Part shown: in pieces, positions 1 to 64,000 of the stretch | Position numbering within the stretch: position 1 is the first letter of the stretch | Layout: every line of letters starts with the position of its first letter | Source of the DNA: Bacteroidales bacterium | GTDB lineage: Bacteria; Bacteroidota; Bacteroidia; Bacteroidales; P3 | Length of the DNA stretch: 64,000 nt | Assembly: GCA_017480785.1 (NCBI GenBank) | Contig: JAFURZ010000003.1 | Span: 1-64,000, forward strand | Reading direction: 5' to 3' | Program-made: the position numbers and the translations under genes | Notes under the pieces: model-generated | Seen by the model: only the letters and a program-made list of their open reading frames with translations | The model's database searches: none | What the model was told of the DNA's origin: nothing

Positions 1-5
1 CGTAA

Positions 6-21
6 ACAGCCTTCGGGCTGT
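6..21. terminator. Small hairpin at the left edge
   Basis: ACAGCC-TTCG-GGCTGT forms a 6-bp stem with a stable UUCG-type loop. No clear T-run follows, and the gene it would terminate lies outside the window. It is only a possible terminator. Confidence 0.3.
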
Positions 22-37
22 CTCAAATCCGGTTTAA

Positions 38-175
38 AAACGTGTTATCAACGTGTTAGGTCCGACTGCAGTCGGACCATCCTCGGAGTTGAGTCGGAGT
101 TGTTACGGAGTTGTTACGGAGGGGAGGCGGGGGTGCCCGGCGGATGGGTCGTGCGCGACCTAATCGCTCTCCCGA
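38..175. repeat. Dispersed palindromic element, family A copy 1
   Basis: The stretch holds a perfect 20-bp palindrome (59-78, centre CTGCAG). Three and a half units of CGGAGTTGWKW-type sequence follow, starting at 84, 95, 106 and 117, exactly 11 bp apart. A hairpin GGTCG-TGCG-CGACC lies at 147-160. A second copy in the same orientation lies at 31370-31503, with the same 88-bp spacing from palindrome to hairpin. It sits just upstream of the DUF4175 gene and probably forms part of its leader. Function is unknown. Confidence 0.85.
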
Positions 176-242
176 CGAGTTGGGGAAAAGTTGTCCGCTG
201 CCGTGCAATAATCGGCAGGGTTTGCCGTTATCATTTATTACG

Positions 243-3200
243 ATGGCCAGACCGGACGATATTCTGCAGGCGCTCGACGCCTTTATCAGGAAGTACTACA
301 AGAACCTCCTGCTGCGGGGCGTGCTGTGTGCCGTGGGCATCGTGGTGACGCTGTTTCTGGCGGTGGTGCTGCTGGAGCATTTCGGTTGGCTGTCGCCCGT
401 GGTCAGGGGGTTGCTCTTCTGGCTGGGTCTGGCGGCGGTGGCGGCGGTGACGGGCTGGCTGGTGGTGCGGCCGCTGCTGAAGATGCAGGGGCTGGGGCGC
501 CGCATCAGCCGTGCCGATGCCGCCCGCATCATCGGGCGACACTTCCCTGAGGTGAGCGACAAGCTGCTGAACCTGCTGCAGCTGATGGGAACGGAGAACG
601 GAGAACGGAGAGCGGAGAGTGGAGAACGGAGAACGGAGAGTGGAGAGCGGAGAGAGAACGGAGATTTATTGTTGGCGGCTATCGAGCAGAAGTCGGTGCG
701 GCTGAGGCCAGTGCCGATGCTCAACGCCATCAACCTGAAGGCCAACCGCAGATACCTGAAGTATGCTCTGCCGCCCTTGGCGGTGCTGGCGGCGCTGCTG
801 CTGACGGCGCCGCGGGTGGTCACCGAGCCGACGAAGCGCATAGCCCACTACCAGACGGTGTATGAGCGGCCGGCGCCGTTTGCCTTCCGCATCCTCAACG
901 AAGACCTGTCGGCCCAGCAGGGGGCTGACTATGAGCTGCGGGTGACCACCGAGGGCGAGGCGCAGCCTGCCGAGGTGAGCATCGACATTGAAGGGCGCCG
1001 CCACCGCATGCGGGCCGACCGCGGGGTGTTCTCCTTCAGCTTCAACAAGCTGCAGCGGTCGCAGACGTTCCGCCTGGAGGGCGGCGGGGTGACCTCGCCG
1101 GAGTACCGGCTGGAGGTGGTTCCCAACCCGCAGGTGGTGTCGTTCCGCATGGTGATGGTCTACCCTGCCTACACGGGCCGGCCGTCCGAGACGCTGGTGG
1201 GGCTCGGCGACGCCGCGGTGCCCGAGGGCACGGTGGTGCGCTGGCTGTTCCAGGCGCGCGACGCCGACACGCTGCGGTTTGGCGTGGAGAGCGGAGAGTG
1301 GAGGGTGGAGAACGTGCTGTTGCAGGACGGGCGCGCGGAGGTGAGCCGGCGGGTGATGGAGAATGCAGACTATGCCTTCAGCGTGAGCCGCGGTGCCGTG
1401 GGGTCGGACACGCTGCGCTATTCGCTGTCGGCCATCAAGGACGCGGTGCCGATGATAGCGGTCGAGGAGGTGGAGGATTCGCTGCATCCCGACCGGCGGC
1501 TGTTCCGTGGCCGCGTGAAGGATGATTACGGCTTCACCAGGCTCGTTTTCATCCACCGGACGACCAACGCCAAGGACACGACGCGAAACACGCTCAGCGA
1601 GGCCGAAATAGCCCTGACGCCGGGCGAGGCGGCCCAGGAGTTCTTCTTCTCGTTCAACACCGCCGGGCTGGCGCTGGCGCCGGGCGACGCGCTGGACTAC
1701 TGGTTCGAGGTGAGCGACAACGACGCCATACACGGCCCCAAGACGGCCCGCTCGCAGGTGTTCGAGGTGAAGATTCCGTCGGAGGAGGAGCTGGAGCAAC
1801 TGCTGGAGCAGCAGTCGGCCGACGTGAGGCAGAGCGCCGACGCCCAGATGGGCGAGCTGCAGCGCCTGCAGGAGAAAATCAACGAGATGATGAAGAAGCT
1901 GGTCGACAAGAAGGAACTCGACTGGCAGGACCGCAAGGACCTGGAGCAGATTCGCGACAAGCAGCGGCAGGTGAAGGAGATGATGCAGCAGATGCAGCGG
2001 CAGATAGAGGAGAACAACCGGCTGGAGCAGCGCTTCCGCGAGCAGAGCGAACAGCTGATGGAGAAGCAGCGCGAGCTGGACCGCCTGATGAACGAGGTGA
2101 TGGACGAGAAGATGAAGGAGACGATGGCCGAGATAGAGCGCATGATGCAGGAGCTTGACAAGAAGAAGGTGCAGCAGCAGCTGGAGCAGCTGAAGATGGA
2201 CAATGCCGAGTTGGAGCGGCAGCTGGACCAGAACATAGAGCTTATGAAGCGCCTGGAGATGGAGAAGCGGGTGGAGCAGACCATACAGAAGATGGACCGC
2301 CTGGCCGAGGAGCAGCGCGAGCTGGGCCGCGAGACCGAGCAGGCCAAAGGCAAGGAGAGCGAGCAATTGCAGCAGAAACAAAAAGAGCTGGCCGACCGCT
2401 TCCAACAGATGAAGCAGGATATCGACCAGCTCAAACAAGATTATAAAGAACTTGACCCCGGGACCGACTTCCGCGTGCCCACCGACCTCGAGCAGCAGGT
2501 GGAGCAGCACCAGCAGGGGGCCCAGCAGCAGATGCAACAGGGGAAAAACAAAAAGGCCTCGCAGTTGCAACTGGAGGCCGCTGATGATATGGAGAAGCTC
2601 AGCGAGGCGCTGGCTGAGGCGCAGCTCGACGCCGAGCAACAGGACCTGGCCGAGGATGCCGAGCAGGTGCGCCAACTGCTGAAGAACCTGGTGCATCTCT
2701 CGTTCAACCAGGAAGAGCTCATCGACGAGCTGAAGACTATCTACATCGCCGACCCGCGCTACCAGACGGTCATCACACGTCAGAACCGCGTGAAGGACGA
2801 CTTCCGCAATGTGGAGGATTCGCTCCACGCCATGGCCCGGCGCCAGCTGCAGGTGGCCTCGGCCATCACCAAGGAACTCGGTGCCGCCGACGCCAATATT
2901 GCCCGTTCGCTCAGCGGCTTGCTCGACATGAACCAAAGCTTCTACGGGAGCTATAGGAACACGCAGGCGGCCACGTCGATGCAGTACAGCATGACGTCGC
3001 TCAACAACCTGGCCCTCATCCTGGCCGAGAGCCTCGACCAGATGCAGAACCAGATGCGACAGAACGCACAGAAGAAGAAGAACGGGCAGTGCAAGAACCC
3101 CGGCAAGAGCAGCAGCATGTGCCCCAATCCAGGCAACGGCAAGCCGTCGCCCAAGTCGATGCGCCAGATGCAAGAGGAGCTGAACCGGCAGATGGAGGCC

Positions 3201-3698
3201 CTGCGCAAGCAGCTCGACAAGCAGGGCAACAAGCCCGGCGGGCGCCATCAGCTGGGGCAGGGACAGCAGATGAGCGAGGAGTTTGCCCGCATGGCGGCGC
3301 AGCAGGAGATGATACGCCGCATGATGCAGCAATACGGACAGGAGATGAAGTCGGCCAGTGGCGGCGACCCCAAGCTGGCGCGCGAAATCGACCAGATGAT
3401 GCGCCAGATGGAGCAGACCGAGACCGACCTCGTGAACCGCACCATCACCCGCCAGACCATCCAGCGTCAGCAGCAAATCCTCACCCGCCTCCTGGAACAC
3501 GAGCGGGCCGAGATGCAGCGCGAGAAGGAAGAGCGCCGTGAGAGCCATGAGGCCGGCGACCTCTACAGTCAGCCCTCGCCCGCCGAGTTGGAGCGCTACC
3601 GTCGACAGCTGCAGCCGTCGGCCGACCCGCTACGTACCCTCCCCCCTACCCTGCAGCCTTATTACCGTCAGAAAGTCAGCGACTTCTTCTATCGGTAG
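243..3698 (+). CDS. DUF4175 family large coiled-coil membrane protein
   Basis: A 1151-residue protein of unknown function, conserved in Bacteroidota. Two membrane helices lie near residues 22-72 and a third near 180-198. An Ig-like/beta-rich extracytoplasmic part follows up to about residue 510. A very long Gln/Glu/Lys/Met-rich coiled coil then runs from about 515 to 1100. The ATG at 243 (MARPDDIL) is preferred over an upstream in-frame ATG at 111, which would be translated from the family A repeat. Residues about 119-141 are an in-frame tract of GERRxES repeats encoded by a 7-bp tandem repeat, and a shorter tract of the same repeat lies at 1284-1315. Both look like insertions in an otherwise conserved gene. 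The family assignment is by overall architecture and is fairly sure; the role is unknown. Confidence 0.85.
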   Translation: MARPDDILQALDAFIRKYYKNLLLRGVLCAVGIVVTLFLAVVLLEHFGWLSPVVRGLLFWLGLAAVAAVTGWLVVRPLLKMQGLGRRISRADAARIIGRHFPEVSDKLLNLLQLMGTENGERRAESGERRTESGERRENGDLLLAAIEQKSVRLRPVPMLNAINLKANRRYLKYALPPLAVLAALLLTAPRVVTEPTKRIAHYQTVYERPAPFAFRILNEDLSAQQGADYELRVTTEGEAQPAEVSIDIEGRRHRMRADRGVFSFSFNKLQRSQTFRLEGGGVTSPEYRLEVVPNPQVVSFRMVMVYPAYTGRPSETLVGLGDAAVPEGTVVRWLFQARDADTLRFGVESGEWRVENVLLQDGRAEVSRRVMENADYAFSVSRGAVGSDTLRYSLSAIKDAVPMIAVEEVEDSLHPDRRLFRGRVKDDYGFTRLVFIHRTTNAKDTTRNTLSEAEIALTPGEAAQEFFFSFNTAGLALAPGDALDYWFEVSDNDAIHGPKTARSQVFEVKIPSEEELEQLLEQQSADVRQSADAQMGELQRLQEKINEMMKKLVDKKELDWQDRKDLEQIRDKQRQVKEMMQQMQRQIEENNRLEQRFREQSEQLMEKQRELDRLMNEVMDEKMKETMAEIERMMQELDKKKVQQQLEQLKMDNAELERQLDQNIELMKRLEMEKRVEQTIQKMDRLAEEQRELGRETEQAKGKESEQLQQKQKELADRFQQMKQDIDQLKQDYKELDPGTDFRVPTDLEQQVEQHQQGAQQQMQQGKNKKASQLQLEAADDMEKLSEALAEAQLDAEQQDLAEDAEQVRQLLKNLVHLSFNQEELIDELKTIYIADPRYQTVITRQNRVKDDFRNVEDSLHAMARRQLQVASAITKELGAADANIARSLSGLLDMNQSFYGSYRNTQAATSMQYSMTSLNNLALILAESLDQMQNQMRQNAQKKKNGQCKNPGKSSSMCPNPGNGKPSPKSMRQMQEELNRQMEALRKQLDKQGNKPGGRHQLGQGQQMSEEFARMAAQQEMIRRMMQQYGQEMKSASGGDPKLAREIDQMMRQMEQTETDLVNRTITRQTIQRQQQILTRLLEHERAEMQREKEERRESHEAGDLYSQPSPAELERYRRQLQPSADPLRTLPPTLQPYYRQKVSDFFYR
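588..664 (+). repeat. In-frame heptamer tandem repeat (GGAGARY) inside DUF4175 gene
   Basis: About ten units of a 7-bp motif (GGAGAAC, GGAGAGC, GGAGAGT) run head to tail. Three units make 21 bp, or seven codons, so the reading frame stays open and encodes a period-7 Gly-Glu-Arg-Arg-x-x-Ser peptide. The tract falls between two membrane-anchored segments. Confidence 0.9.
1284..1315 (+). repeat. Second short GGAGARY heptamer tract in DUF4175 gene
   Basis: About four units (GGAGAGC, GGAGAGT, GGAGGGT, GGAGAAC) of the same 7-bp repeat as at 588-664 recur about 650 bp downstream in the same gene. They encode VESGEWRVEN in frame. Confidence 0.75.
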
Positions 3699-3706
3699 AA
3701 AAAAGA

Positions 3707-3738
3707 TTTGCATAATTCGGATTTTTTGCGTATCTTTG
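3707..3738 (+). promoter_or_regulatory. Bacteroidota-type promoter for the anti-sigma-type ATPase
   Basis: TTTG at 3707-3710, a 20-bp spacer, then TATCTTTG at 3731-3738, 25 bp before the start codon. This matches the -33/-7 consensus of Bacteroidota housekeeping sigma factor promoters well. Confidence 0.75.
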
Positions 3739-3762
3739 TAAACTGATTTTACCCATGCCACT

Positions 3763-4209
3763 ATGACGGAACAATTTGTCATACAGTCTGATATTGCCCT
3801 TATGCCCTCGGTCGAGGAGCGTCTGTTTCACTTCTGCCACCTCTGTCATGTGGGCAACTACTACTCGGCCGTCAGCGTGGCGGCAATGCAAGCGGTGGAG
3901 AATGCCATCGTGCACGGCAACAAATCCGACCCTGCCAAGACCGTGTCGTTGACCATGGGTACCTGTCGGGGCGGCTTCTTTGTCGAGGTGGCCGACCAGG
4001 GTGAAGGATTCGACAGCGAGAGCTTCGTCGACCCACTATCGGTCGACGGGGAGGGTATCTTTATTATGCGAAGGCTCGCCGACCGGTTGACGTTCGCGGA
4101 CGGTGGTCGGACGGTAAGGCTCGAATTCGATGTGGCGGGTATCGACCCTGCCGACGCATTGGAGCGCGTCGCCATCCTTCGTGCACATTGTGCCATGGTG
4201 TCGGTATGA
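3763..4209 (+). CDS. Anti-sigma regulatory factor-like serine kinase (RsbW/SpoIIAB-type ATPase)
   Basis: A 148-residue single-domain GHKL ATPase. The N box is visible as QAVENAIVHGN (about residues 46-56), the G1 box as DQGEGFD (about 79-85), and the G2-like segment as GEGIFIMRRLADRL (about 96-109). There is no sensor or transmembrane part, as expected for RsbW/SpoIIAB proteins, which phosphorylate anti-anti-sigma partners or sequester sigma factors. No sigma factor or STAS protein is adjacent, so the partner is unknown. It has its own strong promoter. In Bacteroidota such orphan genes are common upstream of ybeY and mnmG. Confidence 0.8.
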   Translation: MTEQFVIQSDIALMPSVEERLFHFCHLCHVGNYYSAVSVAAMQAVENAIVHGNKSDPAKTVSLTMGTCRGGFFVEVADQGEGFDSESFVDPLSVDGEGIFIMRRLADRLTFADGGRTVRLEFDVAGIDPADALERVAILRAHCAMVSV

Positions 4210-4344
4210 CCGGTCAACCTCGTTTTCCGTGGCTCAAGGAGCACTCCCGCCCTGCCCTGGCTCGAATGCGGCGGCTATTTTGAGGAATAATCCAGTTTGT
4301 TTTCGGTGTATTGAATTAATAATCAGTTATATAGGTAGAAATAA

Positions 4345-4776
4345 ATGGCTATTCGGTTTTCGACACAATCTGTAAATTTCGAGCTTCCCGAACCCGAAAA
4401 GGTGCGTCGGTGGATTGCGGAAGTGATTCAACGCCGCCAAATGACCGTCGGCAATATCAATTATCTTTTTTGCGACGATGAGTACCTCCTTGGCGTCAAT
4501 CAACAGTACCTCCAGCATGACACCTACACTGACATTATCACTTTCGACTATGTGGCCGGCACGCTTGTGTCGGGCGACATCTTGATTAGTGTCGAGAGGG
4601 TGCGGGAGAATGCCCGACTGTTCGATGTTTCATTCGAGCAGGAGTTGAGGCGTGTCGTCATTCATGGGGTGTTGCATCTCCTTGGCCAGGGTGACAAGAG
4701 CGAAGCTGAAGCGGCCGAGATGCGCCGCCTCGAAGGGGAGGCCCTGGCGGAGTGGGAACGGTTGTTTCACGTGTAA
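4345..4776 (+). CDS. ybeY: Endoribonuclease YbeY, rRNA maturation factor
   Basis: A 143-residue UPF0054 protein that takes part in 16S rRNA 3'-end maturation and ribosome quality control. The zinc-binding signature is HGVLHLLGQGDKSEAEA, near residue 110. The first two histidines (HxxxH) are present, but the third, usually in GxxH/GYDH, is replaced (QGDK). Many Bacteroidota members show a similar K-D variant. The start ATG at 4345 follows an A-rich stretch. It precedes mnmG by 24 bp, so the two are probably cotranscribed. Confidence 0.9.
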   Translation: MAIRFSTQSVNFELPEPEKVRRWIAEVIQRRQMTVGNINYLFCDDEYLLGVNQQYLQHDTYTDIITFDYVAGTLVSGDILISVERVRENARLFDVSFEQELRRVVIHGVLHLLGQGDKSEAEAAEMRRLEGEALAEWERLFHV

Positions 4777-4800
4777 CGAATAGTCTAATCATCATATTCT

Positions 4801-6669
4801 ATGCAGTTTGAGCAGTACGACATAGTGGTTGTGGGTGCAGGGCACGCAGGCGCAGAGGCGGCGGCAGCAGCGGCTCGCCTCGGCAGCAGGGTGCTCTTGG
4901 TGACACAGATGTTCGACACCATTTGTCAGATGTCGTGTAATCCCGCCATGGGCGGGGTGGCTAAGGGGCAGATAGTCCGCGAGGTGGATGCTCTGGGTGG
5001 TTGGAGTGGCATCGTCACCGACCGCTCCGCCATACAGTTCCGTATGCTCAACCAGTCAAAGGGCCCCGCCATGTGGAGCCCCCGCGCACAATGCGACCGT
5101 ATGCTCTTCTCGCTCAACTGGCGTCAGGTGCTCGAGTCAATCCCGAACCTTGCCCTCTGGCAAGACGAGGTGGTGGCACTGATGCTCGATGGGCAGCGCA
5201 TTGGTGGTGTCGTCACCCGTATGGGTCATCGCATTCCTGCCCGCGCAGTGGTGCTCACCAGCGGCACTTTCCTTAACGGCACTATCTATATCGGAACAGA
5301 GAGCTGGAGTGGTGGCAGGGTGGGGGAGGCCCCGGCGGTGGGGCTGAGTGACCAGTTGCGTGAATTGGGGTTCGAGGTGCAACGGCTCAAGACGGGTACC
5401 CCTGTACGCGTCGACGGACGCACCATCGACTTCTCCCGTCTGAAAGAGCAGCCCGGCGACGAATGCCCGGCCAAGTTCTCCTTTTCCGACACCGCCCCGC
5501 TTCGGGAGCAACGCTCGTGCTACTTGGCCAATACCAATTTGCGTACGCACGATATTCTCCGTACCGGATTTGCCCAGTCTCCGATGTTCACGGGGCGCAT
5601 ACAAGGGCGCGGACCGCGCTACTGCCCTTCCATTGAGGATAAGATAGACCGCTTTGCCGACAAGGACCACCACCAGCTCTTTGTGGAGCCCGAAGGATGG
5701 CATTCACAGTCCTGGTACCTCAACGGATTCTCATCGTCGTTGCCGTTGGAGGTACAACTCGAGGCGCTCCACAGCATCGAGGGCTTTGAACATGCCCGCA
5801 TATTCAAGCCGGGCTATGCCATAGAGTATGACTACTTCCCTCCGACGCAGTTGGGCTATACCCTTGAAACCAAGAGGGTAGAGAACCTCTATTTTGCCGG
5901 TCAGGTTAACGGCACGACGGGCTACGAGGAGGCTGCATGCCAAGGCCTTATGGCCGGCGCCAATGCCGCCTTGAAGCTACAGGGGCGTGTTCCGTTCGTG
6001 CTCTCGCGTTCGCAGGCGTATATTGGTGTGCTTATCGACGACCTCGTCACCAAAGGGGTTGACGAGCCCTACCGGATGTTCACCTCGCGGGCGGAATACC
6101 GCATCCTGCTGCGGCAGGACAATGCCGACCAGCGCCTCACGCCCATGGCCCATGCTATCGGTCTGGCCGACGACGGACGAATGCGCAGGGTGGAGGAGAA
6201 GCAACGGCAAATAGCCGGCCTGATATCACTTGTCAGAGAGACGTCCGTCGTGCCATCGGAGGTCAATCCGTGGCTCGAAGAGCACCAATCGGCAACGCTG
6301 AGCCAGCGGGTACACTTAGATTCGCTATTATTACGTCCCGAACTGACCCTCAGTCAGTTGGCCGAAGTGTCGCCTGCTGTGGCTGACATGATGGCATCGT
6401 TTCCTGATGAGGTCAATCAGGAGGTCGAGACGGAAATCAAATACCAGCGTTACATAGAGAAAGAACGCGAGGTGGCTTCACGACTCCTCAAGTTCGAAGA
6501 TGTCTTGCTGCCGGCCGATTATGATTATTTCCAGTTGCAGGCCCTCAGCTACGAATGCCGCGAGAAACTCAACCGCTACCATCCGGCCACGCTGGGGCAA
6601 GCTTCGCGCATCAGTGGGGTTTCTCCGGCCGACCTCTCTGTACTCCTTCTGACCTTCGCTCACAAGTAG
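4801..6669 (+). CDS. mnmG: tRNA uridine-5-carboxymethylaminomethyl modification enzyme MnmG (GidA)
   Basis: A 622-residue FAD-dependent enzyme. With MnmE it installs the cmnm5 group on U34 of several tRNAs. The N-terminal dinucleotide-binding motif VVGAGHAGAEAA is at residues 10-21. The two GidA signatures are visible as GPAMWSPRAQCDR (about 88-100) and QVNGTTGYEEAACQGL (about 368-383). Length is normal and the protein ends in the helical tRNA/MnmE-binding domain. The tRNA-dihydrouridine synthase follows after only 4 bp, so a tRNA-modification operon is likely. Confidence 0.97.
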   Translation: MQFEQYDIVVVGAGHAGAEAAAAAARLGSRVLLVTQMFDTICQMSCNPAMGGVAKGQIVREVDALGGWSGIVTDRSAIQFRMLNQSKGPAMWSPRAQCDRMLFSLNWRQVLESIPNLALWQDEVVALMLDGQRIGGVVTRMGHRIPARAVVLTSGTFLNGTIYIGTESWSGGRVGEAPAVGLSDQLRELGFEVQRLKTGTPVRVDGRTIDFSRLKEQPGDECPAKFSFSDTAPLREQRSCYLANTNLRTHDILRTGFAQSPMFTGRIQGRGPRYCPSIEDKIDRFADKDHHQLFVEPEGWHSQSWYLNGFSSSLPLEVQLEALHSIEGFEHARIFKPGYAIEYDYFPPTQLGYTLETKRVENLYFAGQVNGTTGYEEAACQGLMAGANAALKLQGRVPFVLSRSQAYIGVLIDDLVTKGVDEPYRMFTSRAEYRILLRQDNADQRLTPMAHAIGLADDGRMRRVEEKQRQIAGLISLVRETSVVPSEVNPWLEEHQSATLSQRVHLDSLLLRPELTLSQLAEVSPAVADMMASFPDEVNQEVETEIKYQRYIEKEREVASRLLKFEDVLLPADYDYFQLQALSYECREKLNRYHPATLGQASRISGVSPADLSVLLLTFAHK

Positions 6670-6673
6670 AGTT

Positions 6674-7642
6674 ATGTTCTTGAATCTCCCTGAAAAAGAC
6701 TGCCTGATAGGTCTCTCGCCGATGGACGATATCACAGACCTCCCGTTCCGTGAACTGTGCAAAGAGTATGGTGCCGACGTGGTGGTCACCGAGTTTATCG
6801 CCTCTGAAGCCCTTAACCGTGACGCCGAGAAGAGCTTCCGGAAGATGCGCTTCACCGAGCGGCAACGTCCCGTCGGCATACAGATATTTGGTGCCGACGA
6901 GGGGGAGTTGCTGCGATGTCTCGATGTGGTGGAGCAGGCCGAGCCCGACTTCATTGACATCAACTGGGGCTGTCCGGTACGCAAGGTGGCGGGACGCGGA
7001 GCGGGTTCAGGCATCCTCCAGGATATTCCTAAGATGCTTGGAATCACCGAGAAGATTGTCAAAAGGGCCCAATTGCCCGTCACGGTCAAGACCAGGCTGG
7101 CCTATAATGCCGATTCTATGATGGTTACAGACTTTGCCGAGGCGCTTCAGGATACGGGTATCGCAGCCCTCGCTATTCACGGACGCACTAAAAGCCAGAT
7201 GTATAGCGGTTCCGCCGACTGGACCATGATAGGGGAGGTGAAGAACAACCCAAGGATACATATCCCCATCTTCGGCAACGGGGATGTCACAACAGCCGCC
7301 CAAGCCCTTGAAAGCAAGAGGTGTTACGGTGTAGATGGCATACTCATCGGTCGTGGAGCCATCGGAAACCCTTGGATATTTGAACAGTGCGTACGATTGT
7401 TTCACGGGGAACAGGAGCGAGAGGTGTCGGTAGGGGAGAGGGTAGAGGTCTGCCGCCGGCATCTACAGATGGCCATCGATTTCAAGGGAGAGCGTACCGC
7501 TATCTTCGAGATGCGCAAGCATTATGGCAACTACTTCCGCGGGCTATACAACTTCAAACCCTTCCGCCTTGCCCTCGTCGCCACTCCCACGGCGGACGCC
7601 ACCTTCGAGGTGCTCGACCGCATCAAGGAACACTACAGGTAA
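6674..7642 (+). CDS. tRNA-dihydrouridine synthase (Dus family, DusB-like)
   Basis: A 322-residue FMN-dependent TIM-barrel enzyme that reduces specific uridines in tRNA. The Dus signature INWGCPVRKVAGRGAG (about residues 96-111) holds the catalytic Cys, and AIHGRTKSQMYSG with the phosphate-binding GNGD segment is typical. It follows mnmG by 4 bp. Subfamily assignment (DusB-like) is less certain than family. It is convergent with the exonuclease gene, with only 16 bp between the stop codons. Confidence 0.93.
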   Translation: MFLNLPEKDCLIGLSPMDDITDLPFRELCKEYGADVVVTEFIASEALNRDAEKSFRKMRFTERQRPVGIQIFGADEGELLRCLDVVEQAEPDFIDINWGCPVRKVAGRGAGSGILQDIPKMLGITEKIVKRAQLPVTVKTRLAYNADSMMVTDFAEALQDTGIAALAIHGRTKSQMYSGSADWTMIGEVKNNPRIHIPIFGNGDVTTAAQALESKRCYGVDGILIGRGAIGNPWIFEQCVRLFHGEQEREVSVGERVEVCRRHLQMAIDFKGERTAIFEMRKHYGNYFRGLYNFKPFRLALVATPTADATFEVLDRIKEHYR

Positions 7643-7658
7643 GAAACGGTAGTCCCGT

Positions 7659-8162
7659 TTAAAGAATTTTCAGGGCGATGGCGGCACAGGCCTCGGCATC
7701 GGCCAGGGCATGGTGATGATGTTCCAGCGAATAGCCGCAGGCTTCGCAGACGGTGTGCAGCTGGTGGTTGGGCAACCCACGCAGCTTGTGGCGTGAGGCA
7801 CGCAGGGTGTCATAAAACACATATCCCGGCCAGTCCATCCGATAGACTTGCATCACTGCCCGCAGGCAGCCTTCGTCGAACATGGCGTTGTGTGCCACCA
7901 GCGGCAGTCCCTCGATGAGGGGCTCCACCTTGTGCCATACCGTCGGGAACACCTCTGCGTCATCGGTGTCTTCCGGCCCCAGCCCGTGCACCCGCCGGCA
8001 GAACCAGGCGTAGTAGTTCGGCTCGGGTTGGATGAGGCTGTAGAACGTGTCGGTCACCTCGCCTCCGCGCACCACCACCACGCCGACGCTGCACACGCTG
8101 CTCCGGCATCCATTGGCTGTCTCAAAATCTATCGCCGCAAAATCCTGCATACTTTCCTGCAT
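7659..8162 (-). CDS. DnaQ-like 3'-5' exonuclease (DEDDh)
   Basis: A 167-residue single-domain exonuclease. All three motifs are intact: Exo I as AIDFETANG (DxE, about residues 10-18), Exo II as AHNAMFDEG (about 92-100), and Exo III as HHALADAEA with the H-x4-D pair (about 151-159). This resembles the epsilon-like exonucleases that stand alone without a polymerase. An alternative ATG four codons in (8150) is also plausible. A predicted promoter at 8392-8425 would give it a leader of more than 200 nt. Confidence 0.85.
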   Translation of the reverse strand: MQESMQDFAAIDFETANGCRSSVCSVGVVVVRGGEVTDTFYSLIQPEPNYYAWFCRRVHGLGPEDTDDAEVFPTVWHKVEPLIEGLPLVAHNAMFDEGCLRAVMQVYRMDWPGYVFYDTLRASRHKLRGLPNHQLHTVCEACGYSLEHHHHALADAEACAAIALKIL

Positions 8163-8568
8163 TCACTACACAGTGAACTTGCGTGGATAGAAACGACAAC
8201 GTGGCTGGATTATTGTATGAACCCTGTAATAATATTAGACGGGAACAACCCGTCTCCGTGGAAAGGTCCAGGGGGCAAATAATCTTTTTCTTTTAAGCTT
8301 CGGTGATGCATACTGCACACCACTCTGCTATCCTATCTACTCAATATGTCAAACAACTTTCGGATATCGACCATCGGCCGATGACCACGGACAAATATAA
8401 GGGTGTTTTGCCAAAAACGCCAAAATCGACCCAAAAAAGTACGCAACTTTCCCCAAAAGGGCATCAACTTTCCCATTGCGCCCAGTAGCCTCCCTGTTGC
8501 CAAATACACATATTTTCTATTTTTTTCTTCTCGGGCAATATTACTAACCTTGGTTCGTTATAAAAAGC
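8163..8568. other. Intergenic region, 406 bp, divergent leaders of exonuclease and smpB
   Basis: No convincing coding region. It contains a 7-bp stem hairpin (AGACGGG-AACAA-CCCGTCT, near 8239-8257) and a minus-strand promoter near 8392. An AT-rich stretch precedes smpB. Local GC is below that of the flanking genes. No tRNA or tmRNA fold was recognised. Confidence 0.5.
8392..8425 (-). promoter_or_regulatory. Predicted promoter toward the exonuclease gene
   Basis: On the minus strand, TTTTG (8421-8425) and TATATTTG (8392-8399) are separated by 21 bp, an acceptable -33/-7 spacing. The predicted transcript has a leader of roughly 230 nt that includes the hairpin at 8239-8257. Confidence 0.5.
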
Positions 8569-9018
8569 ATGGAGAAGAATATCATAGAGATAAAGAACAA
8601 GAGGGCGGCGTACGAGTACTTCTTATTGGACGAGTACACTGCCGGCATTGTGCTGATGGGGAGCGAAATCAAGAGCATCCGTGAGGGGAAGGCCAACCTC
8701 AGCGACGCGTGGTGCACCTTTGTGGGCAACGAGCTGTTTGTGCGCGATATGCACATATCAGAATACAAGTTCGGCAGCTACTGGGGCCATCAGGCCAAGC
8801 GCGACCGCAAACTCCTGCTCAACCGGCGTGAATTGAGGAAACTGCAGAACAAAATCAAAGAGCGCGGCTATACCATCGTGCCGGAGTTGCTTTATGTCAA
8901 TCCGCAGGGATATGCCAAGCTGACGATAGCCCTGGCCAAGGGTAAGCATCACTATGACAAGCGCGAGACCATCAAGGCCAAGGACTCGCGCCGCGATATG
9001 GAAAGGGAGCTGGCATGA
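8569..9018 (+). CDS. smpB: SsrA-binding protein SmpB
   Basis: A 149-residue partner of tmRNA in trans-translation, which rescues stalled ribosomes. The family core is clear: [38 protein letters not shown] and the basic C-terminal tail [16 protein letters not shown]. Length is normal. Its last codons overlap the start of the aspartate kinase gene (ATGA, 9015-9018), so the two are translationally coupled, although functionally unrelated. tmRNA itself is not in the window. Confidence 0.97.
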
Positions 9019-10289
9019 AGGTATTCAAATTTGGTGGTGCCTCGGTCAACAGTGCCGATGCCGTGCGCAACATGGTAGGGATTGTGCAGGCGCACTTGGA
9101 ATCAGACCCTTTGGTAGTGGTGGTGTCGGCCATGGGCAAGACCACCAACCTGCTGGAGAAACTGGTGCCTGGCCAAATGTCGACGACAGGGGAGGAGCGG
9201 TCCGTGTTGCGTGAACAGCTCGAAACCTATCATTTAGACATCGCCAAGAACTTGATTGCCAATGATAACAGCCTTGTAGACAAGGTCCAGGACTTGCTGT
9301 GCAGATTGGACGAGACCATCGCCTCGCTCCAACGCTCACCGGAGCATTACAACTACAACTACGACCAGGTGGTCTCCTTCGGCGAACTAATCTCCACCAC
9401 CATCATCGCACACTATCTTAATCACCTTGGAATCAACACTCAGTGGATAGATGCCCGGCAGGTTATCGTGACTGACGACCATTATCGTGAGGGGCGTGTG
9501 GACTGGGAGGCAACCTGTGCCGAGAGCAATCTCTTTATGGAAATGGCCGAGGGTCACCAGGTGGCTCTCACACAAGGATTTATAGGCGCTACCAGTAGTA
9601 TGCACACTACTACTTTGGGCCGCGAGGGGTCCGACTACAGCGCCGCCATCCTTGCCTACTGCCTCGGTGCCGAGAGTGTCACCATCTGGAAGGATGTACC
9701 CGGATTTCTCAACGCTGATCCTAAATATTTTAGCGACACTGTCAAGATAAGCTGTATTCCCTACAACGAAGCCATAGAGCTGGCCTATTACGGTGCTTCG
9801 GTCATCCACCCCAAGACGGTGAAGCCTCTGCAGAACATGGGTATCCCCCTCTATATCCGCTCGTTCCTCGCCCCCGCAAGTGAGGGTTCGGTGATTGGCA
9901 ACTACCATACTATCAGCCCCGAAACGCCCCTATACATCTTCCGGAACAACCAGATGCTGCTTTCCATCTTCCCTCGCGACTATTCTTTCATCGCCGAGGA
10001 CAACCTGCAAGCCATCTTCGGTCTCCTCAACGAACTTGGAATCAGGGTGAACCTGATGCAGAACTCAGCTTTGAGTTTTTCCATCTGCATTGACAATAAC
10101 CCGCAGCTTGTCGGCCGTCTCATAGAGGGTCTAAAGAGCATGTTCCTTGTGCGTTACAACGAAAACCTGCAACTCATCACCATCCGCTACTACAACCAGG
10201 AGGTAATCGACAGTATTGTCGCCGGCCGTCCTGTGCTCCTTGAGCAGCGCAGCCGTTCGACAGAGCAGATTGTCGTCCCCTGCCGATAG
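9015..10289 (+). CDS. lysC: Aspartate kinase, monofunctional
   Basis: A 424-residue aspartokinase that phosphorylates aspartate at the entry of the Lys/Thr/Met (and diaminopimelate) pathway. The amino acid kinase domain begins with KFGGASV (residues 4-10), and the substrate loop [12 protein letters not shown] lies near residue 200. A C-terminal ACT-type regulatory part covers about 300-410. There is no fused homoserine dehydrogenase. It overlaps smpB by 4 bp. A likely attenuator or riboswitch was not seen upstream, because the gene starts inside smpB. Confidence 0.93.
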
Positions 10290-10347
10290 AACTTTTTTTT
10301 CACTGCCCTGTCAGATTTGCTCCCCAAAGTGGGTATTATATAGACGT

Positions 10348-11643
10348 ATGAGACGAATTGTATCCATATTGATGATGCTGTTGGCGCTCGACGCGCTTGC
10401 ACAGGACGATGCAATCCTGCTTCGGGGAAGGGTTGTCAGCGGGGGTGGGGGAGTGCCCTATGCCACGTTGCAACTTCTCGGCACCTCGGTCGGTGTGTCG
10501 TGCAACGATGCGGGCGACTACGAGCTGAAACTGTCCGACACCTGCCTGTCCGACACGGTGGTCGTCCGCTCGGTGGGTTACGAGACCGCCTTGCTCCCCG
10601 TGCGCGTGTTGATGCGAAAAGGGAACGTGCGACTCAAACCCCAGTCGGTCGAATTGCAGGAGGTCAAGGTGAAGAGCTATCGCAAGGCCAGCCAACTTAT
10701 CCGCGATGCCGTGGCACGTATCGACAGCAACTATCACCGCCGGACGGCCTACAGCACCTTTTTCTACCGCGACTGGCGCACGCTCGACGGCGAGCTCTAC
10801 CTCTATGACGAGGCGGTGATGAACGTGCGCCGCACTGGCTACCTCTCGTTTTCCGACAAGCGGGTCTACCACTTCGAGGAGGGGGTGCGCGAGTTGGAAG
10901 GCAACGCCAAGCGCCTCATGCGACACCGCCTGCTGGTCTTCGACCGACATCAGTTGGAGCGCGCTCTCGACAATCGTGATGGCGTGGACGAGATGATGGG
11001 TTATGACGACAACGAGACCCTCTTCGACCCCGTGGCCACGCCGCAGGCCACCTATATGCTCGCACGGCGCATCTTCCGCTACCACAAGTTTGAACCTGTC
11101 CGTGAGTTTATGTGGGACGGCGAGCTCTACTATCTGGTGCGCTCCGTGGGTCCCGGACGGCTGGTCAACACCAAGGTGCACTACGAGTACCTCATCCGCA
11201 AGCGCGACCTGGTGATAGTGCGCATCTCCTCGTCCTCGGAGCGCATCGGCCAGATGGCGCCGCAGGACGCCTGGGTGAACACCTACTTCACCTGGCTCAC
11301 GTTCGACACCGACACCTCGGCGTGGGAGTACGACCTCCGCGACGGGCGCTACACGCTGACCCACTACTACAACTACCGCCAGTTCCACCTCGGCAGCAAG
11401 AACCGCGGCCACGACGGCGAGTACCAATACTGGCAGCAGTGCATCGACTGGACGCTGACCGACTTCTCCTCCTCGCCCGACACCACCGCCGGCGACGAGT
11501 TGGGCGTACTGCCGCAAGTCCTCCCCGGCGCCTTCGGCGCCAGCGACTACAGCGCCGACTACTGGGGCCGCTACAACAGCATCCCCATCGACACCCTCCC
11601 CCTGTGGCTCCTGAAAGAAAAATACCGTAAGTATGAAGAATAG
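10348..11643 (+). CDS. Secreted CarboxypepD_reg-like protein with beta-rich C-terminal part
   Basis: A 431-residue protein. The signal peptide covers residues 1-20 (SILMMLLALDALAQ). A carboxypeptidase regulatory-like (Ig-fold) domain follows at about 26-105 (ILLRGRVVSGGGGVPYATLQLLG). A long domain from about 125 then resembles Bacteroidota outer-membrane-associated proteins that carry this module without a TonB receptor barrel. The ATG at 10348 is chosen because it directly precedes the signal peptide; upstream in-frame codons lie in the aspartate kinase gene. It overlaps the next gene by 11 bp. Function unknown. Confidence 0.8.
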   Translation: MRRIVSILMMLLALDALAQDDAILLRGRVVSGGGGVPYATLQLLGTSVGVSCNDAGDYELKLSDTCLSDTVVVRSVGYETALLPVRVLMRKGNVRLKPQSVELQEVKVKSYRKASQLIRDAVARIDSNYHRRTAYSTFFYRDWRTLDGELYLYDEAVMNVRRTGYLSFSDKRVYHFEEGVRELEGNAKRLMRHRLLVFDRHQLERALDNRDGVDEMMGYDDNETLFDPVATPQATYMLARRIFRYHKFEPVREFMWDGELYYLVRSVGPGRLVNTKVHYEYLIRKRDLVIVRISSSSERIGQMAPQDAWVNTYFTWLTFDTDTSAWEYDLRDGRYTLTHYYNYRQFHLGSKNRGHDGEYQYWQQCIDWTLTDFSSSPDTTAGDELGVLPQVLPGAFGASDYSADYWGRYNSIPIDTLPLWLLKEKYRKYEE

Positions 11644-12265
11644 AAACATAACGGTAGCCGTCCTGATGCTCCTGCTCGCGTCGGCGGCATCGGCACAGGT
11701 CCCTTTCGCACCCGACAGTGTGCTGGTGATGGGCTCGGTCCACAACCGCCTCTCTGGCGAGCCGGAGCCCTACTGCTCGATACATTTCCTGCGGGGCACC
11801 GACACGGTGGCCTCCACCCTCTGCGACGCCGAGGGCGCCTTCGCCGTCGACCGCATGCCTGCCGGCACCTATGGCCTCAGCGTCTCGCTCCGTGGCATGA
11901 CACTCTATCAAGCCGACCTGGTGCTGGGCAGCAATGCCGAGCTCTATATCTCCGTCATCACCGACAGCTTCCAGTTCCGCACCCTGCGCGAGGTGTACGT
12001 CGTGGCGCCGAAGCATTTTCTGGCGGCGTCAGGCCAGCTGATTACATCTTACGACGACCCTCGCCTGTGGGACTTCAATAGTCGCCCGTGCTGGGGAGGG
12101 GATTCACATTACGGCGGGGCCGACGCAGGGTTTAAGCCGGGGCAGTTCTACGCTCCCGCCAAGGGCAGGGATGACGACAGGATATGGCAAATCCTCTGGC
12201 CCGACCGCGTGACCCCGGCACCCCGAAAGGAAACCTCCGCGGCCGACAGCACCGCCACGCCCTAG
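11633..12265 (+). CDS. Secreted CarboxypepD_reg-like small protein
   Basis: A 210-residue protein with a signal peptide (residues 1-21, ending SAASAQ). One carboxypeptidase regulatory-like domain follows (about 33-115; LVMGSVHNRLSGEPEPYCSIHF... GAFAVDRMPAGTYGLSVS). The C-terminal tail is Pro/Gly/Asp-rich with no recognised domain. The start overlaps the stop region of the preceding gene by 11 bp, and the similar N-terminal modules suggest the pair work together at the cell surface. No specific function can be given. Confidence 0.75.
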   Translation: MKNRNITVAVLMLLLASAASAQVPFAPDSVLVMGSVHNRLSGEPEPYCSIHFLRGTDTVASTLCDAEGAFAVDRMPAGTYGLSVSLRGMTLYQADLVLGSNAELYISVITDSFQFRTLREVYVVAPKHFLAASGQLITSYDDPRLWDFNSRPCWGGDSHYGGADAGFKPGQFYAPAKGRDDDRIWQILWPDRVTPAPRKETSAADSTATP

Positions 12266-12298
12266 TCACCGCACCATGCCGTTGTCGTTGAAGCCTCC

Positions 12299-13342
12299 CT
12301 ACTTTAGATGTAGAAAAGCGTCGCGAACCTCATTGTCGGAGACGGTGACGTCAATCACGGCGGCGCCGGGCTCTTGCAGGAGGACACAGCGGAGCTCTCC
12401 GTCGGCGTTCTTCTTGTCCTGGTGCATCAAGGGCAGCATCTGCTCGATGTCTTTTAAATTGAAAGTTGAAAGTTGAAAGTTGAAAGTTGATAGTTGTTGC
12501 CTAAGCCACTGGGAGTATGTTCTGTAGACCTCCTCGCCGAGGCCCAGCTTCTTCACGGATAGGTACATGGCCACCCGCATGCCTATGCCGACGGCGATGC
12601 CGTGGGGCAGCTGCCGGTAGACCTCGATGGCGTGGCCGAAGGTGTGTCCGAAGTTCAGTATCTTCCTGATTCCATGGTCGTAGGGGTCGGCCTTCACCAC
12701 GCGGTTCTTTATCCTGCCCACAGCCACGATGTCCTGCCTGCCGGTCGGTCGCACCGTCGGGGCTTCCAGCAGCCTCATGTACAGCTCCGGGTCGGCCACG
12801 GCGGCGGTCTTCACCATCTCCACCGTGCCGTTGAGCAGCTCTGCCTCGGGCAGGGTATCCAGAAAGCGGGGCTCTATGACCGTCAGCGCGGCAGGGTAGA
12901 AGTGGCCGATGCTGTTCTTCACGCCGCCGAAGTCGATGCCCGTCTTGCCGCCGATGGCCGCGTCGGTCATGGCCAGCAGGGTGGTGGGGATGTTGATGTG
13001 GCGGATGCCGCGCTTGTAGCCTGCCGCCACGAAGCCTCCCAGGTCGCACACCGCCCCCCCGCCGAGGTTCACGATGACGGTCTGGCGGTCGGCGCCGCCC
13101 TCCAGCAGCGTCTGCCACACCTGTGCCGCCACCTCCAGGCTCTTGCATTCCTCGCCCACTGGCACCTCGATAAACTCGGCCTCCTGCAGCACCTCGATGC
13201 GCCCTATCAGCGTCGGCAGGCAGCAGTTGAAGGTGTTCTCGTCCACCACAATGGTGTAGCGTGCGTCAGCCCACGCCTCTTTCGCCAGCTCGCGCCCCAG
13301 CGCCGCCAGCCCCCCGTAGAGTGTTCTATTTTCCTTACTCAT
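12299..13342 (-). CDS. aroB: 3-dehydroquinate synthase
   Basis: A 347-residue NAD- and metal-dependent enzyme of the shikimate pathway that converts DAHP to 3-dehydroquinate. The NAD-binding segment is NLGGGAVCDLGGFVAAGYKRG (about residues 94-114). The segments DAAIGGKTGID and ILNFGHTFGHAIE carry the metal ligands. The start at 13342 (MSKENRTLYGG) is chosen because the longer frame runs through the neighbour's leader. Near residues 277-291 it carries a period-7 peptide, QLSTFNFQLSTFNL, encoded by a GTTGAAA heptamer array. This is an insertion relative to other AroB proteins, placed in the C-terminal helical domain. Confidence 0.93.
   Translation of the reverse strand: MSKENRTLYGGLAALGRELAKEAWADARYTIVVDENTFNCCLPTLIGRIEVLQEAEFIEVPVGEECKSLEVAAQVWQTLLEGGADRQTVIVNLGGGAVCDLGGFVAAGYKRGIRHINIPTTLLAMTDAAIGGKTGIDFGGVKNSIGHFYPAALTVIEPRFLDTLPEAELLNGTVEMVKTAAVADPELYMRLLEAPTVRPTGRQDIVAVGRIKNRVVKADPYDHGIRKILNFGHTFGHAIEVYRQLPHGIAVGIGMRVAMYLSVKKLGLGEEVYRTYSQWLRQQLSTFNFQLSTFNLKDIEQMLPLMHQDKKNADGELRCVLLQEPGAAVIDVTVSDNEVRDAFLHLK
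12456..12497 (-). repeat. In-frame GTTGAAA heptamer array inside aroB
   Basis: Six near-perfect tandem copies of a 7-bp unit (GTTGAAA on the plus strand). Read on the coding strand, three units give the seven-residue repeat STFNFQL. The same unit occurs inside the BadF-type kinase gene at 45399-45433. Confidence 0.9.
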
Positions 13343-13394
13343 ATACAATAAATAACGTCGATGGCCGTTGATTATTATTACAGGACGAAAAAAG

Positions 13395-14585
13395 ATGACA
13401 GACAAGGCCAGATATGTGCAAGGTGTCGGTTGGCGCCGAGAGACGAAACACCGTTTCACGCGTAGGCACATCACTCACAATTATCGAGGGGTGGGTACCT
13501 ATGAGGTGACACTGACGGTGGCGCGGAGACGGCCTGTATTTGGGCAGGTCGAGGGTACCACACGCGGAGTTGGCAACTTGCCCCACATCGTCCCGTCGGC
13601 GTTGGGACGGAAAGTCTTGGAGGAGGAGCTCCCAAAGATTCACGGGCACTTTCCTATGGTCGAAATATGGCAAGTGTGTTTGATGCCCGACCATATCCAT
13701 CTGATAGTCCGTATCGGCAGTGAATTGCCGGAAGGTAAGTACCTGGGGAACATCATTGGAGCGTTCAAAGGAGGAGTGAGCAGAGTCTGGTGGGAGCTAT
13801 CGGCGGCTGACGCCGTCGGCACAGGGGGAGGCAGGATGCCCCTTTTCGATGAGGGCTTCAACGACCGCATCTTGATGCGCGATGGACAGCTGGAGAACTG
13901 GAAGCGTTATCTGAACGATAACCCCTGGCGGTTCCTTTTCCGGCAGGAACACCCCGATATCATGAAACGGGTACTTTGTATCACTATCGACGGTATCCGT
14001 TACGGAGCATTCGGCAACATGTTGCTTTTGCGTTACCCCGACAAGCAGCAGGTATTCTTCCACCGCCGTACCGATGGTATGCCGACAGAGGATACCCCCT
14101 TTTGGACGCAGGAGCACAACCGGCTCACGAATGCCGCCGAAGCGGGTGACGTACTGGTGACGCCCGGCATCTCGGAGTGCGAGAAACGTGTGAAGAACGA
14201 GGCGTTGCAGCGGCATCTGAAGCTTATCCATATCCAATCCGACCCCATCGGCCCCTATTGGAAGCCCGAACGGTCGCGCTTCGATGCGTGTGCCCACGGG
14301 ACCTTGTTGATACTGGCTCCCTGGCATGAGGATTTGCCGTGTTTCGAGAGCGACTACCAGCGCTACCACTACCTAAACAGGTTGTGCACGTCGATTTGCG
14401 CCATCGGGGCTGGGACGAGGCTTTGCTTATGCCCGCCTGAGGCGGAGGCCTCAGGCACGGGGGCAAAGAAGCCGCAGGCGGATGCCTCCGCTCCTCCCGC
14501 ATCTGTGCCGGTTGGCTCTCCTGCCCCTGTGCTGGCGGCGTCTGCCGTCGGCCCTTCGTCTGTAACCAAAGCCCCGCATCAATGA
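13395..14585 (+). CDS. REP-associated tyrosine transposase (RAYT) with long C-terminal extension
   Basis: A 396-residue protein. The N-terminal Y1/HUH nuclease domain holds the metal-binding motif LMPDHIHLIV (His at residues 100 and 102) and the catalytic tyrosine segment WKRYLNDNPWR (Tyr about 172), the RAYT counterpart of Y-x3-NP. These enzymes cut and join single-stranded REP-type palindromes. Residues about 187-345 form an extra domain with YGAFGNMLLL, GDVLVTPGISECEKRV and FDACAHGTLLILAPW, which looks Rossmann/DprA-like by eye (inference). The tail (about 345-396) is low-complexity and encoded by GC-rich inverted repeats. The ATG at 13395 is preferred over TTG at 13368. The stop overlaps the U32 gene start (ATGA). 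Confidence 0.85.
   Translation: MTDKARYVQGVGWRRETKHRFTRRHITHNYRGVGTYEVTLTVARRRPVFGQVEGTTRGVGNLPHIVPSALGRKVLEEELPKIHGHFPMVEIWQVCLMPDHIHLIVRIGSELPEGKYLGNIIGAFKGGVSRVWWELSAADAVGTGGGRMPLFDEGFNDRILMRDGQLENWKRYLNDNPWRFLFRQEHPDIMKRVLCITIDGIRYGAFGNMLLLRYPDKQQVFFHRRTDGMPTEDTPFWTQEHNRLTNAAEAGDVLVTPGISECEKRVKNEALQRHLKLIHIQSDPIGPYWKPERSRFDACAHGTLLILAPWHEDLPCFESDYQRYHYLNRLCTSICAIGAGTRLCLCPPEAEASGTGAKKPQADASAPPASVPVGSPAPVLAASAVGPSSVTKAPHQ
14428..14500 (+). repeat. GC-rich inverted repeats inside the RAYT tail
   Basis: Short inverted repeats built on GCCTGAGG/CCTCAGGC and GGCGGATGCCTCCGC-type sequence lie in the coding region for the Ala/Pro-rich tail of the transposase. They may be a palindromic insertion that extended the reading frame. 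Boundaries are approximate. Confidence 0.5.
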
Positions 14586-16420
14586 CACTGGAACTACTTT
14601 CCCCGGCCAAGAACCTCGAGTTCGGGCGCGAGGCCGTGAACCACGGCGCCGACGCCCTCTACATCGGCGCGCCGGCCTTCGGCGCCCGCGCCGCCGCCAC
14701 CAACAGCCTTGCCGACATCGAGGCCCTCGTGCGCTACGCCCACCTCTACCGCGCCAAGGTCTTCGCCACCGTCAACACCCTCCTCTTCGACGACGAGTTG
14801 GAGCCCGCCGTGGCCATGATACACCAGCTCTACAACGCCGGTGTCGACGCCCTCATCATCCAGGACCTCGGCCTGCTGGAGTGCGACCTGCCCCCCATCG
14901 AGCTGCACGCCAGCACCCAATGCCACAACGCCTCGGTGGAACGCGTAAAGTTCATGGAATCAGTAGGGTTCAGGCGTGTCATCCTGGCCCGTGAGACCTC
15001 CCTGGAGCAGGTGCAGGCCCTCCGCGAGGCCACCTCGGTCGACCTCGAGGCCTTCGTCCACGGCGCCCTCTGCGTGAGCTACAGCGGCCAGTGCTACATG
15101 AGCCAGTACCTCAACCAGCGCAGTGGCAACCGCGGCTGCTGCTCGCAGCCCTGCCGCAGCAGCTACGACCTCGTCATCGCCGACGGGCGCACCCTGGTCC
15201 GCGACCGCCACCTGCTCTCGCTGCGCGACTTCAACGCCTCGCAACACCTCGCCTCCATGGTCGCCGCCGGCATCACCTCGTTCAAAATCGAGGGCCGCCT
15301 GAAAGACCTCTCCTATGTGAAGAACGTCACCGCCTACTACCGTCAACTGCTTGATAACATGATGGAAGGCCACGCCCGAGCCTCCTCGGGCGCCTGCACC
15401 TTCTTCTTCACCCCCGACCCCGACCGCACCTTCAACCGCGGCTACACCGACTACTTCCTCCGCGGACGCCGGCCCATGGCCAACATGGCCACCCCCAAGT
15501 CGATGGGCAAGAGGGTGGGGGAGGTGACCGCCGTGGGCCGGGGCACCCTCACCGTCGACGGCGACGAGCCGCTGGCCAACGGCGACGGCCTCTGCTTCCT
15601 CGATGCCGACGGCCGCCTCCAGGGTTTCCTCGTCAACGAGGTGCAGGGGCGCACCGTCAGACCCAACCACATGCCCGACCTGCGTGTCGGCACCCCCCTC
15701 TGGCGCAACCAGGACCAGCGCTTCGAGCACCTCCTGCAGGGACGCAGCGCCGAGCGCCTCATCGGTGTTGGGCTACGCTTCAGCGCCACTCCCCAGGGGT
15801 TCGTGCTCGACCTCCTCGACGAGGACGGCGTCGGTGCCTCGGCCTGTGTCGAGGCCGACCACAGCGAGTCGACCGCCGGCGCCGAGAAGTCCACAGCCAA
15901 CATCGTGCGGCAGCTCTCGAAATGTGGCGGTACCCCTTTCCGGCCCGACCACGTCGTCGACGCCACCGAGGGACGCTATTTCGTCCCCGCCGCCCTGCTC
16001 AACCAGCTGCGGCGCGACGGTCTCGCCGCCCTCGAGGCCCGGCGCATTGCCTGTTTCCGGCCGGCCGACTGCCGCCGCACCGACCTCGGCGCACCCTGCA
16101 CGGACACGGCGCTCGACTACCGCGCCAACATCCTCAACCAGCGTGCCGAAGACTTCTACCGCCGCCATGGCGTGCAGCAGCTGGAGCGCGGCCTCGAAGC
16201 CACCGGCGACTATGACGGCCGTGCCCTGATGACCACCCGCTACTGCCTGCGCTACGAGCTGGGCGCCTGCCTCCAGGGCCGCGCGGGCGGCACGCGTCCG
16301 TCGCCCCTCCTCGAGGGCGACCTCCGCCCCGCCGACACCCTCTGCCTGCTGAACAACGGGCGCCGCTTCCGCCTCGAGTTCGACTGCCGGCAGTGCCTCA
16401 TGCGCATCTATAAGAGGTAA
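14582..16420 (+). CDS. U32 family peptidase / RlhA-like hydroxylation enzyme
   Basis: A 612-residue U32 protein. The N-terminal barrel starts with LELLSPAKNLEFGREAVNHGADALYIG. The family signature EAFVHGALCVSYSGQCYMS lies near residues 159-177, followed by GNRGCCSQPCR. With the C-terminal CRQCLMRI these cysteines could bind an iron-sulfur cluster. The C-terminal half matches the collagenase-like DUF3656 part found in RlhA, which hydroxylates C2501 of 23S rRNA in Escherichia coli. Whether this one acts on rRNA is inference. It overlaps the transposase stop by 4 bp, an unusual coupling of a mobile-element gene to a core gene. Confidence 0.88.
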   Translation: MTLELLSPAKNLEFGREAVNHGADALYIGAPAFGARAAATNSLADIEALVRYAHLYRAKVFATVNTLLFDDELEPAVAMIHQLYNAGVDALIIQDLGLLECDLPPIELHASTQCHNASVERVKFMESVGFRRVILARETSLEQVQALREATSVDLEAFVHGALCVSYSGQCYMSQYLNQRSGNRGCCSQPCRSSYDLVIADGRTLVRDRHLLSLRDFNASQHLASMVAAGITSFKIEGRLKDLSYVKNVTAYYRQLLDNMMEGHARASSGACTFFFTPDPDRTFNRGYTDYFLRGRRPMANMATPKSMGKRVGEVTAVGRGTLTVDGDEPLANGDGLCFLDADGRLQGFLVNEVQGRTVRPNHMPDLRVGTPLWRNQDQRFEHLLQGRSAERLIGVGLRFSATPQGFVLDLLDEDGVGASACVEADHSESTAGAEKSTANIVRQLSKCGGTPFRPDHVVDATEGRYFVPAALLNQLRRDGLAALEARRIACFRPADCRRTDLGAPCTDTALDYRANILNQRAEDFYRRHGVQQLERGLEATGDYDGRALMTTRYCLRYELGACLQGRAGGTRPSPLLEGDLRPADTLCLLNNGRRFRLEFDCRQCLMRIYKR

Positions 16421-16688
16421 CCCCTCCCGAAAAGGAAACCCTTATCCGAAAAAACAAGATTTAACCCCACCCGAAAAAAATTTTTTCCTCTTTTTTCGCC
16501 GCCGCTAACCCCCTGTCGCCCAACCTTTATCCACTATCCTCTTCTTCCTCTCTCCTTCATGGCTTCTTCATTTTATTTCGCGTTCACATACAATATTCCA
16601 ACTGTTCTTTCGTTATGCTTGCAGAACGATTGAAAAACAATAGAACAACTGTCGGAGAAACGGCAGACAAAGACAGGAGGATACAACG

Positions 16689-17498
16689 ATGGCAATCTTG
16701 GAAAGTGGTATTACGGGCCCGTTCATAGGGCGGGTCGGACCGGTGGTAGGCTACCGGTGGAAGGGTCTCAGCTGCGTGCGGTCCTATGTGCCCCACATAC
16801 GCTATCCCAACACGGAGGCGCAGCAGCGCGAACGCGACTGGTTCGTGGGTATGGTGCGCTTTGCCGCCGCGGCGCGGCCGGCGCTGCGGCTGGGCTTGCG
16901 CGACAAGGCGGCGCGGCAGGGCATGACGGAAGGCAACCTCTTCGTGAGCGTGAACAAGCAGTTCTTCGTGCGCACGGAGGGACAGGTGACGGTCGACTAT
17001 GCCTCGCTGCTCCTTGCGTCGGGCCCGGCGGCCGACGTCTACTTCCGTGAGGCCCGCTTCGGGGAGCACGAGACGGTGAGCGTGCCCTTCGAGAAGAACG
17101 CCCTGTCGCTGCGCGCTTCGGGCGACGACGGGGTCTACCTCTACGCCTATGCTCCCGAGGCGGGCGAGGGCTGCCTGTCGGCACCGGCTCCGCGTCGAAG
17201 TAAGTCGGTGAGCGTCAGCCTTCCACGCTGGTGGTCGGGCATGGAGGTGCACCTCTACGGCTTTGTGGTCGACAAGGAGGGTCGCCCGTCGAACAGCACC
17301 TACATCGGCGTGGGGCGTGTGAACCACTATGAGGACCGCGGGCGTTATATTCCGCTGAACAAGAACTGGAACGACTTTGTCGACATGGCCAACGAGGTGA
17401 ACGCCTCCCATGAGGGTGACGCCGGAGATGCCGAGCCGCTGCCGGAGGGCAGGGGAGGGGGCGGCACAGGTGTGGGCGACCCGCCCGAGGTGCCGTAA
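16689..17498 (+). CDS. DUF6266 family protein, paralogue 1
   Basis: A 269-residue protein of a Bacteroidota-specific family of unknown function. The N-terminus GPFIGRVGPVVGYRWKGLSCVRS is the family hallmark, followed by a helical NTEAQQRERDWF segment and beta-strand-rich domains. There is no signal peptide or membrane segment. A Gly-rich low-complexity tail covers about 240-269. A paralogue lies at 60541-61320 in this window. The ATG at 16689 follows GGAGGATACAACG, an unusually good Shine-Dalgarno-like sequence for this phylum. Confidence 0.75.
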   Translation: MAILESGITGPFIGRVGPVVGYRWKGLSCVRSYVPHIRYPNTEAQQRERDWFVGMVRFAAAARPALRLGLRDKAARQGMTEGNLFVSVNKQFFVRTEGQVTVDYASLLLASGPAADVYFREARFGEHETVSVPFEKNALSLRASGDDGVYLYAYAPEAGEGCLSAPAPRRSKSVSVSLPRWWSGMEVHLYGFVVDKEGRPSNSTYIGVGRVNHYEDRGRYIPLNKNWNDFVDMANEVNASHEGDAGDAEPLPEGRGGGGTGVGDPPEVP

Positions 17499-17502
17499 AA
17501 AC

Positions 17503-17537
17503 GCTCTTTCCGCCCTGCGGCGGGAGCCTTTTTGACC
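17503..17537 (+). terminator. Probable terminator after DUF6266 gene
   Basis: An imperfect hairpin with the core CCGCC-CTGC-GGCGG and outer pairing is followed by TTTTTG, directly after the stop codon at 17498. Confidence 0.5.
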
Positions 17538-17621
17538 TTCTTCAGGATGCCTCCGGGCAAATATTTACAGGTGTAACTGATTAAACGATAGTCGGTTGGT
17601 TATTATGCTGCACAATTTTTT

Positions 17622-17651
17622 TTGCCAGTTGAAAAAAATGTAGTACTTTTG
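17622..17651 (+). promoter_or_regulatory. Promoter of tRNA-Lys
   Basis: TTG at 17622-17624 (in TTTG), a 19-bp spacer, then TACTTTTG at 17644-17651. It lies 38 bp before the tRNA and matches the Bacteroidota -33/-7 consensus. Confidence 0.7.
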
Positions 17652-17689
17652 CAAATCGTTTTGAGGCCGACGAGAGGCCGTAAAATGAT

Positions 17690-17765
17690 GACTCAGTAGC
17701 TCAGCAGGTAGAGCACAACACTTTTAATGTTGGGGTCCTGGGTTCGAGCCCCAGCTGGGTCACCA
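17690..17765 (+). tRNA. tRNA-Lys (anticodon UUU)
   Basis: The acceptor stem pairs GACTCAG with CTGGGTC. The anticodon arm is CAACA-CTTTTAA-TGTTG, giving anticodon TTT. The T arm (CTGGG-TTCGAGC-CCCAG) and D arm (GCTC-AGCAGGTA-GAGC) are normal. The CCA end is encoded (17763-17765). Confidence 0.95.
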
Positions 17766-17779
17766 TGAGTAAACAAGAG

Positions 17780-17807
17780 AACCGGAACCTGATGATTCCG
17801 GTTTTTT
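17780..17807 (+). terminator. Terminator after tRNA-Lys
   Basis: AACCGGAA (17780-17787), an 8-nt loop and TTCCGGTT (17796-17803) form a perfect 8-bp stem that runs into TTTTTT. It ends 10 bp before the TPR gene. Confidence 0.85.
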
Positions 17808-17816
17808 CATAGCGAT

Positions 17817-19628
17817 ATGAGGCGGGTCATAGTATTGATAATATGTTGTATGATGGGCACCGGCATGGTCACTGCGCAGCAGAGCGACGAGCAGGTGGCG
17901 GCCTACTACTACGACCATGGAGAGTATGCGCAGGCGGCGCAGCTCTATGAGGGCCTTTACAAGCGCGGAACCAACAGATACCATTACCAGCGGCTGCTGT
18001 CATCCTACCTGGCGCTGGAGCAGTACAAGGACGCGATGCGGCTCGTGGAGCGTCGGCAGAAGAGCCACCCGAAGGAGTTGTCTCTGTTGGTCGACGAGGG
18101 TACCGTCTACCACCGTCAGCGGCAGGAGAAGAAGGCCACGCGGTGCTATGACAGGGCCGTGGAGCACGTCGGCAGCAACCAGCAGCCGGTGGCCGACCTG
18201 GCGCAGGCGTTCCTCTCGGCCGGTCGGCCCGACTATGCCGCCCGCACCTACCTCGCCGCCCGTGCGGCCACGAGCAACCGCACCCTCTACTTCACCGAGT
18301 TGGTGACCGTCTATCAGCAGATGGGCGACTATGAGGCCATGACGGGTGAGTACTTCGACCTGCTGGACCATCAGCCCGGCATGATGGGCAGTGTGCAGGT
18401 GTCGATGCAGAAGATGTTGCAGGAAGCCCCCGACAGGAGGCTGGCCGACGGCGTCAGGCGCGCCCTCGTGAGCCGGGTGCGTGAGCATCCCGACAGCAAG
18501 GTGTATCTTGAGATGATGATATGGTTCTCGTTGCAGGAGAACGACTTCGCCTTTGCCCTGGAACAGGCCGAGGCTGCCGATGCCCGCTACCCCGAGGGGC
18601 AGGGCGACCAGGTGATGCGCGTGGCGCAGATAGCGCAGAAGAACGGCGCCCTCGACGTGGCGGCCGACGGCTACCGCTATGTGCAGCGCAAGGGGCAGGA
18701 GGGCGTACACTACTTCGACGCCCGCGTGGGCGAGCTGGAAGTGGATTTCGCCCGGATAAACCACCACTATGCTGTCGACTCCAAGTCGCTGGCCACCCTC
18801 AGAGGGAAGTACCTCTCGGCCTTCGACGAGCTGGGGCGCAACCTGCGCACGGTCGACCTGATGCGCCACTATGCAGCGCTGATGGCCTATTATGCCGACG
18901 ATGCACAGGAGGCCGTCAGCACGCTGGACGACGTGCTGGAGCTGCCGCGCCTCAAGCCGCAGGTGCGCGACGAGGTGAAACTCGAGTTGGGCGACCTGCT
19001 CCTCTTCGCCGGACAGACATGGGACGCCTCGCTGCTGTACATGCAGGTGGAGAAGGCCAACAAGAACGATGTGCTTGGTGCCGCGGCGAAGCTGCGCAAT
19101 GCCAAGCTCTCCTATTATAACCATGACTTCGAATGGGCCAAGTCGCAGCTCGACGTGCTGCGGTCGTCTACCAGCAAGTTTGTGGCCAACGACGCCATGG
19201 AGCTCTCGCTGCTTATCTCGGACAACATGGAGGACGACAGCACCTATGGCACGCTGGCCCTTTTTGCCGATGCCGACCTCCTGCTCTACCGCCAGCAGCT
19301 CGACTCGGCGTGGGAGGCTTTCGATGCCGTGGGCCGCTCGGCGCTGTCGCATCCGCTCTTCGACGAGGTGCTCATGCGCAAGGCGCAGATACGAATGAAA
19401 CAGGCTCGCTATGCCGAGGCCGACAGCTTGCTGCAGAGGGTGGTGGACTTCTACCCCTACGACATCACGGCCGACGACGCGCTGATGATGCGCGCCGAGC
19501 TCAACGAAGACCACCTGGCCAACCCGCAGACGGCGATGGAGTGCTACGAGAAGCTGCTGCTGGACTACCCTTCAAGCTTGTATGCAGACCGAGCCCGCAA
19601 GCAGTATAATAAATTGAAGACAAGATGA
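17817..19628 (+). CDS. Secreted tetratricopeptide repeat protein
   Basis: A 603-residue protein with a signal peptide (residues 1-20, ending MVTAQ). Helical TPR-like repeats fill almost the whole length, for example DEQVAAYYYDHGEYAQAAQLYEGL near 24-47 and a final pair near 510-590 (MRKAQIRMKQARYAEADSLLQRVVDFYP). Such periplasmic or surface TPR proteins serve as scaffolds; no partner is indicated. The stop overlaps the rsmA start (ATGA), so the two are translationally coupled. Confidence 0.85.
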   Translation: MRRVIVLIICCMMGTGMVTAQQSDEQVAAYYYDHGEYAQAAQLYEGLYKRGTNRYHYQRLLSSYLALEQYKDAMRLVERRQKSHPKELSLLVDEGTVYHRQRQEKKATRCYDRAVEHVGSNQQPVADLAQAFLSAGRPDYAARTYLAARAATSNRTLYFTELVTVYQQMGDYEAMTGEYFDLLDHQPGMMGSVQVSMQKMLQEAPDRRLADGVRRALVSRVREHPDSKVYLEMMIWFSLQENDFAFALEQAEAADARYPEGQGDQVMRVAQIAQKNGALDVAADGYRYVQRKGQEGVHYFDARVGELEVDFARINHHYAVDSKSLATLRGKYLSAFDELGRNLRTVDLMRHYAALMAYYADDAQEAVSTLDDVLELPRLKPQVRDEVKLELGDLLLFAGQTWDASLLYMQVEKANKNDVLGAAAKLRNAKLSYYNHDFEWAKSQLDVLRSSTSKFVANDAMELSLLISDNMEDDSTYGTLALFADADLLLYRQQLDSAWEAFDAVGRSALSHPLFDEVLMRKAQIRMKQARYAEADSLLQRVVDFYPYDITADDALMMRAELNEDHLANPQTAMECYEKLLLDYPSSLYADRARKQYNKLKTR

Positions 19629-20392
19629 ATGAGGTAAGAGCCAAGAAGTTTTTGGGACAGCATTTCCTCACCGACGAGGGCATCGCCCGCCGCATCGTCG
19701 ACAGTCTGTCGGCAGAGTCGCGGCAGGTGCTGGAGATAGGGCCTGGGATGGGAGTGCTCACCAAGTACCTGATGGAGCGGGAGGCCACCGACTTCCATGT
19801 GGTGGAGATAGACCGTGAGAGTGTGGTCTGGTTGCACGAGTATTATCCCGGTCTGGATGTCATCGAGGGAGACTTCCTGAAGATGGACCTAAGTTCCCTA
19901 TTCCATGATACTTGTGCCATCATTGGCAACTTCCCTTACAACATCTCGTCGCAGATACTCTTCAAGGTTTTCGAGCAGCGCAACCGCGTGACCGAGGTGG
20001 TCGGGATGTTCCAGAAGGAGGTGGCCGAGCGCGTCGCCGCCGGGCCTGGCAGTAAGACTTACGGCATCCTTTCAGTCTTGTTGTCGGCATTCTACGACAT
20101 TGAATACCTCTTCACAGTTCCCGAGTATGTCTTCAACCCTCCTCCCAAGGTCAAGTCGGCAGTCATCCGGCTCCGCCGAAATAATGTAACAGCCTTGGAA
20201 TGTGACGAGAAACTATTTGTTCAGACCGTCAAGGCAGGCTTCAACCAGCGTCGTAAAACCTTGCGCAATGCACTGCGTCAGCTGGCCATGCCCCTCGACA
20301 ATGTGCCGGAGAAGATGCTCGCCCAACGGGCTGAACAGCTGTCGGTAGACGAATTTGTAATCATTGTAAAATTCATAGAATCATGTCTATAG
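19625..20392 (+). CDS. rsmA: 16S rRNA (adenine(1518)-N6/adenine(1519)-N6)-dimethyltransferase RsmA (KsgA)
   Basis: A 255-residue SAM-dependent enzyme that dimethylates two adjacent adenines in helix 45 of 16S rRNA late in small-subunit assembly. Visible are KKFLGQHFLTDEGIARRIV at the N-terminus, the SAM motif LEIGPGMGVLTKYL (about residues 36-49), and the catalytic NFPYNISSQIL (about 103-113). The C-terminal helical domain includes AGFNQRRKTLRNAL. It overlaps neighbours on both sides by a few bases. Confidence 0.96.
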   Translation: MNEVRAKKFLGQHFLTDEGIARRIVDSLSAESRQVLEIGPGMGVLTKYLMEREATDFHVVEIDRESVVWLHEYYPGLDVIEGDFLKMDLSSLFHDTCAIIGNFPYNISSQILFKVFEQRNRVTEVVGMFQKEVAERVAAGPGSKTYGILSVLLSAFYDIEYLFTVPEYVFNPPPKVKSAVIRLRRNNVTALECDEKLFVQTVKAGFNQRRKTLRNALRQLAMPLDNVPEKMLAQRAEQLSVDEFVIIVKFIESCL

Positions 20393-20961
20393 TATCATAT
20401 ATCGTCATTGCCCTCGCTTTCGGGCTTGTCAATATGCTGCTCTTCCGCCGCTGCGGTGAGGCCACGCCGGTACGCCTCAGTGCCGGATTGCTTATTATAC
20501 TGGGCCAGTCGGCTATACATGCTGTTATGTTTTATCTGGGAGGCTTGCTGGGTATGTTGTTGTGCCTGCATTCGGTCGACGCCCCTGGTATGTATGACGA
20601 CATCAATGCGTACATCTTTCTGGGAATTGTCGTGGCGGTAATAGTCAGAATGTTATTCCCCTACTTGCGGAAAGAACCGCGATTGCCGATGTTCGACCTC
20701 GACCAGGGGCTGAGGTTTATTCTGATGACCCTCGTTACAGGTATCAATGTGTTTTTGGTGGGACTCGGTGCAGGCTTTGTCGAGGAGGTGAACCCGATAC
20801 ACAAGATGGTATGGCCGATGTTCATAGCCAGCCTGTTGCTGGGCTATTGGGGCCTAATGTTGGGTCGCCAGAAGGTAGAGATGCGCCCCCGCCGGTGGAT
20901 GGTCGTGGCCTGTGTGCTTCTTTTGGGCACAGCCATAGCCGCCTGCGTCAATGCCGGCTGA
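20383..20961 (+). CDS. MntP-like (DUF204) six-helix membrane protein with altered key residues
   Basis: A 192-residue protein with six predicted helices in two halves. The pattern follows manganese exporter MntP: ALAFGLVNMLL in helix 1, GLLIILGQSAIHAVMFYLGGLLGMLL in helix 2, and TLVTGINVFLVGLGAGF in helix 4. At the two positions where MntP has conserved Asp (MDAF and LDAM/IDAL) this protein has Asn. Transport of manganese is therefore doubtful. It starts 10 bp inside rsmA. The family call is by eye and moderately sure. Confidence 0.5.
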   Translation: MSIVSYIVIALAFGLVNMLLFRRCGEATPVRLSAGLLIILGQSAIHAVMFYLGGLLGMLLCLHSVDAPGMYDDINAYIFLGIVVAVIVRMLFPYLRKEPRLPMFDLDQGLRFILMTLVTGINVFLVGLGAGFVEEVNPIHKMVWPMFIASLLLGYWGLMLGRQKVEMRPRRWMVVACVLLLGTAIAACVNAG

Positions 20962-21021
20962 CCGAAGGCATTATTTTCGGCCTGATTGTTTTTTCTTTCT
21001 TCGCATATTAATATTTTTTCG

Positions 21022-21029
21022 TATCTTTG
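21022..21029 (+). promoter_or_regulatory. -7 promoter element for the 21063 gene
   Basis: TATCTTTG is a perfect -7 box, 34 bp before the ATG at 21063. The -33 region is only T-rich. Because the box overlaps the upstream TTG codon at 21027, that codon cannot be the translation start. Confidence 0.6.
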
Positions 21030-21062
21030 CATCGGTTTTTAATCGAAATAAATGACAAAGCT

Positions 21063-21476
21063 ATGGAAATGACAGTGCATATCAAACAGGGTGTCGGGGA
21101 CATACGGTTCCAGATGCCCGTGGAAGAGGTGGTGGCACTGCTCGGCACCGCCGACGAAGTGGAAAACATTGAGAACGCGGCCGATGAGTCTACCACGGTG
21201 TTACGATACAATACACTGGGAATGACTCTTTTCTTCGAGGGAGAGAATCCGGTGCTGGCTTGTATCGACATCAGCAACGAAGAGTGCATGATGATGGGAG
21301 AGCCGGTCTTCGACCTTGAGGAGAAGGCGCTGGTGCAATTGATGGTGAAGAACGGCTACACCGAGGAGGATGTCGACGACGAGGATTGGGGTGAACGCCG
21401 TGTGAGTTTCCCCGAAGGCAATATAGATTTCTTCTTCGACGAAGGGGAGCTCGTCTCCATTACGCTGGGAGCATGA
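21063..21476 (+). CDS. Conserved hypothetical acidic protein
   Basis: A 137-residue soluble, acidic protein (DDEDWGE, FFDEGELVS) with no signal peptide. I do not recognise the family. Beta-strand-rich patterns such as VLRYNTLGMTLFFEGENPVLACIDIS suggest a small folded domain. The start at 21063 (MEMTVHIKQG) is fixed by the promoter just upstream. It overlaps the WbqC gene by 4 bp (ATGA), so the two are probably cotranscribed and coupled. Confidence 0.7.
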   Translation: MEMTVHIKQGVGDIRFQMPVEEVVALLGTADEVENIENAADESTTVLRYNTLGMTLFFEGENPVLACIDISNEECMMMGEPVFDLEEKALVQLMVKNGYTEEDVDDEDWGERRVSFPEGNIDFFFDEGELVSITLGA

Positions 21477-22081
21477 GTGTTGCGCTGTTCAGCACGGCCT
21501 ATTTCCCTCCGTTGGCCTACCTGTCTGCCATGATGCGATACAGGGAGGTGCAGATAGAGGTGAAAGAGACATTCCCCAAGCAGACCTACCGCAACAGGAT
21601 GCTGATAATGACCGCCGAGGGTGTGAGAACGCTGTCGGTGCCGGTGGTGCGGAACAACCACAGCCGCACGGAGGAGGTGCGGATAGACTACAAGGAACGG
21701 TGGAACGTAGTCCATTTCCGGACACTGAAAGCAGCCTATGCCGCGTCACCCTACTGGCTTCACTACCAGGAGGATATAGAGCAGCTGCTGATGGAGCGTC
21801 GGGAGCGGCTGGTGGACCTCAACGGTGCAGTGCTGGCGTGGCTGTTGCGGAGCTTGAAGATTGACTGCCGGGTGTCGTCGACGGAGGACTTCCATCCCAT
21901 TGCCGGCGAGGCGACAGACTACCGCTATCTGTTTTCACCCAAGGAGCCGTCCCCAGAGCACACCTTCCCGCCATACTATCAAGTCTTTGCCGACAGACAG
22001 CCATTTGCGGCCAACCTCAGTGCACTGGACTTGCTGATGAACCTCGGACCAGAGTCGAAAGATTACCTTGAAACGATATGA
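21473..22081 (+). CDS. WbqC family protein
   Basis: A 202-residue member of the WbqC-like family. In some bacteria the family is linked to polysaccharide or aminosugar biosynthesis and in Bacteroidota is mostly of unknown role. Typical segments are STAYFPPLAYLSAMMRYREVQIEVKETFPKQTYRNR at the N-terminus and LSALDLLMNLGPESKDYL at the C-terminus. It overlaps both neighbours by 4 bp (21473-21476 and 22078-22081), forming a tightly packed operon 21063-23792. Confidence 0.8.
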   Translation: MSVALFSTAYFPPLAYLSAMMRYREVQIEVKETFPKQTYRNRMLIMTAEGVRTLSVPVVRNNHSRTEEVRIDYKERWNVVHFRTLKAAYAASPYWLHYQEDIEQLLMERRERLVDLNGAVLAWLLRSLKIDCRVSSTEDFHPIAGEATDYRYLFSPKEPSPEHTFPPYYQVFADRQPFAANLSALDLLMNLGPESKDYLETI

Positions 22082-23313
22082 AACACAAAATAATATTGAC
22101 ATTGCTATGGGTGGCCGCAGTCTCGGCGTTTGGCCAGGATGGGCCGCGGGTGCTCTTTATCGGTAACAGCTATACCAACGTGAACGACCTGCCACAGATG
22201 GTGGTGCAAGTGGCTGAAAGTATGGGTGAAACACTGAGTGTGGAGAGCAACACCCCTGGGGGTTGCACCTTCATGCAGCACTGCTCCAACCAGTCGATGA
22301 GCCTTATCCGTCAGGGAGGTTGGAGTGTGGTGGTACTGCAGGAACAAAGCCAGTACCCGTCGTTCCCGCAAGGGCAAGTGGAGCAGGAGGTCTTCCCCTA
22401 TGCAGCCCGTTTGGTCGACTCGGTCTATGCCCACAGTCCTTGTGCCGAGCCGATGTTCTACATGACCTGGGGCCATCAGAACGGCGACCCCCAGAATGCA
22501 CAGTACTTTCCGGTCCTGGGGACCTACGAGGGGATGGATAGCATGCTTGCCCTGCGGTATGTGCAGATGGCACACGACAACGACGCCTCCCTCTGTCCGG
22601 TGGGGCGGGTGTGGCGGTACATACCGGACAACTATTCCGACATAGGATTGTACGCCTCCGACGGCAGTCACCCCACGGTGGCAGGGACCTATGCGGCGGC
22701 CTGTGCCTTTTATGTCATGATTTTCCACCGTAATCCCGAGGATATCAGCTACAATCCCGGTCTCGCCGACAATGTGGCGCAGAAGGTCAGGTCGGCTGTG
22801 CGCGAAGTGGTTTATGAGCGGCTGGAACAATGGCGCCGCGCCAGACCCCAGGCAACGGTAGAGATTGGGGAGAGGACCGGCCTGACGGTGACATTGCGGG
22901 CCCATACCCACTTGGCCGACAGTCTGTGGTGGGATTTCGGCGATGGATTTGCGGCGACTCAAGACAGTGTGGTCAGCCACACCTATGCTGCTGCAGGCAG
23001 TTACGATGTCAGGCTGGTGGCCGGTCGCCACTGCATGGCCGACACCGCCACGCTACAGGTGAGCGTCGAAGACACTGGCTTGTCGATTTATGAGCCGTCG
23101 TCCAGAGAAATAACCATAGCTCCAAACCCGGCATCCGACCGGTTCTCCGTCTCGACCGGGAGTCCTGATGCCACCGTGCGGCTGTATGACAGCAGGGGGC
23201 GCCAGCTGCAGTCGGGCAGGGGGAGCCATGTGCTGGTCGATGTCTCCCTTCTCCCGCCAGGGGTCTATGTGCTCAGGGTGGGGGATGCGGTACGCAAAGT
23301 CGTTAAACGGTAA
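22078..23313 (+). CDS. Secreted SGNH/GDSL hydrolase with PKD domain and type IX sorting signal
   Basis: A 411-residue protein. The signal peptide covers residues 1-20 (ending VSAFGQ). An SGNH-type esterase domain covers about 23-240, with block I FIGNSYTNVNDLP and block V DGSHPTVAGTY containing the Asp-x-x-His pair. A PKD/Ig-like domain follows at about 262-330 (WWDFGDGFAATQDSVVSHTYAAAGSYDVRLV). The C-terminal type IX secretion domain (about 341-411) begins ITIAPNPASDRFSV and ends GVYVLRVGDAVRKVVKR. It is likely exported by the type IX system and acts on acylated glycans or lipids; the substrate is unknown. Confidence 0.85.
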   Translation: MKHKIILTLLWVAAVSAFGQDGPRVLFIGNSYTNVNDLPQMVVQVAESMGETLSVESNTPGGCTFMQHCSNQSMSLIRQGGWSVVVLQEQSQYPSFPQGQVEQEVFPYAARLVDSVYAHSPCAEPMFYMTWGHQNGDPQNAQYFPVLGTYEGMDSMLALRYVQMAHDNDASLCPVGRVWRYIPDNYSDIGLYASDGSHPTVAGTYAAACAFYVMIFHRNPEDISYNPGLADNVAQKVRSAVREVVYERLEQWRRARPQATVEIGERTGLTVTLRAHTHLADSLWWDFGDGFAATQDSVVSHTYAAAGSYDVRLVAGRHCMADTATLQVSVEDTGLSIYEPSSREITIAPNPASDRFSVSTGSPDATVRLYDSRGRQLQSGRGSHVLVDVSLLPPGVYVLRVGDAVRKVVKR

Positions 23314-23321
23314 ATAAAAAT

Positions 23322-23792
23322 ATGGAAAAGAGTCTGATTATCAGCTATCAGGAATATCAGGGCACGGAAGCGATGCCCACGGCCGACCGTGAGTTGTTGG
23401 AGATGGCGACACGAGCTGCCGCCGGAGCCTATGCCCCCTATTCATGCTTCCATGTGGGTGCTGCGATACGGCTGGCCGACGGACGTGTAGTGTGCGGCAA
23501 CAACCAGGAAAACGCCGCCTATCCGTCAGGGCTGTGTGCCGAACGGACTGCCCTTTTCGCCGCTTCGGCCCAGTATCCGGACCGGCGCGACTACGAGGCC
23601 ATCGCCATCATTGGAATCAATGAAAAGGGTGAACGCTGCGAGGCCTCGCCATGTGGCGCCTGTCGGCAGGCGATGGCCGAATATGAGCAGCAGCAGGGAC
23701 ACCCGCTGAGGGTGGTGTGCTTTGTCAGCGACGACTGCGTGAGGGTCTTCCGCAGTGTGGCTGACCTCCTGCCTTTTGCCTTCAATATGTAG
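23322..23792 (+). CDS. cdd: Cytidine deaminase
   Basis: A 156-residue zinc enzyme of pyrimidine salvage that deaminates cytidine and deoxycytidine. The zinc and catalytic motifs are intact: CAERTALF (Cys and catalytic Glu, about residues 67-74) and PCGACRQAMAE (about 107-117). The substrate loop NNQENAAYPSGLCAER is typical of the tetrameric form. It starts 8 bp after the SGNH hydrolase gene and probably shares its transcript. Confidence 0.93.
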   Translation: MEKSLIISYQEYQGTEAMPTADRELLEMATRAAAGAYAPYSCFHVGAAIRLADGRVVCGNNQENAAYPSGLCAERTALFAASAQYPDRRDYEAIAIIGINEKGERCEASPCGACRQAMAEYEQQQGHPLRVVCFVSDDCVRVFRSVADLLPFAFNM

Positions 23793-23849
23793 GGCCAGAC
23801 GCACCCAAAACCACAGGTGGCACCGCGGCCCCTCCCCCACGGCCTCCGT

Positions 23850-23980
23850 GCCCCACTTCCTCTGCCATTTCTACGGTAGTATTACGGTTGTTCTTCGGCT
23901 GTTCTTCGGGAAAAAGCGTAATACTACCGTAATACTGTAAAAGAACAGTTAAGGAAAACCCAGAGGATGTGGGGGTTGGA
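23850..23980. repeat. Palindromic element, family B copy 1
   Basis: The left arm holds 11-bp units starting at 23873 (ACGGTAGTATT), 23884 and 23895. The right arm holds the reverse complement (AATACTACCGT, 23920-23930). Outer flanks CCCCACTTCCTCTG and GAGGATGTGGGGG (23963-23975) are shared with copy 2 at 47686-47818, where the unit array is more complete. This copy is partly decayed: two left units read ACGGTTGTTCT and TCGGCTGTTCT. It lies between cdd and the PpiD-like gene. Confidence 0.8.
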
Positions 23981-24071
23981 GAGGGATGATTTCGCCGGTT
24001 CCATGTGTGAAAACGACGCGTCTGTCTTGTTCAATATGTAAAAAATATTTCGTCGGTTGCGAAAAAATTTG

Positions 24072-24079
24072 TATCTTTG
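24072..24079 (+). promoter_or_regulatory. -7 promoter element of the PpiD-like gene
   Basis: TATCTTTG within an AT-rich region, about 110 bp upstream of the start at 24190. The leader contains a small GC hairpin region near 24095-24140. The -33 box is not clear. Confidence 0.55.
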
Positions 24080-24189
24080 CACCTTTGACAAGCAGTGCGA
24101 AAGGCATGTAAAATGCCTTGCAGCGCACTGGTTGCCAGTGGATTGATATATAAGTAACAACATAAAAAAACAACTAACAATTACAGAAA

Positions 24190-26316
24190 ATGGGAATCAT
24201 TGGAAGTATTAGAAAGCATTCGTGGGTGGCTGTGGCCATCGTAGGTATTGCTATTTTGGCTTTTATTCTTGGCGACTTGACCAAGAACCGTGGAGGAATC
24301 CCCGATGTGGGCAAGGTCAATGGCACCACGATGACCTCGCAACGTTTCAACGAATTGTTGACTGAAGCCGAGGACAATTACAAGATGCAGTATCAGGTGG
24401 CACAGGTGCCCTCCGAGGTCGAGATGCAGTTGCGCGACCAGGTGTGGCAGCAGTTTGTCGAGGAGACTCTGTTGGAAGGAGAGACGGCCAAGCTCGGCCT
24501 CACCGTGACTCCGGCCGAGATGAACGACATGTATGTCGGCCAGTTCATCCACCCCTACATCCGCCAGTCGTTCACCGACCCCAAGACGGGCGTGTACGAC
24601 ATCCAGCAGGTGAACTACTGGATTGAGAACTTCAGCAATATCGACACCATGCGCCGCCGCCAGTGGGTGGAGCTGGAGAAGGCCGTGAAGACCGACCGTG
24701 AGCAGCAGAAGTATTCGACCCTCCTTTCGAGCGGCTTCTATATGCCCAAGGCTATCAGCGAGAAGGTGTCCTCTTATGCGCAGCAGGCTTCCAACATCCG
24801 CGTGGTGGCCCTGCCGTATATGGATGTGACCGATGAGGAGGCCGCCGTGGTCGATGCCGACTACAAGGCCTATTACGACGAGCATAAGGCCGAGTTCCGT
24901 ATCCGCGAGGAAATGCGTGAGCTCGAGTTTATCACCTATCCCGTCAATCCCACCGCCGAGGACCTCGCCGAGATAGGACAGGAGGTGCAGAAGGTGTGGA
25001 ACGAACTCCAGACGGTCCCCGACGATGAGTTGGCCTTCTTTGTCAATGCCGAGTCGGACCGCAGCTATGACTCCACCTATGTCAAGGCCAGTGCCTTCCG
25101 TGCACCGTTCGACGAGCTGATTGCCGCCGCCGGTGCCGGCCAGCTGATTGCTCCCCAGCAGGTGGGCAACGAGTGGATGATGGCCAAGGTGTTGGGCAGT
25201 GCGGTACGCCCCGACAGCCTGCGGGCCAGCGTGGTGTATGTCCTCAACGAGAAGGCCGGTGGCGGAATCACCCGCTCCAACGACCAGGCCAAACACCTTG
25301 CCGACAGCGTGCTGGCTCTCGTCAACAGCAAGAAGATGACCTTTGAGCAGGCCGTCAGTCAGTTCAGTGACGACCCGCAGAAGGATGAGACCCGCGGCGA
25401 CATGAACTGGCAGCTCGATGGTGGCTACGGCTTCCTCAACGAGCAGATTGTCAACACTCCCGTGGGCAGCAGCTTCCTTTTCGAGCATCCGCAGGGAGTC
25501 GGCTACTTTATTGTCAAGGTGACCGACAAGACTCCCGCCACCAAGAAATACCGTGTGGCCATGATTACCCGCGAGATTGTCCCCTCGAACAACACCAACC
25601 GTGCCGTGTATAACGAAGCCAACCGTTTTGCCGGCCAGAACCGCACCATCGACGCCCTCGATGCCGCGGCCCGCGAGCAGAACCTGCAGGTGCGCAATGC
25701 CCAGGTCTATTTGATGGACGACCGTATGGCCGGTGTCGCCAATGCCCGTAGCATAGTGCAGTGGGCATACAACGAGGATACCAAGGTGGGCGATGTGGCC
25801 GACCAGGTATATGAGTGCGACGGCATGTTCGTCGTGGTTGCCTTGAAGGACATTTACAAGAAAGGTTTTGCCACGCTGGAGCAGGTGCGTCCGATGATAG
25901 AGCAGCAGGTGCGCGTGGAGAAGAAAGCCCAGTTGCTGATGGATCGCGCCTCGGCAGCCGTCAAGGCCGGTCAGGACATCCAGTCGGTGGCCGTGGCACT
26001 GAACGCCCCTGTCGATACCCTCGACAGCATAGCTTTCGGTGACATGAACCTCCAGAAGTTCGGCATGGAGCCCAAGGTTATCTCTGCCGTGGCTGCCACG
26101 CAGAGTGGCTTGGTGGGTCCTGTGAAGGGCGCCAATGGCGTCTATGTGGTGCAGGTCGACAGCAAGGTGCCGCACGAGTCCACCGGCTATGAGCTGGCCC
26201 GTATGGCTCAGATGTACCAGTACAAGACTATGCGCGACAACCGCCGTGCCTGGCCCGTCACACAGGTGCTGCGCGACGCCGCCAAGATTACCGACCAGCG
26301 CAACAAGTTCTTCTAG
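24190..26316 (+). CDS. PpiD/SurA-like peptidylprolyl isomerase, membrane-anchored
   Basis: A 708-residue periplasmic foldase. A single N-terminal membrane anchor (about residues 10-30, HSWVAVAIVGIAILAFILGDL) is followed by a SurA_N-type chaperone region (VGKVNGTTMTSQRFNELL...). One parvulin-type (PPIC) domain is likely near 335-450, where SVLALVNSKKMTFEQAVSQFSDDP is seen, with a second degenerate repeat after it. Bacteroidota proteins of this size are annotated as SurA N-terminal/PpiD. It assists outer-membrane protein folding. The next gene starts on the last base of its stop codon. Confidence 0.88.
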   Translation: MGIIGSIRKHSWVAVAIVGIAILAFILGDLTKNRGGIPDVGKVNGTTMTSQRFNELLTEAEDNYKMQYQVAQVPSEVEMQLRDQVWQQFVEETLLEGETAKLGLTVTPAEMNDMYVGQFIHPYIRQSFTDPKTGVYDIQQVNYWIENFSNIDTMRRRQWVELEKAVKTDREQQKYSTLLSSGFYMPKAISEKVSSYAQQASNIRVVALPYMDVTDEEAAVVDADYKAYYDEHKAEFRIREEMRELEFITYPVNPTAEDLAEIGQEVQKVWNELQTVPDDELAFFVNAESDRSYDSTYVKASAFRAPFDELIAAAGAGQLIAPQQVGNEWMMAKVLGSAVRPDSLRASVVYVLNEKAGGGITRSNDQAKHLADSVLALVNSKKMTFEQAVSQFSDDPQKDETRGDMNWQLDGGYGFLNEQIVNTPVGSSFLFEHPQGVGYFIVKVTDKTPATKKYRVAMITREIVPSNNTNRAVYNEANRFAGQNRTIDALDAAAREQNLQVRNAQVYLMDDRMAGVANARSIVQWAYNEDTKVGDVADQVYECDGMFVVVALKDIYKKGFATLEQVRPMIEQQVRVEKKAQLLMDRASAAVKAGQDIQSVAVALNAPVDTLDSIAFGDMNLQKFGMEPKVISAVAATQSGLVGPVKGANGVYVVQVDSKVPHESTGYELARMAQMYQYKTMRDNRRAWPVTQVLRDAAKITDQRNKFF

Positions 26317-27218
26317 TGAACTTCAAGGACTGGTGGTATAGGCTGAAGGATGGCGCCATCGCCGACGTAATCAAGCGGAAGCACCGTTTTGTGGTGATGG
26401 ACACCGACACTTTCAAGGAGAAGTTCTCCTTCCAGTTGTCGGGAATAAACCTTTTCGTCACCCTCGGCATCACCATCATCGTCCTTATCCTGCTCACCAC
26501 CATCCTCATCGCCTTCACCCCGTTGCGAGAGTGGATTCCCGGCTACACCAATACCGCTGCCGTGGAACAGACCTACTCCAATGCCAAGAAGATAGACTCC
26601 CTTCAGGTGCAGCTGGAAAACCAAGAGTGGATGGTGGCCACGCTGCAGGCGGTGTTGCGTGGCGAGGAGCTGGGCGAGACACAACAGATAGACAGCAGCG
26701 CCACGTTACAGCAGGTGGCTGCTGTCTATCGTCATTCAAAGGAGGATAGTCTGCTCCGCCTTGAGGTGGAGCGCGAAGACAACCGCTATCAGGTGAAGAG
26801 CAACGTACCAGCCGCGGGGAGCGTCGGCACTGTCGCCGATGCCTCGCCGGCCATCACGCACCTCTTCTTCACCCCCCTCAAGGGCAACATCCTCACTCCC
26901 TATAGTAGAGAACACCAAGGTGTAGACATCGCAGGCGAGACGGGCCATGCAGTCTGTGCCGCCTACAGTGGTACGGTCATCTTCTCGGGCTTCACCGCCG
27001 AGGGAGGACATACGCTGACCATCCAGCATCCGGGCAACGTCGTCACCATTTACCGCAACTGCAGCTCCTTGTTGATGCGTCAGGGCGACATGGTGCGAGC
27101 CGGCGAGCCGGTGGCCTACGTGGGCAATGGCGGCCACCGCGAGCTGGGACCCTATCTGCACTTCGAGATATGGGTCAATGGAGCGTCGGTCAACCCTGAA
27201 GAATACATATCTTTCTAG
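26316..27218 (+). CDS. M23-family (LytM) envelope protein, probably catalytically degenerate
   Basis: A 300-residue protein with one membrane helix (about residues 44-66), a coiled region and a LytM domain (about 195-300). The first metal motif is intact (HQGVDIAG). The last one reads PYLHFEIW instead of xHLHFE, so the catalytic His of the HxH pair is Tyr, and the usual YxH segment reads IYRNCS. It may work like NlpD/EnvC-type activators rather than as a peptidase (inference). The start is GTG at 26316, sharing one base with the stop of the foldase gene. It ends 4 bp before dxr. Confidence 0.8.
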   Translation: MNFKDWWYRLKDGAIADVIKRKHRFVVMDTDTFKEKFSFQLSGINLFVTLGITIIVLILLTTILIAFTPLREWIPGYTNTAAVEQTYSNAKKIDSLQVQLENQEWMVATLQAVLRGEELGETQQIDSSATLQQVAAVYRHSKEDSLLRLEVEREDNRYQVKSNVPAAGSVGTVADASPAITHLFFTPLKGNILTPYSREHQGVDIAGETGHAVCAAYSGTVIFSGFTAEGGHTLTIQHPGNVVTIYRNCSSLLMRQGDMVRAGEPVAYVGNGGHRELGPYLHFEIWVNGASVNPEEYISF

Positions 27219-27222
27219 TCAC

Positions 27223-28350
27223 ATGAAACGCATAGCCATCTTGGGTTCCACCGGCTCCATCGGTACACAGGCGCTGAACGTCATACGGCGTCACCGTGAC
27301 CTGTTTGAGGTGGAGGTGCTATGCGCCGGCTCCAATGCCGACCTGCTTGTGCGGCAGGCCATGGAATTCCGTCCCAATGCCGTAGTGATTGCCGACAAGG
27401 GGAAGTACAATATTGTGAGCGATGCCCTCGCCAGTACCGACATCAAGGTGTTTGCCGGCGAGGAGTCGATGGTCGACTTGATGGAGATGCCCTCCATCGA
27501 CTTGGTCCTGGCGGCCATTGTGGGTTTTGCAGGCCTGAGGCCTACCCTGCGGGCCATTGAGAGCGGCAAGTCCATCGCCTTGGCAAACAAGGAGACCATG
27601 GTAGTGGCCGGAGCAATCGTCACTGCCGCCGCCGCGCGCCATCGCGTCCCCATCCTGCCAGTCGACAGCGAGCATTCGGCCATCTTCCAGTGCTTGATAG
27701 GGGAGGGGAGCCCCATCGACAAGATACTCCTCACTGCCAGCGGCGGTCCCTTCCGGGGCATGACGCGCGACCAGCTGGCTACCGTCACGCTGGACCAGGC
27801 GCTCCACCATCCCAACTGGAGCATGGGCCGCAAAGTGACCATCGACAGTGCCAGCCTTATGAACAAAGGGCTTGAAGTCATCGAGGCCAAGTGGCTCTTC
27901 GGCGTCGAGGCCGACGACATAGAGGTTCTTGTTCATCCCCAGTCGGTGGTCCACTCGATGGTGCAGTTCCGCGACGGCAGCGTCAAGGCGCAACTCGGCG
28001 TGCCCACCATGGAGACCCCCATCCAGCTGGCCTTCTCGTTCCCCGACCGCATAGAAAGCCACCTTCCGAGGCTTGACTTTGCACAATACCCCGCGCTCAC
28101 CTTCGAGCGCCCCGACCGCACCACCTTCCGCTGCCTCGACCTGGCCTATCAGGCCATCCGCCGCGGCGGAAACATCCCCTGTGTGATGAACGCCGCCAAC
28201 GAAGTGGCCGTGCAGCGCTTCATCGACGGAGAGATAGGGTTCCTTGACATTGCTGATTGCGTCGAGCGTGCCATGCAGGATGCCCGGTTTATCCCCAACC
28301 CGTCGATCGACGACCTATTATTAACCGATAAAACCATTCGCAACCAATGA
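27223..28350 (+). CDS. dxr: 1-deoxy-D-xylulose 5-phosphate reductoisomerase
   Basis: A 375-residue NADPH enzyme, second step of the MEP isoprenoid pathway. The nucleotide-binding motif ILGSTGSIGTQ is at residues 5-15. ALANKETMVVAG and PVDSEHSAIFQ carry substrate and metal ligands, and ASGGPFR and NKGLEVIEAKWLF are typical. The ATG at 27223 is chosen because the protein then begins MKRIAILGS; an upstream in-frame ATG lies inside the preceding gene. It overlaps the next gene by 4 bp. Confidence 0.96.
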   Translation: MKRIAILGSTGSIGTQALNVIRRHRDLFEVEVLCAGSNADLLVRQAMEFRPNAVVIADKGKYNIVSDALASTDIKVFAGEESMVDLMEMPSIDLVLAAIVGFAGLRPTLRAIESGKSIALANKETMVVAGAIVTAAAARHRVPILPVDSEHSAIFQCLIGEGSPIDKILLTASGGPFRGMTRDQLATVTLDQALHHPNWSMGRKVTIDSASLMNKGLEVIEAKWLFGVEADDIEVLVHPQSVVHSMVQFRDGSVKAQLGVPTMETPIQLAFSFPDRIESHLPRLDFAQYPALTFERPDRTTFRCLDLAYQAIRRGGNIPCVMNAANEVAVQRFIDGEIGFLDIADCVERAMQDARFIPNPSIDDLLLTDKTIRNQ

Positions 28351-29747
28351 AGTGGATTGCCATGCTCCTCAGCCTCTCCCTGCTTGTGCTCACCCACGAG
28401 CTGGGACACTTGGGCTTTGCCAAATTGTTCCATACGCGCGTGCGTAGGTTCTACATCTTTTTTAACTGGAAGTTCTCTATTCTCAAAGCCAAGAAGTTCG
28501 GCGGCAAGTGGCACTTCCTCTTCTTCAACGCCACCACCCCCGACTCGTGGAAGGAGGAAAACCTCGCCCCCGAGGACCAGGACAACACCCTTTGGGGCAT
28601 CGGCTGGATACCGCTCGGAGGCTATTGTGACATTGCGGGTATGGTCGACGAGACCACCGACGCAAAGGACCTCCCCGCCGAGCCACAGCCGTGGGAGTAC
28701 CGCACCAAGCCCGCATGGCAGCGCCTGCTCATCGTCAGTGGCGGCGTGCTGGTCAATTTTGTGTCGGCACTGCTCCTTTTCACCCTTATCTTCTCCCGCT
28801 GGGGACAGGACGAGCTGCCCCTCCGCAACGCCACCATGGGCTACGACTACGACCAGGTGATGCTCGACGAAGGCTTCCAGAAAGGCGATATCATCTACAC
28901 CATCGACGGCCGCGAGATGTACGACTTCACCGAGGCCTCCAAGGCCCTCCTGCTCGACAATCCGCGCCAGGTGACCGTCATGCGGGGCGACTCGTTGGTC
29001 GACATCGCCATGAGCGGACACCTGCTCGAGCGGGCCAACCGCGAACATGTGAAGCACCTGATGAAACCCCGCATGCCGTTTGTGGTGAACAACTTCATGT
29101 CGGGCTCTGTCGCACAGCGTGCAGGCATGCAGGAGGGCGACAGCGTGGTGAGCCTCGACGGCATACCCATGGCCGCGTTCAGCGACCTGTCGCCCGCCCT
29201 CAGGGACCGCGCAGGCGACAGCGTCACCATCGGCTTCTACCGCCACGGGCAGCTCGACTCCGCTGTCGTCCTGCTGGGGTCCGACGGCAAGCTGGGCGTG
29301 AAGGTCGTCACCGACTTGGCGCGCCTCTTCGAGGTGAAGCACATAGACTACACCTTCTGGCAAGCCATCCCAGCCGGCATCAGCCATGGTTGGAAGACCC
29401 TTGTTGAGTATGTCTCCTCGCTCAAGGTGCTCTTCTCCCCGGGCGGCATGCAGAGCCTCGGCGGCTTCGGCACCATCAGCAGCATCTTCCCCGACCACTG
29501 GGAATGGCAGGCCTTCTGGACCGTCACCGCACTGCTGGCGCTCATCCTCGCCTTTATGAACATCATCCCCATCCCCGGCCTCGACGGCGGGCATCTCGTC
29601 TTCACCCTCTGGGAGATAGTCTCAGGCCGCAAGCCGTCCGACAACTTCCTCTCCGGGGCGCAGAATATAGGTATGATTCTCCTCCTGGCCTTGATGATAT
29701 TTGCCAACGGCAACGACCTCTGGCGCTGGCTCTCGGGCAAATTCTAG
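28347..29747 (+). CDS. rseP: RIP metalloprotease RseP (site-2 protease, M50)
   Basis: A 466-residue intramembrane zinc protease. The active-site motif THELGHLGFAK is at residues 15-25, inside the first membrane helix. PDZ-like segments lie near 170-300 (EGFQKGDIIYTIDGREM and AGMQEGDSVVSLDGIPM). The third metal ligand segment is IPIPGLDGGHLVF (about 408-420). It cleaves anti-sigma factors or residual signal peptides in the membrane. It lies in the dxr-rseP pair found in most bacteria, with a 4-bp overlap to dxr. Confidence 0.95.
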   Translation: MKWIAMLLSLSLLVLTHELGHLGFAKLFHTRVRRFYIFFNWKFSILKAKKFGGKWHFLFFNATTPDSWKEENLAPEDQDNTLWGIGWIPLGGYCDIAGMVDETTDAKDLPAEPQPWEYRTKPAWQRLLIVSGGVLVNFVSALLLFTLIFSRWGQDELPLRNATMGYDYDQVMLDEGFQKGDIIYTIDGREMYDFTEASKALLLDNPRQVTVMRGDSLVDIAMSGHLLERANREHVKHLMKPRMPFVVNNFMSGSVAQRAGMQEGDSVVSLDGIPMAAFSDLSPALRDRAGDSVTIGFYRHGQLDSAVVLLGSDGKLGVKVVTDLARLFEVKHIDYTFWQAIPAGISHGWKTLVEYVSSLKVLFSPGGMQSLGGFGTISSIFPDHWEWQAFWTVTALLALILAFMNIIPIPGLDGGHLVFTLWEIVSGRKPSDNFLSGAQNIGMILLLALMIFANGNDLWRWLSGKF

Positions 29748-29756
29748 ACCCTTCCC

Positions 29757-31154
29757 ATGAAGAAGCTCGACCGCCTCATACTCCGCTCCTTCATCGGCCC
29801 GCTGGTGCTCACCTTCGCCATCGCGGTCTTTGTGCTGCTCATGCAGTTTGTGTGGAAGTATGTCGACGACCTCGTCGGCAAAGGGCTCGAGTTCAACATC
29901 ATTGCCGAGCTGCTCCTCTATGCCTCGGCCACCTTCGTACCCATGGCCCTCCCTATCGCCGTTCTTTTCGCCTCCATTATGACCATGGGCAATTTCGGCG
30001 AGAAATACGAGCTTGTCGCCATGAAAGCCGGCGGCGTCTCCATCAGCCGTGTCATGCGACCCATGGCCCTCGTCGTGCTCCTCCTCACCGGCATGGCCTT
30101 CTATTTCGCCAACAACGTGATGCCCACCGCCATGCTCAAATACCGCATGACCCTCTACGACATCACCCGCAAGAAGCCGGCCGTCAACATTCGGCCGGGC
30201 GAGTACTATAAGGACATTGAGGGCTACGTCATCCGCATCGGCAGCAAGGACTCCGACGGCAACACCCTCCACGACGTGGTCATCTACGACCACTCCAAAG
30301 GCATGAACGAGACCTCGGTCATCGTGGCCAAGAGCGGCACCATGACCGCCTCGGCCGACAACCGCTACCTCTTCTTCACCCTCCGGGAAGGCTACTCCTA
30401 CTCCGAGAGCTCCTCGGGCGAGCAGTACAAGAAGCGCCCCTTCACCACCATCGGCTTCGACGAGCAAACCATCACCTTCGACATCTCCTCCTTCTCCTTC
30501 AACCGCAGCAGCGAGGACCTCTTCAAGGGGAGCTATCAGATGATGAATATAGCGCAGCTCGACACCACCGTGCGCCGCCTCGACAGCGCCCTCGCGGCGC
30601 GCACCGAGATGGGCTGGCAGCAGGTCACCACCCCGCTCAGGGCCTGGGCGGCCTACGACGGGAAGAAGCCGTCGGTCAGCGCCGAGCCTGAGTCGTTCGC
30701 CCACCTCGGCCCCTCGTCCCCGGCCGTCCGCAACTATGCCCTCAACACCGCCCGCACCGCAGCCAAGGACGTCCGCATGCAGGCCGAACTCCAGCAGGCC
30801 GACCGCGAGTACATCAACCGCCACCTCATCGAGTGGCAGCGCAAATACACCCTCTCCGTCGCCTGCCTCCTCCTCTTCCTCATCGGAGCCCCCTTCGGCA
30901 GCATTGTCCGCAAGGGCGGTCTCGGCCTCCCGCTGGTTGCGTCGGTGCTCTTCTTCGTTCTCTATTATGTCATCGGCATGATTGCCGAGAAAGCCGTCCG
31001 CGAGAGCGCCATAGGCCCCATCGGCATGTGGATAAGCACCCTGGCCATGCTGCCCATCGGCATTCTCCTCACCATCGAAGCCACCACCGACAGCTCCCTC
31101 TTCGACGCCTCGTCGTGGAAGAAGCTCCTCCAGCGCCTCTTCCGCCGGCGCTAG
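29757..31154 (+). CDS. LptF/LptG family permease (YjgP/YjgQ)
   Basis: A 465-residue inner-membrane protein of the lipopolysaccharide export ABC transporter. Six membrane helices in two groups of three (about residues 13-120 and about 365-455) flank a periplasmic beta-jellyroll region (about 135-330). The first lines, LDRLILRSFIGPLVLTFAIAVFVLLMQFVWKYVDDL, are typical. Bacteroidota often use a single such protein type as a homodimer; no partner gene is adjacent. It follows rseP by 9 bp. Confidence 0.9.
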   Translation: MKKLDRLILRSFIGPLVLTFAIAVFVLLMQFVWKYVDDLVGKGLEFNIIAELLLYASATFVPMALPIAVLFASIMTMGNFGEKYELVAMKAGGVSISRVMRPMALVVLLLTGMAFYFANNVMPTAMLKYRMTLYDITRKKPAVNIRPGEYYKDIEGYVIRIGSKDSDGNTLHDVVIYDHSKGMNETSVIVAKSGTMTASADNRYLFFTLREGYSYSESSSGEQYKKRPFTTIGFDEQTITFDISSFSFNRSSEDLFKGSYQMMNIAQLDTTVRRLDSALAARTEMGWQQVTTPLRAWAAYDGKKPSVSAEPESFAHLGPSSPAVRNYALNTARTAAKDVRMQAELQQADREYINRHLIEWQRKYTLSVACLLLFLIGAPFGSIVRKGGLGLPLVASVLFFVLYYVIGMIAEKAVRESAIGPIGMWISTLAMLPIGILLTIEATTDSSLFDASSWKKLLQRLFRRR

Positions 31155-31274
31155 TGCAGCGCACGGCATCCCACCCCCTAACCCCTCCTGCCGGGCACCT
31201 CTTCTGCCCCTGCCGGAAGGGTATTTCTTTTTAGGTCGTGCGCGATTTAATTAAGGAATTTTAGCACATCGCCA

Positions 31275-31312
31275 CCGGCCCGCTTCCGCCCTTCGGCGGG
31301 AAGCGGGTCCGG
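31275..31312. terminator. GC-rich hairpin after lptF/G
   Basis: CCCGCTTCCGCC, loop CTTC, GGCGGGAAGCGGG, with further CCGG pairing outside. No T-run follows. It may be a terminator or a REP-like hairpin. A partial match to family A (GGTCGTGCGCGA, 31234-31245) lies just before it. Confidence 0.4.
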
Positions 31313-31369
31313 CGGGCGAAAAAGTTGATGTGGCTGAAATGCAGGATTTTACGTGTTAAAACGGTATCA

Positions 31370-31503
31370 AAAACGCATTATCAACGACTTAGGTCCGACT
31401 GCAGTCGGACCATCCTCGGAGTTGTGTCGGAGTTGTTACGGAGATGTTACGGAGTTGAGGCAGGGGTGACCTGGAGATTGGTCGTGCGCGACCTATCTGC
31501 ACC
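31370..31503. repeat. Dispersed palindromic element, family A copy 2
   Basis: The same 20-bp palindrome as copy 1 lies at 31392-31411. Four CGGAGTTG-type units start at 31417, 31428, 31439 and 31450 (period exactly 11 bp). Hairpin GGTCG-TGCG-CGACC follows at 31480-31493. Distances between parts equal those of copy 1 at 38-175. The two copies are in direct orientation about 31.3 kb apart. Confidence 0.85.
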
Positions 31504-31518
31504 CGTCGGGGGCATAAA

Positions 31519-31572
31519 AAGAGCAGTGTCCGGTCGAGCCACATGGGTGGTGGCCGACCGGACACTGGTCGC
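31519..31572 (-). terminator. Terminator of kal
   Basis: On the minus strand a perfect 12-bp stem (AGTGTCCGGTCG with CGACCGGACACT) and a 17-nt loop, 18 bp after the kal stop, is followed by GCTCTTTTT. Confidence 0.75.
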
Positions 31573-31589
31573 TTTCGGACGTCGTCCGG

Positions 31590-31982
31590 TTACTGGTTTT
31601 TACGCTGGCACTGTTTGGGGGTGACGCAGGTGCCGCTGGCGCGGCACACGAGCACTTTCTCCTCCAGCACGTCGGCGGCCGAGTCGCTGATGTCGGGGCG
31701 GGTCTTGATGACCTTGTAGGCCTCGAAGCTCATCTTGCGGCTGGTGTTGCCCACATGGGTGATTTCGCCGTAGGCCTCGATGTAGTCGCCGGCATAGACC
31801 GGGGCCTTGAACTCGACCATGTCGTAGGCGCAGAAGAGGCCTTCGTCGCCGTCCTGGATGATGAGGAGCTCGGTGGCCACGTCGCCGAAGAGGTGAAGCA
31901 TGTGGGCGCCGTCGACGAGGTTTCCACCGTAGTGGGCGTCCTTGGCGCTCATGCGGACGCGAAGCATTGATTTAACTGCCAT
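31590..31982 (-). CDS. kal: 3-aminobutyryl-CoA ammonia-lyase
   Basis: A 130-residue hotdog-fold enzyme of anaerobic lysine fermentation that removes ammonia from L-3-aminobutyryl-CoA to give crotonyl-CoA. The whole sequence fits the family: [55 protein letters not shown] and [13 protein letters not shown]. In fermenters it sits with kamA, kamD/E, kce and kdd, and often with atoD/atoA. Here only an atoD lies nearby (35869-36516, same strand), separated by an AT-rich island. No promoter is evident directly upstream. Confidence 0.9.
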
Positions 31983-32096
31983 AATTCTTGTTTTTATTGG
32001 ATAATTATTACGTTTAAGGTTTTCTTGTTTGCTATCATTAACGGTTGGTTCCTGATAATATTGTGTATCAACATCCGGATTGTAGCCTTTGACGGA

Positions 32097-32339
32097 TTAG
32101 ACAGCGAGCAAGGTGCTGTAGCGAAGTACCTCGATGGAAGCATCGGTTCTTTCCTGGCTTCCGCAATAGACCACTGCACGGCGTGACAAACGGGCGTCGA
32201 GCTGGGGGGTGAGGTTTCTAAATCCTGTCTCAAAAGAGCTGTTGTAGGTTGCCGACGACTTGATTTCATACCCTTCCAGTGTCTGTCCTACCGGCACCAG
32301 CAGGTCAATCTCGTTGCCGTTGGAGTCGCGATAGAACAT
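32097..32339 (-). pseudogene. C-terminal remnant of an AAA/DUF4143 ATPase
   Basis: The 80-residue frame MFYRDSNGNEIDLLVPVGQTLEGYEIKSS... matches the end of the restriction-nuclease-like DUF4143 domain of Bacteroidota ATP-binding proteins (RDSNGNEIDLL, EIKSS). An in-frame stop lies about 17 codons upstream of the ATG, and the Walker domain is missing. It is either a truncated pseudogene or a stand-alone fragment. A promoter-like pair lies upstream (32414-32445). It is not a fragment of the intact ATPase at 34489-35679, whose C-terminus differs. Confidence 0.75.
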
Positions 32340-32413
32340 TTCTCCCGAATGTCCGTCTCTAACTTTCTGCTAATCATATTTAAAAATCATATTATGCAAT
32401 CCTGCATCTCAAC

Positions 32414-32445
32414 TGCAAAATTACATAAATATTTTGATTGACAAA
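32414..32445 (-). promoter_or_regulatory. Promoter toward the DUF4143 remnant
   Basis: On the minus strand, TTTG (32442-32445) and TAATTTTG (32414-32421) have a 20-bp spacer. It probably belonged to the intact ancestor gene or to the kal transcript. Confidence 0.55.
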
Positions 32446-32505
32446 ATAAAGAGTTGATTTTCCGCCTCAAAAACACACTTTTTCTTTGGATTGTGGAAAA
32501 ATATT

Positions 32506-32535
32506 TTGCCGGATGGATTATTATTCGTAATTTTG
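32506..32535 (+). promoter_or_regulatory. Promoter toward the leucine-rich lipoprotein gene
   Basis: TTG (32506-32508, in TTTTG) and TAATTTTG (32528-32535) with a 19-bp spacer fit the Bacteroidota consensus well. It lies about 270 bp upstream of the ATG at 32805. Confidence 0.55.
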
Positions 32536-32804
32536 CAGTCGATTTCAAAAGTGAAATCACCGAAGCGTTATACTTGTTTCTTGTAAGTGAAAATGTGAGA
32601 AGTTTTCTACGAATCGCAGGAATTAGTGTAATGGTTCGCGCTATGGCGTGGGCTGGTTACATCTTCCCGATTCAAGGTAATTCTCACAACCGTCACTTAG
32701 TGAAGTGGTATATCAGCACCACGCTTCGTTATAAATGTTTTGTTCAATTCGGTGCTGTACGAGCAATAAAGGTTGCACCCGATGACGTATGAGGGTTGAG
32801 TTTT

Positions 32805-33803
32805 ATGAAACAGAAATATTGCCTACTTGCAATGTCGTTATTCTCTTTTGTGTTGACAGTCGGCTGTACAAAAGAGCAAGAAACCGTAAACGGTCTTGAA
32901 ACTGTGGACGATGTCTGCTCAAAGATGGATGATGTAGTGTTTAAACGTTATTGCATTGAACATTATGACTATAATCACGATGGAAAAATATCAATGGACG
33001 AAGCTGAGCTAATAACTGAAATTAATTTTTCAGAGGAGAGTATTCACGACATAGTCAGTTTGAAAGGCATGGAATATATGACAAATCTGCGCAAACTAAA
33101 ATGTGGTGGAAACAAGCTAACAACCATAGATTTAAGTCATAATACTAATATTACAATACTATATTGCGGGAACAACAAACTCGATGTTTTGGATGTAAGC
33201 AAACTGACGCAACTTCAAGTTCTATGGTGCAATGCGAACAACCTCACATCACTTGATGTCAGCAATAATCCTGACCTAAAAGACCTCACATGTTATAGTA
33301 ATCACATCACCTCGCTTGATGTGAGCAACAACAAACAACTAACAGAATTAAGTTGTCACGCCAATAATATTACCACTCTCGATCTTCGAGGTGCAACTGC
33401 TCTAGAGAGTGTTCTTTGTAACAATCCCAACTTGACATCTTTGGATGCTAGTGGTTTGACCAAACTTAAATACCTTACTTGCTATGAAAGTGCGCTGACC
33501 ACGATAGATGTTTCTGGATGTACTAATTTAAGACAGATTTGCTGCCAAAAGAATCATCTCGCTACCCTTAATCTCAATTCCTGCCATTCTCTTTACAGTT
33601 TACTTTGCCAGGAAAACAATCTTACTACTCTGGACGTTAGTATGTGTGACTTGGCAAATAGTCAAACAACATATGTGCCCTTGAGGTGTGCCATGAGTTC
33701 ACTGCAAACGCTCTATCTTAAATCTGGCTGGAGCATAAATCATATCACATATAACCGTAGTTCTGAATATATTTCTCCTAACACGCAAATAGTTTACAAA
33801 TGA
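32805..33803 (+). CDS. Leucine-rich repeat lipoprotein with EF-hand-like loop
   Basis: A 332-residue protein. The lipoprotein signal peptide ends LTVGC (Cys about residue 20). An EF-hand/dockerin-like calcium loop, DYNHDGKISMDEAE, lies near residue 55. About ten leucine-rich repeats follow, each about 21 residues, of the form LxxLxCxxNxLTSLDVSNN, with a Cys in the consensus. The ATG at 32805 is preferred over TTG at 32796. GC is far below the neighbours, suggesting transfer. The next gene overlaps it by 4 bp. It is likely surface-exposed; the ligand is unknown. Confidence 0.8.
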   Translation: MKQKYCLLAMSLFSFVLTVGCTKEQETVNGLETVDDVCSKMDDVVFKRYCIEHYDYNHDGKISMDEAELITEINFSEESIHDIVSLKGMEYMTNLRKLKCGGNKLTTIDLSHNTNITILYCGNNKLDVLDVSKLTQLQVLWCNANNLTSLDVSNNPDLKDLTCYSNHITSLDVSNNKQLTELSCHANNITTLDLRGATALESVLCNNPNLTSLDASGLTKLKYLTCYESALTTIDVSGCTNLRQICCQKNHLATLNLNSCHSLYSLLCQENNLTTLDVSMCDLANSQTTYVPLRCAMSSLQTLYLKSGWSINHITYNRSSEYISPNTQIVYK

Positions 33804-34240
33804 TGGAAAATGATTTTAGACCCAACGACCTTGTTAGAATTAAGGATCAAGAATACAACCACATTTCCCAAAATGTGTATTGGAACGAGAACGTGTTCCG
33901 CATCTTGTCTATAAATAAAATGACAGTCGAGTTGTCAGACATTGATAGCGAAGTCCCATCTGACATCATTGAGCCGATACCTATTGACGGCAAGGCAGAT
34001 GCGTGTATATACTACGCTCCTGCTTTTATGGCTAGCATGGGAGAATCCATACACGAGCATAAAGATGCTGGCACATCATATTACGTTAATAGATTCGGAA
34101 CTGTAAATGTGGATGGCCATACTCTGAAAGATGAGTTTTTGACAATGAAATTTAGATATGTACATGAGGTTCAACGCTGGCTACAGGAAAATGGAAGCCG
34201 TGATGAGCTACGAGTGAATCAAACCCTAAAAAGCCGTTAA
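33800..34240 (+). CDS. Small hypothetical protein coupled to the LRR lipoprotein
   Basis: A 146-residue protein (or 145 from the second ATG) without a signal peptide. The family is not recognised with certainty. The N-terminal half (NDLVRIKDQEYNHISQNVYW... RILSINKMTVELSDID) looks like a small beta-barrel. The end, MKFRYVHEVQRWLQENG, resembles short accessory-region proteins of Bacteroides that end in a YVHELQ-type helix (inference from memory). The start overlaps the stop of the LRR gene (ATGA), so the two are made together. Confidence 0.6.
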   Translation: MMENDFRPNDLVRIKDQEYNHISQNVYWNENVFRILSINKMTVELSDIDSEVPSDIIEPIPIDGKADACIYYAPAFMASMGESIHEHKDAGTSYYVNRFGTVNVDGHTLKDEFLTMKFRYVHEVQRWLQENGSRDELRVNQTLKSR

Positions 34241-34284
34241 AGAGATAATAGGGGAAACGTGAATTTGCGAGCACAACTCGCTTT

Positions 34285-34392
34285 TGGCAGATGAGCATCT
34301 CGTTTCGGCGGGATGCTCATCTCGTATATAAATTGTTTCCCAACTCACAAGAACGAGATGAGCAACTGCCGAAAATGAGATGAGCAGGAGGC
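34285..34392. repeat. Palindromic element with 11-bp units (GAGATGAGCA family)
   Basis: The arms are TGCTCATCTCGT (34314-34325) and ACGAGATGAGCA (34353-34364), a perfect 12-bp inverted repeat. A further ATGAGATGAGC at 34375 lies exactly 22 bp after the first. Extra half-arms GATGAGCATCTCG (34290-34302) lie at the left. It sits between two convergent genes. Confidence 0.75.
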
Positions 34393-34488
34393 TTTTCATA
34401 GCTCCTTTTATTGAGCCATCGCCGAGATACCGAAGAAGGACCGAGCTTGGATCATAGTCGGCACATAGGAGGGAGACAATAGCCAAGC

Positions 34489-35679
34489 CTATTGTAGCAG
34501 CCAATCAACCACATTCATTTTCTTTATTCCATTGTGGGAAGACATGGGGTCGGCATCGAGGGTGAGCAGGTATTTGGGGTAGTGGTCTTTGATTGACTCC
34601 AGGGGTGAGAGTTCTCGCTCAAGGGTGGCCTCTTCGCGTGTGGTCAAGGCCACCTGATAGTATGCGGTGTCCTCGCCGTTCAGGCAGACAAAGTCGACTT
34701 CCTGCTTGCCCACTTTCCCGACAAACACCTGATTGCCGCGCCGTCGCAGTTCAAGATAGACGACATTCTCCAAGATATGCCCGAAGTCGTTTGGCCTGAT
34801 GCCGAGCAAAAGGTTTCGCAGTCCGATGTCTACCATATAATATTTGTTGCCTACACGCAGATGCTCTTTGCCGTGGACATCATAGCGCGAGGCACTGTAG
34901 AACATAAAACTGCCCAGCAGGCCGTTCACGCAGTTCTCAATCGTGTGGGGACTGCATTTCCTTCCGTTCGAGGTCAGTGTGTCGGCGATGGACTTCAGCG
35001 AGGTGACATTGCCGATGTTGTCGGCCAGATAGCGTATGACGCGTTCCAGTATGTCACTGTCCTGCAGACGGCTGCGCTGCATGATGTCTTTCAGTATCAC
35101 GGTGCTGTAGATGCCTTGCAGGTACTGACGCAGGTCTGTCGCGGCAGAAAGGTTGATGGTATAGGGAAACGACGAGGAGTTGATGTAATCGCGGTACAGT
35201 TGCTCCCCTCGGGCCTCGGTGGCTGACTGGTATTCTTTAACGGAAAACGGAAGCACTTCAACCTCGATATAGCGACCGGAAAGCAATGTCGATATCTCGC
35301 CCGAAAGAAGATACGCATTGGAACCGGTCAGATATATATCCACATTTTCTTTCAAGAACAGGCTGTCGATGGCTTTCTGGAACATGTCTACGGACTGTAT
35401 TTCGTCCAGAAAAACATAGTTCATCTTGTCCGGCAGCATCCGGGCCGTGATGTATTGATACAATTCGCGATAGTCTTTCAGATTTTCAAATGCTAAATCC
35501 TCAAGATTGATTGCAATTATCTGTTTTTTGTTTACGCCGTCATCCAAAAGCTGCTGCTGGAATTGAGCCATCAGGGTACTCTTCCCGCAACGATGGATGC
35601 CCGTTATTATCTTGATAACGTGCTTGTCGCGCCACTGCGATAGCTGATTGAGGTAGGTCGGTCTTGCTATCGTATCCAT
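34489..35679 (-). CDS. AAA ATPase with DUF4143 domain
   Basis: A 396-residue AAA+/DUF4143 protein, a family very common in Bacteroidota accessory regions and of unknown cellular role. The Walker A motif is ITGIHRCGKSTL (about residues 22-33), Walker B is YVFLDEIQ (about 90-97), and the sensor-like DIYLTGSNAYLLSGEISTLLSGR segment follows. The DUF4143 winged-helix/nuclease-like part covers about 190-396 (EVDFVCLNGEDTAYYQVAL). The start at 35679 (MDTIARPTYL) is chosen because a promoter overlaps the longer frame. Base composition is AT-rich relative to the chromosome. Confidence 0.88.
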   Translation of the reverse strand: MDTIARPTYLNQLSQWRDKHVIKIITGIHRCGKSTLMAQFQQQLLDDGVNKKQIIAINLEDLAFENLKDYRELYQYITARMLPDKMNYVFLDEIQSVDMFQKAIDSLFLKENVDIYLTGSNAYLLSGEISTLLSGRYIEVEVLPFSVKEYQSATEARGEQLYRDYINSSSFPYTINLSAATDLRQYLQGIYSTVILKDIMQRSRLQDSDILERVIRYLADNIGNVTSLKSIADTLTSNGRKCSPHTIENCVNGLLGSFMFYSASRYDVHGKEHLRVGNKYYMVDIGLRNLLLGIRPNDFGHILENVVYLELRRRGNQVFVGKVGKQEVDFVCLNGEDTAYYQVALTTREEATLERELSPLESIKDHYPKYLLTLDADPMSSHNGIKKMNVVDWLLQ

Positions 35680-35690
35680 CTTTTTGGTAT

Positions 35691-35745
35691 TTGAATTCAA
35701 GTGCAAAAATACAAAAATAATTTCAATTATTTGCATTCGAATGCA
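35691..35745 (-). promoter_or_regulatory. Promoter and possible operator of the DUF4143 ATPase
   Basis: The minus-strand -7 box TATTTTTG lies at 35704-35711. A perfect 14-bp palindrome TGCATTCGAATGCA (35732-35745) covers the -33 area, and TTGAATTCAA (35691-35700) lies near the transcription start. Palindromes at these places suggest a repressor site, but no regulator is known here. Confidence 0.45.
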
Positions 35746-35811
35746 GATAATTTTCTTGTAGGGCTATCAAAAAAATGTGATGTAAAGAATCAACATTTAA
35801 GCAAGACAATA

Positions 35812-35841
35812 AAAAAGTGTTTGGCGAGCCAAACACTTTTT
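35812..35841 (-). terminator. Terminator after atoD
   Basis: AAAAAGTGTTTGGC-GA-GCCAAACACTTTTT is a long perfect stem with A- and T-runs on both sides, so it can work in both directions. It lies 27 bp after the atoD stop and shows that atoD ends its transcript here. Confidence 0.85.
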
Positions 35842-35868
35842 CCGTAAATAAACAGGGGCTTACCCCGG

Positions 35869-36516
35869 TTATTTCTTGATGACGTAGTCGACGAAGATGC
35901 CGGGGGTCTTGACGGTCTCGGGGGCGATGGCGCCGGCGGGGACAATCTCCTGCGGTTCGACGATGACGGTGTCGGCGGCGGTGGCCATCATGGGGCTGAA
36001 GTTCTGGCTGGTGCCCTTGTAGACCAGGTTGCCGCTTTCGTCGGCGATGTTGGCGCCGATGATGGCGACGTCGGCACGCACGGGCTTCTCCAGCAGGTAC
36101 TCCTTGCCGTCGACGGTCACTTTCTGCTTGCCGTTTTCGACCACGGTGCCGAGGCCCGTCTGGGTGAGCACTCCACCGAGGCCTGCACCGGCGGCGCGGA
36201 TTTGTTCGGCCAGGGTGCCCTGGGGCTGGAGGGTCACCTTCAGCTCGCCGGCGTTCATCTGGTCGATGGTGTTGTTGTTGGTGCCGATATGGGTGGCGAT
36301 GAGGGCCTTCACCTGGTGGTTGGTGATGAGCTTGCCCACACCCACTTCGGGATAGGCGGTGTCGTTGCAGATGATGGTGAGGTCCTTCACGTTGCGGGCC
36401 ACCAGTTCATCAATAAGGGCGATGGGGTTGCCCACGCCGAGAAAACCACCCACCATTACGGTCATGCCATCATGGATGAGGTCGGCGGCTTCTTTTACAG
36501 TGACAAATTTCTTCAT
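35869..36516 (-). CDS. atoD: CoA-transferase alpha subunit (acetate/butyrate-acetoacetate type)
   Basis: A 215-residue class I CoA-transferase subunit A that moves CoA between acyl-CoA and acetoacetate, for example in lysine or butyrate fermentation. Signatures: GMTVMVGGFLGVGNPIALIDELV near the N-terminus, LKVTLQPQGTLAEQIRAAGAGLGGVLTQTG and the C-terminal FVDYVIKK. The catalytic Glu is on the beta subunit (AtoA), normally the next gene. Here atoD is followed by a terminator and then the AT-rich island, and no beta-subunit gene is present in the window. Kal on the same strand supports a lysine-fermentation role. Confidence 0.9.
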   Translation of the reverse strand: MKKFVTVKEAADLIHDGMTVMVGGFLGVGNPIALIDELVARNVKDLTIICNDTAYPEVGVGKLITNHQVKALIATHIGTNNNTIDQMNAGELKVTLQPQGTLAEQIRAAGAGLGGVLTQTGLGTVVENGKQKVTVDGKEYLLEKPVRADVAIIGANIADESGNLVYKGTSQNFSPMMATAADTVIVEPQEIVPAGAIAPETVKTPGIFVDYVIKK

Positions 36517-36561
36517 GTTGTTATACTATTTTATTGTTTGTTGCGTTATCGTTTCAGCGTG

Positions 36562-36569
36562 CAAAGATA
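36562..36569 (-). promoter_or_regulatory. -7 promoter element of atoD
   Basis: Minus-strand TATCTTTG, a perfect -7 box, 46 bp upstream of the atoD start. The -33 box is not distinct. Confidence 0.6.
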
Positions 36570-36597
36570 CAATATTTTTTGCATATTGAAAAAAAAT

Positions 36598-36628
36598 TTG
36601 CTCAGATGCCGAAATATGAGTAATTTTG
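36598..36628 (+). promoter_or_regulatory. Promoter of the 36654 gene
   Basis: TTG (36598-36600, in TTTG), a 20-bp spacer, TAATTTTG (36621-36628). It lies 26 bp before the ATG and is divergent from the atoD promoter. Confidence 0.7.
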
Positions 36629-36653
36629 CACTTGAAAATTAAGACGTAATAGA

Positions 36654-37286
36654 ATGAAAAAGACGCTGATTTTTGCCGTTATAGTGATGCTGTTCGCACC
36701 TTTGGCGGGTGCGCAGGAATATATTGAGCCGGTCGAGAAATGGAAAGTGGCCGAAGTGTGGGGCATCAACTACCACGGCTGGTCGTTCCATCAGGACTGG
36801 GAGGTGGACTTCACCATCGAGAGCCAGGACGGCCGTTTCACTCCGACCGACGCCGAAATCGCCGAAGCCGAGCGGCTGATACAGAAACGTATAGCCTATG
36901 TGAACCGCGACCACTACAATCAGGGCGGCATGTGCCCCATCATTGACGAGCACATGCGCATGTACCGCCGCCAGTATGTGGGCTTCACCAACGACCGTGG
37001 CGACCACGTCATCTGGGTCAACTTCCTGTGGGACGACGAGCTGACCGACGAGCGTCTAGCCAGCGACGTGCTCCTCACCACCGGCGGCTGCGGCCACTTC
37101 TGGCACCTGAAGTGCAACCTCAACACCAAGAAGGTCTACGGCCTCGAGGTGAATGGCGACGGCGACATACGCTACCTGCCGCGTGTGGCCAAACCGCAGC
37201 CGCGCATCAGCAAGCCCAAGGGCAACAAGAAGCAGAAGGTGCGCAAGACGGGTATCATCCATTCCGAAGCCGACAAACAGTTCTAG
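36654..37286 (+). CDS. Secreted hypothetical protein
   Basis: A 210-residue protein with a signal peptide (residues 1-20, ending LAGAQ). It is not recognised beyond Bacteroidota conservation. The central part has aromatic- and Cys-containing segments (YNQGGMCPIIDEHMRMYRRQYVGF, TTGGCGHFWHLKCNLNTKKVYGLEVNGDGD). The C-terminal 35 residues are very basic (KPKGNKKQKVRKT). It precedes the GtrA gene by 3 bp and is probably cotranscribed. Confidence 0.7.
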   Translation: MKKTLIFAVIVMLFAPLAGAQEYIEPVEKWKVAEVWGINYHGWSFHQDWEVDFTIESQDGRFTPTDAEIAEAERLIQKRIAYVNRDHYNQGGMCPIIDEHMRMYRRQYVGFTNDRGDHVIWVNFLWDDELTDERLASDVLLTTGGCGHFWHLKCNLNTKKVYGLEVNGDGDIRYLPRVAKPQPRISKPKGNKKQKVRKTGIIHSEADKQF

Positions 37287-37289
37287 GTC

Positions 37290-37700
37290 GTGGAACTCCG
37301 TCCGCTGATTATCAAGTTCCTCAAGTTTGGCGTGGTGGGTGCCAGCGGCATGCTGGTGCACGGGGGTGTCCTCTATGCGTGCAAGGAGTGGATTGGCCTC
37401 AACCCCTTTGTGGCCAACACTATCGGATTCATCTGTGCCGCCACGACCAACTACTTCCTCAACCGCATCTGGACCTTCCGCAGCCAGGAGAAGAAGGTGG
37501 GGGTGGAGTACCTCAAGTTCTTCCTTGTCAGCATCATCGGGTTGGGCATCAACAACGGCACCCTCTGGCTGTGCGGCAAGCTGCTGCCGGCATGGAACGA
37601 CGACTGGCGCTTCTATATCCTCTGGGTCGTCGCCGTCGGCGTCACCACCCTCTGGAACTTCTTCGGCAACATGCTTTTCACCTTCCGCCAGAAGCACTAA
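37290..37700 (+). CDS. GtrA family membrane protein
   Basis: A 136-residue protein with four membrane helices. GtrA/DPMS-like proteins are thought to help flip lipid-linked sugars for cell-wall polysaccharide modification. The typical pattern FLKFGVVGASGMLVHGGVLYACKE and NTIGFICAATTNYFLNRIWTFRS is present. The start is GTG at 37290, 3 bp after the preceding stop. No partner glycosyltransferase is adjacent. Confidence 0.87.
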   Translation: MELRPLIIKFLKFGVVGASGMLVHGGVLYACKEWIGLNPFVANTIGFICAATTNYFLNRIWTFRSQEKKVGVEYLKFFLVSIIGLGINNGTLWLCGKLLPAWNDDWRFYILWVVAVGVTTLWNFFGNMLFTFRQKH

Positions 37701-37745
37701 TCCCTCCCCGCAATCACGCAGTCAAACAATCAAACAATACCAACC

Positions 37746-38948
37746 ATGGAAATCCTGTCAAATAGAATTCTCAATATGGCCGAGAGCGAGACTCTCGCCA
37801 TGACCGCCAAGGCCCGTGAGCTCAAGGCCCAGGGCAAAGACGTCATCAGCCTCAGCATCGGCGAGCCCGACTTCAACACCCCGGAGGCTGTGAAGGAGGC
37901 CGCCAAGAAGGCCATCGACGACAACTTCACCCATTATCCTCCCGTGCCCGGCTATGCCGACCTGAAGGAGGCCATCTGCACCAAGCTGTTGCGCGACAAC
38001 GGTCTGGAGTACAAGCCCGAGCAGATTGTCGTCAGCACCGGCGCCAAGCAGAGCCTCTTCCAGGTGGTGCAGTGCCTCATCAACCCTGGCGACGAGGTGA
38101 TTATCCCCACCCCCTTCTGGGTCTCCTACAAGGAGTTCGTCCGCCTGGCCGAGGGCAAGTGCGTCTTCGTGAAGACCAAGCTCGAGAACGACTTCAAGGT
38201 CACCCCCGAGCAACTTGAGGCCGCCATCACGCCCCGCACCAAGCTCATCATGTTCTCCTCGCCCTCCAACCCCACCGGCATGCTCTACACCAAAGAGGAG
38301 CTGCGCGGTATCGCCGAGGTGGTGGCCAAGCATGAGAACCTCTTCGTCATGGCCGACGAAATCTATGAGCACATCAACTTCGTGGGCAAGCACGAGTCGA
38401 TAGCCCAGTTCCCCGAGGTCAAGGACCGCGTCATCACCGTCAACGGCGTGGCCAAGGGCTTCGCCATGACCGGCTGGCGCATCGGCTTCATCGCCGCCCC
38501 CACCGTCATAGCCAAGGCCGCCAACAAGCTGCAGGGCCAGGTGACCAGCGCCACCTGCTCCATCGCCCAGAAGGCCACCGTCTGCGCCATGCTCATGGAC
38601 CCCAAGACCAGCAAGGACATCATCGACATGCGCGAGACCTTCCGCCGCCGCCGCGACATGGTCTACCAGCTGCTGTGCGACATCCCTGGCCTCAAGGTAC
38701 GCCTGCCACAGGGTGCCTTCTACTTCTTCCCCGACTGCAGCTCCTACTACGGCAAGAGCTTCAACGGCAAGAAGATTGAGAACTCGACCGACATGGCCTT
38801 CTATCTCCTCAACGAGGCCAACGTGGCCACGGTGATGGGCTCCGCCTTCGGCGACGACAGCTGCATCCGCCTCAGCTACGCCACCAGCGAGGACCTCCTC
38901 CGCGAAGCCCTCCGCCGCATCAAAGAGGCCCTGGCCAAACTGCAGTAA
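37746..38948 (+). CDS. Pyridoxal phosphate-dependent aminotransferase, class I (aspartate aminotransferase type)
   Basis: A 400-residue PLP enzyme, probably aspartate aminotransferase of the Ib subgroup. Visible are LSIGEPDFNTPEAVKEAA, the SSPSNPTGMLY loop (about residues 176-186), MADEIYEHI (PLP Asp/Tyr), and the Schiff-base Lys in VNGVAKGFAMTGWRIGF (about 233-249). The arginine for the alpha-carboxylate is in CIRLSYA. Length is normal. Substrate preference cannot be fixed from sequence alone. Confidence 0.92.
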   Translation: MEILSNRILNMAESETLAMTAKARELKAQGKDVISLSIGEPDFNTPEAVKEAAKKAIDDNFTHYPPVPGYADLKEAICTKLLRDNGLEYKPEQIVVSTGAKQSLFQVVQCLINPGDEVIIPTPFWVSYKEFVRLAEGKCVFVKTKLENDFKVTPEQLEAAITPRTKLIMFSSPSNPTGMLYTKEELRGIAEVVAKHENLFVMADEIYEHINFVGKHESIAQFPEVKDRVITVNGVAKGFAMTGWRIGFIAAPTVIAKAANKLQGQVTSATCSIAQKATVCAMLMDPKTSKDIIDMRETFRRRRDMVYQLLCDIPGLKVRLPQGAFYFFPDCSSYYGKSFNGKKIENSTDMAFYLLNEANVATVMGSAFGDDSCIRLSYATSEDLLREALRRIKEALAKLQ

Positions 38949-38983
38949 GGCCGGTGGGATAATCCCCCTATCGTCTGTGAAAG

Positions 38984-39011
38984 AAAGGCCACGACTCCGG
39001 TCGTGGCCTTT
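38984..39011 (+). terminator. Terminator of the aminotransferase gene
   Basis: AAAGGCCACGAC-TCCG-GTCGTGGCCTTT is a perfect 12-bp stem, followed by TCTTTTTG. Confidence 0.92.
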
Positions 39012-39088
39012 CTTTTTGTCCTCCGGCGCGGGAGATGCGCCGGGGGCGGGGCAGGTTATTCGCCTGTCGTTCCATTGGTCCGGACCTG

Positions 39089-39164
39089 CTCATCTACTAC
39101 TCTTCGCCTACTCGAGTAGGGGATGGGTAGGCGATGAGTAAGGGATGAGTAGGAGTTGAGTAAG
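39089..39164. repeat. Palindromic element, family C copy 1 (CTACTC/GAGTAG)
   Basis: The centre is CCTACTCGAGTAGG (39107-39120). The left arm units CTCATCTACTA and CTCTTCGCCTA start at 39089 and 39100. The right arm units of GATGAGTARGS type start at 39122, 39133, 39144 and 39155, always 11 bp apart. A related copy lies at 60424-60503. It sits between the aminotransferase terminator and the convergent thioesterase terminator. Confidence 0.85.
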
Positions 39165-39288
39165 ACATGGTCTTGGGATGGCTTCTGTATCAGTGGGTTA
39201 CAAAAGCCGTTTTTTGGGGCTTTTTCCAGTTTTGAAGAGAAATTGTTTCGGTTTTGATTGGCGGGTCGAGGAGACGACAAAAACGGCC

Positions 39289-39323
39289 GCAGGGGCATAA
39301 GAACCAGTGTCTTATGCCCCTGC
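39289..39323 (-). terminator. Terminator of the thioesterase gene
   Basis: A perfect 14-bp stem, GCAGGGGCATAAGA (39289-39302) with its complement at 39310-39323 and a 7-nt loop, lies 28 bp after the minus-strand stop. On the minus strand GGCCGTTTTTG follows. Confidence 0.85.
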
Positions 39324-39350
39324 GGGAGTCGTCGGCGGCCTGAAAACGGC

Positions 39351-39752
39351 TCAGGCCTGCTGTACGTGGGCGTAGAGGTCGGGGAAGCGCTGCTCGAGGG
39401 ATACGGGACGGCCGTTCTCGAGGAAGCAGTGGGTGCTGGTGGCGGTGCATACGGTGCGGCCGCCGCAGGTCATGGTGTAGTTGAAGACTATCTTCAGGGC
39501 CGAGGTCTCGGCCACCTTCACGCTTATCTCGATGACGTCCTTGAAGGTGGTGCTGTGCTTGTAGCGGCAGTCGACGGCCACCACGGGCGACACCACGCCC
39601 TCGGCCTCCATGCGGTCGAAGCCGTAGCCGAGCTGGTCCATCCAGTCGACGCGGGCCTCTTCCATGAAGCGTATGTAGTTGCTGTGGTGGGTGATGCCCA
39701 TGCGGTCGCACTCGTAGTACTTCACCTCGTGGCGGTAGGGCTTGATTTCCAT
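39351..39752 (-). CDS. Acyl-CoA thioesterase, 4-hydroxybenzoyl-CoA thioesterase/YbgC type
   Basis: A 133-residue hotdog-fold protein. The catalytic region YYECDRMGITHHSNYIRFMEEARVDWM (about residues 13-39) carries the conserved Asp and the helix start typical of the YbgC/FadM group. Substrate is unknown: small acyl-CoAs, or acyl-ACP as in YbgC. It lies downstream of the Ser-rich protein gene on the same strand but has hairpins on both sides, so it is probably monocistronic. Confidence 0.88.
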   Translation of the reverse strand: MEIKPYRHEVKYYECDRMGITHHSNYIRFMEEARVDWMDQLGYGFDRMEAEGVVSPVVAVDCRYKHSTTFKDVIEISVKVAETSALKIVFNYTMTCGGRTVCTATSTHCFLENGRPVSLEQRFPDLYAHVQQA

Positions 39753-39785
39753 AGGGCAAAGAATGTATTATGGGGTGGAAAGGAG

Positions 39786-39813
39786 AGGCCCCCGGGCGTG
39801 AGCCCGGGGGCCT
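39786..39813 (-). terminator. Terminator of the Ser/Arg-rich protein gene
   Basis: AGGCCCCCGGGC-GTGA-GCCCGGGGGCCT is a perfect 12-bp GC stem, 18 bp after the stop on the minus strand. The following minus-strand sequence is only moderately T-rich. Confidence 0.7.
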
Positions 39814-39830
39814 CGATGGCTTGTTCCGTT

Positions 39831-40892
39831 TTAGTCGGCTTCGTAGATGAGGAGCTGTCCGTCGGCCCAGATGAAGAGCAAGGGGTCTTTCTCGTGCTTC
39901 TTGCTTATCCAGCAGCCTCCGTTCTCACTGTCGATGACCATGTTGCAGTATTTCTTGTTGATTTTCTGCTCGGCCAGCAGGTGGTCGTCCTTGTCGTAGA
40001 CCTGAAGGTAGGTGGAGCCGCCGTCGCGGACGATGGCGTACATGATGTCGCCGCTGATGCCGTAGGTAATCATGTCTACGTGGTAGGTGTCTTGCACGTA
40101 GCGGCGCACGGTGACTACATCGGTCACATGGTAGTCATACCAGTAGCTGTTGCAGTAGAGCCAGAATCCGGGCCAGTACCAGGGACGCGGGGGGATGGGG
40201 TCCCAGAAGATGGGGTGGCAGTGCACCATGTGGTGGTGCCAGGGGTGGTAGAAATAGGGGGCAGGGTGGATGGGGCGATGGCTGGGAGGCATCACGCCGC
40301 CGGGACGGCCCGGACGGGCATAGTTGGACCGGGGGCGACCCGAGGCCGATATCGTTCCGGCAGGTGCTTTGGGGGCAGGGCCTCTGTGCACCGTCCCGTT
40401 GTCTCGCTCCCGCGGGGTGGTGCCACGCATGGTCGCATCGCCACGTGTCGTGGGGGCTGTGCGGCCTGCTTCGCGGCCACGCACGCCGGCATGGCTGCCA
40501 CGGGCTTCTACTCCGCCGCGCATTGCGGGGCTGCCGCTGCGGACGCCCTCGCTACGGCTGACGCTGCCTGCCGAACGGCTGGGACCGCCCACCGAGCTGC
40601 TACGGCTCGGGCTGCTGCTCATTGCCGAGCGGCTGCTGCTGGACGAACGGCTGGGACTGCTGCTTATCGACGAGCGGCTGGGGCTGGACGAGCGGCTGGA
40701 GCTGCTGCTGAAACTGCTTCGGCTTGAGCTACTGCTGGAGGAGTGGCTGCTGCCGGAGGAGCGGCTGCTGCTCACCGAGCTGCTGTGTCCGCCACCGCCA
40801 CCGCGGCTGCCTCCGCTACGCTGTGCCAGGGCCGGCGTGGCGCTCAGCGCCAGGGCCATCATTGCGAGTGCAATTACTTTCGAGGTCTTCAT
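39831..40892 (-). CDS. Secreted Ser/Arg-rich low-complexity protein
   Basis: A 353-residue protein with a signal peptide (residues 1-23, ending TPALAQ). A Gly-rich stretch, then a long Ser/Arg/Pro repeat region (about 35-125; SSSPSRSS-type), then a Gly/Arg/Pro-rich linker follow. A folded C-terminal domain from about 225 is rich in Trp, Tyr and His (HPWHHHMVHCHPIFWDP, GFWLYCNSYWYDYHV) with beta strands to the end. No family is recognised. The start at 40892 is supported by a GGAG sequence and the signal peptide. It is probably a surface or periplasmic protein. Confidence 0.75.
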   Translation of the reverse strand: MKTSKVIALAMMALALSATPALAQRSGGSRGGGGGHSSSVSSSRSSGSSHSSSSSSSRSSFSSSSSRSSSPSRSSISSSPSRSSSSSRSAMSSSPSRSSSVGGPSRSAGSVSRSEGVRSGSPAMRGGVEARGSHAGVRGREAGRTAPTTRGDATMRGTTPRERDNGTVHRGPAPKAPAGTISASGRPRSNYARPGRPGGVMPPSHRPIHPAPYFYHPWHHHMVHCHPIFWDPIPPRPWYWPGFWLYCNSYWYDYHVTDVVTVRRYVQDTYHVDMITYGISGDIMYAIVRDGGSTYLQVYDKDDHLLAEQKINKKYCNMVIDSENGGCWISKKHEKDPLLFIWADGQLLIYEAD

Positions 40893-40970
40893 ATTGTTAC
40901 TCCTTTCTTTTTTGGTTGTTCTTTCGTTAAGAGAAGTTCGCTCCACTTCGGTTGCGTTCTTTTTCTGCTG

Positions 40971-40978
40971 CAAAAGTA
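40971..40978 (-). promoter_or_regulatory. -7 promoter element of the Ser/Arg-rich protein gene
   Basis: Minus-strand TACTTTTG, 78 bp upstream of the start codon at 40892. Confidence 0.5.
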
Positions 40979-41026
40979 CAACCTTTCTCCGAGGGAATTT
41001 CCGAAACCTTTACCTATTTTTCCCAT

Positions 41027-43090
41027 TCAGCCGACGCTGCAGCCGGGAGTGACTATGTCACTGGGAGTTAACAGTACCAGGCGGCCGTCTTTGTCTTCGG
41101 CGCTGAGTATCATTCCTTGGCTTTCGACACCCTTCAGTTTGCGCGGCGGGAAGTTGGCGATGAAGCAAACTTGGCGTCCCACCAGTGCCTGCGGGTCGGG
41201 GTAGAACTTGGCGATGCCGCTGACGATGGTGCGGGGGGTGCCGGTGCCGTCGTCGAGTTTGAACTGCAGCAGCTTGTCGGCCTTGGGCACCTTGGTGCAC
41301 TCGAGGATGGTGGCCACGCGGATATCCATGCGGCCGAAGTCGTCGATGGTCACTGCGGGTTTCTCCTCGGCGGGCTGCCAGGCGGCGAGGGCGTTCTGCT
41401 CCTTGGTGCGGAGCAGCTTGTCGACCTGTGCCTGGATAGTCTCGTCGCTGATTTGCTCGAAGAGCAGCTCGGGCTGGGCAATCTGGTGACCCTCCAAGAG
41501 CAGGTCGGCATGGCCGGCATCCTGCCAACCGAGGGTCTGGAGTTTGAGCATGCGGTGCAGCTTGTCGGCCGTGAAGGGCAGGAAGGGGGCGCAAAGGATG
41601 GCCAGATTGGCGCAGATTTGCAGCGAGAGGTTCATTACCGTGGCGGTGCGTTCGGGGTCGCTCTTGACGAGTTTCCACGGCTCGGTGTCGGTGAGGTACT
41701 TGTTGCCCAGACGGGCGAGGTTCATCATCTCGCTGAGGGCCTCGCGGAAGCGGTAGGTCTCGATGCTGCGGCCGATGCGCTCGGGGAAGGTGGCCATCTC
41801 CTTGACGACCTCCTGCTCGGCCTCTCCGAGAGGTCCGCAAGCGGGCACTTTTCCACCATAGAACTTGTGGGTGAGGACAAGCGTTCTATTCACGAAGTTG
41901 CCGAGGATGGCGACCAGTTCGCTGTTGTTCTTCAACTGGAAGTCTTTCCAGGTGAAGTCGTTGTCCTTGGTCTCGGGGGCGTTGGAGCAGAGGGTGTAGC
42001 GGAGCACGTCCTGCTTGCCGGGGAACTCCTGCAGGTATTCGTGCAGCCATACGGCCCAGTTGCGCGAGGTGCTGATCTTGTCGCCCTCGAGGTTGAGGAA
42101 CTCGTTGGCCGGCACATTGGCGGGCAGGATGTAGGAGCCGTCGGCGTGGAGCATCGAGGGGAAGATGATGCAGTGGAAAACGATATTGTCCTTGCCGATG
42201 AAGTGCACCAGCTTGGTGTCCTGGCTCTTCCACCATTTCTCCCAGTCGTCGCCCTTGAGCTGCTTGGTAAAGGAGATGTAGCCGATGGGGGCGTCGAACC
42301 AGACGTAAAGCACTTTGCCGTCGGCACCCTCGATGGGCACCTTGACGCCCCAGTCGAGGTCGCGCGTGACGGCACGGGGCTGCAGGCCGGCGTCAATCCA
42401 CGACTTGCACTGGCCGTAGACGTTGGTCTTCCAGTCGCCTTTATGCTCCTCCAGTATCCACTGGCGCAGCCAGGGCTCGTCTTGGTCGAGGGGGAGGAAC
42501 CAGTGCTTGGTCTCCTTGAGGACGGGTTTCGAGCCGCTGAGGGCGCTCTTGGGGTTGATGAGGTCGGTGGCATTGAGCGAGGTGCCGCAGGCTTCGCACT
42601 GGTCGCCGTAGGCACGCTCGTTGCCGCAGTGGGGGCAGGTGCCGGTGATGTAGCGGTCGGCCAGGAACTGCTGGGCCTCCTCGTCGTAGTATTGCATCGA
42701 GGTCTTCTCGATGAACTTGCCCTCGTCGTACAGCTTCTTGAAGTATTCGGATGCGGTACGGTGATGCTCGTCGCAGGAGGTGCGGCTGTAGATGTCGAAC
42801 GAAATACCCAGTTCGGCGAAGCTGTCCTTGATTATCTTGTGGTAGCGGTCGACGATGTCCTGCGGCGTGACGCCCTCCTTGCGGGCCTTGATGGTGATGG
42901 GCACGCCGTGCTCGTCCGAGCCGCCGATGAACATCACCTCCTCGCCCTGGGCGCGCAGGTAGCGCACATAGACGTCGGCGGGCACGTAGACGCCGGCCAG
43001 GTGACCGATGTGTACCGGCCCGTTGGCATAGGGCAATGCCGAGGTGACGGTATAGCGTTTGTACTTATGGTCTTTTTCTGTATAGGTCAT
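41027..43090 (-). CDS. metG: Methionine--tRNA ligase
   Basis: A 687-residue class I synthetase. The HIGH motif is visible as [10 protein letters not shown] (about residues 20-29). A zinc knuckle with [18 protein letters not shown] lies near 146-163. The second signature reads DKISTSRNW instead of KMSKS. The anticodon-binding helical domain is followed by a C-terminal EMAP/OB-fold tRNA-binding domain (about 585-687; [31 protein letters not shown]). Length and layout are normal for Bacteroidota MetRS. The upstream lipoprotein gene ends 3 bp before its start. Confidence 0.97.
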
Positions 43091-43093
43091 TGT

Positions 43094-44158
43094 TTATTGC
43101 TGATAGGTGTACTGGGTTGTGCTGCCGTCGCCGTCCGTGACCGTTTCGGGGAACCCGGCGGCGTTATAGGTATAGGAATATGTCTGCGACCCGTTTTCGA
43201 CGGGAACCGGCAGGGGGAAGGAGAGGGGGATGGTCATAAAACTGAGGTCCAGCGCGGTGGCCAGGTTGACGGAGACGCGGGTGTCGGAAGCGGTAACGTT
43301 GTTGGCCGAGAGGACTGTGGGGTCGAGGCGCCCGAGAAATCCGTAGAAGGGATTGTTCTTGTTGTCGTAGGTGAAGTCGCTCGTGTCGTTCATCGTGACG
43401 GAGATAGGCATGACGGTCGAGTCACCCAGGAGGGACAGGTACGAGGCGTAGCTGCCCAGCAAGGAGTCGAGATTGGCCATCTGGCGTATTTCGCCTAGCG
43501 TGGCGTTGATATTAATCTGCCCGTTGAAGATAACCTGCGCCACGTTGTCGCCCTGCCACGCCAGGTCGGCTGTGAAAACAGTGCTGTTTATCTCCCATTT
43601 GCTGGGAATCGTGGATTTGCTGTTGAAGATGTCGGGGAAGCCGTCACCGAACAGTTGGGGGAGGAACGCCAGCAGGGTCTCGTTGATTTCCAGAGTCAGG
43701 TGGCTCGGCTTGCCGGCGGCATTGTGGGTGAAGGCAATGTTCAACACCTCCAGGGGGCCGGAATAAACCGACACCGCGGCCAGTTTGTCGCCGCTATAGG
43801 TGTAGCCCACCTCGACGGGCATGCCCTCGAGGGTGCCGGTCATAGACACGATGCGGTGGTTGTCATACTCGAACCAGCTCGACTCCACGAGGTTGCCGTT
43901 CTCGTCGGCGGTCAGGATGGTGGTCAGCACGTCGTTGGCCCACTCCCACTCTTCCGAGGTGGTGCCGTCGATGGCAATGCTGATGAGTCGCTGTGCGGGG
44001 TTGAAGACGCCCTCGCCGGTGGCTGTCTGGACGGGAGGATTGCTGCCGCCACCTTCGCCGCCACCACCCGGGACGTTCTCGGGATTGGGATTGTCCTTGT
44101 TGCAGGCCGACAGAGCCAGCATCATTACGGCACAGAGTGCCCACAATACTTTCTTCAT
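43094..44158 (-). CDS. Lipoprotein with repeated beta-hairpin (DUF4595-like) pattern
   Basis: A 354-residue protein. The lipoprotein signal peptide ends LALSAC (Cys about residue 18), followed by a Gly/Pro/Asn-rich linker. The rest has repeated beta-hairpins such as SSWFEYDNHRIVSMTGTLEGMPVEVGYTYSGDKLAAVSVY and SYTYNAAGFPETVTDGDGSTTQYTY, as in Bacteroidales DUF4595-type lipoproteins. The start at 44158 (MKKVLWAL) is chosen over an upstream in-frame ATG inside the DUF5606 gene. It is probably exposed at the cell surface; function unknown. Confidence 0.75.
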   Translation of the reverse strand: MKKVLWALCAVMMLALSACNKDNPNPENVPGGGGEGGGSNPPVQTATGEGVFNPAQRLISIAIDGTTSEEWEWANDVLTTILTADENGNLVESSWFEYDNHRIVSMTGTLEGMPVEVGYTYSGDKLAAVSVYSGPLEVLNIAFTHNAAGKPSHLTLEINETLLAFLPQLFGDGFPDIFNSKSTIPSKWEINSTVFTADLAWQGDNVAQVIFNGQININATLGEIRQMANLDSLLGSYASYLSLLGDSTVMPISVTMNDTSDFTYDNKNNPFYGFLGRLDPTVLSANNVTASDTRVSVNLATALDLSFMTIPLSFPLPVPVENGSQTYSYTYNAAGFPETVTDGDGSTTQYTYQQ

Positions 44159-44174
44159 GGCTTTATATGTTAAA

Positions 44175-44609
44175 CTATTGGTTCTCTTCCTTTTCCTGAT
44201 TCTCTTCCGACGTTTCTTCGTCAAGGGTAATCTTGCCGGCGGAGAGCAGCACGTTGTACCACGAGAAGAGCTTCTTCACGTCGGAGGCGTGCACGCGTTC
44301 ACGGTCGTAGTCGGGCAACACGTCGCCCAGCAGGTCGAACATCACCTTGCTCTCGGCCTTCTTGGGGTCGAAGTCGGTGGGCTTGCCCTCAAGCTTCCGG
44401 AAGATGGCCTGCATCACCTCCTCCAGCGGACGCTCATCGGTCTCGGTGAAGAGGCGTATCTCGCCCAACGAGCTGATTCTATCGTTCTTGAACACAGGGT
44501 ACTTCTGACCCGTCACGAGGTTCGACACTACGGCGCCGCCCTTGGTCTGCGACACCAGTTCACTCAAATCCGGCTTGCCGGCAATGACTAAGATGTTTGA
44601 TAAATCCAT
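44175..44609 (-). CDS. DUF5606 family protein
   Basis: A 144-residue soluble protein of a Bacteroidota-conserved family without known function. The hallmark N-terminus MDLSNILVIAGKPDLSELVSQTKGGAVVSNLVTGQKYPVF is clear, followed by a helical part and an acidic tail (EETSEENQEKEENQ). The start at 44609 is chosen on that basis; a longer frame runs into the promoter region. It is followed by the lipoprotein and metG genes on the same strand. Confidence 0.8.
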   Translation of the reverse strand: MDLSNILVIAGKPDLSELVSQTKGGAVVSNLVTGQKYPVFKNDRISSLGEIRLFTETDERPLEEVMQAIFRKLEGKPTDFDPKKAESKVMFDLLGDVLPDYDRERVHASDVKKLFSWYNVLLSAGKITLDEETSEENQEKEENQ

Positions 44610-44678
44610 TCTTAAATGCGATTTTATTAGTAAAGATAATGTATAACGGGCGGAATGCTCGTTTATTGTACGCTCCTG

Positions 44679-44686
44679 CAAAAATA
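44679..44686 (-). promoter_or_regulatory. -7 promoter element of the DUF5606 gene
   Basis: Minus-strand TATTTTTG, 70 bp before the start at 44609, inside the short gap to the BadF-type kinase gene. Confidence 0.5.
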
Positions 44687-44723
44687 ATCAAAAAGGGTGT
44701 CAATAGGTTGGTTTCCAGCCCTG

Positions 44724-45575
44724 TCATTCTGGACGTGCGGCACTATGGTAGCTCCGGAGGCCGTCGATGGGGTCGGCCAGGATGGTGCCGATGGAAAGCC
44801 TTTGGTCGGCAAAGTAGCGACGCAGCGTAGGCTCGATGGCTTTGGCAAAACCACCCACTATGTTGAGCCAGCCTTCCTCGTGGCCTGTTTGCTGTTGGAG
44901 GGTCTCCACAGGCCCATGGTGCCAGTCGTAGAGCGCCGTCAGTATCACATGGTTGCAATAGTCATCTTCCTGGTGTGCAGCGGCGAAGGGTGCCAGCGAG
45001 GCCAGAAAGCGATTGGGGTGGGGACGGTGATAGACGGTGTCGATGAATTGGTCGTCCGACATGGGGTAAGCCTCATAGAATAAAGCTCTTACTTCCTCTG
45101 GCATGCGTCGGGTGAGGTAGTCGTTGAGCAGGATGCGACCCACATGGTTGGCCGACCCGTTGTCGCCCATCACGTAACCTGTGCTGACGGGTTGGCTGAC
45201 AATGCGTTGACCGTCGTAGTAGCAGATGTTGCTGCCGGTGCCCAGTATTCCGACCAGGCTCTCGCGGCGGCCGCTCACCGCACGGCAGGCCCCCAGCATG
45301 TCGGTGGCAACCGACAGGTCTTCAGGGCGTAATGCAGCCATGAGCAGCTTTTCCACTCGCTCGCGCTGACTGTCATTGCCGCAGCCGGCGCCGTAAAAAT
45401 AAAGTTGAAAGCTGAAAGTTGAAAGTTGAAAGTGAGTGCTCACCTGCCGGCAGGCGGCGAGGAACTGCTCGTCGGTGGTGAAATGGGGGTTGAGTCCTTC
45501 GGTAACCATCTTGTTACCAGTCTCTACCTCCATCCATGTGGTCTTGGTGCTCCCGCTGTCGGCGACAATAATCAT
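44724..45575 (-). CDS. BadF/BadG/BcrA/BcrD-type ATPase, N-acetylglucosamine kinase-like
   Basis: A 283-residue ASKHA-fold kinase. The phosphate-1 loop is IIVADSGSTKTTW (residues 2-14), and the phosphate-2 and adenosine regions are GILGTGSNICYYDG and IVGGFAKAIEP. Bacteroidota members of this size are usually called N-acetylglucosamine or glucosamine kinase-like; substrate is inferred only. Residues about 45-58 (VSTHFQLSTFSFQL) are an in-frame insertion made by GTTGAAA heptamer repeats, between the first strand region and the conserved YFYGAGCG segment. A 146-bp palindromic element lies directly upstream. Confidence 0.83.
   Translation of the reverse strand: MIIVADSGSTKTTWMEVETGNKMVTEGLNPHFTTDEQFLAACRQVSTHFQLSTFSFQLYFYGAGCGNDSQRERVEKLLMAALRPEDLSVATDMLGACRAVSGRRESLVGILGTGSNICYYDGQRIVSQPVSTGYVMGDNGSANHVGRILLNDYLTRRMPEEVRALFYEAYPMSDDQFIDTVYHRPHPNRFLASLAPFAAAHQEDDYCNHVILTALYDWHHGPVETLQQQTGHEEGWLNIVGGFAKAIEPTLRRYFADQRLSIGTILADPIDGLRSYHSAARPE
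45399..45433 (-). repeat. In-frame GTTGAAA heptamer array inside the BadF-type kinase gene
   Basis: About five tandem copies of the 7-bp unit GTTGAAA (one variant GCTGAAA). Read on the coding strand they give the peptide STHFQLSTFSFQL, nearly the same as in AroB (12456-12497). Confidence 0.9.
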
Positions 45576-45590
45576 TATACTGCTTTTTTT

Positions 45591-45736
45591 AACGGCGAAT
45601 TTAACGAATTAAACTAAGCTACGCAGGTCAATTTCAGGCTAATTACTCGAATTATACTTGCGCAATACAATTCGAGTAATTGGCAAATAATAGTTGTACT
45701 GCGAAGCAATTCGTTTAATTAGCATAATTCGCCGTT
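45591..45736. repeat. Large palindromic element, family D copy 1
   Basis: A 146-bp imperfect palindrome. It starts AACGGCGAATT (45591) and ends AATTCGCCGTT (45726-45736). The centre TTGCGCAA is at 45659-45666. Arms contain near-9-bp repeats of GAATTxAAC type and a 17-bp segment AAGCTACGCAGGTCAAT shared with copy 2. Its left end abuts seven T's (A-run ahead of the BadF kinase start) and its right end overlaps the pyrD stop codon. Confidence 0.85.
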
Positions 45737-46635
45737 TAAATAATTCCTATTATCTCGTTGATATCGCTGATACCATGCTTGTTGCACCAGGCTTCCATAC
45801 CGTCGACAATCTTCATGGTGACGGCGGGGTCGATGAAGTTGGCCGTGCCCACCTCGATGGCGGTGGCGCCGGCCATGAGGAACTCGATGGCGTCCTCGGC
45901 GGTGCAGATGCCACCCAGGCCGACGACGGGAATCTTCACGGCATGAGCCACTTGCCACACCATGCGCACAGCCACAGGCTTCACGGCGGGACCGCTCAGG
46001 CCGCCTGTGATGTTGGCCATGCAGGGGCGGCGGCGTTCGATGTCGATGGCCATGCCCAGCAGGGTGTTGATGAGCGAGACGCTGTCGGCGCCAGCACCTT
46101 CGACCGCCTTGGCTATCTCGACGATGCTGGTCACATTGGGTGAAAGCTTTACTATCAGTGTCTTATGGTACACTTTGCGCACCGCTGCCACCACCTGGGC
46201 CGCCATCTGCGGGTCGGTGCCGAACGACATGCCGCCGCACTTGACGTTGGGGCAGCTGATGTTGAGCTCGATGGCGGGGACGCGCTCCAAGGCGTCTATC
46301 TGCTCGGCCACGGAGCAGTACTCCTCAATGGAGGAACCGCTCACGTTGACGATGATATTTGTATCCAAGTGCTTGATTCTATGGTAGACGTCAGAGCAGA
46401 ATTTCTCCACACCGCCATTCTGGAGGCCTACCGAGTTGAGCATGCCCGAGGGGGTCTCCACCATGCGTGGATAGGGGTTTCCCTCGCGGTGGCTGCCCGT
46501 GGTGCCCTTCACCACGAAGCCGCCCAGACGGTTCAGGTCGATAAAGTCGGCGAACTCCTCGCCGTAGCCGAAGGTGCCGCTGGCGGTCAGCACCGGGTTC
46601 TTCAGCTTGAGATTATGTACTTTAACTGCTAACAT
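45736..46635 (-). CDS. pyrD: Dihydroorotate dehydrogenase, class 1B catalytic subunit
   Basis: A 299-residue FMN enzyme of pyrimidine synthesis that oxidises dihydroorotate to orotate. The active-site loop is [15 protein letters not shown] (about residues 125-139) with the class 1 catalytic Cys, and [29 protein letters not shown] is the FMN phosphate site. The companion electron-transfer subunit PyrK is encoded just upstream (46794-47576, same strand), which supports the NAD-dependent class 1B form. Both sides of the gene carry large palindromes of the same family. Confidence 0.95.
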
Positions 46636-46650
46636 TGTCTTTTCTTTTTT

Positions 46651-46789
46651 AACGGCGAATTACTCGAAATACTCGAAGCTACGCAGGTCAATCATTGGCG
46701 AATTACCCGAATGCTTGCGCAGGTACAATTCGAGTAATTCGCAAAAAACAGCCTGCGCAAGCTTTGAGTAATTCGAGTAATTCGCCGTT
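46651..46789. repeat. Large palindromic element, family D copy 2
   Basis: A 139-bp imperfect palindrome with the same ends as copy 1 (AACGGCGAATT at 46651, AATTCGCCGTT at 46779-46789). Arms of GAATTACTC/GAGTAATTC units have a 9-bp period, and the shared segment GAAGCTACGCAGGTCAAT is present. It lies between pyrK and pyrD and, like copy 1, abuts a T-run on its left end. A transcript of pyrK-pyrD would fold this into a stem of roughly 65 bp. Confidence 0.88.
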
Positions 46790-46793
46790 TCAT

Positions 46794-47576
46794 TCATACA
46801 TTCATCCATTTACCCATTTTTGCCGTGTCGAAGACGGGGCCGTCCTTGCAGACGCAGCGGTGCCCTTGGTCGGTGTCGGTGACGCAGCACAGACAGGCTC
46901 CGACGCCGCAGGCCATCAGGTTCTCCAGACTCACCTCGCAGCGTATGCCGCGTTCGGCCGCACTGCGGGCCACCGCCTTCATCATGGGCGTGGGGCCGCA
47001 GGTGTAAATCATATCATACGGTGCGTTGAAGGCGGGATGGCTGATAACAAGACCTTTATGCCCGAGCGAGCCGTCGTCGGTGGCCAGGCAGAGGGTGCCG
47101 AAGGGGCTGAACTCGTCGCGCACGGGGATGAGGTCGGCGGTGCGTCCGCCAAGCAGTATGGTGCAGTCCACACCCTTTGCTTTCAGCACCTTGGCGAGGT
47201 AGAACAGCGGCGCGATGCCGGCACCTCCCCCCACCAGCAGTGCACGGCTGGCTGCCGGCAGGTCGACCGAGAAGCCATGCCCCAGGGGGTAGACCACATT
47301 CACGCTGTCGCCCTCGGTCAGGAGGCTCAGCCTTCGTGTGCCTTTGCCCACCACCTGGACCAACAGCGAGAGCGTGCCGGCCTCGGGGTCGACATCGTGG
47401 ACCGAAATGGGACGGCGCAGCATCACGTCGGGCTCGCCGTCGACCTTCACCTCGACAAATTGGCCGGGAGCCACCGGAGGCATCGGGCTGAGGGGGCTGT
47501 GACGCAGCACGAGGGTGAAGTAGTGCTCGCTGTGCCGATGTGATGCTAAGAGCTTGAAATCGTGTATCTCTTTCAT
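46794..47576 (-). CDS. pyrK: Dihydroorotate dehydrogenase electron transfer subunit
   Basis: A 260-residue FAD and iron-sulfur protein that links PyrD to NAD+. The FAD-binding barrel is at the N-terminus (RRPISVHDVD), the NAD-binding part holds LLVGGGAGIAPLFYLAKVL, and the C-terminal cluster motif CGVGACLCCVTDTDQGHRC carries the 2Fe-2S ligands. The ATG at 47576 (MKEIHDF) is preferred over the one five codons upstream because of its A-rich leader. It is first in the pyrK-pyrD-kinase run. Confidence 0.93.
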   Translation of the reverse strand: MKEIHDFKLLASHRHSEHYFTLVLRHSPLSPMPPVAPGQFVEVKVDGEPDVMLRRPISVHDVDPEAGTLSLLVQVVGKGTRRLSLLTEGDSVNVVYPLGHGFSVDLPAASRALLVGGGAGIAPLFYLAKVLKAKGVDCTILLGGRTADLIPVRDEFSPFGTLCLATDDGSLGHKGLVISHPAFNAPYDMIYTCGPTPMMKAVARSAAERGIRCEVSLENLMACGVGACLCCVTDTDQGHRCVCKDGPVFDTAKMGKWMNV

Positions 47577-47600
47577 AAAATACGGTTGCAAAAACTACTG

Positions 47601-47608
47601 CAAAGATA
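47601..47608 (-). promoter_or_regulatory. -7 promoter element of pyrK
   Basis: Minus-strand TATCTTTG, a perfect -7 box, 25 bp before the start at 47576. Confidence 0.65.
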
Positions 47609-47685
47609 CATAAAAAACCGATACTACGGCGCATAATCGGTAACAAAACTTAAACATTGTTGGTACCCAATGTGCTAAGTAATAC

Positions 47686-47818
47686 AACCCCCTACTTCCT
47701 CTGGGATTTTTACGGTAGTATTACGCTAGTATTACGGTAGTATTACGCTTTTAAAGCGTAATACTACCGTAATACTACCGTAATACTACCGTAAAAATGG
47801 CGGAGGATGTGGGGGGCA
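47686..47818. repeat. Palindromic element, family B copy 2
   Basis: The left arm is three units ACGGTAGTATT, ACGCTAGTATT, ACGGTAGTATT starting at 47712, 47723 and 47734 (period 11). The centre is GC-TTTTAAA-GC. The right arm is AATACTACCGT three times, starting at 47760, 47771 and 47782. The outer flanks pair imperfectly (CCCCCTACTTCCTC with GGAGGATGTGGGGGG), giving a roughly 130-bp inverted repeat. It shares core and flanks with copy 1 (23850-23980). Confidence 0.9.
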
Positions 47819-47930
47819 GAGGGGGGGAGGGGTCGCGGCTGTGCTTGTCGTTTTTTTGACGCGTTTGCCCTGTGGCAGGGTTCTTTGTGAGTTCTGTTTT
47901 GGAAAAAATGTGTGTTTTTCCTCTGAAAAA

Positions 47931-47995
47931 AAAACACGAATGCCCACGAATTTACCATTAATTATTAATGGGCAATTCGTGGGCATTCGTGTTTT
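47931..47995. repeat. Nested palindrome (cruciform-like) upstream of the adhesin gene
   Basis: Outer arms are perfect 22-bp inverted repeats (47931-47952 and 47974-47995), built from CACGAAT-type units about 10 bp apart. The loop holds a second palindrome, CCATTAAT-T-ATTAATGG. It lies about 110 bp after the family B element, in the 670-bp gap between pyrK and the adhesin gene. Confidence 0.85.
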
Positions 47996-48037
47996 AATGT
48001 TTTTTTCATACGTCTGTGTTTAAAATAATTTTTATTG

Positions 48038-48045
48038 TAAATTTG
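48038..48045 (+). promoter_or_regulatory. -7 promoter element of the adhesin gene
   Basis: TAAATTTG, about 205 bp upstream of the start at 48251. The intervening leader is AT-rich without a visible ORF. The -33 box is weak. Confidence 0.45.
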
Positions 48046-48250
48046 CAGCATCCAAGGGAGGGATGAATGTGGCGTGTGTTTTCGGTAAATAGCTGGTTGT
48101 GAGTTTTAAATGTGTTTTATAATTGTGTAGGTTTAAATATGATTACCTAAATTAATAAGGTTCTGTAGTTTCTGTTTTCACTGAAAAAAGAGGAATAAAT
48201 AGACAAGAGAAATCATAAAAAAACTAAAATTATTAATCAAAAACAGTTTT

Positions 48251-51200
48251 ATGAAAAAGTATTTACAAATGATTGCCCTGGTGGCTGCGATGGCTTTCCC
48301 ATGGATGGCCGGTGCGCAGTGCACGGACGGCACGCCCTGCACGTTCACCATTGCGGGCGAAGACAGCTTCGGCGACGGATGGGAGGGAAGCCTGACCATC
48401 TATCGTAACAATGTGCAGTTGTCTACATTCACAGTCGATGAAGACGACAACACGCAGACCTTCACCGTGTGTCAGGGAGACTTGGTGCGCATCGACTGGT
48501 CGGGCAACGACCAGTACAACGAGAACACCTTCACCATCACCGGTGGCGACGGTACCGTGTACGTCAGTAATGCACACGGCTACACCTATGCACCGAGCGG
48601 CACGGTAGTGTCGTTCACGGCGTGCCCCACCTGCCTCTCGCCTTTCAACCTGCAGGCCGGCAGCATCATGAGCGACGGCGCCACCCTCAGCTGGTCGGAC
48701 ACCAGTAACAGCGGTGCCTCCTATACGCTCTACTACTGGAAGAGCGGTGCCGACACCACTGTGGTGAGCGGCATCCTCGACACTGCTTACACCCTGACGG
48801 GCCTTGACGCTGCTTCTGGCTACAACTTCTATGTGGTGGCTGTGTGTTCCAGCAGCGACTCGTCGTCTCCCACCGCCACCGCCACCTTCCGCACCGACTG
48901 TGAGGGCGGCTCGTGCAATATCACCGTCTACCGCACCGACTCCTACGACGACAGCTGGAACGGCTGCCTGATCAACCTCTACCAGAACGGCTCCCTGGTG
49001 GCTGCCATCGACTGCCCCAGCGGACAGAGCGGTTCTACTGCAACCTATCAGGTATGCGACAATGAGCCCATAGCCCTTGTATTTACCCGCGGTAGCTACC
49101 CCGGCGAGATGGGAGGCTACATTCAAGACGGTGGCGGTACTACACTATTCAGCATCAACAGCATGGGCAACTACTATACGGGCGACACATTGGCTTCCGT
49201 GGCTGACCCCTGCCCCTCGTGCCTGCCTCCGACGGCTCTGAGCATCGACACTGTCACGACCGACGAGATAGGTTTCTCGTGGAGCCCCCGCGGCAACGCC
49301 ACGCAGTTTGCCGTCTACCTGAATGACTCGCTCGTCGACGGCAACGTCAGCGACACCAGCTACTCCTTCTCCTACCTCGGCGCCAACACCCTCTACACCC
49401 TCGGCGTGCAGGCCGTCTGCTCGAGCGACGACAGTTCGACCATCGCCACCATCGGTGTCCGCACCTCGTGCGGCCCCACCGCGCTGCCCTTCTTTGTCGA
49501 CTTTGAGGATGCCGCCTACAACGGTGCCTGGTACCCCTGCTGGGACAGCACCATCGCCGCCGGCACCGACCCGTCGGTGAACAACGTGCGTAACCACACC
49601 TCGGGCGGCACCTATGGCATGTATCTGCAGGCCAAGAACAGCGAGCAGTACAACCTCGTGGTGGGTCCCGAGATGGACCTCACCAGCGGTGACCCCATCA
49701 ACGTCAGTTTCTGGGCCTACCTCAACGGCAGCAGCCGCTGGATTAAGGCCGGCGTCATCACCAACCCGCGCGACACCTCGACCTTCATCCCCTTGGTGAC
49801 CGTCGAGAACGCCAGCGGATGGAACGAATACGAATTCAACACTTCGACCCTCACCCTCACCGACAGCTACCGCATTGCCTGGCTGGCGTGCTACACCAGC
49901 AGCCCGTCGAGCTACGGCACCCAGATTGGCGAGATTGACGATATCAGCGTCAGCTTCTACAGCGGCTGCTCGCGTCCCGCCTCGGTGCAGGCTGCGGCCA
50001 ACATCACGGCCCACACCGCCGACCTGACATGGGAGAGCGTCAGCGGTGCCTCGGGCTACACCGTCTACTACGGCACCGTGAACAACTCCACCGATGCCAG
50101 CGTGCAGAGCGTCACCACCACCGACACCACCGTCACCCTCACCGGCCTCAACAGCGACACGCGCTACTATGCCTGGGTGGCCACCAACTGCGGCAGCACC
50201 ACCTCCGATGTGCGCCCCTTCAACTACTTCCAGACCCAGGTGTCCTGCCCCGCCGTCACTGGCTTGACGGTCGACACCACCTACTCTGACGGTGCCATCA
50301 TCAGCTGGCACGCCGGCGGCACGGAGACTGCTTGGGCCGTGGTGGTCGATAGCAACGACGTGGACGTGGTGACCGACAGCAGCTACACCGTCAGCGGCCT
50401 CGACGCCATGACCGGCCACACAGTGTATGTGCGCCCGATTTGCGACGCCGACGACACTGGTGCCGTGCGTAGCATCAACTTTGCCACTGCTTGCGACGCC
50501 TCTGTCTGCAACATGGTTGTGAATGCTACCGACAGCTACGGCGACGGCTGGAACGGCAACGCTATCGAATTCTATCAAGCCGGAATCTTGATGGGCTCCG
50601 CCACTATTTCCAGCGGCAACAGTGCCACTGTGTCCGTCGAGGTGTGTTCGTCGGCGGCCGTCGAGGTGCGCTTCAATAAAGGCAGCTATGCCGACGAGAT
50701 GGGTGGTACCGTCACCGATGGCGGTGGCAGCACCGTGTTCACCATCAGTGATATGAGCAACCGCAGTAGCGGCGATGTGCTGGCCACTGTGAGTGTTCCC
50801 TGCCCCGCCTGTCTGCCTCCCACCAACGTCTACCTGAGCGATACCACCGCTACGGGAGTCACCATCCACTGGACCGCCCAAGAGGGCCAGTCCGCATGGA
50901 TTGTGCGCGTTGACAGCATCTACATCAACGTCACCGACACCTTCTACACCGTCACTACCCTGGCCGAGCGCACGGCCCACACTGTCGGTGTGGCCACCGA
51001 CTGCTCGGGCGACACGTCCAGCTTTGCCAGCCTGCCCTTCATTACGGGTTGCACCGGCGGCGAATGCGAGATTACCGTTTCGACTACCAATGACTACCTC
51101 TCTTACGGCTCCTACTATAGCAGCTACAGCCCGCAGCTGAGTGTACGGCAGAACGGCGTCGAGTTGGCTTCGGTGCAGAGCACTACCGAAACCATCGGTG

Positions 51201-54200
51201 TGTGCAGCAACATGCCGCTGGCCGTTGTCCTTGTATCGGTAGGTTCTAACACACCCTCGGCCACCATTGTCAACGGCGGCGAGGAGGAGGTGTTCAATGG
51301 TACCACCAGCAGCTATAGCGCGGGTGACACGCTGGTCCTGATGGCCAATGCCTGTCCGAGTTGTCTGAAGCCTGCGGTGCAGATTGCTGCGGTCGACTCG
51401 ACCCAGTTGAGCTTTACCTGGACCGTGGAAGGCGGCACGACCTACCTGGTGTCGTTCGACAATGGCGCCTATGCCCCTGTCACCACCGGCATGTACACTG
51501 CTTATGGCCTTAATCCCAATACGCTCCACACCTTCGCCGTGAAGGCAGTCTGTTCGGTGGGTGACACCTCGAGCCCGCGCGTTGTCAACGTCAAGACCTC
51601 CTGCGGCGAGATGGCGATTCCCTATGTGGAAGGCTTTGAAGGCGACGCCGTGGGCAATGAGCCCTCGTGTTGGACGGTGGTGAGCGCCGGCGTCAACGGT
51701 TATCCTGCCGTCGACGAAAACGCTCATACCGGCAGCAACAGCCTGACCTTCGAGAGCAACGGCAGCAACACTGCCATGATTGCCAGTGGCCGCATTCCGC
51801 TGCCCGGCGATTCCATCAAGGTGAGCTTCTGGGCCTATACGTCCAATGGCTACGGCACCTTCGAGGCCGGCATGATGACCAATCCTTATGCCGACTCGAC
51901 GTTCATCAGCATGGTCACCGTCAACGCCAGTGATTACACCCTATACGAGTTCAACACCAATACGCTGGACCATGATTCGACCTACTACCTGGCTTTCCGC
52001 TATACTTACAGCAATGATTACTATAATGCCAACGTTGACGACATCAACATTACGCTCGACGAAGGCTGCATGACGCCCAGCAATGTCACTGCCACTCCCG
52101 ACAACGTCCATCCCAATGTCACCGTTGCATGGACCTGCGCCGGCGCGCTGAACAACTTTGTGGTGGAATACCGCATGGACGGCTCTGACACATGGAGTGC
52201 GCCGCAGTACACCACCTCCACCAGCAAGACGGTAAGCGGCCTGAGCTACTCGACCACATACGAGTTCCGTGTGGGTCAGGTGTGTGGCAACGACACGCTG
52301 TGGTCCACCACTGTCCTGGGCACCACGGTTTGCGGTGCGAGCGCATTGCCTTATGTGGAGAACTTCGTCAGCAGTACCGGCACCCTGCCTCCTTGCTGGG
52401 ACTATACGACTCCGAGTTACTTCCACTGGAACCGTTATACCAATCAAGCCGAGTCCAGCGGCGACGGCGAGATGATGGCTGGAAGCGGGTCGGCCGGCGA
52501 GGCTGCTATTCTGCCCACTTTCAATGTCCCCATAGTCAAGCTCCAGATTTCGTTCAACGCCAAGCTGGGCAACATCAGTGAAGGCGACGCCATCATGATG
52601 GGTGCCTATGACGAAAGCACGGGTACTGTGGATTGGGTTGACACGCTGACTATTGACGGACAGTGTCGCGAAAGCTTCGTACGTTTCACCTACAACTACC
52701 TTGACTACACTGGTTATGGTACACGTATTGCGATTGGACACAGCCACAATAATCCCAGTGACTGGGGTATGGCCATCGACAGCGTTGTGGTCATCGAACT
52801 GTCCGTCTGCAATCCCCCGCAGGACATCACGGTAAACAACAATATGTATCCCAACACTGCCGACGATGTCTACTTTACGTGGACCTACTCGCAGGCCGGC
52901 TATTCCGTTCCCACGCAGTGGCAGCTCTACATCGACACAATCACTTCGACCGACGTCATCGACAGCATCCCCGAGAGCCAGTTGATTACCGTCGATACCA
53001 ACTACTATATGCCTCCTTTCAACACGCTGGCCGAGGGTGCCCACTATCGCCTCTTTGTGCGTAGCATGTGCGGAACCGGCATATACAGCAACTGGGTGGA
53101 ACTGCAGAACGGTTTCGCTACCGACGAATACTGGATGAACAACACCGGCGTGGCCGATACCATCGTGGGATGTGACTTCATCATCTACGACAACGGTGGT
53201 CCGGTGGCTGGCTACCTTCACAACAGTAATTCTGCACTCGTAATCCAGGCTGGCGAGGCCGGTCGCGAGTTGCAGCTGCAGGGTGGCTTCTTCAGCCATG
53301 GTGCCGATGCCAACACCTTCACCGTGTACGACGGTGTGGGTACCAGCGGCACGGTCCTCTACAGCCGCACCAACACCAATATGACCGAGACCATCGACAG
53401 TGTGTTGGCCACTTCCACTACGGGTGCGATGACCATCACCTTCACCTCCGGCTACTACGCAGCCCTCGGCTACGAACTCTATATTCATTGTGTGGGAACT
53501 GCTTCGTGCGAGCGTCCGACCAACATCATGGTGGAGATGGTTGACAGTAACACGGCTTATGCCACTTGGAATGCGACGGGTGCCAGCCTCTACCGCGTGT
53601 ATCACCACGCCAGTGGCGACAGCGTGTGGAACATGAACCCCTCGTACACCAACAGCATCACACTCTCCAACCTGCCTGTCGACGTGATGTACGACCTCTA
53701 TGTCGTTGCATACTGCAGCGCTACCGACACATCGGCTCCCAGTATTATCCGCCACTTCAGCACTCATTGGGACGCCCCCTGCGAGGTTGTCACCAACCTG
53801 CAGGCAAGCGACGTCACGACGAACAGCGCAACCCTCAGCTGGACCAGCACCGGTACACAGTGGGAGTTGTCCGTCATCGGCAACGGCGCTCCTGTCGTCA
53901 CCACCAGCAATCCTTATTCTCTTACGGGTCTGACAGCCAACACCGAGTACAAGGTGGTTGTGCGCAATGTGTGTGATTCCGCCAATAACCGCTACTCGGA
54001 ATGGAGCGACACCCTCACCTTCACCACTCCGGATGCGATGTACACCATCACCGTTGTCTCGAACAATGAGAGCTGGGGCACTGTGACCGGTGGCGGCTCC
54101 TTCGCCAATGGCGCCACCACGGTCATCAAGGCCATTGCCAACAACGGCTACCGCTTCGTCAGCTGGCAGGACAACGACACCAATGCCGAGCGTACCATCA

Positions 54201-54493
54201 CCGTCACAGGTGACGCCACGTACACGGCCACGTTTGCATCGGTCAATGGTATCGACGACGTGACTGGCAGCAATGTGACCCTCTATCCGAACCCCGCCAG
54301 CGCTGCGGTCACAATCCGTGGCATCGAAGGCGAGAGCACGGTTACCGTGGTTGACCTCAACGGTCGCGAAGTGTACAGAGCCAATGCAAACAACAGTCTT
54401 ACGATAGACCTTGCCGGATTTGCCAAGGGCGCATACTTCGTCCGTATCACGGGCGAGCGCACTACGGTCATCCGCAAGCTCGTAGTGAAGTAA
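48251..54493 (+). CDS. Giant secreted adhesin with FN3, DSYGDGW-type modules and type IX sorting signal
   Basis: A 2080-residue protein with a signal peptide (residues 1-23, ending AGAQC). Four copies of a Cys-flanked module with a D-S-[FY]-G-D-G-W-x-G core begin near residues 30, 220, 750 and 935 (the last diverged). Each is followed by a CPxCLxPT linker and fibronectin III-like repeats. Three jelly-roll/cleaved-adhesin-like domains start near 411, 1120 and 1365 (LPFFVDFEDA, IPYVEGFEG, LPYVENFVS). A CUB-like region lies near 1640-1755 and an InlB B-type repeat near 1927-2000 (GTVTGGGSFANGATTVIKA). The tail (about 2007-2080) is a type IX sorting domain. It is probably a surface adhesin or binding protein. 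Confidence 0.88.
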   Translation: MKKYLQMIALVAAMAFPWMAGAQCTDGTPCTFTIAGEDSFGDGWEGSLTIYRNNVQLSTFTVDEDDNTQTFTVCQGDLVRIDWSGNDQYNENTFTITGGDGTVYVSNAHGYTYAPSGTVVSFTACPTCLSPFNLQAGSIMSDGATLSWSDTSNSGASYTLYYWKSGADTTVVSGILDTAYTLTGLDAASGYNFYVVAVCSSSDSSSPTATATFRTDCEGGSCNITVYRTDSYDDSWNGCLINLYQNGSLVAAIDCPSGQSGSTATYQVCDNEPIALVFTRGSYPGEMGGYIQDGGGTTLFSINSMGNYYTGDTLASVADPCPSCLPPTALSIDTVTTDEIGFSWSPRGNATQFAVYLNDSLVDGNVSDTSYSFSYLGANTLYTLGVQAVCSSDDSSTIATIGVRTSCGPTALPFFVDFEDAAYNGAWYPCWDSTIAAGTDPSVNNVRNHTSGGTYGMYLQAKNSEQYNLVVGPEMDLTSGDPINVSFWAYLNGSSRWIKAGVITNPRDTSTFIPLVTVENASGWNEYEFNTSTLTLTDSYRIAWLACYTSSPSSYGTQIGEIDDISVSFYSGCSRPASVQAAANITAHTADLTWESVSGASGYTVYYGTVNNSTDASVQSVTTTDTTVTLTGLNSDTRYYAWVATNCGSTTSDVRPFNYFQTQVSCPAVTGLTVDTTYSDGAIISWHAGGTETAWAVVVDSNDVDVVTDSSYTVSGLDAMTGHTVYVRPICDADDTGAVRSINFATACDASVCNMVVNATDSYGDGWNGNAIEFYQAGILMGSATISSGNSATVSVEVCSSAAVEVRFNKGSYADEMGGTVTDGGGSTVFTISDMSNRSSGDVLATVSVPCPACLPPTNVYLSDTTATGVTIHWTAQEGQSAWIVRVDSIYINVTDTFYTVTTLAERTAHTVGVATDCSGDTSSFASLPFITGCTGGECEITVSTTNDYLSYGSYYSSYSPQLSVRQNGVELASVQSTTETIGVCSNMPLAVVLVSVGSNTPSATIVNGGEEEVFNGTTSSYSAGDTLVLMANACPSCLKPAVQIAAVDSTQLSFTWTVEGGTTYLVSFDNGAYAPVTTGMYTAYGLNPNTLHTFAVKAVCSVGDTSSPRVVNVKTSCGEMAIPYVEGFEGDAVGNEPSCWTVVSAGVNGYPAVDENAHTGSNSLTFESNGSNTAMIASGRIPLPGDSIKVSFWAYTSNGYGTFEAGMMTNPYADSTFISMVTVNASDYTLYEFNTNTLDHDSTYYLAFRYTYSNDYYNANVDDINITLDEGCMTPSNVTATPDNVHPNVTVAWTCAGALNNFVVEYRMDGSDTWSAPQYTTSTSKTVSGLSYSTTYEFRVGQVCGNDTLWSTTVLGTTVCGASALPYVENFVSSTGTLPPCWDYTTPSYFHWNRYTNQAESSGDGEMMAGSGSAGEAAILPTFNVPIVKLQISFNAKLGNISEGDAIMMGAYDESTGTVDWVDTLTIDGQCRESFVRFTYNYLDYTGYGTRIAIGHSHNNPSDWGMAIDSVVVIELSVCNPPQDITVNNNMYPNTADDVYFTWTYSQAGYSVPTQWQLYIDTITSTDVIDSIPESQLITVDTNYYMPPFNTLAEGAHYRLFVRSMCGTGIYSNWVELQNGFATDEYWMNNTGVADTIVGCDFIIYDNGGPVAGYLHNSNSALVIQAGEAGRELQLQGGFFSHGADANTFTVYDGVGTSGTVLYSRTNTNMTETIDSVLATSTTGAMTITFTSGYYAALGYELYIHCVGTASCERPTNIMVEMVDSNTAYATWNATGASLYRVYHHASGDSVWNMNPSYTNSITLSNLPVDVMYDLYVVAYCSATDTSAPSIIRHFSTHWDAPCEVVTNLQASDVTTNSATLSWTSTGTQWELSVIGNGAPVVTTSNPYSLTGLTANTEYKVVVRNVCDSANNRYSEWSDTLTFTTPDAMYTITVVSNNESWGTVTGGGSFANGATTVIKAIANNGYRFVSWQDNDTNAERTITVTGDATYTATFASVNGIDDVTGSNVTLYPNPASAAVTIRGIEGESTVTVVDLNGREVYRANANNSLTIDLAGFAKGAYFVRITGERTTVIRKLVVK

Positions 54494-54516
54494 CATTACT
54501 TATATAGTTAACAAAG

Positions 54517-54540
54517 AAAGGCGCCCGAGAGGGCGCCTTT
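54517..54540. terminator. Bidirectional terminator between adhesin and pgi
   Basis: AAAGGCGCCC-GAGA-GGGCGCCTTT is a perfect 10-bp stem with T- and A-rich flanks, serving the convergent adhesin and pgi genes. Confidence 0.9.
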
Positions 54541-54563
54541 CTCTATTATTATGGATGTTGGGT

Positions 54564-55871
54564 TTAGAACCCGGGCTTTCCGAGCAGGTGGAACATGTTT
54601 CGCTTGTAGGCTTCCACGCCCGGTTGATCGAAGGGGTTGATGCCAAGGGTGTATCCGCTTACACCGCAGGCAAACTCAAAGAAGTAGATGAGTTGGCCAA
54701 GGGTGTATTCGTTGATGCTGTCGACATTGATTTCCACCACGGGGACCCCTCCGTCGACATGGGCCTGGATGGTACCTTCGGCCGCGCAGGCGTTGATTTC
54801 GGTCAGACTCTTGCCGGTGAGGTAGTTGATGCCGTCGAGGTTGCGTTCGTCGGTCGGTACGGGCACGGTGCTGTTAGGCCGTTGCACGCGCAGCATGGTC
54901 TCCATCATCAGACGTTCACCATCCTGTACATATTGTCCCATCGAATGCAAGTCGGTGGTGATGCTCAGGCTGTGAGGCAGCAGCCCTTTGTGCTCTTTGC
55001 CTTCGCTCTCACCGTAGAGTTGTTTCCACCATTCTGCCAGATAGCGCAAGTTGGGCAGGCAGCTGACGAGCATCTCCACTTTGATGCCGCGGCGATAAAG
55101 CGCGTTGCGCACGGCAGCGTACATCAGGGCGGGATTGTCTTCCAGGGAGTCTTTGCTTTGGCACAGGGCTCGCATGTCGCGGGCGCCCTGTAGCAGGCGG
55201 TCGATATCGTAGCCAGCCATGGCGATGGGCAGCAAACCCACCGGGGTCAGCACCGAGTAGCGTCCTCCCACGTTGTCTGGGATGACATACGCAGGATAGC
55301 CTTCTTGCTGAGCGATATCGTGCAAGGCTCCACGGCGGGCATCGGTGATGGCTATGATGCGTTGTGCAGCCTCGTCTTTACCGTATTTCTTCTCAAGGTG
55401 AGCCTTGACGATACGGAACGCCACAGCGGGCTCGGTAGTGGTGCCGCTTTTGGAAATTACGCAGACGCTATAGTCCTCATGGTCCAATAGGGCCAGCAAC
55501 TGGCTGTAGTAGTCCTCGCCAAGCGTATGACCGGCATATACCACATAAGGATTCTCTCTGCGCACCATGGAGGCAAACTCTGATTGCAGAGCCTCGATAA
55601 CCATGCGGGCCCCGAGGTAGGAGCCACCAATGCCGATAACCACCAGGAGGCGGCTTTTCCCCGTCAGGCGTGCCACGTCGTCCTTCAGCCGTGCCAGCAT
55701 CTTCGGGTCAATTTCTTCCGGAAGATTAACCCAACCCAGGAAGTCGTTGCCGGCAGCGTCACCTTTCAACAGGTGCTCCTTGGCGGCTAACACTTCTGGT
55801 AACATCCTCTTCAGTTCCTCCTCCGAGAGGTGGTTGAGTGCGTGCTCAACATTCACTTTCAGTGTATTCAT
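54564..55871 (-). CDS. pgi: Glucose-6-phosphate isomerase
   Basis: A 435-residue isomerase of glycolysis and gluconeogenesis, of the short type found in Bacteroidota and Firmicutes. Visible segments are LLVVIGIGGSYLGARMVIEAL (about residues 64-84), SKSGTTTEPAVAFR and VGGRYSVLTPVGLLPIAMAG. The C-terminal part includes FFEFACGVSGYTLGINPFDQPGVEAYK, with the conserved Lys. The start at 55871 (MNTLKVNV) is preferred because the longer frame has an unusual N-terminus and reaches into the leader. Confidence 0.95.
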   Translation of the reverse strand: MNTLKVNVEHALNHLSEEELKRMLPEVLAAKEHLLKGDAAGNDFLGWVNLPEEIDPKMLARLKDDVARLTGKSRLLVVIGIGGSYLGARMVIEALQSEFASMVRRENPYVVYAGHTLGEDYYSQLLALLDHEDYSVCVISKSGTTTEPAVAFRIVKAHLEKKYGKDEAAQRIIAITDARRGALHDIAQQEGYPAYVIPDNVGGRYSVLTPVGLLPIAMAGYDIDRLLQGARDMRALCQSKDSLEDNPALMYAAVRNALYRRGIKVEMLVSCLPNLRYLAEWWKQLYGESEGKEHKGLLPHSLSITTDLHSMGQYVQDGERLMMETMLRVQRPNSTVPVPTDERNLDGINYLTGKSLTEINACAAEGTIQAHVDGGVPVVEINVDSINEYTLGQLIYFFEFACGVSGYTLGINPFDQPGVEAYKRNMFHLLGKPGF

Positions 55872-56015
55872 TTTAATAGGTTTTGTTGATAATTTGTTCA
55901 AATATTATGCCGAAAAATGGGCGTTTCAAGAATTTTTTTATTCCGTAACTTCAACATTTTCGATGCTTTAACGAAATAATAAAAAAAATATTTTCTGGAA
56001 TTGAAAAAATATTTG

Positions 56016-56023
56016 TATTTTTG
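56016..56023 (+). promoter_or_regulatory. -7 promoter element of the OmpA-family gene
   Basis: TATTTTTG in an AT-rich region, 72 bp before the ATG at 56095. The following leader is A-rich, as is usual for highly expressed Bacteroidota genes. Confidence 0.6.
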
Positions 56024-56094
56024 CACCGAATTATGAGCATATAAAGCACTTAGACAACAAATAAGAATATTAACAATTTAAAATCATTAATGAT

Positions 56095-57375
56095 ATGCTG
56101 AAAAAATTAATCAAGATGGGCGTTGTGATGTCGCTTTTAGTGACTTCTGTTAGCGCCTTTGCACAAAAGAACGATTACCCTCGTTACAGCTTCGGTAGTA
56201 ACTGGGCTCTTGGCGGTGCTGTCGATTTCGACTGGGAAGCCCAGCAGCATGGCGCCAGCCATCCTGATGGTATGTGGAGAAGGTCGACCAACGTTGGTTT
56301 CGACATCTTCGGTATGAAGAAGTTCCACCATGCCTTCGATCTCCGTATCCGTGCTCACGTTCCCACCCTGTGGCGTGGTTTGCAGGATCAGCCCGTTGAC
56401 GGACAGAGCTACTACATGGCCCGCTACACCACCCTTACCGGTGAGTTGATGTGGTCCATCAGCAACGCCATCCACGGCTACGACCCCGAGCGTCGCTGGA
56501 GCGCCCCCTATCTCTTCATTGGTGCCGGTGCTGCCATCGCCAACTGGTTCATCGACAAGGATCAGTTCGACGGCACCCACTATGCAGAGAAAAACATGGG
56601 TCATGTGATGCCCGTGCTGACCGCCGGTATCGGTGCCAGCTACCGCTTCACCGAGAAGAGCTCCATCTTCCTCGAGCTCGAACTCAACGGTAACGACATC
56701 CCCAACATCTTCAAGCAGAGCTGGAGCGACCTCAGCATGGTCCATGCTGACGCCCGCCTTGGCTACTTCTACAACTTCGGTCTGACCGAGGCTGACCAGG
56801 CCATCGCTTCGCAGAAGAGCATGCTCACTCAGGACAACTTCGGCGCCCTCAACAGCCAGGTTGCCGCCCTTGAGCAGCAGGTTGCCAACAACCGCAACGA
56901 GGAGAAGAAACTCCAGAACCGCATTGCCGAGCTCGAGAAGCAGCTCGCCGACGCCCTTGCCAACCAGGACAACAAGGTCAACAGCGCCGCTGCCGACAGC
57001 CTCCAGAATGTCATCAACCAAATCAAGGCCGACCAGCTCAACTACTATGCCATGCCCTTCTCGGTGCAGTATGGTGTTGACGAGTGGCAGGTCAGCGACG
57101 AGGAGATGGACAAGGTCAAAGCCGTCGCTCGCGTGATGAAAGACAACTCCAATATCAAAATCATGGTGGTTGGTTTCGCCGACTATACCGGCAGCGATGC
57201 CTACAACATGAAGCTCTCTGAGCGTCGTGCCAACGAGGTGAAGCGCCTCCTCACCAAGAAATATGGTATTGACGAGGACCGTATCGAGGTCGACTACAAG
57301 GGTAAGAGCGCTCCCTTCGGCGATGTGCAGTATGCCCTCAACCGTCGTGTCAGCTTCTACCGTGTGATTGAATAG
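56095..57375 (+). CDS. OmpA family outer membrane protein
   Basis: A 426-residue protein with a signal peptide (residues 1-23, ending SAFAQ). An N-terminal beta-barrel covers about 30-235, a coiled-coil linker about 243-305 (LNSQVAALEQQVANNRNEEKKLQNRIAELEKQLADAL), and a C-terminal OmpA peptidoglycan-binding domain about 320-426 (VVGFADYTGSDAYNMKLSERRANEVKRLL). It anchors the outer membrane to peptidoglycan. Codon use is biased to GCC/ATC-type codons and the leader is A-rich, suggesting strong expression. Confidence 0.93.
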   Translation: MLKKLIKMGVVMSLLVTSVSAFAQKNDYPRYSFGSNWALGGAVDFDWEAQQHGASHPDGMWRRSTNVGFDIFGMKKFHHAFDLRIRAHVPTLWRGLQDQPVDGQSYYMARYTTLTGELMWSISNAIHGYDPERRWSAPYLFIGAGAAIANWFIDKDQFDGTHYAEKNMGHVMPVLTAGIGASYRFTEKSSIFLELELNGNDIPNIFKQSWSDLSMVHADARLGYFYNFGLTEADQAIASQKSMLTQDNFGALNSQVAALEQQVANNRNEEKKLQNRIAELEKQLADALANQDNKVNSAAADSLQNVINQIKADQLNYYAMPFSVQYGVDEWQVSDEEMDKVKAVARVMKDNSNIKIMVVGFADYTGSDAYNMKLSERRANEVKRLLTKKYGIDEDRIEVDYKGKSAPFGDVQYALNRRVSFYRVIE

Positions 57376-57396
57376 TCACCGAATTAAGCAAACATA

Positions 57397-57424
57397 AGAG
57401 GGCCTCTCGCGAGAGAGGCCCTCT
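57397..57424. terminator. Bidirectional terminator between two OmpA-family genes
   Basis: AGAGGGCCTCTC-GCGA-GAGAGGCCCTCT is a perfect 12-bp stem followed by TTTATTT. Confidence 0.9.
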
Positions 57425-57444
57425 TTATTTATATAGGTATGTGT

Positions 57445-58587
57445 CTATTCCGCCGTGACGCGATATTCCACCCGTCGGTTGTTGTGTCTGCCTTCGGGGG
57501 TGTCGTTTGTGTCGATGGGCATGCTTTTCCCGAAGCCTTTCCACCGCAAGCGCTGGCGGTCGATGCCATGCTCAATCAGGTAATCGGCCACGGCTTTGGC
57601 GCGCTCGTCCGAGAGGATACGGTTACGCTCCACGGTGCCTTGGTTATCGGTATGCCCGCGCAGTTCAATCTTCATGCTGGGATGTGCATTGAGCAGGTCA
57701 ATCAGCGAGTGCAGGTCGTTGTAGGACTGGGGCAGCAGCACGCTCTCGTCGGTGTTGAAGAGCACATTCCGAAGGGTGATGATGTCGCCCTTCGCGGGTG
57801 CGGGAACGGTGTCGACGGGTTGTGGTTCGGCATCGCAATCCAGGCACACGACCGACACATCATCGATATAGTAATAGGCTCCGGAGAGGACGGTGTTCTC
57901 GGCCCTTGTCTCAACCACGCCCGAGCGGTTGAACGAGTTGAAGTTGCCGATAGTCAGATACTTCTCACCGCCCTCGGCAATGAATTCCCCGCTGATTTCA
58001 TTCCATTGGTCCATGTAGATGAGGACATACCTGGAAGGCTGGGCCACCTGGGGGGTGTAGTAGGTGGCGACTACCTGTTTCTGCCCGTTGCCGAGGTCGG
58101 TTGTCTCGTTGTGCATCAAGATGTTCCAGGTAGTGTCGGCAATGCGGTCGACCGTAAACAAGGCTCCCAGGGTGGCGATGGCATTGGGTGACTTGTCGGC
58201 CAAGCTCGCCCAGAAGCTCACGCGGTAGCGGCGACCCTTCTTGAGCGGTTCCTTGAGTTCGGTCTGCAGGTATTCACGGTAGTTCTCCTTCGAGCAGTAG
58301 ATGCCACAGTAGGCCACGCCGCTGTGAGGCTCCTGCACGCCCATCTTGTTGCGCGGCGTGAGACACTCGCGACCGCCGCAGGCGTTGAAGTAGTCGCTGC
58401 TGCCCTTGGTGGGTTGCCACCAGGCATCTACGCCGCTCATAATTCCCAACGCGTCAATGCGTTGCGGGCAGGTGCTGTACTCCTCGAAGGAGCCGTTGAA
58501 TACCAAATTCTCTGTGTTCTGCGCCAGGGCGGAACACCAGTGCAGCATGGCCAGCAGGCTGAATAACGGAAGCCAGTGTTTCTTCAT
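57445..58587 (-). CDS. OmpA family protein with N-terminal jelly-roll-like domain
   Basis: A 380-residue protein with a signal peptide (residues 1-22, ending SALAQ). The N-terminal beta-sandwich-like domain begins NLVFNGSFEEYSTCPQRIDAL and continues with HSGVAYCGIYCSKENYREYLQTELKEPLKKGRRYRVSFWAS. Bacteroidota proteins combine this module with OmpA. The C-terminal OmpA domain (about 265-380) holds IELRGHTDNQGTVERNRILSDERAKAVADYLIEHG. It is likely outer-membrane or surface-bound through peptidoglycan contact. The stop overlaps the next downstream-strand unit by 4 bp (58584-58587 with the glycosyltransferase gene end). Confidence 0.88.
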   Translation of the reverse strand: MKKHWLPLFSLLAMLHWCSALAQNTENLVFNGSFEEYSTCPQRIDALGIMSGVDAWWQPTKGSSDYFNACGGRECLTPRNKMGVQEPHSGVAYCGIYCSKENYREYLQTELKEPLKKGRRYRVSFWASLADKSPNAIATLGALFTVDRIADTTWNILMHNETTDLGNGQKQVVATYYTPQVAQPSRYVLIYMDQWNEISGEFIAEGGEKYLTIGNFNSFNRSGVVETRAENTVLSGAYYYIDDVSVVCLDCDAEPQPVDTVPAPAKGDIITLRNVLFNTDESVLLPQSYNDLHSLIDLLNAHPSMKIELRGHTDNQGTVERNRILSDERAKAVADYLIEHGIDRQRLRWKGFGKSMPIDTNDTPEGRHNNRRVEYRVTAE

Positions 58588-59711
58588 CTTTTATCAATTG
58601 TATTTAACATACACACCCACAGCCTGTCGGCTGTCTTGTCCCAGCTGAACAGCTCGCGTTGCCGCCGCCCTTTCGCAATCAAGTCGTCGCGCAGCTGCTT
58701 ATCGGCCAACTGGCTGATAGCATGTGCTATATCGTCAGGACTGGAGGGGTCGATGTAGAGGGCTGCATCGCCACCCACTTCGGGCATCGAGGTGGTATGC
58801 GAGGCGATGACGGCTGTCTCGGCATGCATGGCTTCCAGAATGGGGATGCCAAAGCCTTCAAAGAAAGAGGGGTAGACCAGGGCCTCGGAGGCCGAAAGCA
58901 GGGCTGCCAGCTCGTCCGGCTCCACGTGGCCGGGCATGACGACATCCGCTTGGTGGCGCATGCCGTCGTAGGCCGCTGCCAGTTCGTCCTGCCACCACAC
59001 GCGGTTGCCCACCACAACCAGTTTCAAACCGCTTGTATCCATGTCTTTTACGCGGTCGAAGGCAAGCAACAGATTGGCCAGGTTCTTACGCTTGAGGATG
59101 GTGCTGATGAAAATCAGGTAGGGGCGGCCGTCGGTGTAGCGTTGACGGATGCGGCTTTTCTCCTCTTCCGTGTGGGGGCGGTAGCACTCGTGGGCACCGT
59201 CGTAGACCACATCAACCTTCATGGAATCAACTCCGTAGGTAGTACAGATATCTTTCTTTGAGTATTCCGATACGGTGGCGATGCGGGAGGCATGGCGCGC
59301 ATAGCGGGGGAAGAAGCGGGTCATGTAGTGTTGGTGAGACGGACGCAGGTTGTCGTTGAAGTGCTCGAAGTTGATGTCGTGGATGACGGCCACCGAGGGC
59401 ACGCGGCTGCGCAGTGGCAGGAAGCCATCGGGTGAGAGGAAGAGGTCAATCCTGTGCCGCCTAAGGAACATGGAAACAGACACTTCAAAGAAAAGCCACC
59501 AGAGGATGGGATGCCTGGCCGGAGGGGGCAGCACGACGGGAACGGCGTTGTCGGCAAAGATGAAATCGGGTGCCGGCTTTCGGTCGAAGAGCAGGTAGAA
59601 GGTGTGCTCGGGGTGGGCCGCGACGAGGCGTCGCGTGGTTTCGTAGGTGAACCATCCAATGCCGTCCATCTTGCCCTTCACGAGCAGGCGAGTGTTGATG
59701 GCAATGCGCAT
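58584..59711 (-). CDS. Glycosyltransferase family 4 (GT-B fold)
   Basis: A 375-residue retaining glycosyltransferase. The N-terminus is MRIAINTRLLVKGKMDGIGWFTYETTRRL, typical of GT4 enzymes. The acceptor-side motif FEHFNDNLRPSHQHYMTRFFPRYARHASRIATVSEYSK is present. The nucleotide-sugar site holds PSFFEGFGIPILEAMHAETAVIASHTTSMPEVGGDAALYIDP (EX7E motif, about residues 284-306). It follows purN by 1 bp on the same strand. The product sugar and acceptor are unknown; no other polysaccharide genes are adjacent. Confidence 0.9.
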   Translation of the reverse strand: MRIAINTRLLVKGKMDGIGWFTYETTRRLVAAHPEHTFYLLFDRKPAPDFIFADNAVPVVLPPPARHPILWWLFFEVSVSMFLRRHRIDLFLSPDGFLPLRSRVPSVAVIHDINFEHFNDNLRPSHQHYMTRFFPRYARHASRIATVSEYSKKDICTTYGVDSMKVDVVYDGAHECYRPHTEEEKSRIRQRYTDGRPYLIFISTILKRKNLANLLLAFDRVKDMDTSGLKLVVVGNRVWWQDELAAAYDGMRHQADVVMPGHVEPDELAALLSASEALVYPSFFEGFGIPILEAMHAETAVIASHTTSMPEVGGDAALYIDPSSPDDIAHAISQLADKQLRDDLIAKGRRQRELFSWDKTADRLWVCMLNTIDKR

Positions 59712-59712
59712 G

Positions 59713-60297
59713 CTATGAGCGTTTTATGGTCTCGTCAATCACGCGGGGGAAGTGCTCTTTCTCCAGCAGGTGTATTTTGGCCGCCAGGGAGTCGGGCGTG
59801 TCGTCGGGCGTGACGGTGCAACGCGCTTGGAACAAGGTCGTTCCGCGGTCGTAGTGCCGGTCGACGATGTGGATGGTGATGCCGCTCTCGCGCTCGCCGG
59901 CCGCCACGACGGCTTCGTGCACATGGTGCCCGTACATGCCCTTGCCGCCGTACTTGGGCAGCAGGGCGGGGTGTATGTTGATGATGCGGTCGGGGTAGGC
60001 GTCGAGCATGGCCTCGGGCACGAGCCACAGGAATCCGGCCAGGATGACCCAGTCGACCTGCTTCTGCCGCAGGTAGTCGAGCACGGCTCCGTTGTCGTAG
60101 AAGTCGGCCCGGCCGAAGTAGCGGGCCTCGATGCCGAGGTTTTCGGCGCGCCGTGCGATGTACGCGTCGCGCTTATTATATATGATACACGCGACCTCCA
60201 CGTCGTGGCGGCCGGCGAAGTATTCGCTGATTTGCTGTGCGTTGGTGCCGTTGCCGGAGCCCAGGATGGCCAGGCGGACAGGGGTGTTCATAGGCAT
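59713..60297 (-). CDS. purN: Phosphoribosylglycinamide formyltransferase
   Basis: A 194-residue enzyme of purine synthesis that transfers a formyl group from 10-formyltetrahydrofolate to GAR. Visible are AILGSGNGTNAQQI (phosphate loop), the catalytic Asn-His segment IINIHPALLPKYGGKGMYG (about residues 107-125), and GITIHIVDRHYDRGTTLFQ with the catalytic Asp. The start is placed at 60297 (or 60291), because a promoter lies only about 25 bp upstream. Its stop is followed after 1 bp by the start of the glycosyltransferase gene. Confidence 0.94.
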   Translation of the reverse strand: MPMNTPVRLAILGSGNGTNAQQISEYFAGRHDVEVACIIYNKRDAYIARRAENLGIEARYFGRADFYDNGAVLDYLRQKQVDWVILAGFLWLVPEAMLDAYPDRIINIHPALLPKYGGKGMYGHHVHEAVVAAGERESGITIHIVDRHYDRGTTLFQARCTVTPDDTPDSLAAKIHLLEKEHFPRVIDETIKRS

Positions 60298-60321
60298 TGT
60301 GTTTAGAGGTGTTTCGGAGTG

Positions 60322-60329
60322 CAAAGGTA
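60322..60329 (-). promoter_or_regulatory. -7 promoter element of purN
   Basis: Minus-strand TACCTTTG, 25 bp upstream of the start at 60297. It excludes the longer reading frame that begins at 60432. Confidence 0.6.
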
Positions 60330-60423
60330 CGCAAAAAAAACGAAATAGCGGCAACGGAATGAAAAAATACGTCAAAAAGCCCCTTCGCAGCTGCCTCAGC
60401 CACAGGCCGTAGCAAGACTTCCT

Positions 60424-60503
60424 CCTACTCATCGCCTACTCTCACATTACTCTTCGCCTTGACAAAATTTACTTGAGTAGGCAATAAGTAGGCGGGAAGT
60501 ACG
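60424..60503. repeat. Palindromic element, family C copy 2 (CTACTC/GAGTAG)
   Basis: Left arm units CCTACTCATCG, CCTACTCTCAC and ATTACTCTTCG start at 60424, 60435 and 60446 (period 11). The centre is AT-rich. Right arm units GAGTAGGCAAT and AAGTAGGCGGG start near 60475 and 60486. The units match copy 1 at 39089-39164. It lies directly upstream of the second DUF6266 gene. Confidence 0.83.
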
Positions 60504-60540
60504 TTATGAATAGTGGTTAAGTAATATAAAATATATCATT

Positions 60541-61320
60541 ATGGCAAAGCAATGGGGTAGTTATCTGGGAGGCTTCTCGGGGAAGCTGGGGCCCGCGGTG
60601 GGCTATATGTGGAACGGAATCTGGGTGATGCGCAGCCGTCCCGCGATGGTGCGCAACCCGCGTACCGAACGGCAGGTGGAGCAGCGCATGCTCTTCAAGC
60701 AGGAGGTGCAGCTGGCGGCCAAGATGCGCCGCGGGGTGAACCAGGGGCTCACCGCCCTGGCGCGGCTGGCGCACATGACGGCGTACAACCTGTTTGTGAG
60801 CCTCAACCAGCGCTGTTTCGGCAGTGCGGACGGACAGTTGACGGTCGACTGGCAGGGCCTGACGCTCAGCGAGGGGCCGGTGGCGCCGGTGCTGTTCGGC
60901 GCGCCGGTGGTCGACGAGGACAACGTGCTGACGGTGGAGTTCGACCGCAACGGGGGTGCGCGGCGGGCGCGGGCCTTCGACCGGGTGTACCTCTACGTCT
61001 ATTGTCCCGAGCGGGGCGAGGGGCTGCTGACGGCGCCGGTCGAGCGTGCAGACCGCCGCGTGAGGGTGGCCCTGCCCGACTGGTTTGCCGGCAAAGCGCT
61101 GGAAATCTACGGATTTGTGCAGAATGAGCAGGGCGAGGGGTCGCCGACGGCGTACATTCCTTTCGGTGAGCAGACCGAGGTGGAGACTGGGCCGGAGGCA
61201 GCGGTTGCTTCGGTGCAAACAGCTGGTGAACAGTATGTTCCGGTGAATGTAGGTGTCGATGCCGCCCCTGCCGGTGCGACGGAGGGTTCAAAACGGACGA
61301 AACCGAAGGATGCGGGGTGA
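60541..61320 (+). CDS. DUF6266 family protein, paralogue 2
   Basis: A 259-residue protein, paralogous to the one at 16689-17498. Shared features are the N-terminal GKLGPAVGYMWNGIWVMRS, the NPRTERQVEQRMLF helix, NLFVSLNQRCF, VYLYVYCPERGEGLLTAPVERADRRVRVALPDWFAGKALEIYGFV, and a low-complexity tail. No signal peptide is present. The function of the family is unknown. It follows a family C palindrome by about 40 bp. Confidence 0.75.
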   Translation: MAKQWGSYLGGFSGKLGPAVGYMWNGIWVMRSRPAMVRNPRTERQVEQRMLFKQEVQLAAKMRRGVNQGLTALARLAHMTAYNLFVSLNQRCFGSADGQLTVDWQGLTLSEGPVAPVLFGAPVVDEDNVLTVEFDRNGGARRARAFDRVYLYVYCPERGEGLLTAPVERADRRVRVALPDWFAGKALEIYGFVQNEQGEGSPTAYIPFGEQTEVETGPEAAVASVQTAGEQYVPVNVGVDAAPAGATEGSKRTKPKDAG

Positions 61321-61488
61321 AAAAACAGCCTTTCGGGGGCGTGTTTCGTTAAAAAAGTTTAAAATTTATTATCTTTTATATCAACTTCTTACCCTCCGGA
61401 CCGAGGGCGGGAAGTGTTAAAATGTATTGCTGTATGAAAATTTTTTCGTTTCTTTGCACCCAGTTTTTAATTCTAAAAAAGGAAAAAA

Positions 61489-61725
61489 ATGTCAGAAATT
61501 GCTACTAAAGTTGTCAGTATCATCACCGACAAGCTTGGAGTTGAAGAGAGTCAGGTGGTCCCCGAGGCCAGCTTCACCAATGATCTTGGCGCCGATTCGC
61601 TTGATACCGTCGAGCTGATTATGGAGCTTGAGAAGGAGTTCGACCTCTCCATTCCCGACGAGGAAGCCGAGAAGATCGTCACCGTTGGCGACGCCATTGC
61701 TTTCATCGAGAACAACAAGAAGTAA
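61489..61725 (+). CDS. acpP: Acyl carrier protein
   Basis: A 78-residue acidic protein that carries growing fatty acids on 4'-phosphopantetheine. The attachment Ser is in [18 protein letters not shown] (about residues 33-50). Length and charge are typical. The leader has a TTTCTTTG sequence near 61450 that may be a -7 box, and a long A-run (AAAAAAGGAAAAAAATG) before the ATG. A terminator follows, although fabF lies downstream on the same strand. Confidence 0.97.
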
Positions 61726-61738
61726 GACTTCTTTGATA

Positions 61739-61786
61739 GAAACGTTGAGATGCCAGCCATAGCTGCGTTTCAACGTTTCTTTTTTT
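61739..61786 (+). terminator. Terminator/attenuator after acpP
   Basis: GAAACGTTG (61739-61747) pairs with CAACGTTTC (61771-61779) and is followed by seven T's. fabF starts 27 bp downstream, so the hairpin may lower fabF expression relative to acpP. Confidence 0.85.
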
Positions 61787-61812
61787 CATGCAGTGCCACG
61801 TAACAACCCATC

Positions 61813-63057
61813 ATGGAGTTGAAGAGAGTTGTTGTTACGGGTCTTGGAGCGTTGACACCGATAGGCAACGATGTGCCCGCATTGTGGGACTCGCTGACGA
61901 AGGGTGTGAGCGGCGGTGGCCCGATAACACGTTTTGATGCCACAAAATTCAGGAGCAGGATAGCTGCCGAACTGAAGGGTTTCGACCCGCTGAACTATTT
62001 TGACCGCAAGGAGATGCGCCTCCTTGACGGCTACACCGTCTATGGCTTGGTGGCCGTGGACGAGGCCATGCGCGATGCCGGCCTGACCGACGAGAACATC
62101 GACAAGTCGCGCATGGGTGTCATCTGGGGTTCGGGCATGGGCGGTGTCACCAGCCTGCAGGATGAGATTATCGAGTATGCCACCCACGACCGCACGCCGC
62201 GCTTCAGCCCCTACTGGGTGCCGAAGGTCATCATAGACATCTGCGCCGGCCAGATAGCCATCCGCTACGGCCTGCGCGGTCCCAACTACTGCACGGCGGC
62301 GGCCTGCGCCTCGAGCGCGGCGGCCATCAGCGACGCCTTCAACCTTATACGGCTGGGCAAGGTGGACGCCATGGTGGCCGGCGGCAGCGAGTGTGCCGTG
62401 ATGGAGGCCGGCATCGGCGGCTTCGGCAACATGCGTGCCCTCTCGACCCGCAACGACGACCCGCAGACGGCGTCGCGCCCCTATGACAAGGACCGCGACG
62501 GCTTCGTGCTGGGCGAAGGGGCCGGCACGCTGGTGCTGGAGGAGCTGGAACACGCCCTGAAGCGTGGGGCCAAGATATATGCCGAGGTGACAGGTGCGGG
62601 CCTTTCGGCCGACGCCTACCACATCACTGCCTCGCATCCCGAGGGCTTGGGGGTCATCAGCGCCATGCGTCAGGCCATCGAGGAGTCGGGCATGCGGCTC
62701 GAGGATGTGGACCACATCAACACCCACGGCACCTCGACGCCCATAGGCGACATCTCGGAGCCCAAGGCCATCGTGGGCCTCTTCGGCGACCATGCCTACC
62801 GGATGGCCATCAACTCGACCAAGTCGATGACGGGCCACCTGCTGGGCGCCGCCGGCGCGGTGGAGAGCATCGCCACCATCCTGGCCATCAAGCACGGCAT
62901 CATCCCGCCCACCATCAACCACTTCACCGACGACCCCGACATCCCAGCGCTCGACTTCACCTTCAACCACGCCAAGCACCGTGAGGTGAACTTCGCCCTG
63001 AGCAATGCCTTCGGGTTCGGTGGCCACAATGTGTGTCTGGCCTTTAGAAAGTACTAG
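61813..63057 (+). CDS. fabF: Beta-ketoacyl-ACP synthase II
   Basis: A 414-residue condensing enzyme of type II fatty acid synthesis. The catalytic Cys is in CTAAACASSAAAISDAF (about residues 158-174), and the two catalytic His are in NTHGTSTPIGD (about 303-313) and near TKSMTGHLLGAAG (about 336-348). NAFGFGGHN is at the C-terminus. It lies between acpP and rnc, the usual Bacteroidota order acpP-fabF-rnc. Confidence 0.97.
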   Translation: MELKRVVVTGLGALTPIGNDVPALWDSLTKGVSGGGPITRFDATKFRSRIAAELKGFDPLNYFDRKEMRLLDGYTVYGLVAVDEAMRDAGLTDENIDKSRMGVIWGSGMGGVTSLQDEIIEYATHDRTPRFSPYWVPKVIIDICAGQIAIRYGLRGPNYCTAAACASSAAAISDAFNLIRLGKVDAMVAGGSECAVMEAGIGGFGNMRALSTRNDDPQTASRPYDKDRDGFVLGEGAGTLVLEELEHALKRGAKIYAEVTGAGLSADAYHITASHPEGLGVISAMRQAIEESGMRLEDVDHINTHGTSTPIGDISEPKAIVGLFGDHAYRMAINSTKSMTGHLLGAAGAVESIATILAIKHGIIPPTINHFTDDPDIPALDFTFNHAKHREVNFALSNAFGFGGHNVCLAFRKY

Positions 63058-63060
63058 TCC

Positions 63061-63789
63061 ATGCCGTTGTTCGTCCGCCGGAGGGAGAGTCCCGAGTTCT
63101 ACCGCTTCTTCAGGAATGTGCTCGGCTTCACGCCGCGGCGCACGGAGTTGTATCATATAGCGCTGACGCACAGCTCGTCGTCGGCCGTCTCCCATGGCCA
63201 CCGCATCAACAACGAGCGTCTGGAATACCTGGGCGACGCGGTGCTGGGTGCCATCGTGGCGGAATACCTGTACCGCAAGTACCCGATGAAGGGCGAGGGC
63301 TTCCTCACCGAGATGCGCTCCAAGATAGTGAGCCGCAAGAGCCTGGGCGACCTGGCGCGCAAGATGGGGCTGCCCGAGCTGGTGGAGCACCAGCGGGGTC
63401 AGGAGGGGGCGTTCAAAAGCCTGGGCGGCGACGCCTTCGAGGCCCTCATCGGTGCCGTCTACCTGGAGAAGGGCTTCCGCTTCACCCGCCGTTTCATTAT
63501 AGACAAACTCCTCTGCACCTACCTCGACATCGACCAGATTGCCCAGACCGACTGGAACTTCAAGGGCAAGCTTATCGACTGGGGGCAGAAGAACAGGAAG
63601 AAGGTCACTTTCGAGATTGTGCGTACGATGGTGCGCGACCGCGAGGGGCGGCGCGAGTACGAGTGCCGCGTCAACATCGACGGCAAACCCCAGCAGTCGG
63701 CCGTCGGCTACACCATTAAGAGCGCCGAGCAGCTGGCCGCCGAGAAGACCTACAAGGCCATTGCTGAACCGGCCAACGAAACAAAATAG
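63061..63789 (+). CDS. rnc: Ribonuclease III
   Basis: A 242-residue double-strand-specific endoribonuclease that processes rRNA and mRNA. The signature NNERLEYLGDAVLGAIV (about residues 50-66) and the second metal site GDAFEALIGAVYLEKG (about 122-137) are intact. A C-terminal dsRNA-binding domain covers about 170-240. It follows fabF by 3 bp. RNase III is of interest here because transcripts containing the large palindromes would be possible substrates (inference). Confidence 0.96.
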   Translation: MPLFVRRRESPEFYRFFRNVLGFTPRRTELYHIALTHSSSSAVSHGHRINNERLEYLGDAVLGAIVAEYLYRKYPMKGEGFLTEMRSKIVSRKSLGDLARKMGLPELVEHQRGQEGAFKSLGGDAFEALIGAVYLEKGFRFTRRFIIDKLLCTYLDIDQIAQTDWNFKGKLIDWGQKNRKKVTFEIVRTMVRDREGRREYECRVNIDGKPQQSAVGYTIKSAEQLAAEKTYKAIAEPANETK

Positions 63790-63812
63790 AACAAAAACAG
63801 ACACCTGCTGTT

Positions 63813-64000
63813 ATGAAGCACAAAGCATTGTTTTTCGCACTTGTGGCAATGGTTGTGGCCCTGCCGCAGAACACCCATGCCTACGACTTTTCAGCCGTGG
63901 CCCCCAGTGGCCAGACCCTCTATTACAGCATCACCTCCACGGGGGCCGTCGTGGTGCCTCCTATGGAGTATGGTTGGAATGGTTATGCCAAACCGATGGG
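63813..64000 (+). CDS. Start of a BspA-like leucine-rich repeat surface protein (partial)
   Basis: The first 62 codons are in the window and the gene continues past the right edge. A signal peptide covers residues 1-23 (ending NTHAY). The mature start YDFSAVAPSGQTLYYSIT... GYAKPMG matches the N-terminus typical of Bacteroidales BspA-type LRR_5 surface proteins. No terminator lies between rnc and this gene (23 bp). Confidence 0.75.
   Translation, partial: MKHKALFFALVAMVVALPQNTHAYDFSAVAPSGQTLYYSITSTGAVVVPPMEYGWNGYAKPM

Follow-up and report, generated by a model that had tools for sequence, protein, structure and literature searches.

Palindromic intergenic elements with 11-bp-spaced arms in a Bacteroidales genome share a register about their dyads and may form one MITE-like superfamily

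Several sites in the window (the whole 64,000-nt stretch of DNA analysed here, from a Bacteroidales genus of gut bacteria) carry palindromic elements whose arms repeat every 11 bp, and dyad-bearing elements of this kind share a register about the dyad. We give about an even chance to the reading that the dyad-bearing elements constitute one superfamily of short, MITE-like palindromic intergenic elements, with arms that are combs of protein-binding sites, spread in trans. Such elements would measure roughly 100–180 bp by our estimate, and each arm would be a comb of putative protein-binding sites with a short core every 11 bp outward from the dyad; the core would be CG in about half of the arms, with the cores of both arms on about the same helix face. 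On either side of the dyad, a protein would occupy successive units of the comb cooperatively. The remainder of the unit would drift and units would be gained or lost in 11-bp steps, which would leave period, register and dyad intact although sequences vary among families and species. Spread of the elements would be in trans, probably through recognition of the comb by the protein that moves or maintains them. Binding, its cooperativity and its role in mobility are what we infer from sequence. The parts identified in the window, with lag-11 matches and the number of 2000 random sequences reaching them, are as follows.

38 to 59, unstranded: first CGGAG-type element, its left arm comprising two 11-bp blocks whose units differ (AAACGTGTTAT, CAACGTGTTAG), in 11-bp register with the dyad
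60 to 77, unstranded: central palindrome GTCCGACTGCAGTCGGAC, whose dyad lies between 68 and 69
81 to 130, forward strand: CGGAG-type units arrayed at 11 bp in the right arm (19/22, 0/2000)
147 to 160, unstranded: outer palindrome GGTCGTGCGCGACC, its TCG beginning 80 bases past the dyad
23852 to 23971, unstranded: hybrid element of CGGTAGTATTA- and CGGTTGTTCTT-type units in a common 11-bp register, inverted arm rightward (17/22, 0/2000)
31393 to 31410, unstranded: central palindrome of the second CGGAG-type element
31414 to 31461, forward strand: right arm with CGGAG-type units arrayed at 11 bp (19/22, 0/2000)
31480 to 31493, unstranded: outer palindrome GGTCGTGCGCGACC
34353 to 34386, unstranded: repeat pair 22 bp apart at a site of the earlier note, not counted as an element (7/15, 396/2000)
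39089 to 39166, unstranded: GAGTAGG-type element with its dyad between 39113 and 39114, the left arm running to 39113 and the right array from 39114 to 39166 (18/22, 0/2000)
47702 to 47804, unstranded: CGGTAGTATTA element, three units per arm flanking ACGCTTTTAAAGCGT (22/22, 0/2000)
60424 to 60503, unstranded: degenerate CTACTC/GAGTAGG-type element (weak, 14/22, 12/2000)

The earlier note on this DNA had reported exact 11-bp spacing at seven sites, and this observation was partly confirmed. Comparison of the best lag-11 match at each site with 2000 local Markov-1 sequences bore out five of the seven: none of the 2000 equalled the matches at 84–117 (19/22), 23873–23930 (17/22), 31417–31450 (19/22), 39089–39155 (18/22, with 19/22 at lag 22) and 47712–47782 (a perfect 22/22). 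Site 60424–60486 was weak (14/22, reached by 12 of 2000), and 34353–34375 matched at only 7/15 for lag 11 (396 of 2000) and best at lag 22 (11/15), so that this site holds two repeats at a 22-bp distance instead of an 11-bp array. Period-11 repeats were placed by Tandem Repeats Finder at 84–121, 23885–23909, 31417–31457, 39114–39162, 47710–47749 and 47757–47794.

The same note had proposed autocorrelation of intergenic DNA as a check, and this yielded a lag-11 excess in both the own genome and congeners. The own-genome sample comprised the window and a further 20 stretches of 20 kb at even spacing (464 kb, with 38.2 kb of intergenic segments). Here the intergenic match fraction peaked at lag 11 (0.299, with 0.289 at lag 22 and 0.283 at lag 33), against 0.249 at lag 11 in coding DNA; this raw peak is not isolated, because lag 6 (0.295) and other multiples of 3 were also raised, as they were in coding DNA. 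Local strong matches (at least 18/22) gave a clearer signal, with 19 at lag 11, 10 at lag 22, 9 at lag 7, 6 at lag 21, 5 at lag 14 and at most 2 at any other lag. Strong arrays at lags 10, 11, 12 and 13 numbered 0, 32, 5 and 0 in the 464 kb of the own genome and 3, 11, 4 and 0 in 348 kb of congeners. Another set behind the excess included congener DNA selected in part because it lay close to Y1 or SurA-like genes, along with three own stretches taken for their proximity to Y1 genes. Order-mates (20 stretches, 260 kb) gave no lag-11 array in readable sequence, a count of zero because all four lag-11 matches were four fully masked contigs, and 50 kb of E. coli K-12 contained no strong array at lags 5–23. 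Inverted arms accompanied 26 of 43 arrays compared with 32 of 300 random intergenic spots, in agreement with their description in the earlier note. Arrays with a 7-bp period were about as common in own DNA as those with lag 11 (37 arrays), but 18 of the 37 were genic, compared with 2 of 32 at lag 11.

Aligning elements on the dyad, with zero free parameters, revealed the shared register. A clear dyad, judged by eye, was present in only 44 of 133 arrays, representing 26 distinct elements; two were dropped because their dyad belongs to a neighbouring palindrome, leaving 24 from nine genomes (14 from G000 and 10 from other genomes). CG began 5, 16, 27, 38 and 49 bp from the dyad in 35–50 % of the 48 arms and at most 15 % elsewhere, about half of the arms being without CG in the slot. 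The 5+11n register scored 4.11 bits against 1.46 ± 0.17 under random rotation, where 5000 rotations gave at most 2.33. Restricting the set to a single element from each genome gave 6.56 against 2.80 ± 0.50, and in none of 200 draws was the value reached by any of 200 rotations; the 10 elements from other genomes alone gave 6.65 against 2.61 ± 0.46 (maximum 4.86 in 2000). The outer palindrome likewise began 45, 56, 68, 79 or 80 bases from the dyad, approximately whole units apart. Dyads lacking a nearby lag-11 match (46 own, 142 congener and 19 order-mate) displayed no comb, and the shared register is shown only for the dyad class. A search of 37 unit clusters with phase and strand free did not recover a common core above the level of chance (4.04 bits against 3.86 ± 0.13, maximum 4.30 of 40), and the signal emerged only once the dyad fixed the register; a coarser grouping test gave p 0.0008 with 4 groups only and is not relied on. 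The families had been called unrelated, a description that holds only in part, because dyad-bearing elements have a common register and a degenerate core, and hybrids exist.

Core conservation was evident within the CGGAG family. Loci L001–L030 were fetched with the right-arm pattern of this family, which biases right-arm conservation, and left arms were relied on instead; unit 1 was left out of the counts because bases 1–9 from the dyad are fixed by the search pattern. Across units 2–4 of 15 left arms, departures occurred in 4 of 90 cells in CG columns and 146 of 405 in other columns. Nine divergent arms (<80 % identity) kept CG in 24 of 27 slots, the other positions averaging 0.11 of 9.

These counts bear on whether a protein is needed at all. 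Neutral minisatellites carried in mobile elements, in which slippage homogenises the units of an ancestral 11-bp array and keeps its period, would do without one. Arms differed by whole units in 3 of 20 CGGTAGTATTA copies, a result that favours the superfamily reading as well, hybrid arrays are present at 23872 in the window and at loci L047 and L048, and BrickBuilt of Porphyromonas gingivalis offers a precedent in the available text of its description (PMC4596501). Arm-versus-arm mismatches were spread evenly over phases and were not rarer at core phases (30/162 compared with 136/656), which also counts against the superfamily reading, and descent from a single ancestor would likewise yield a shared register. 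Drift alone, however, does not predict that divergent CGGAG arms should hold CG in nearly every slot, and we consider the neutral account distinctly unlikely.

The MITE-like part of the preferred superfamily reading is based on copy number and insertion. The CGGTAGTATTA pattern had 90 + 90 matches in the own genome, with 27 intact centres, and none in 24 congeners or 16 order-mates. Alignment of 20 copies showed that their surroundings differ; 15 could be typed at both ends, and the two ends were always of different types. As expected of a MITE, this short non-coding family is therefore dispersed in numerous copies that are nearly identical. A second expected trait, insertion where relatives are empty, was observed at one site only, the window element at 23852–23971 being absent in five congeners. 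Amplification of the main families looks recent and local. Two exact patterns searched in viral contigs and one element searched against plasmids gave no match. A search for Bac_DnaA, as a guide to position relative to the origin, likewise gave no match.

Genomic context is relevant to a possible host role, in which a bacterial architectural or regulatory protein would use the combs to fold the chromosome or set expression at the edges of transcription units. Strong own lag-11 arrays were intergenic in 30 of 32 cases and genic in 2. Among 15 loci examined, arrays of different units were found in the same intergenic position, upstream of a conserved 156-aa gene, in four genomes (G064, G010, G062 and G014), and the promoter-like word TATCTTTGC pointed outward from adjacent arrays 12 times and inward once, the background being the whole genome. 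Against this, the density of TATCTTTG next to arrays exceeded that in the rest of the noncoding DNA only a little (0.58 compared with 0.44 per kb), and most of the promoter link is therefore shared with intergenic DNA in general. The 77 small neighbouring genes scanned (≤260 aa, within 700 bp of arrays) had no common function, with no family in more than 3 among the families listed, and a carrier gene beside the arrays was rejected at this scope. Together with the apparently recent, local amplification of the main families, these points make a host role fairly unlikely.

We regard as very improbable that the elements are RNA hairpins, either terminators or mRNA-stabilizing stems whose long arms are repetitive by chance. 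Several families do have perfect or near-perfect inverted arms, and 7 of 28 classifiable own arrays lay between convergent genes, above the share of intergenic bases in such gaps (6.0 of 54.8 kb). However, 11 of the 28 lay between divergent genes, Rfam found only a tRNA in the window, and hairpins without lag-11 matches have no comb. The 166 arm mismatches comprised 24 G-T, 25 A-C and 117 of neither kind, indicating that neither strand keeps wobble pairs; intrinsic terminators were rejected on this ground.

Slippage or templating by a transposase had been suggested in the earlier note, and the RAYT form of the transposase idea, in which Y1 transposases move REP/BIME elements, was not sustained and appears scarcely credible. 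Of 59 genomes in the genus, 40 had detected Y1_Tnp genes; the own genome had three, one of these (L151) with an 11-bp array approximately 0.9 kb away. Lag-11 arrays nevertheless occurred at only 3 of 20 fetched Y1 loci, close to their general density, and were as frequent in ten congeners without detected Y1 (20 in 493 kb) as in ten with it (20 in 520 kb), two of the ten genomes being only 88 % complete. The palindromes listed next to the Y1 genes at L167 and L170 were of other kinds, and a RAYT/REP origin was rejected.

Candidate binding proteins were sought by family. Like excisionase/BldC-type sites, the arrays consist of direct repeats that are spaced by one helical turn and vary in number; winged-helix searches of the own genome (92 % complete) covered HTH_17, with no match at E 0.001, and Trans_reg_C, with two genes. 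A MerR/excisionase (BldC/Xis)-type binder was rejected on the HTH_17 result. RHH_1 also had no match in the own genome, on which basis a ParMRC-type centromere was rejected, although divergent ParR proteins could escape such a search; no RHH-type family was found among the families listed (25 of 66) for the 77 small neighbours. The earlier interpretation is, as a whole, partly supported, by the lag-11 excess, the frequent inverted arms and a phase pattern that fits a protein on one face of the DNA.

A bolder version, speculative and on balance unlikely, is that a genus-specific DNA-coating protein reads little beyond a CG step once per turn on one face, a positional code for a DNA filament that would spread elements or fold the chromosome. 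Dispersed elements could then alter most of their sequence yet stay readable. Most repeat families are defined by sequence, whereas here spacing and register about the dyad are conserved; most of the sequence may turn over between species, and alignment-based annotation misses such elements. The superfamily reading directly predicts a cooperative binder with an 11-bp step, and the unit families would form a natural series for studying the joint evolution of a DNA-binding protein and its sites.

Among known systems, OmpR/PhoB-type repeats share the 11-bp figure, and their sites usually comprise one repeat pair at regulated promoters, unlike the elements described here. In the available portions of the papers cited below, these response regulators bind direct repeats in tandem, head to tail (PMC3348028). 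The earlier note knew of no described class with this spacing, but direct repeats about one helical turn apart are bound by Apl (PMC7498355), BldC-type proteins (PMC5859096) and ParR of plasmid R1 (PMC9426499), none being described in those portions as a dispersed palindromic repeat superfamily. The excisionase-type winged-helix arrays of Apl, BldC and RdfS (PMC11963761) are alike in their one-turn direct repeats, cooperative binding and variable unit number, BldC having 9-bp repeats with one turn per molecule (PMC5859096); they differ in being few, located at attachment sites or promoters and not dispersed palindromes, and the own genome lacks an HTH_17 match. ParR of R1 requires at least two 11-bp repeats, and repeats vary between parC systems, but parC is a single plasmid site adjoining its own genes (PMC9426499) and RHH_1 is unmatched here. 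REP/BIME elements with RAYT are also small, dispersed, high-copy intergenic palindromes (PMC3733652); the available text describes no 11-bp comb for them, and the elements here showed no dependence on detected Y1 genes. The TAACTGA heptamer repeats likewise occur as numerous intergenic groups of short direct repeats, in some cases in Bacteroidetes, but have one fixed 7-mer and are closer to the 7-bp arrays here (PMC4679880). BrickBuilt, a minisatellite inside a MITE, resembles our elements in being short, intergenic, of limited range within Bacteroidales and internally repetitive with varying copy number, with 19 copies and both conserved and non-conserved sites inside the unit. It differs in its 23-nt unit, non-repetitive leader and tail and IS5-type terminal repeats, is without an 11-bp comb in dyad register in the available text, and is a single family, whereas many families occur per genome here (PMC4596501).

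The earlier note had named seven sites in the window with units spaced exactly 11 bp apart. Five were supported, the lag-11 match being reached by 0 of 2000 local Markov sequences; the site at 60424-60486 was weak (score reached by 12 of 2000), and that at 34353-34375 proved instead to be a repeat pair 22 bp apart, its lag-11 score being reached by 396 of 2000. Tandem Repeats Finder likewise called period-11 repeats at the five supported sites. Intergenic autocorrelation over the window and 20 evenly spaced 20-kb stretches of the same genome was maximal at lag 11 (0.299; 0.289 at lag 22 and 0.283 at lag 33), versus 0.249 and no peak in coding DNA of this sample. Intergenic lag 6 (0.295) and further multiples of 3 were raised too, likewise in coding DNA. 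Counts of strong arrays (at least 18 of 22 matches) were clearer, yielding 0, 32, 5 and 0 at lags of 10, 11, 12 and 13 in the own genome, and 49 at lag 11 (0, 5 and 0 at lags 10, 12 and 13) with three more stretches and finer splitting. Congeners displayed 11 lag-11 arrays in 348 kb (3, 4 and 0 at lags 10, 12 and 13) and 35 (3, 6 and 0) in a 696-kb set that partly overlaps the former and was partly picked for other genes. All four lag-11 matches in other Bacteroidales (20 stretches, 260 kb) were fully masked contigs, and 50 kb of E. coli K-12 contained no strong lag-11 array. Lag 7 was frequent as well, with 37 strong arrays in the own genome, 18 of them genic, and 22 in congeners, roughly as common in the genus as 11-bp arrays. 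Those in the window include 589-664, 1284-1311, 12459-12496 and 45401-45433, and the congener G002 carries 23 in 80 kb; our guess is that they reflect phase variation or a heptad-binding protein.

According to a codon-model gene call made for this analysis, 30 of the 32 strong own lag-11 arrays were intergenic: 11 lay between divergent genes, 10 between tandem and 7 between convergent ones, and 2 at a stretch end. Inverted arms were common, an inverted-repeat score of at least 20 being reached at 26 of 43 arrays versus 32 of 300 randomly chosen intergenic positions. The CGGTAGTATTA element forms an almost perfect palindrome some 100 bp long. Most of 20 copies carry three units in each arm, and in 3 of the 20 one arm is one or two complete units shorter than the other. 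Unit variants, judged by eye, are mostly mirrored between arms, the window copy excepted. The CGGTAGTATTA pattern matched the own genome 90 times forward and 90 times reverse, with 27 exact centres, and had no match in 24 congeners and 16 other Bacteroidales. Its ends are of three types (GATGT, GAA and GTG); among the 15 of 20 copies typable at both, none carried the same type twice and 13 had exactly one GATGT end, as though the two ends of the palindrome were distinct. Many copies also appeared by eye to have a pyrimidine-rich tract to their left and a purine-rich one to their right (e.g. L034:12774 and L036:7809; L numbers denote sampled DNA stretches).

The CGGAG element comprises a central GTCCGACTGCAGTCGGAC with units running outward on both sides, one of which usually also bears an outer palindrome, TCGnnnnCGA. 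Counted from the dyad (the centre between inverted arms), this palindrome starts at 45, 56, 68, 79 or 80 bases, close to whole units. In 15 copies, counting only the arm not used to fetch them, off-consensus cells in units 2-4 amounted to 4 of 90 at CG columns versus 146 of 405 elsewhere (Fisher p 5e-11). Nine left arms with below 80 % mutual identity kept CG in 24 of 27 slots; other positions averaged 0.11 of 9. Across the 24 dyad-bearing elements described below, inter-arm mismatches were not rarer at core phases (30 of 162) than at others (136 of 656), so core conservation as such is demonstrated only for the CGGAG family. The near-palindromic GCTGAWWWTCAGC, counted with two mismatches allowed, was about four times denser beside 11-bp arrays (19 in 32.6 kb) than in other noncoding DNA (30 in 223 kb); it lies, for example, at L250:5411, L251:11799 and L043:13620, and to the left of the CGGAG elements.

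The unit families had been called unrelated. With phase and strand left free, 37 unit clusters showed no shared core (4.04 bits versus 3.86 ± 0.13). Elements bearing a dyad, which fixes the register and removes that freedom, did line up. From 133 arrays (at least 17 of 22 matches) 44 had a clear dyad, 26 of them distinct; excluding L066 and L157, whose dyad was that of a neighbouring palindrome, left 24 elements; the own genome supplied 14, and nine genomes are represented in all. Counted outward from the dyad, CG began at 5, 16, 27, 38 and 49 bp in 0.42, 0.50, 0.46, 0.46 and 0.35 of 48 arms, versus at most 0.15 elsewhere up to 52 bp, forming a comb of short cores every 11 bp. Dyad-aligned information was 4.11 bits versus 1.46 ± 0.17 under random rotation (maximum 2.33 in 5000). 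With one element per genome it was 6.56 versus 2.80 ± 0.50 bits, none of 200 draws being matched by its own 200 rotations, and the 10 elements from outside the own genome gave 6.65 versus 2.61 ± 0.46 bits (maximum 4.86 in 2000). Distinct dyads without nearby lag-11 signal (46 own, 142 congener and 19 from other Bacteroidales) displayed no comb, save one own and one congener. The consensus outward unit approximates [C/A]G-n-A-G-A-A-[C/G]-n-n-n, the CG slot holding another pair in about half of the arms. Hybrid elements (window 23872, L047 and L048) combine families in one register.

The innermost cores of the two arms lie roughly 10-11 bp apart, such that the spacing runs on across the dyad. 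In vivo, the double helix completes a turn roughly every 11 bp. We infer that a core once per turn, on approximately one face and continuous over the dyad, would meet the needs of a protein that binds cooperatively. RNA pairing as the kept property was not supported, since 117 of 166 arm mismatches were neither G-T (24) nor A-C (25) and these two classes were equal. Arrays were as common in ten genomes that have Y1 (RAYT-like) genes as in ten where none was detected, which contradicts the proposed transposase in this form. Y1 genes occurred in 40 of 59 genomes searched, with up to 7 matches per genome; loci include L151, L153, L167 and L170, and clusters of other palindromes adjoin those of L167 and L170. 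Of the DNA-binding families searched for, the own genome contained neither HTH_17 nor RHH_1 but two Trans_reg_C matches, and no family recurred in more than three of 77 small genes neighbouring arrays that were screened for a carrier gene. The best explanation, which could equally prove right or wrong, is that these are mobile palindromic elements whose arms are putative protein-binding combs. A candidate protein would bind the comb cooperatively, unit after unit. Given that the families studied best are species-specific and lie beside unrelated genes, the comb would mainly help the elements spread; its main rival is a host role for the comb.

Turnover was evident at several loci. The intergenic slot preceding a conserved gene of 156 aa (15 loci examined) held arrays of differing units in four congeners (G064, G010, G062 and G014), the own element at 23852-23971 is an insertion absent in five congeners, and several congeners carry private repeated units (e.g. 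G023, G004, G010, G064 and G044). Pattern scanning of named genomes gave matches mostly in rumen Bacteroidales assemblies, one being labelled Chloroflexi; this MAG (L191, DAHXON010000125.1), which contains a TTCGGTTGTTCTTCGG array, is possibly a mislabelled or contaminated bin. The own genome (2.25 Mb, 19 contigs) is 92 % complete, and the lack of a Bac_DnaA (PF00308) match in it probably reflects a missing piece of the assembly. The same CGGAG element opens contigs C12 (window 1-130) and C18 (L027), indicating that the assembly breaks at this repeat. Pfam matches in the window included Por_Secre_tail, DUF6266 and AAA_14/DUF4143, a set suggestive of Bacteroidota; a predicted protein of 2080 aa (48251-54493) carries fibronectin type III domains and Por_Secre_tail.

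Among the matches listed, no description of such elements was found in titles and abstracts of open-licence literature. The nearest relative in the order is BrickBuilt, a 23-nt minisatellite within a MITE (PMC4596501). Both the MITE-like repeat and the helically phased binding array are known kinds; their combination, with register kept while most sequence is lost, seems to be new.
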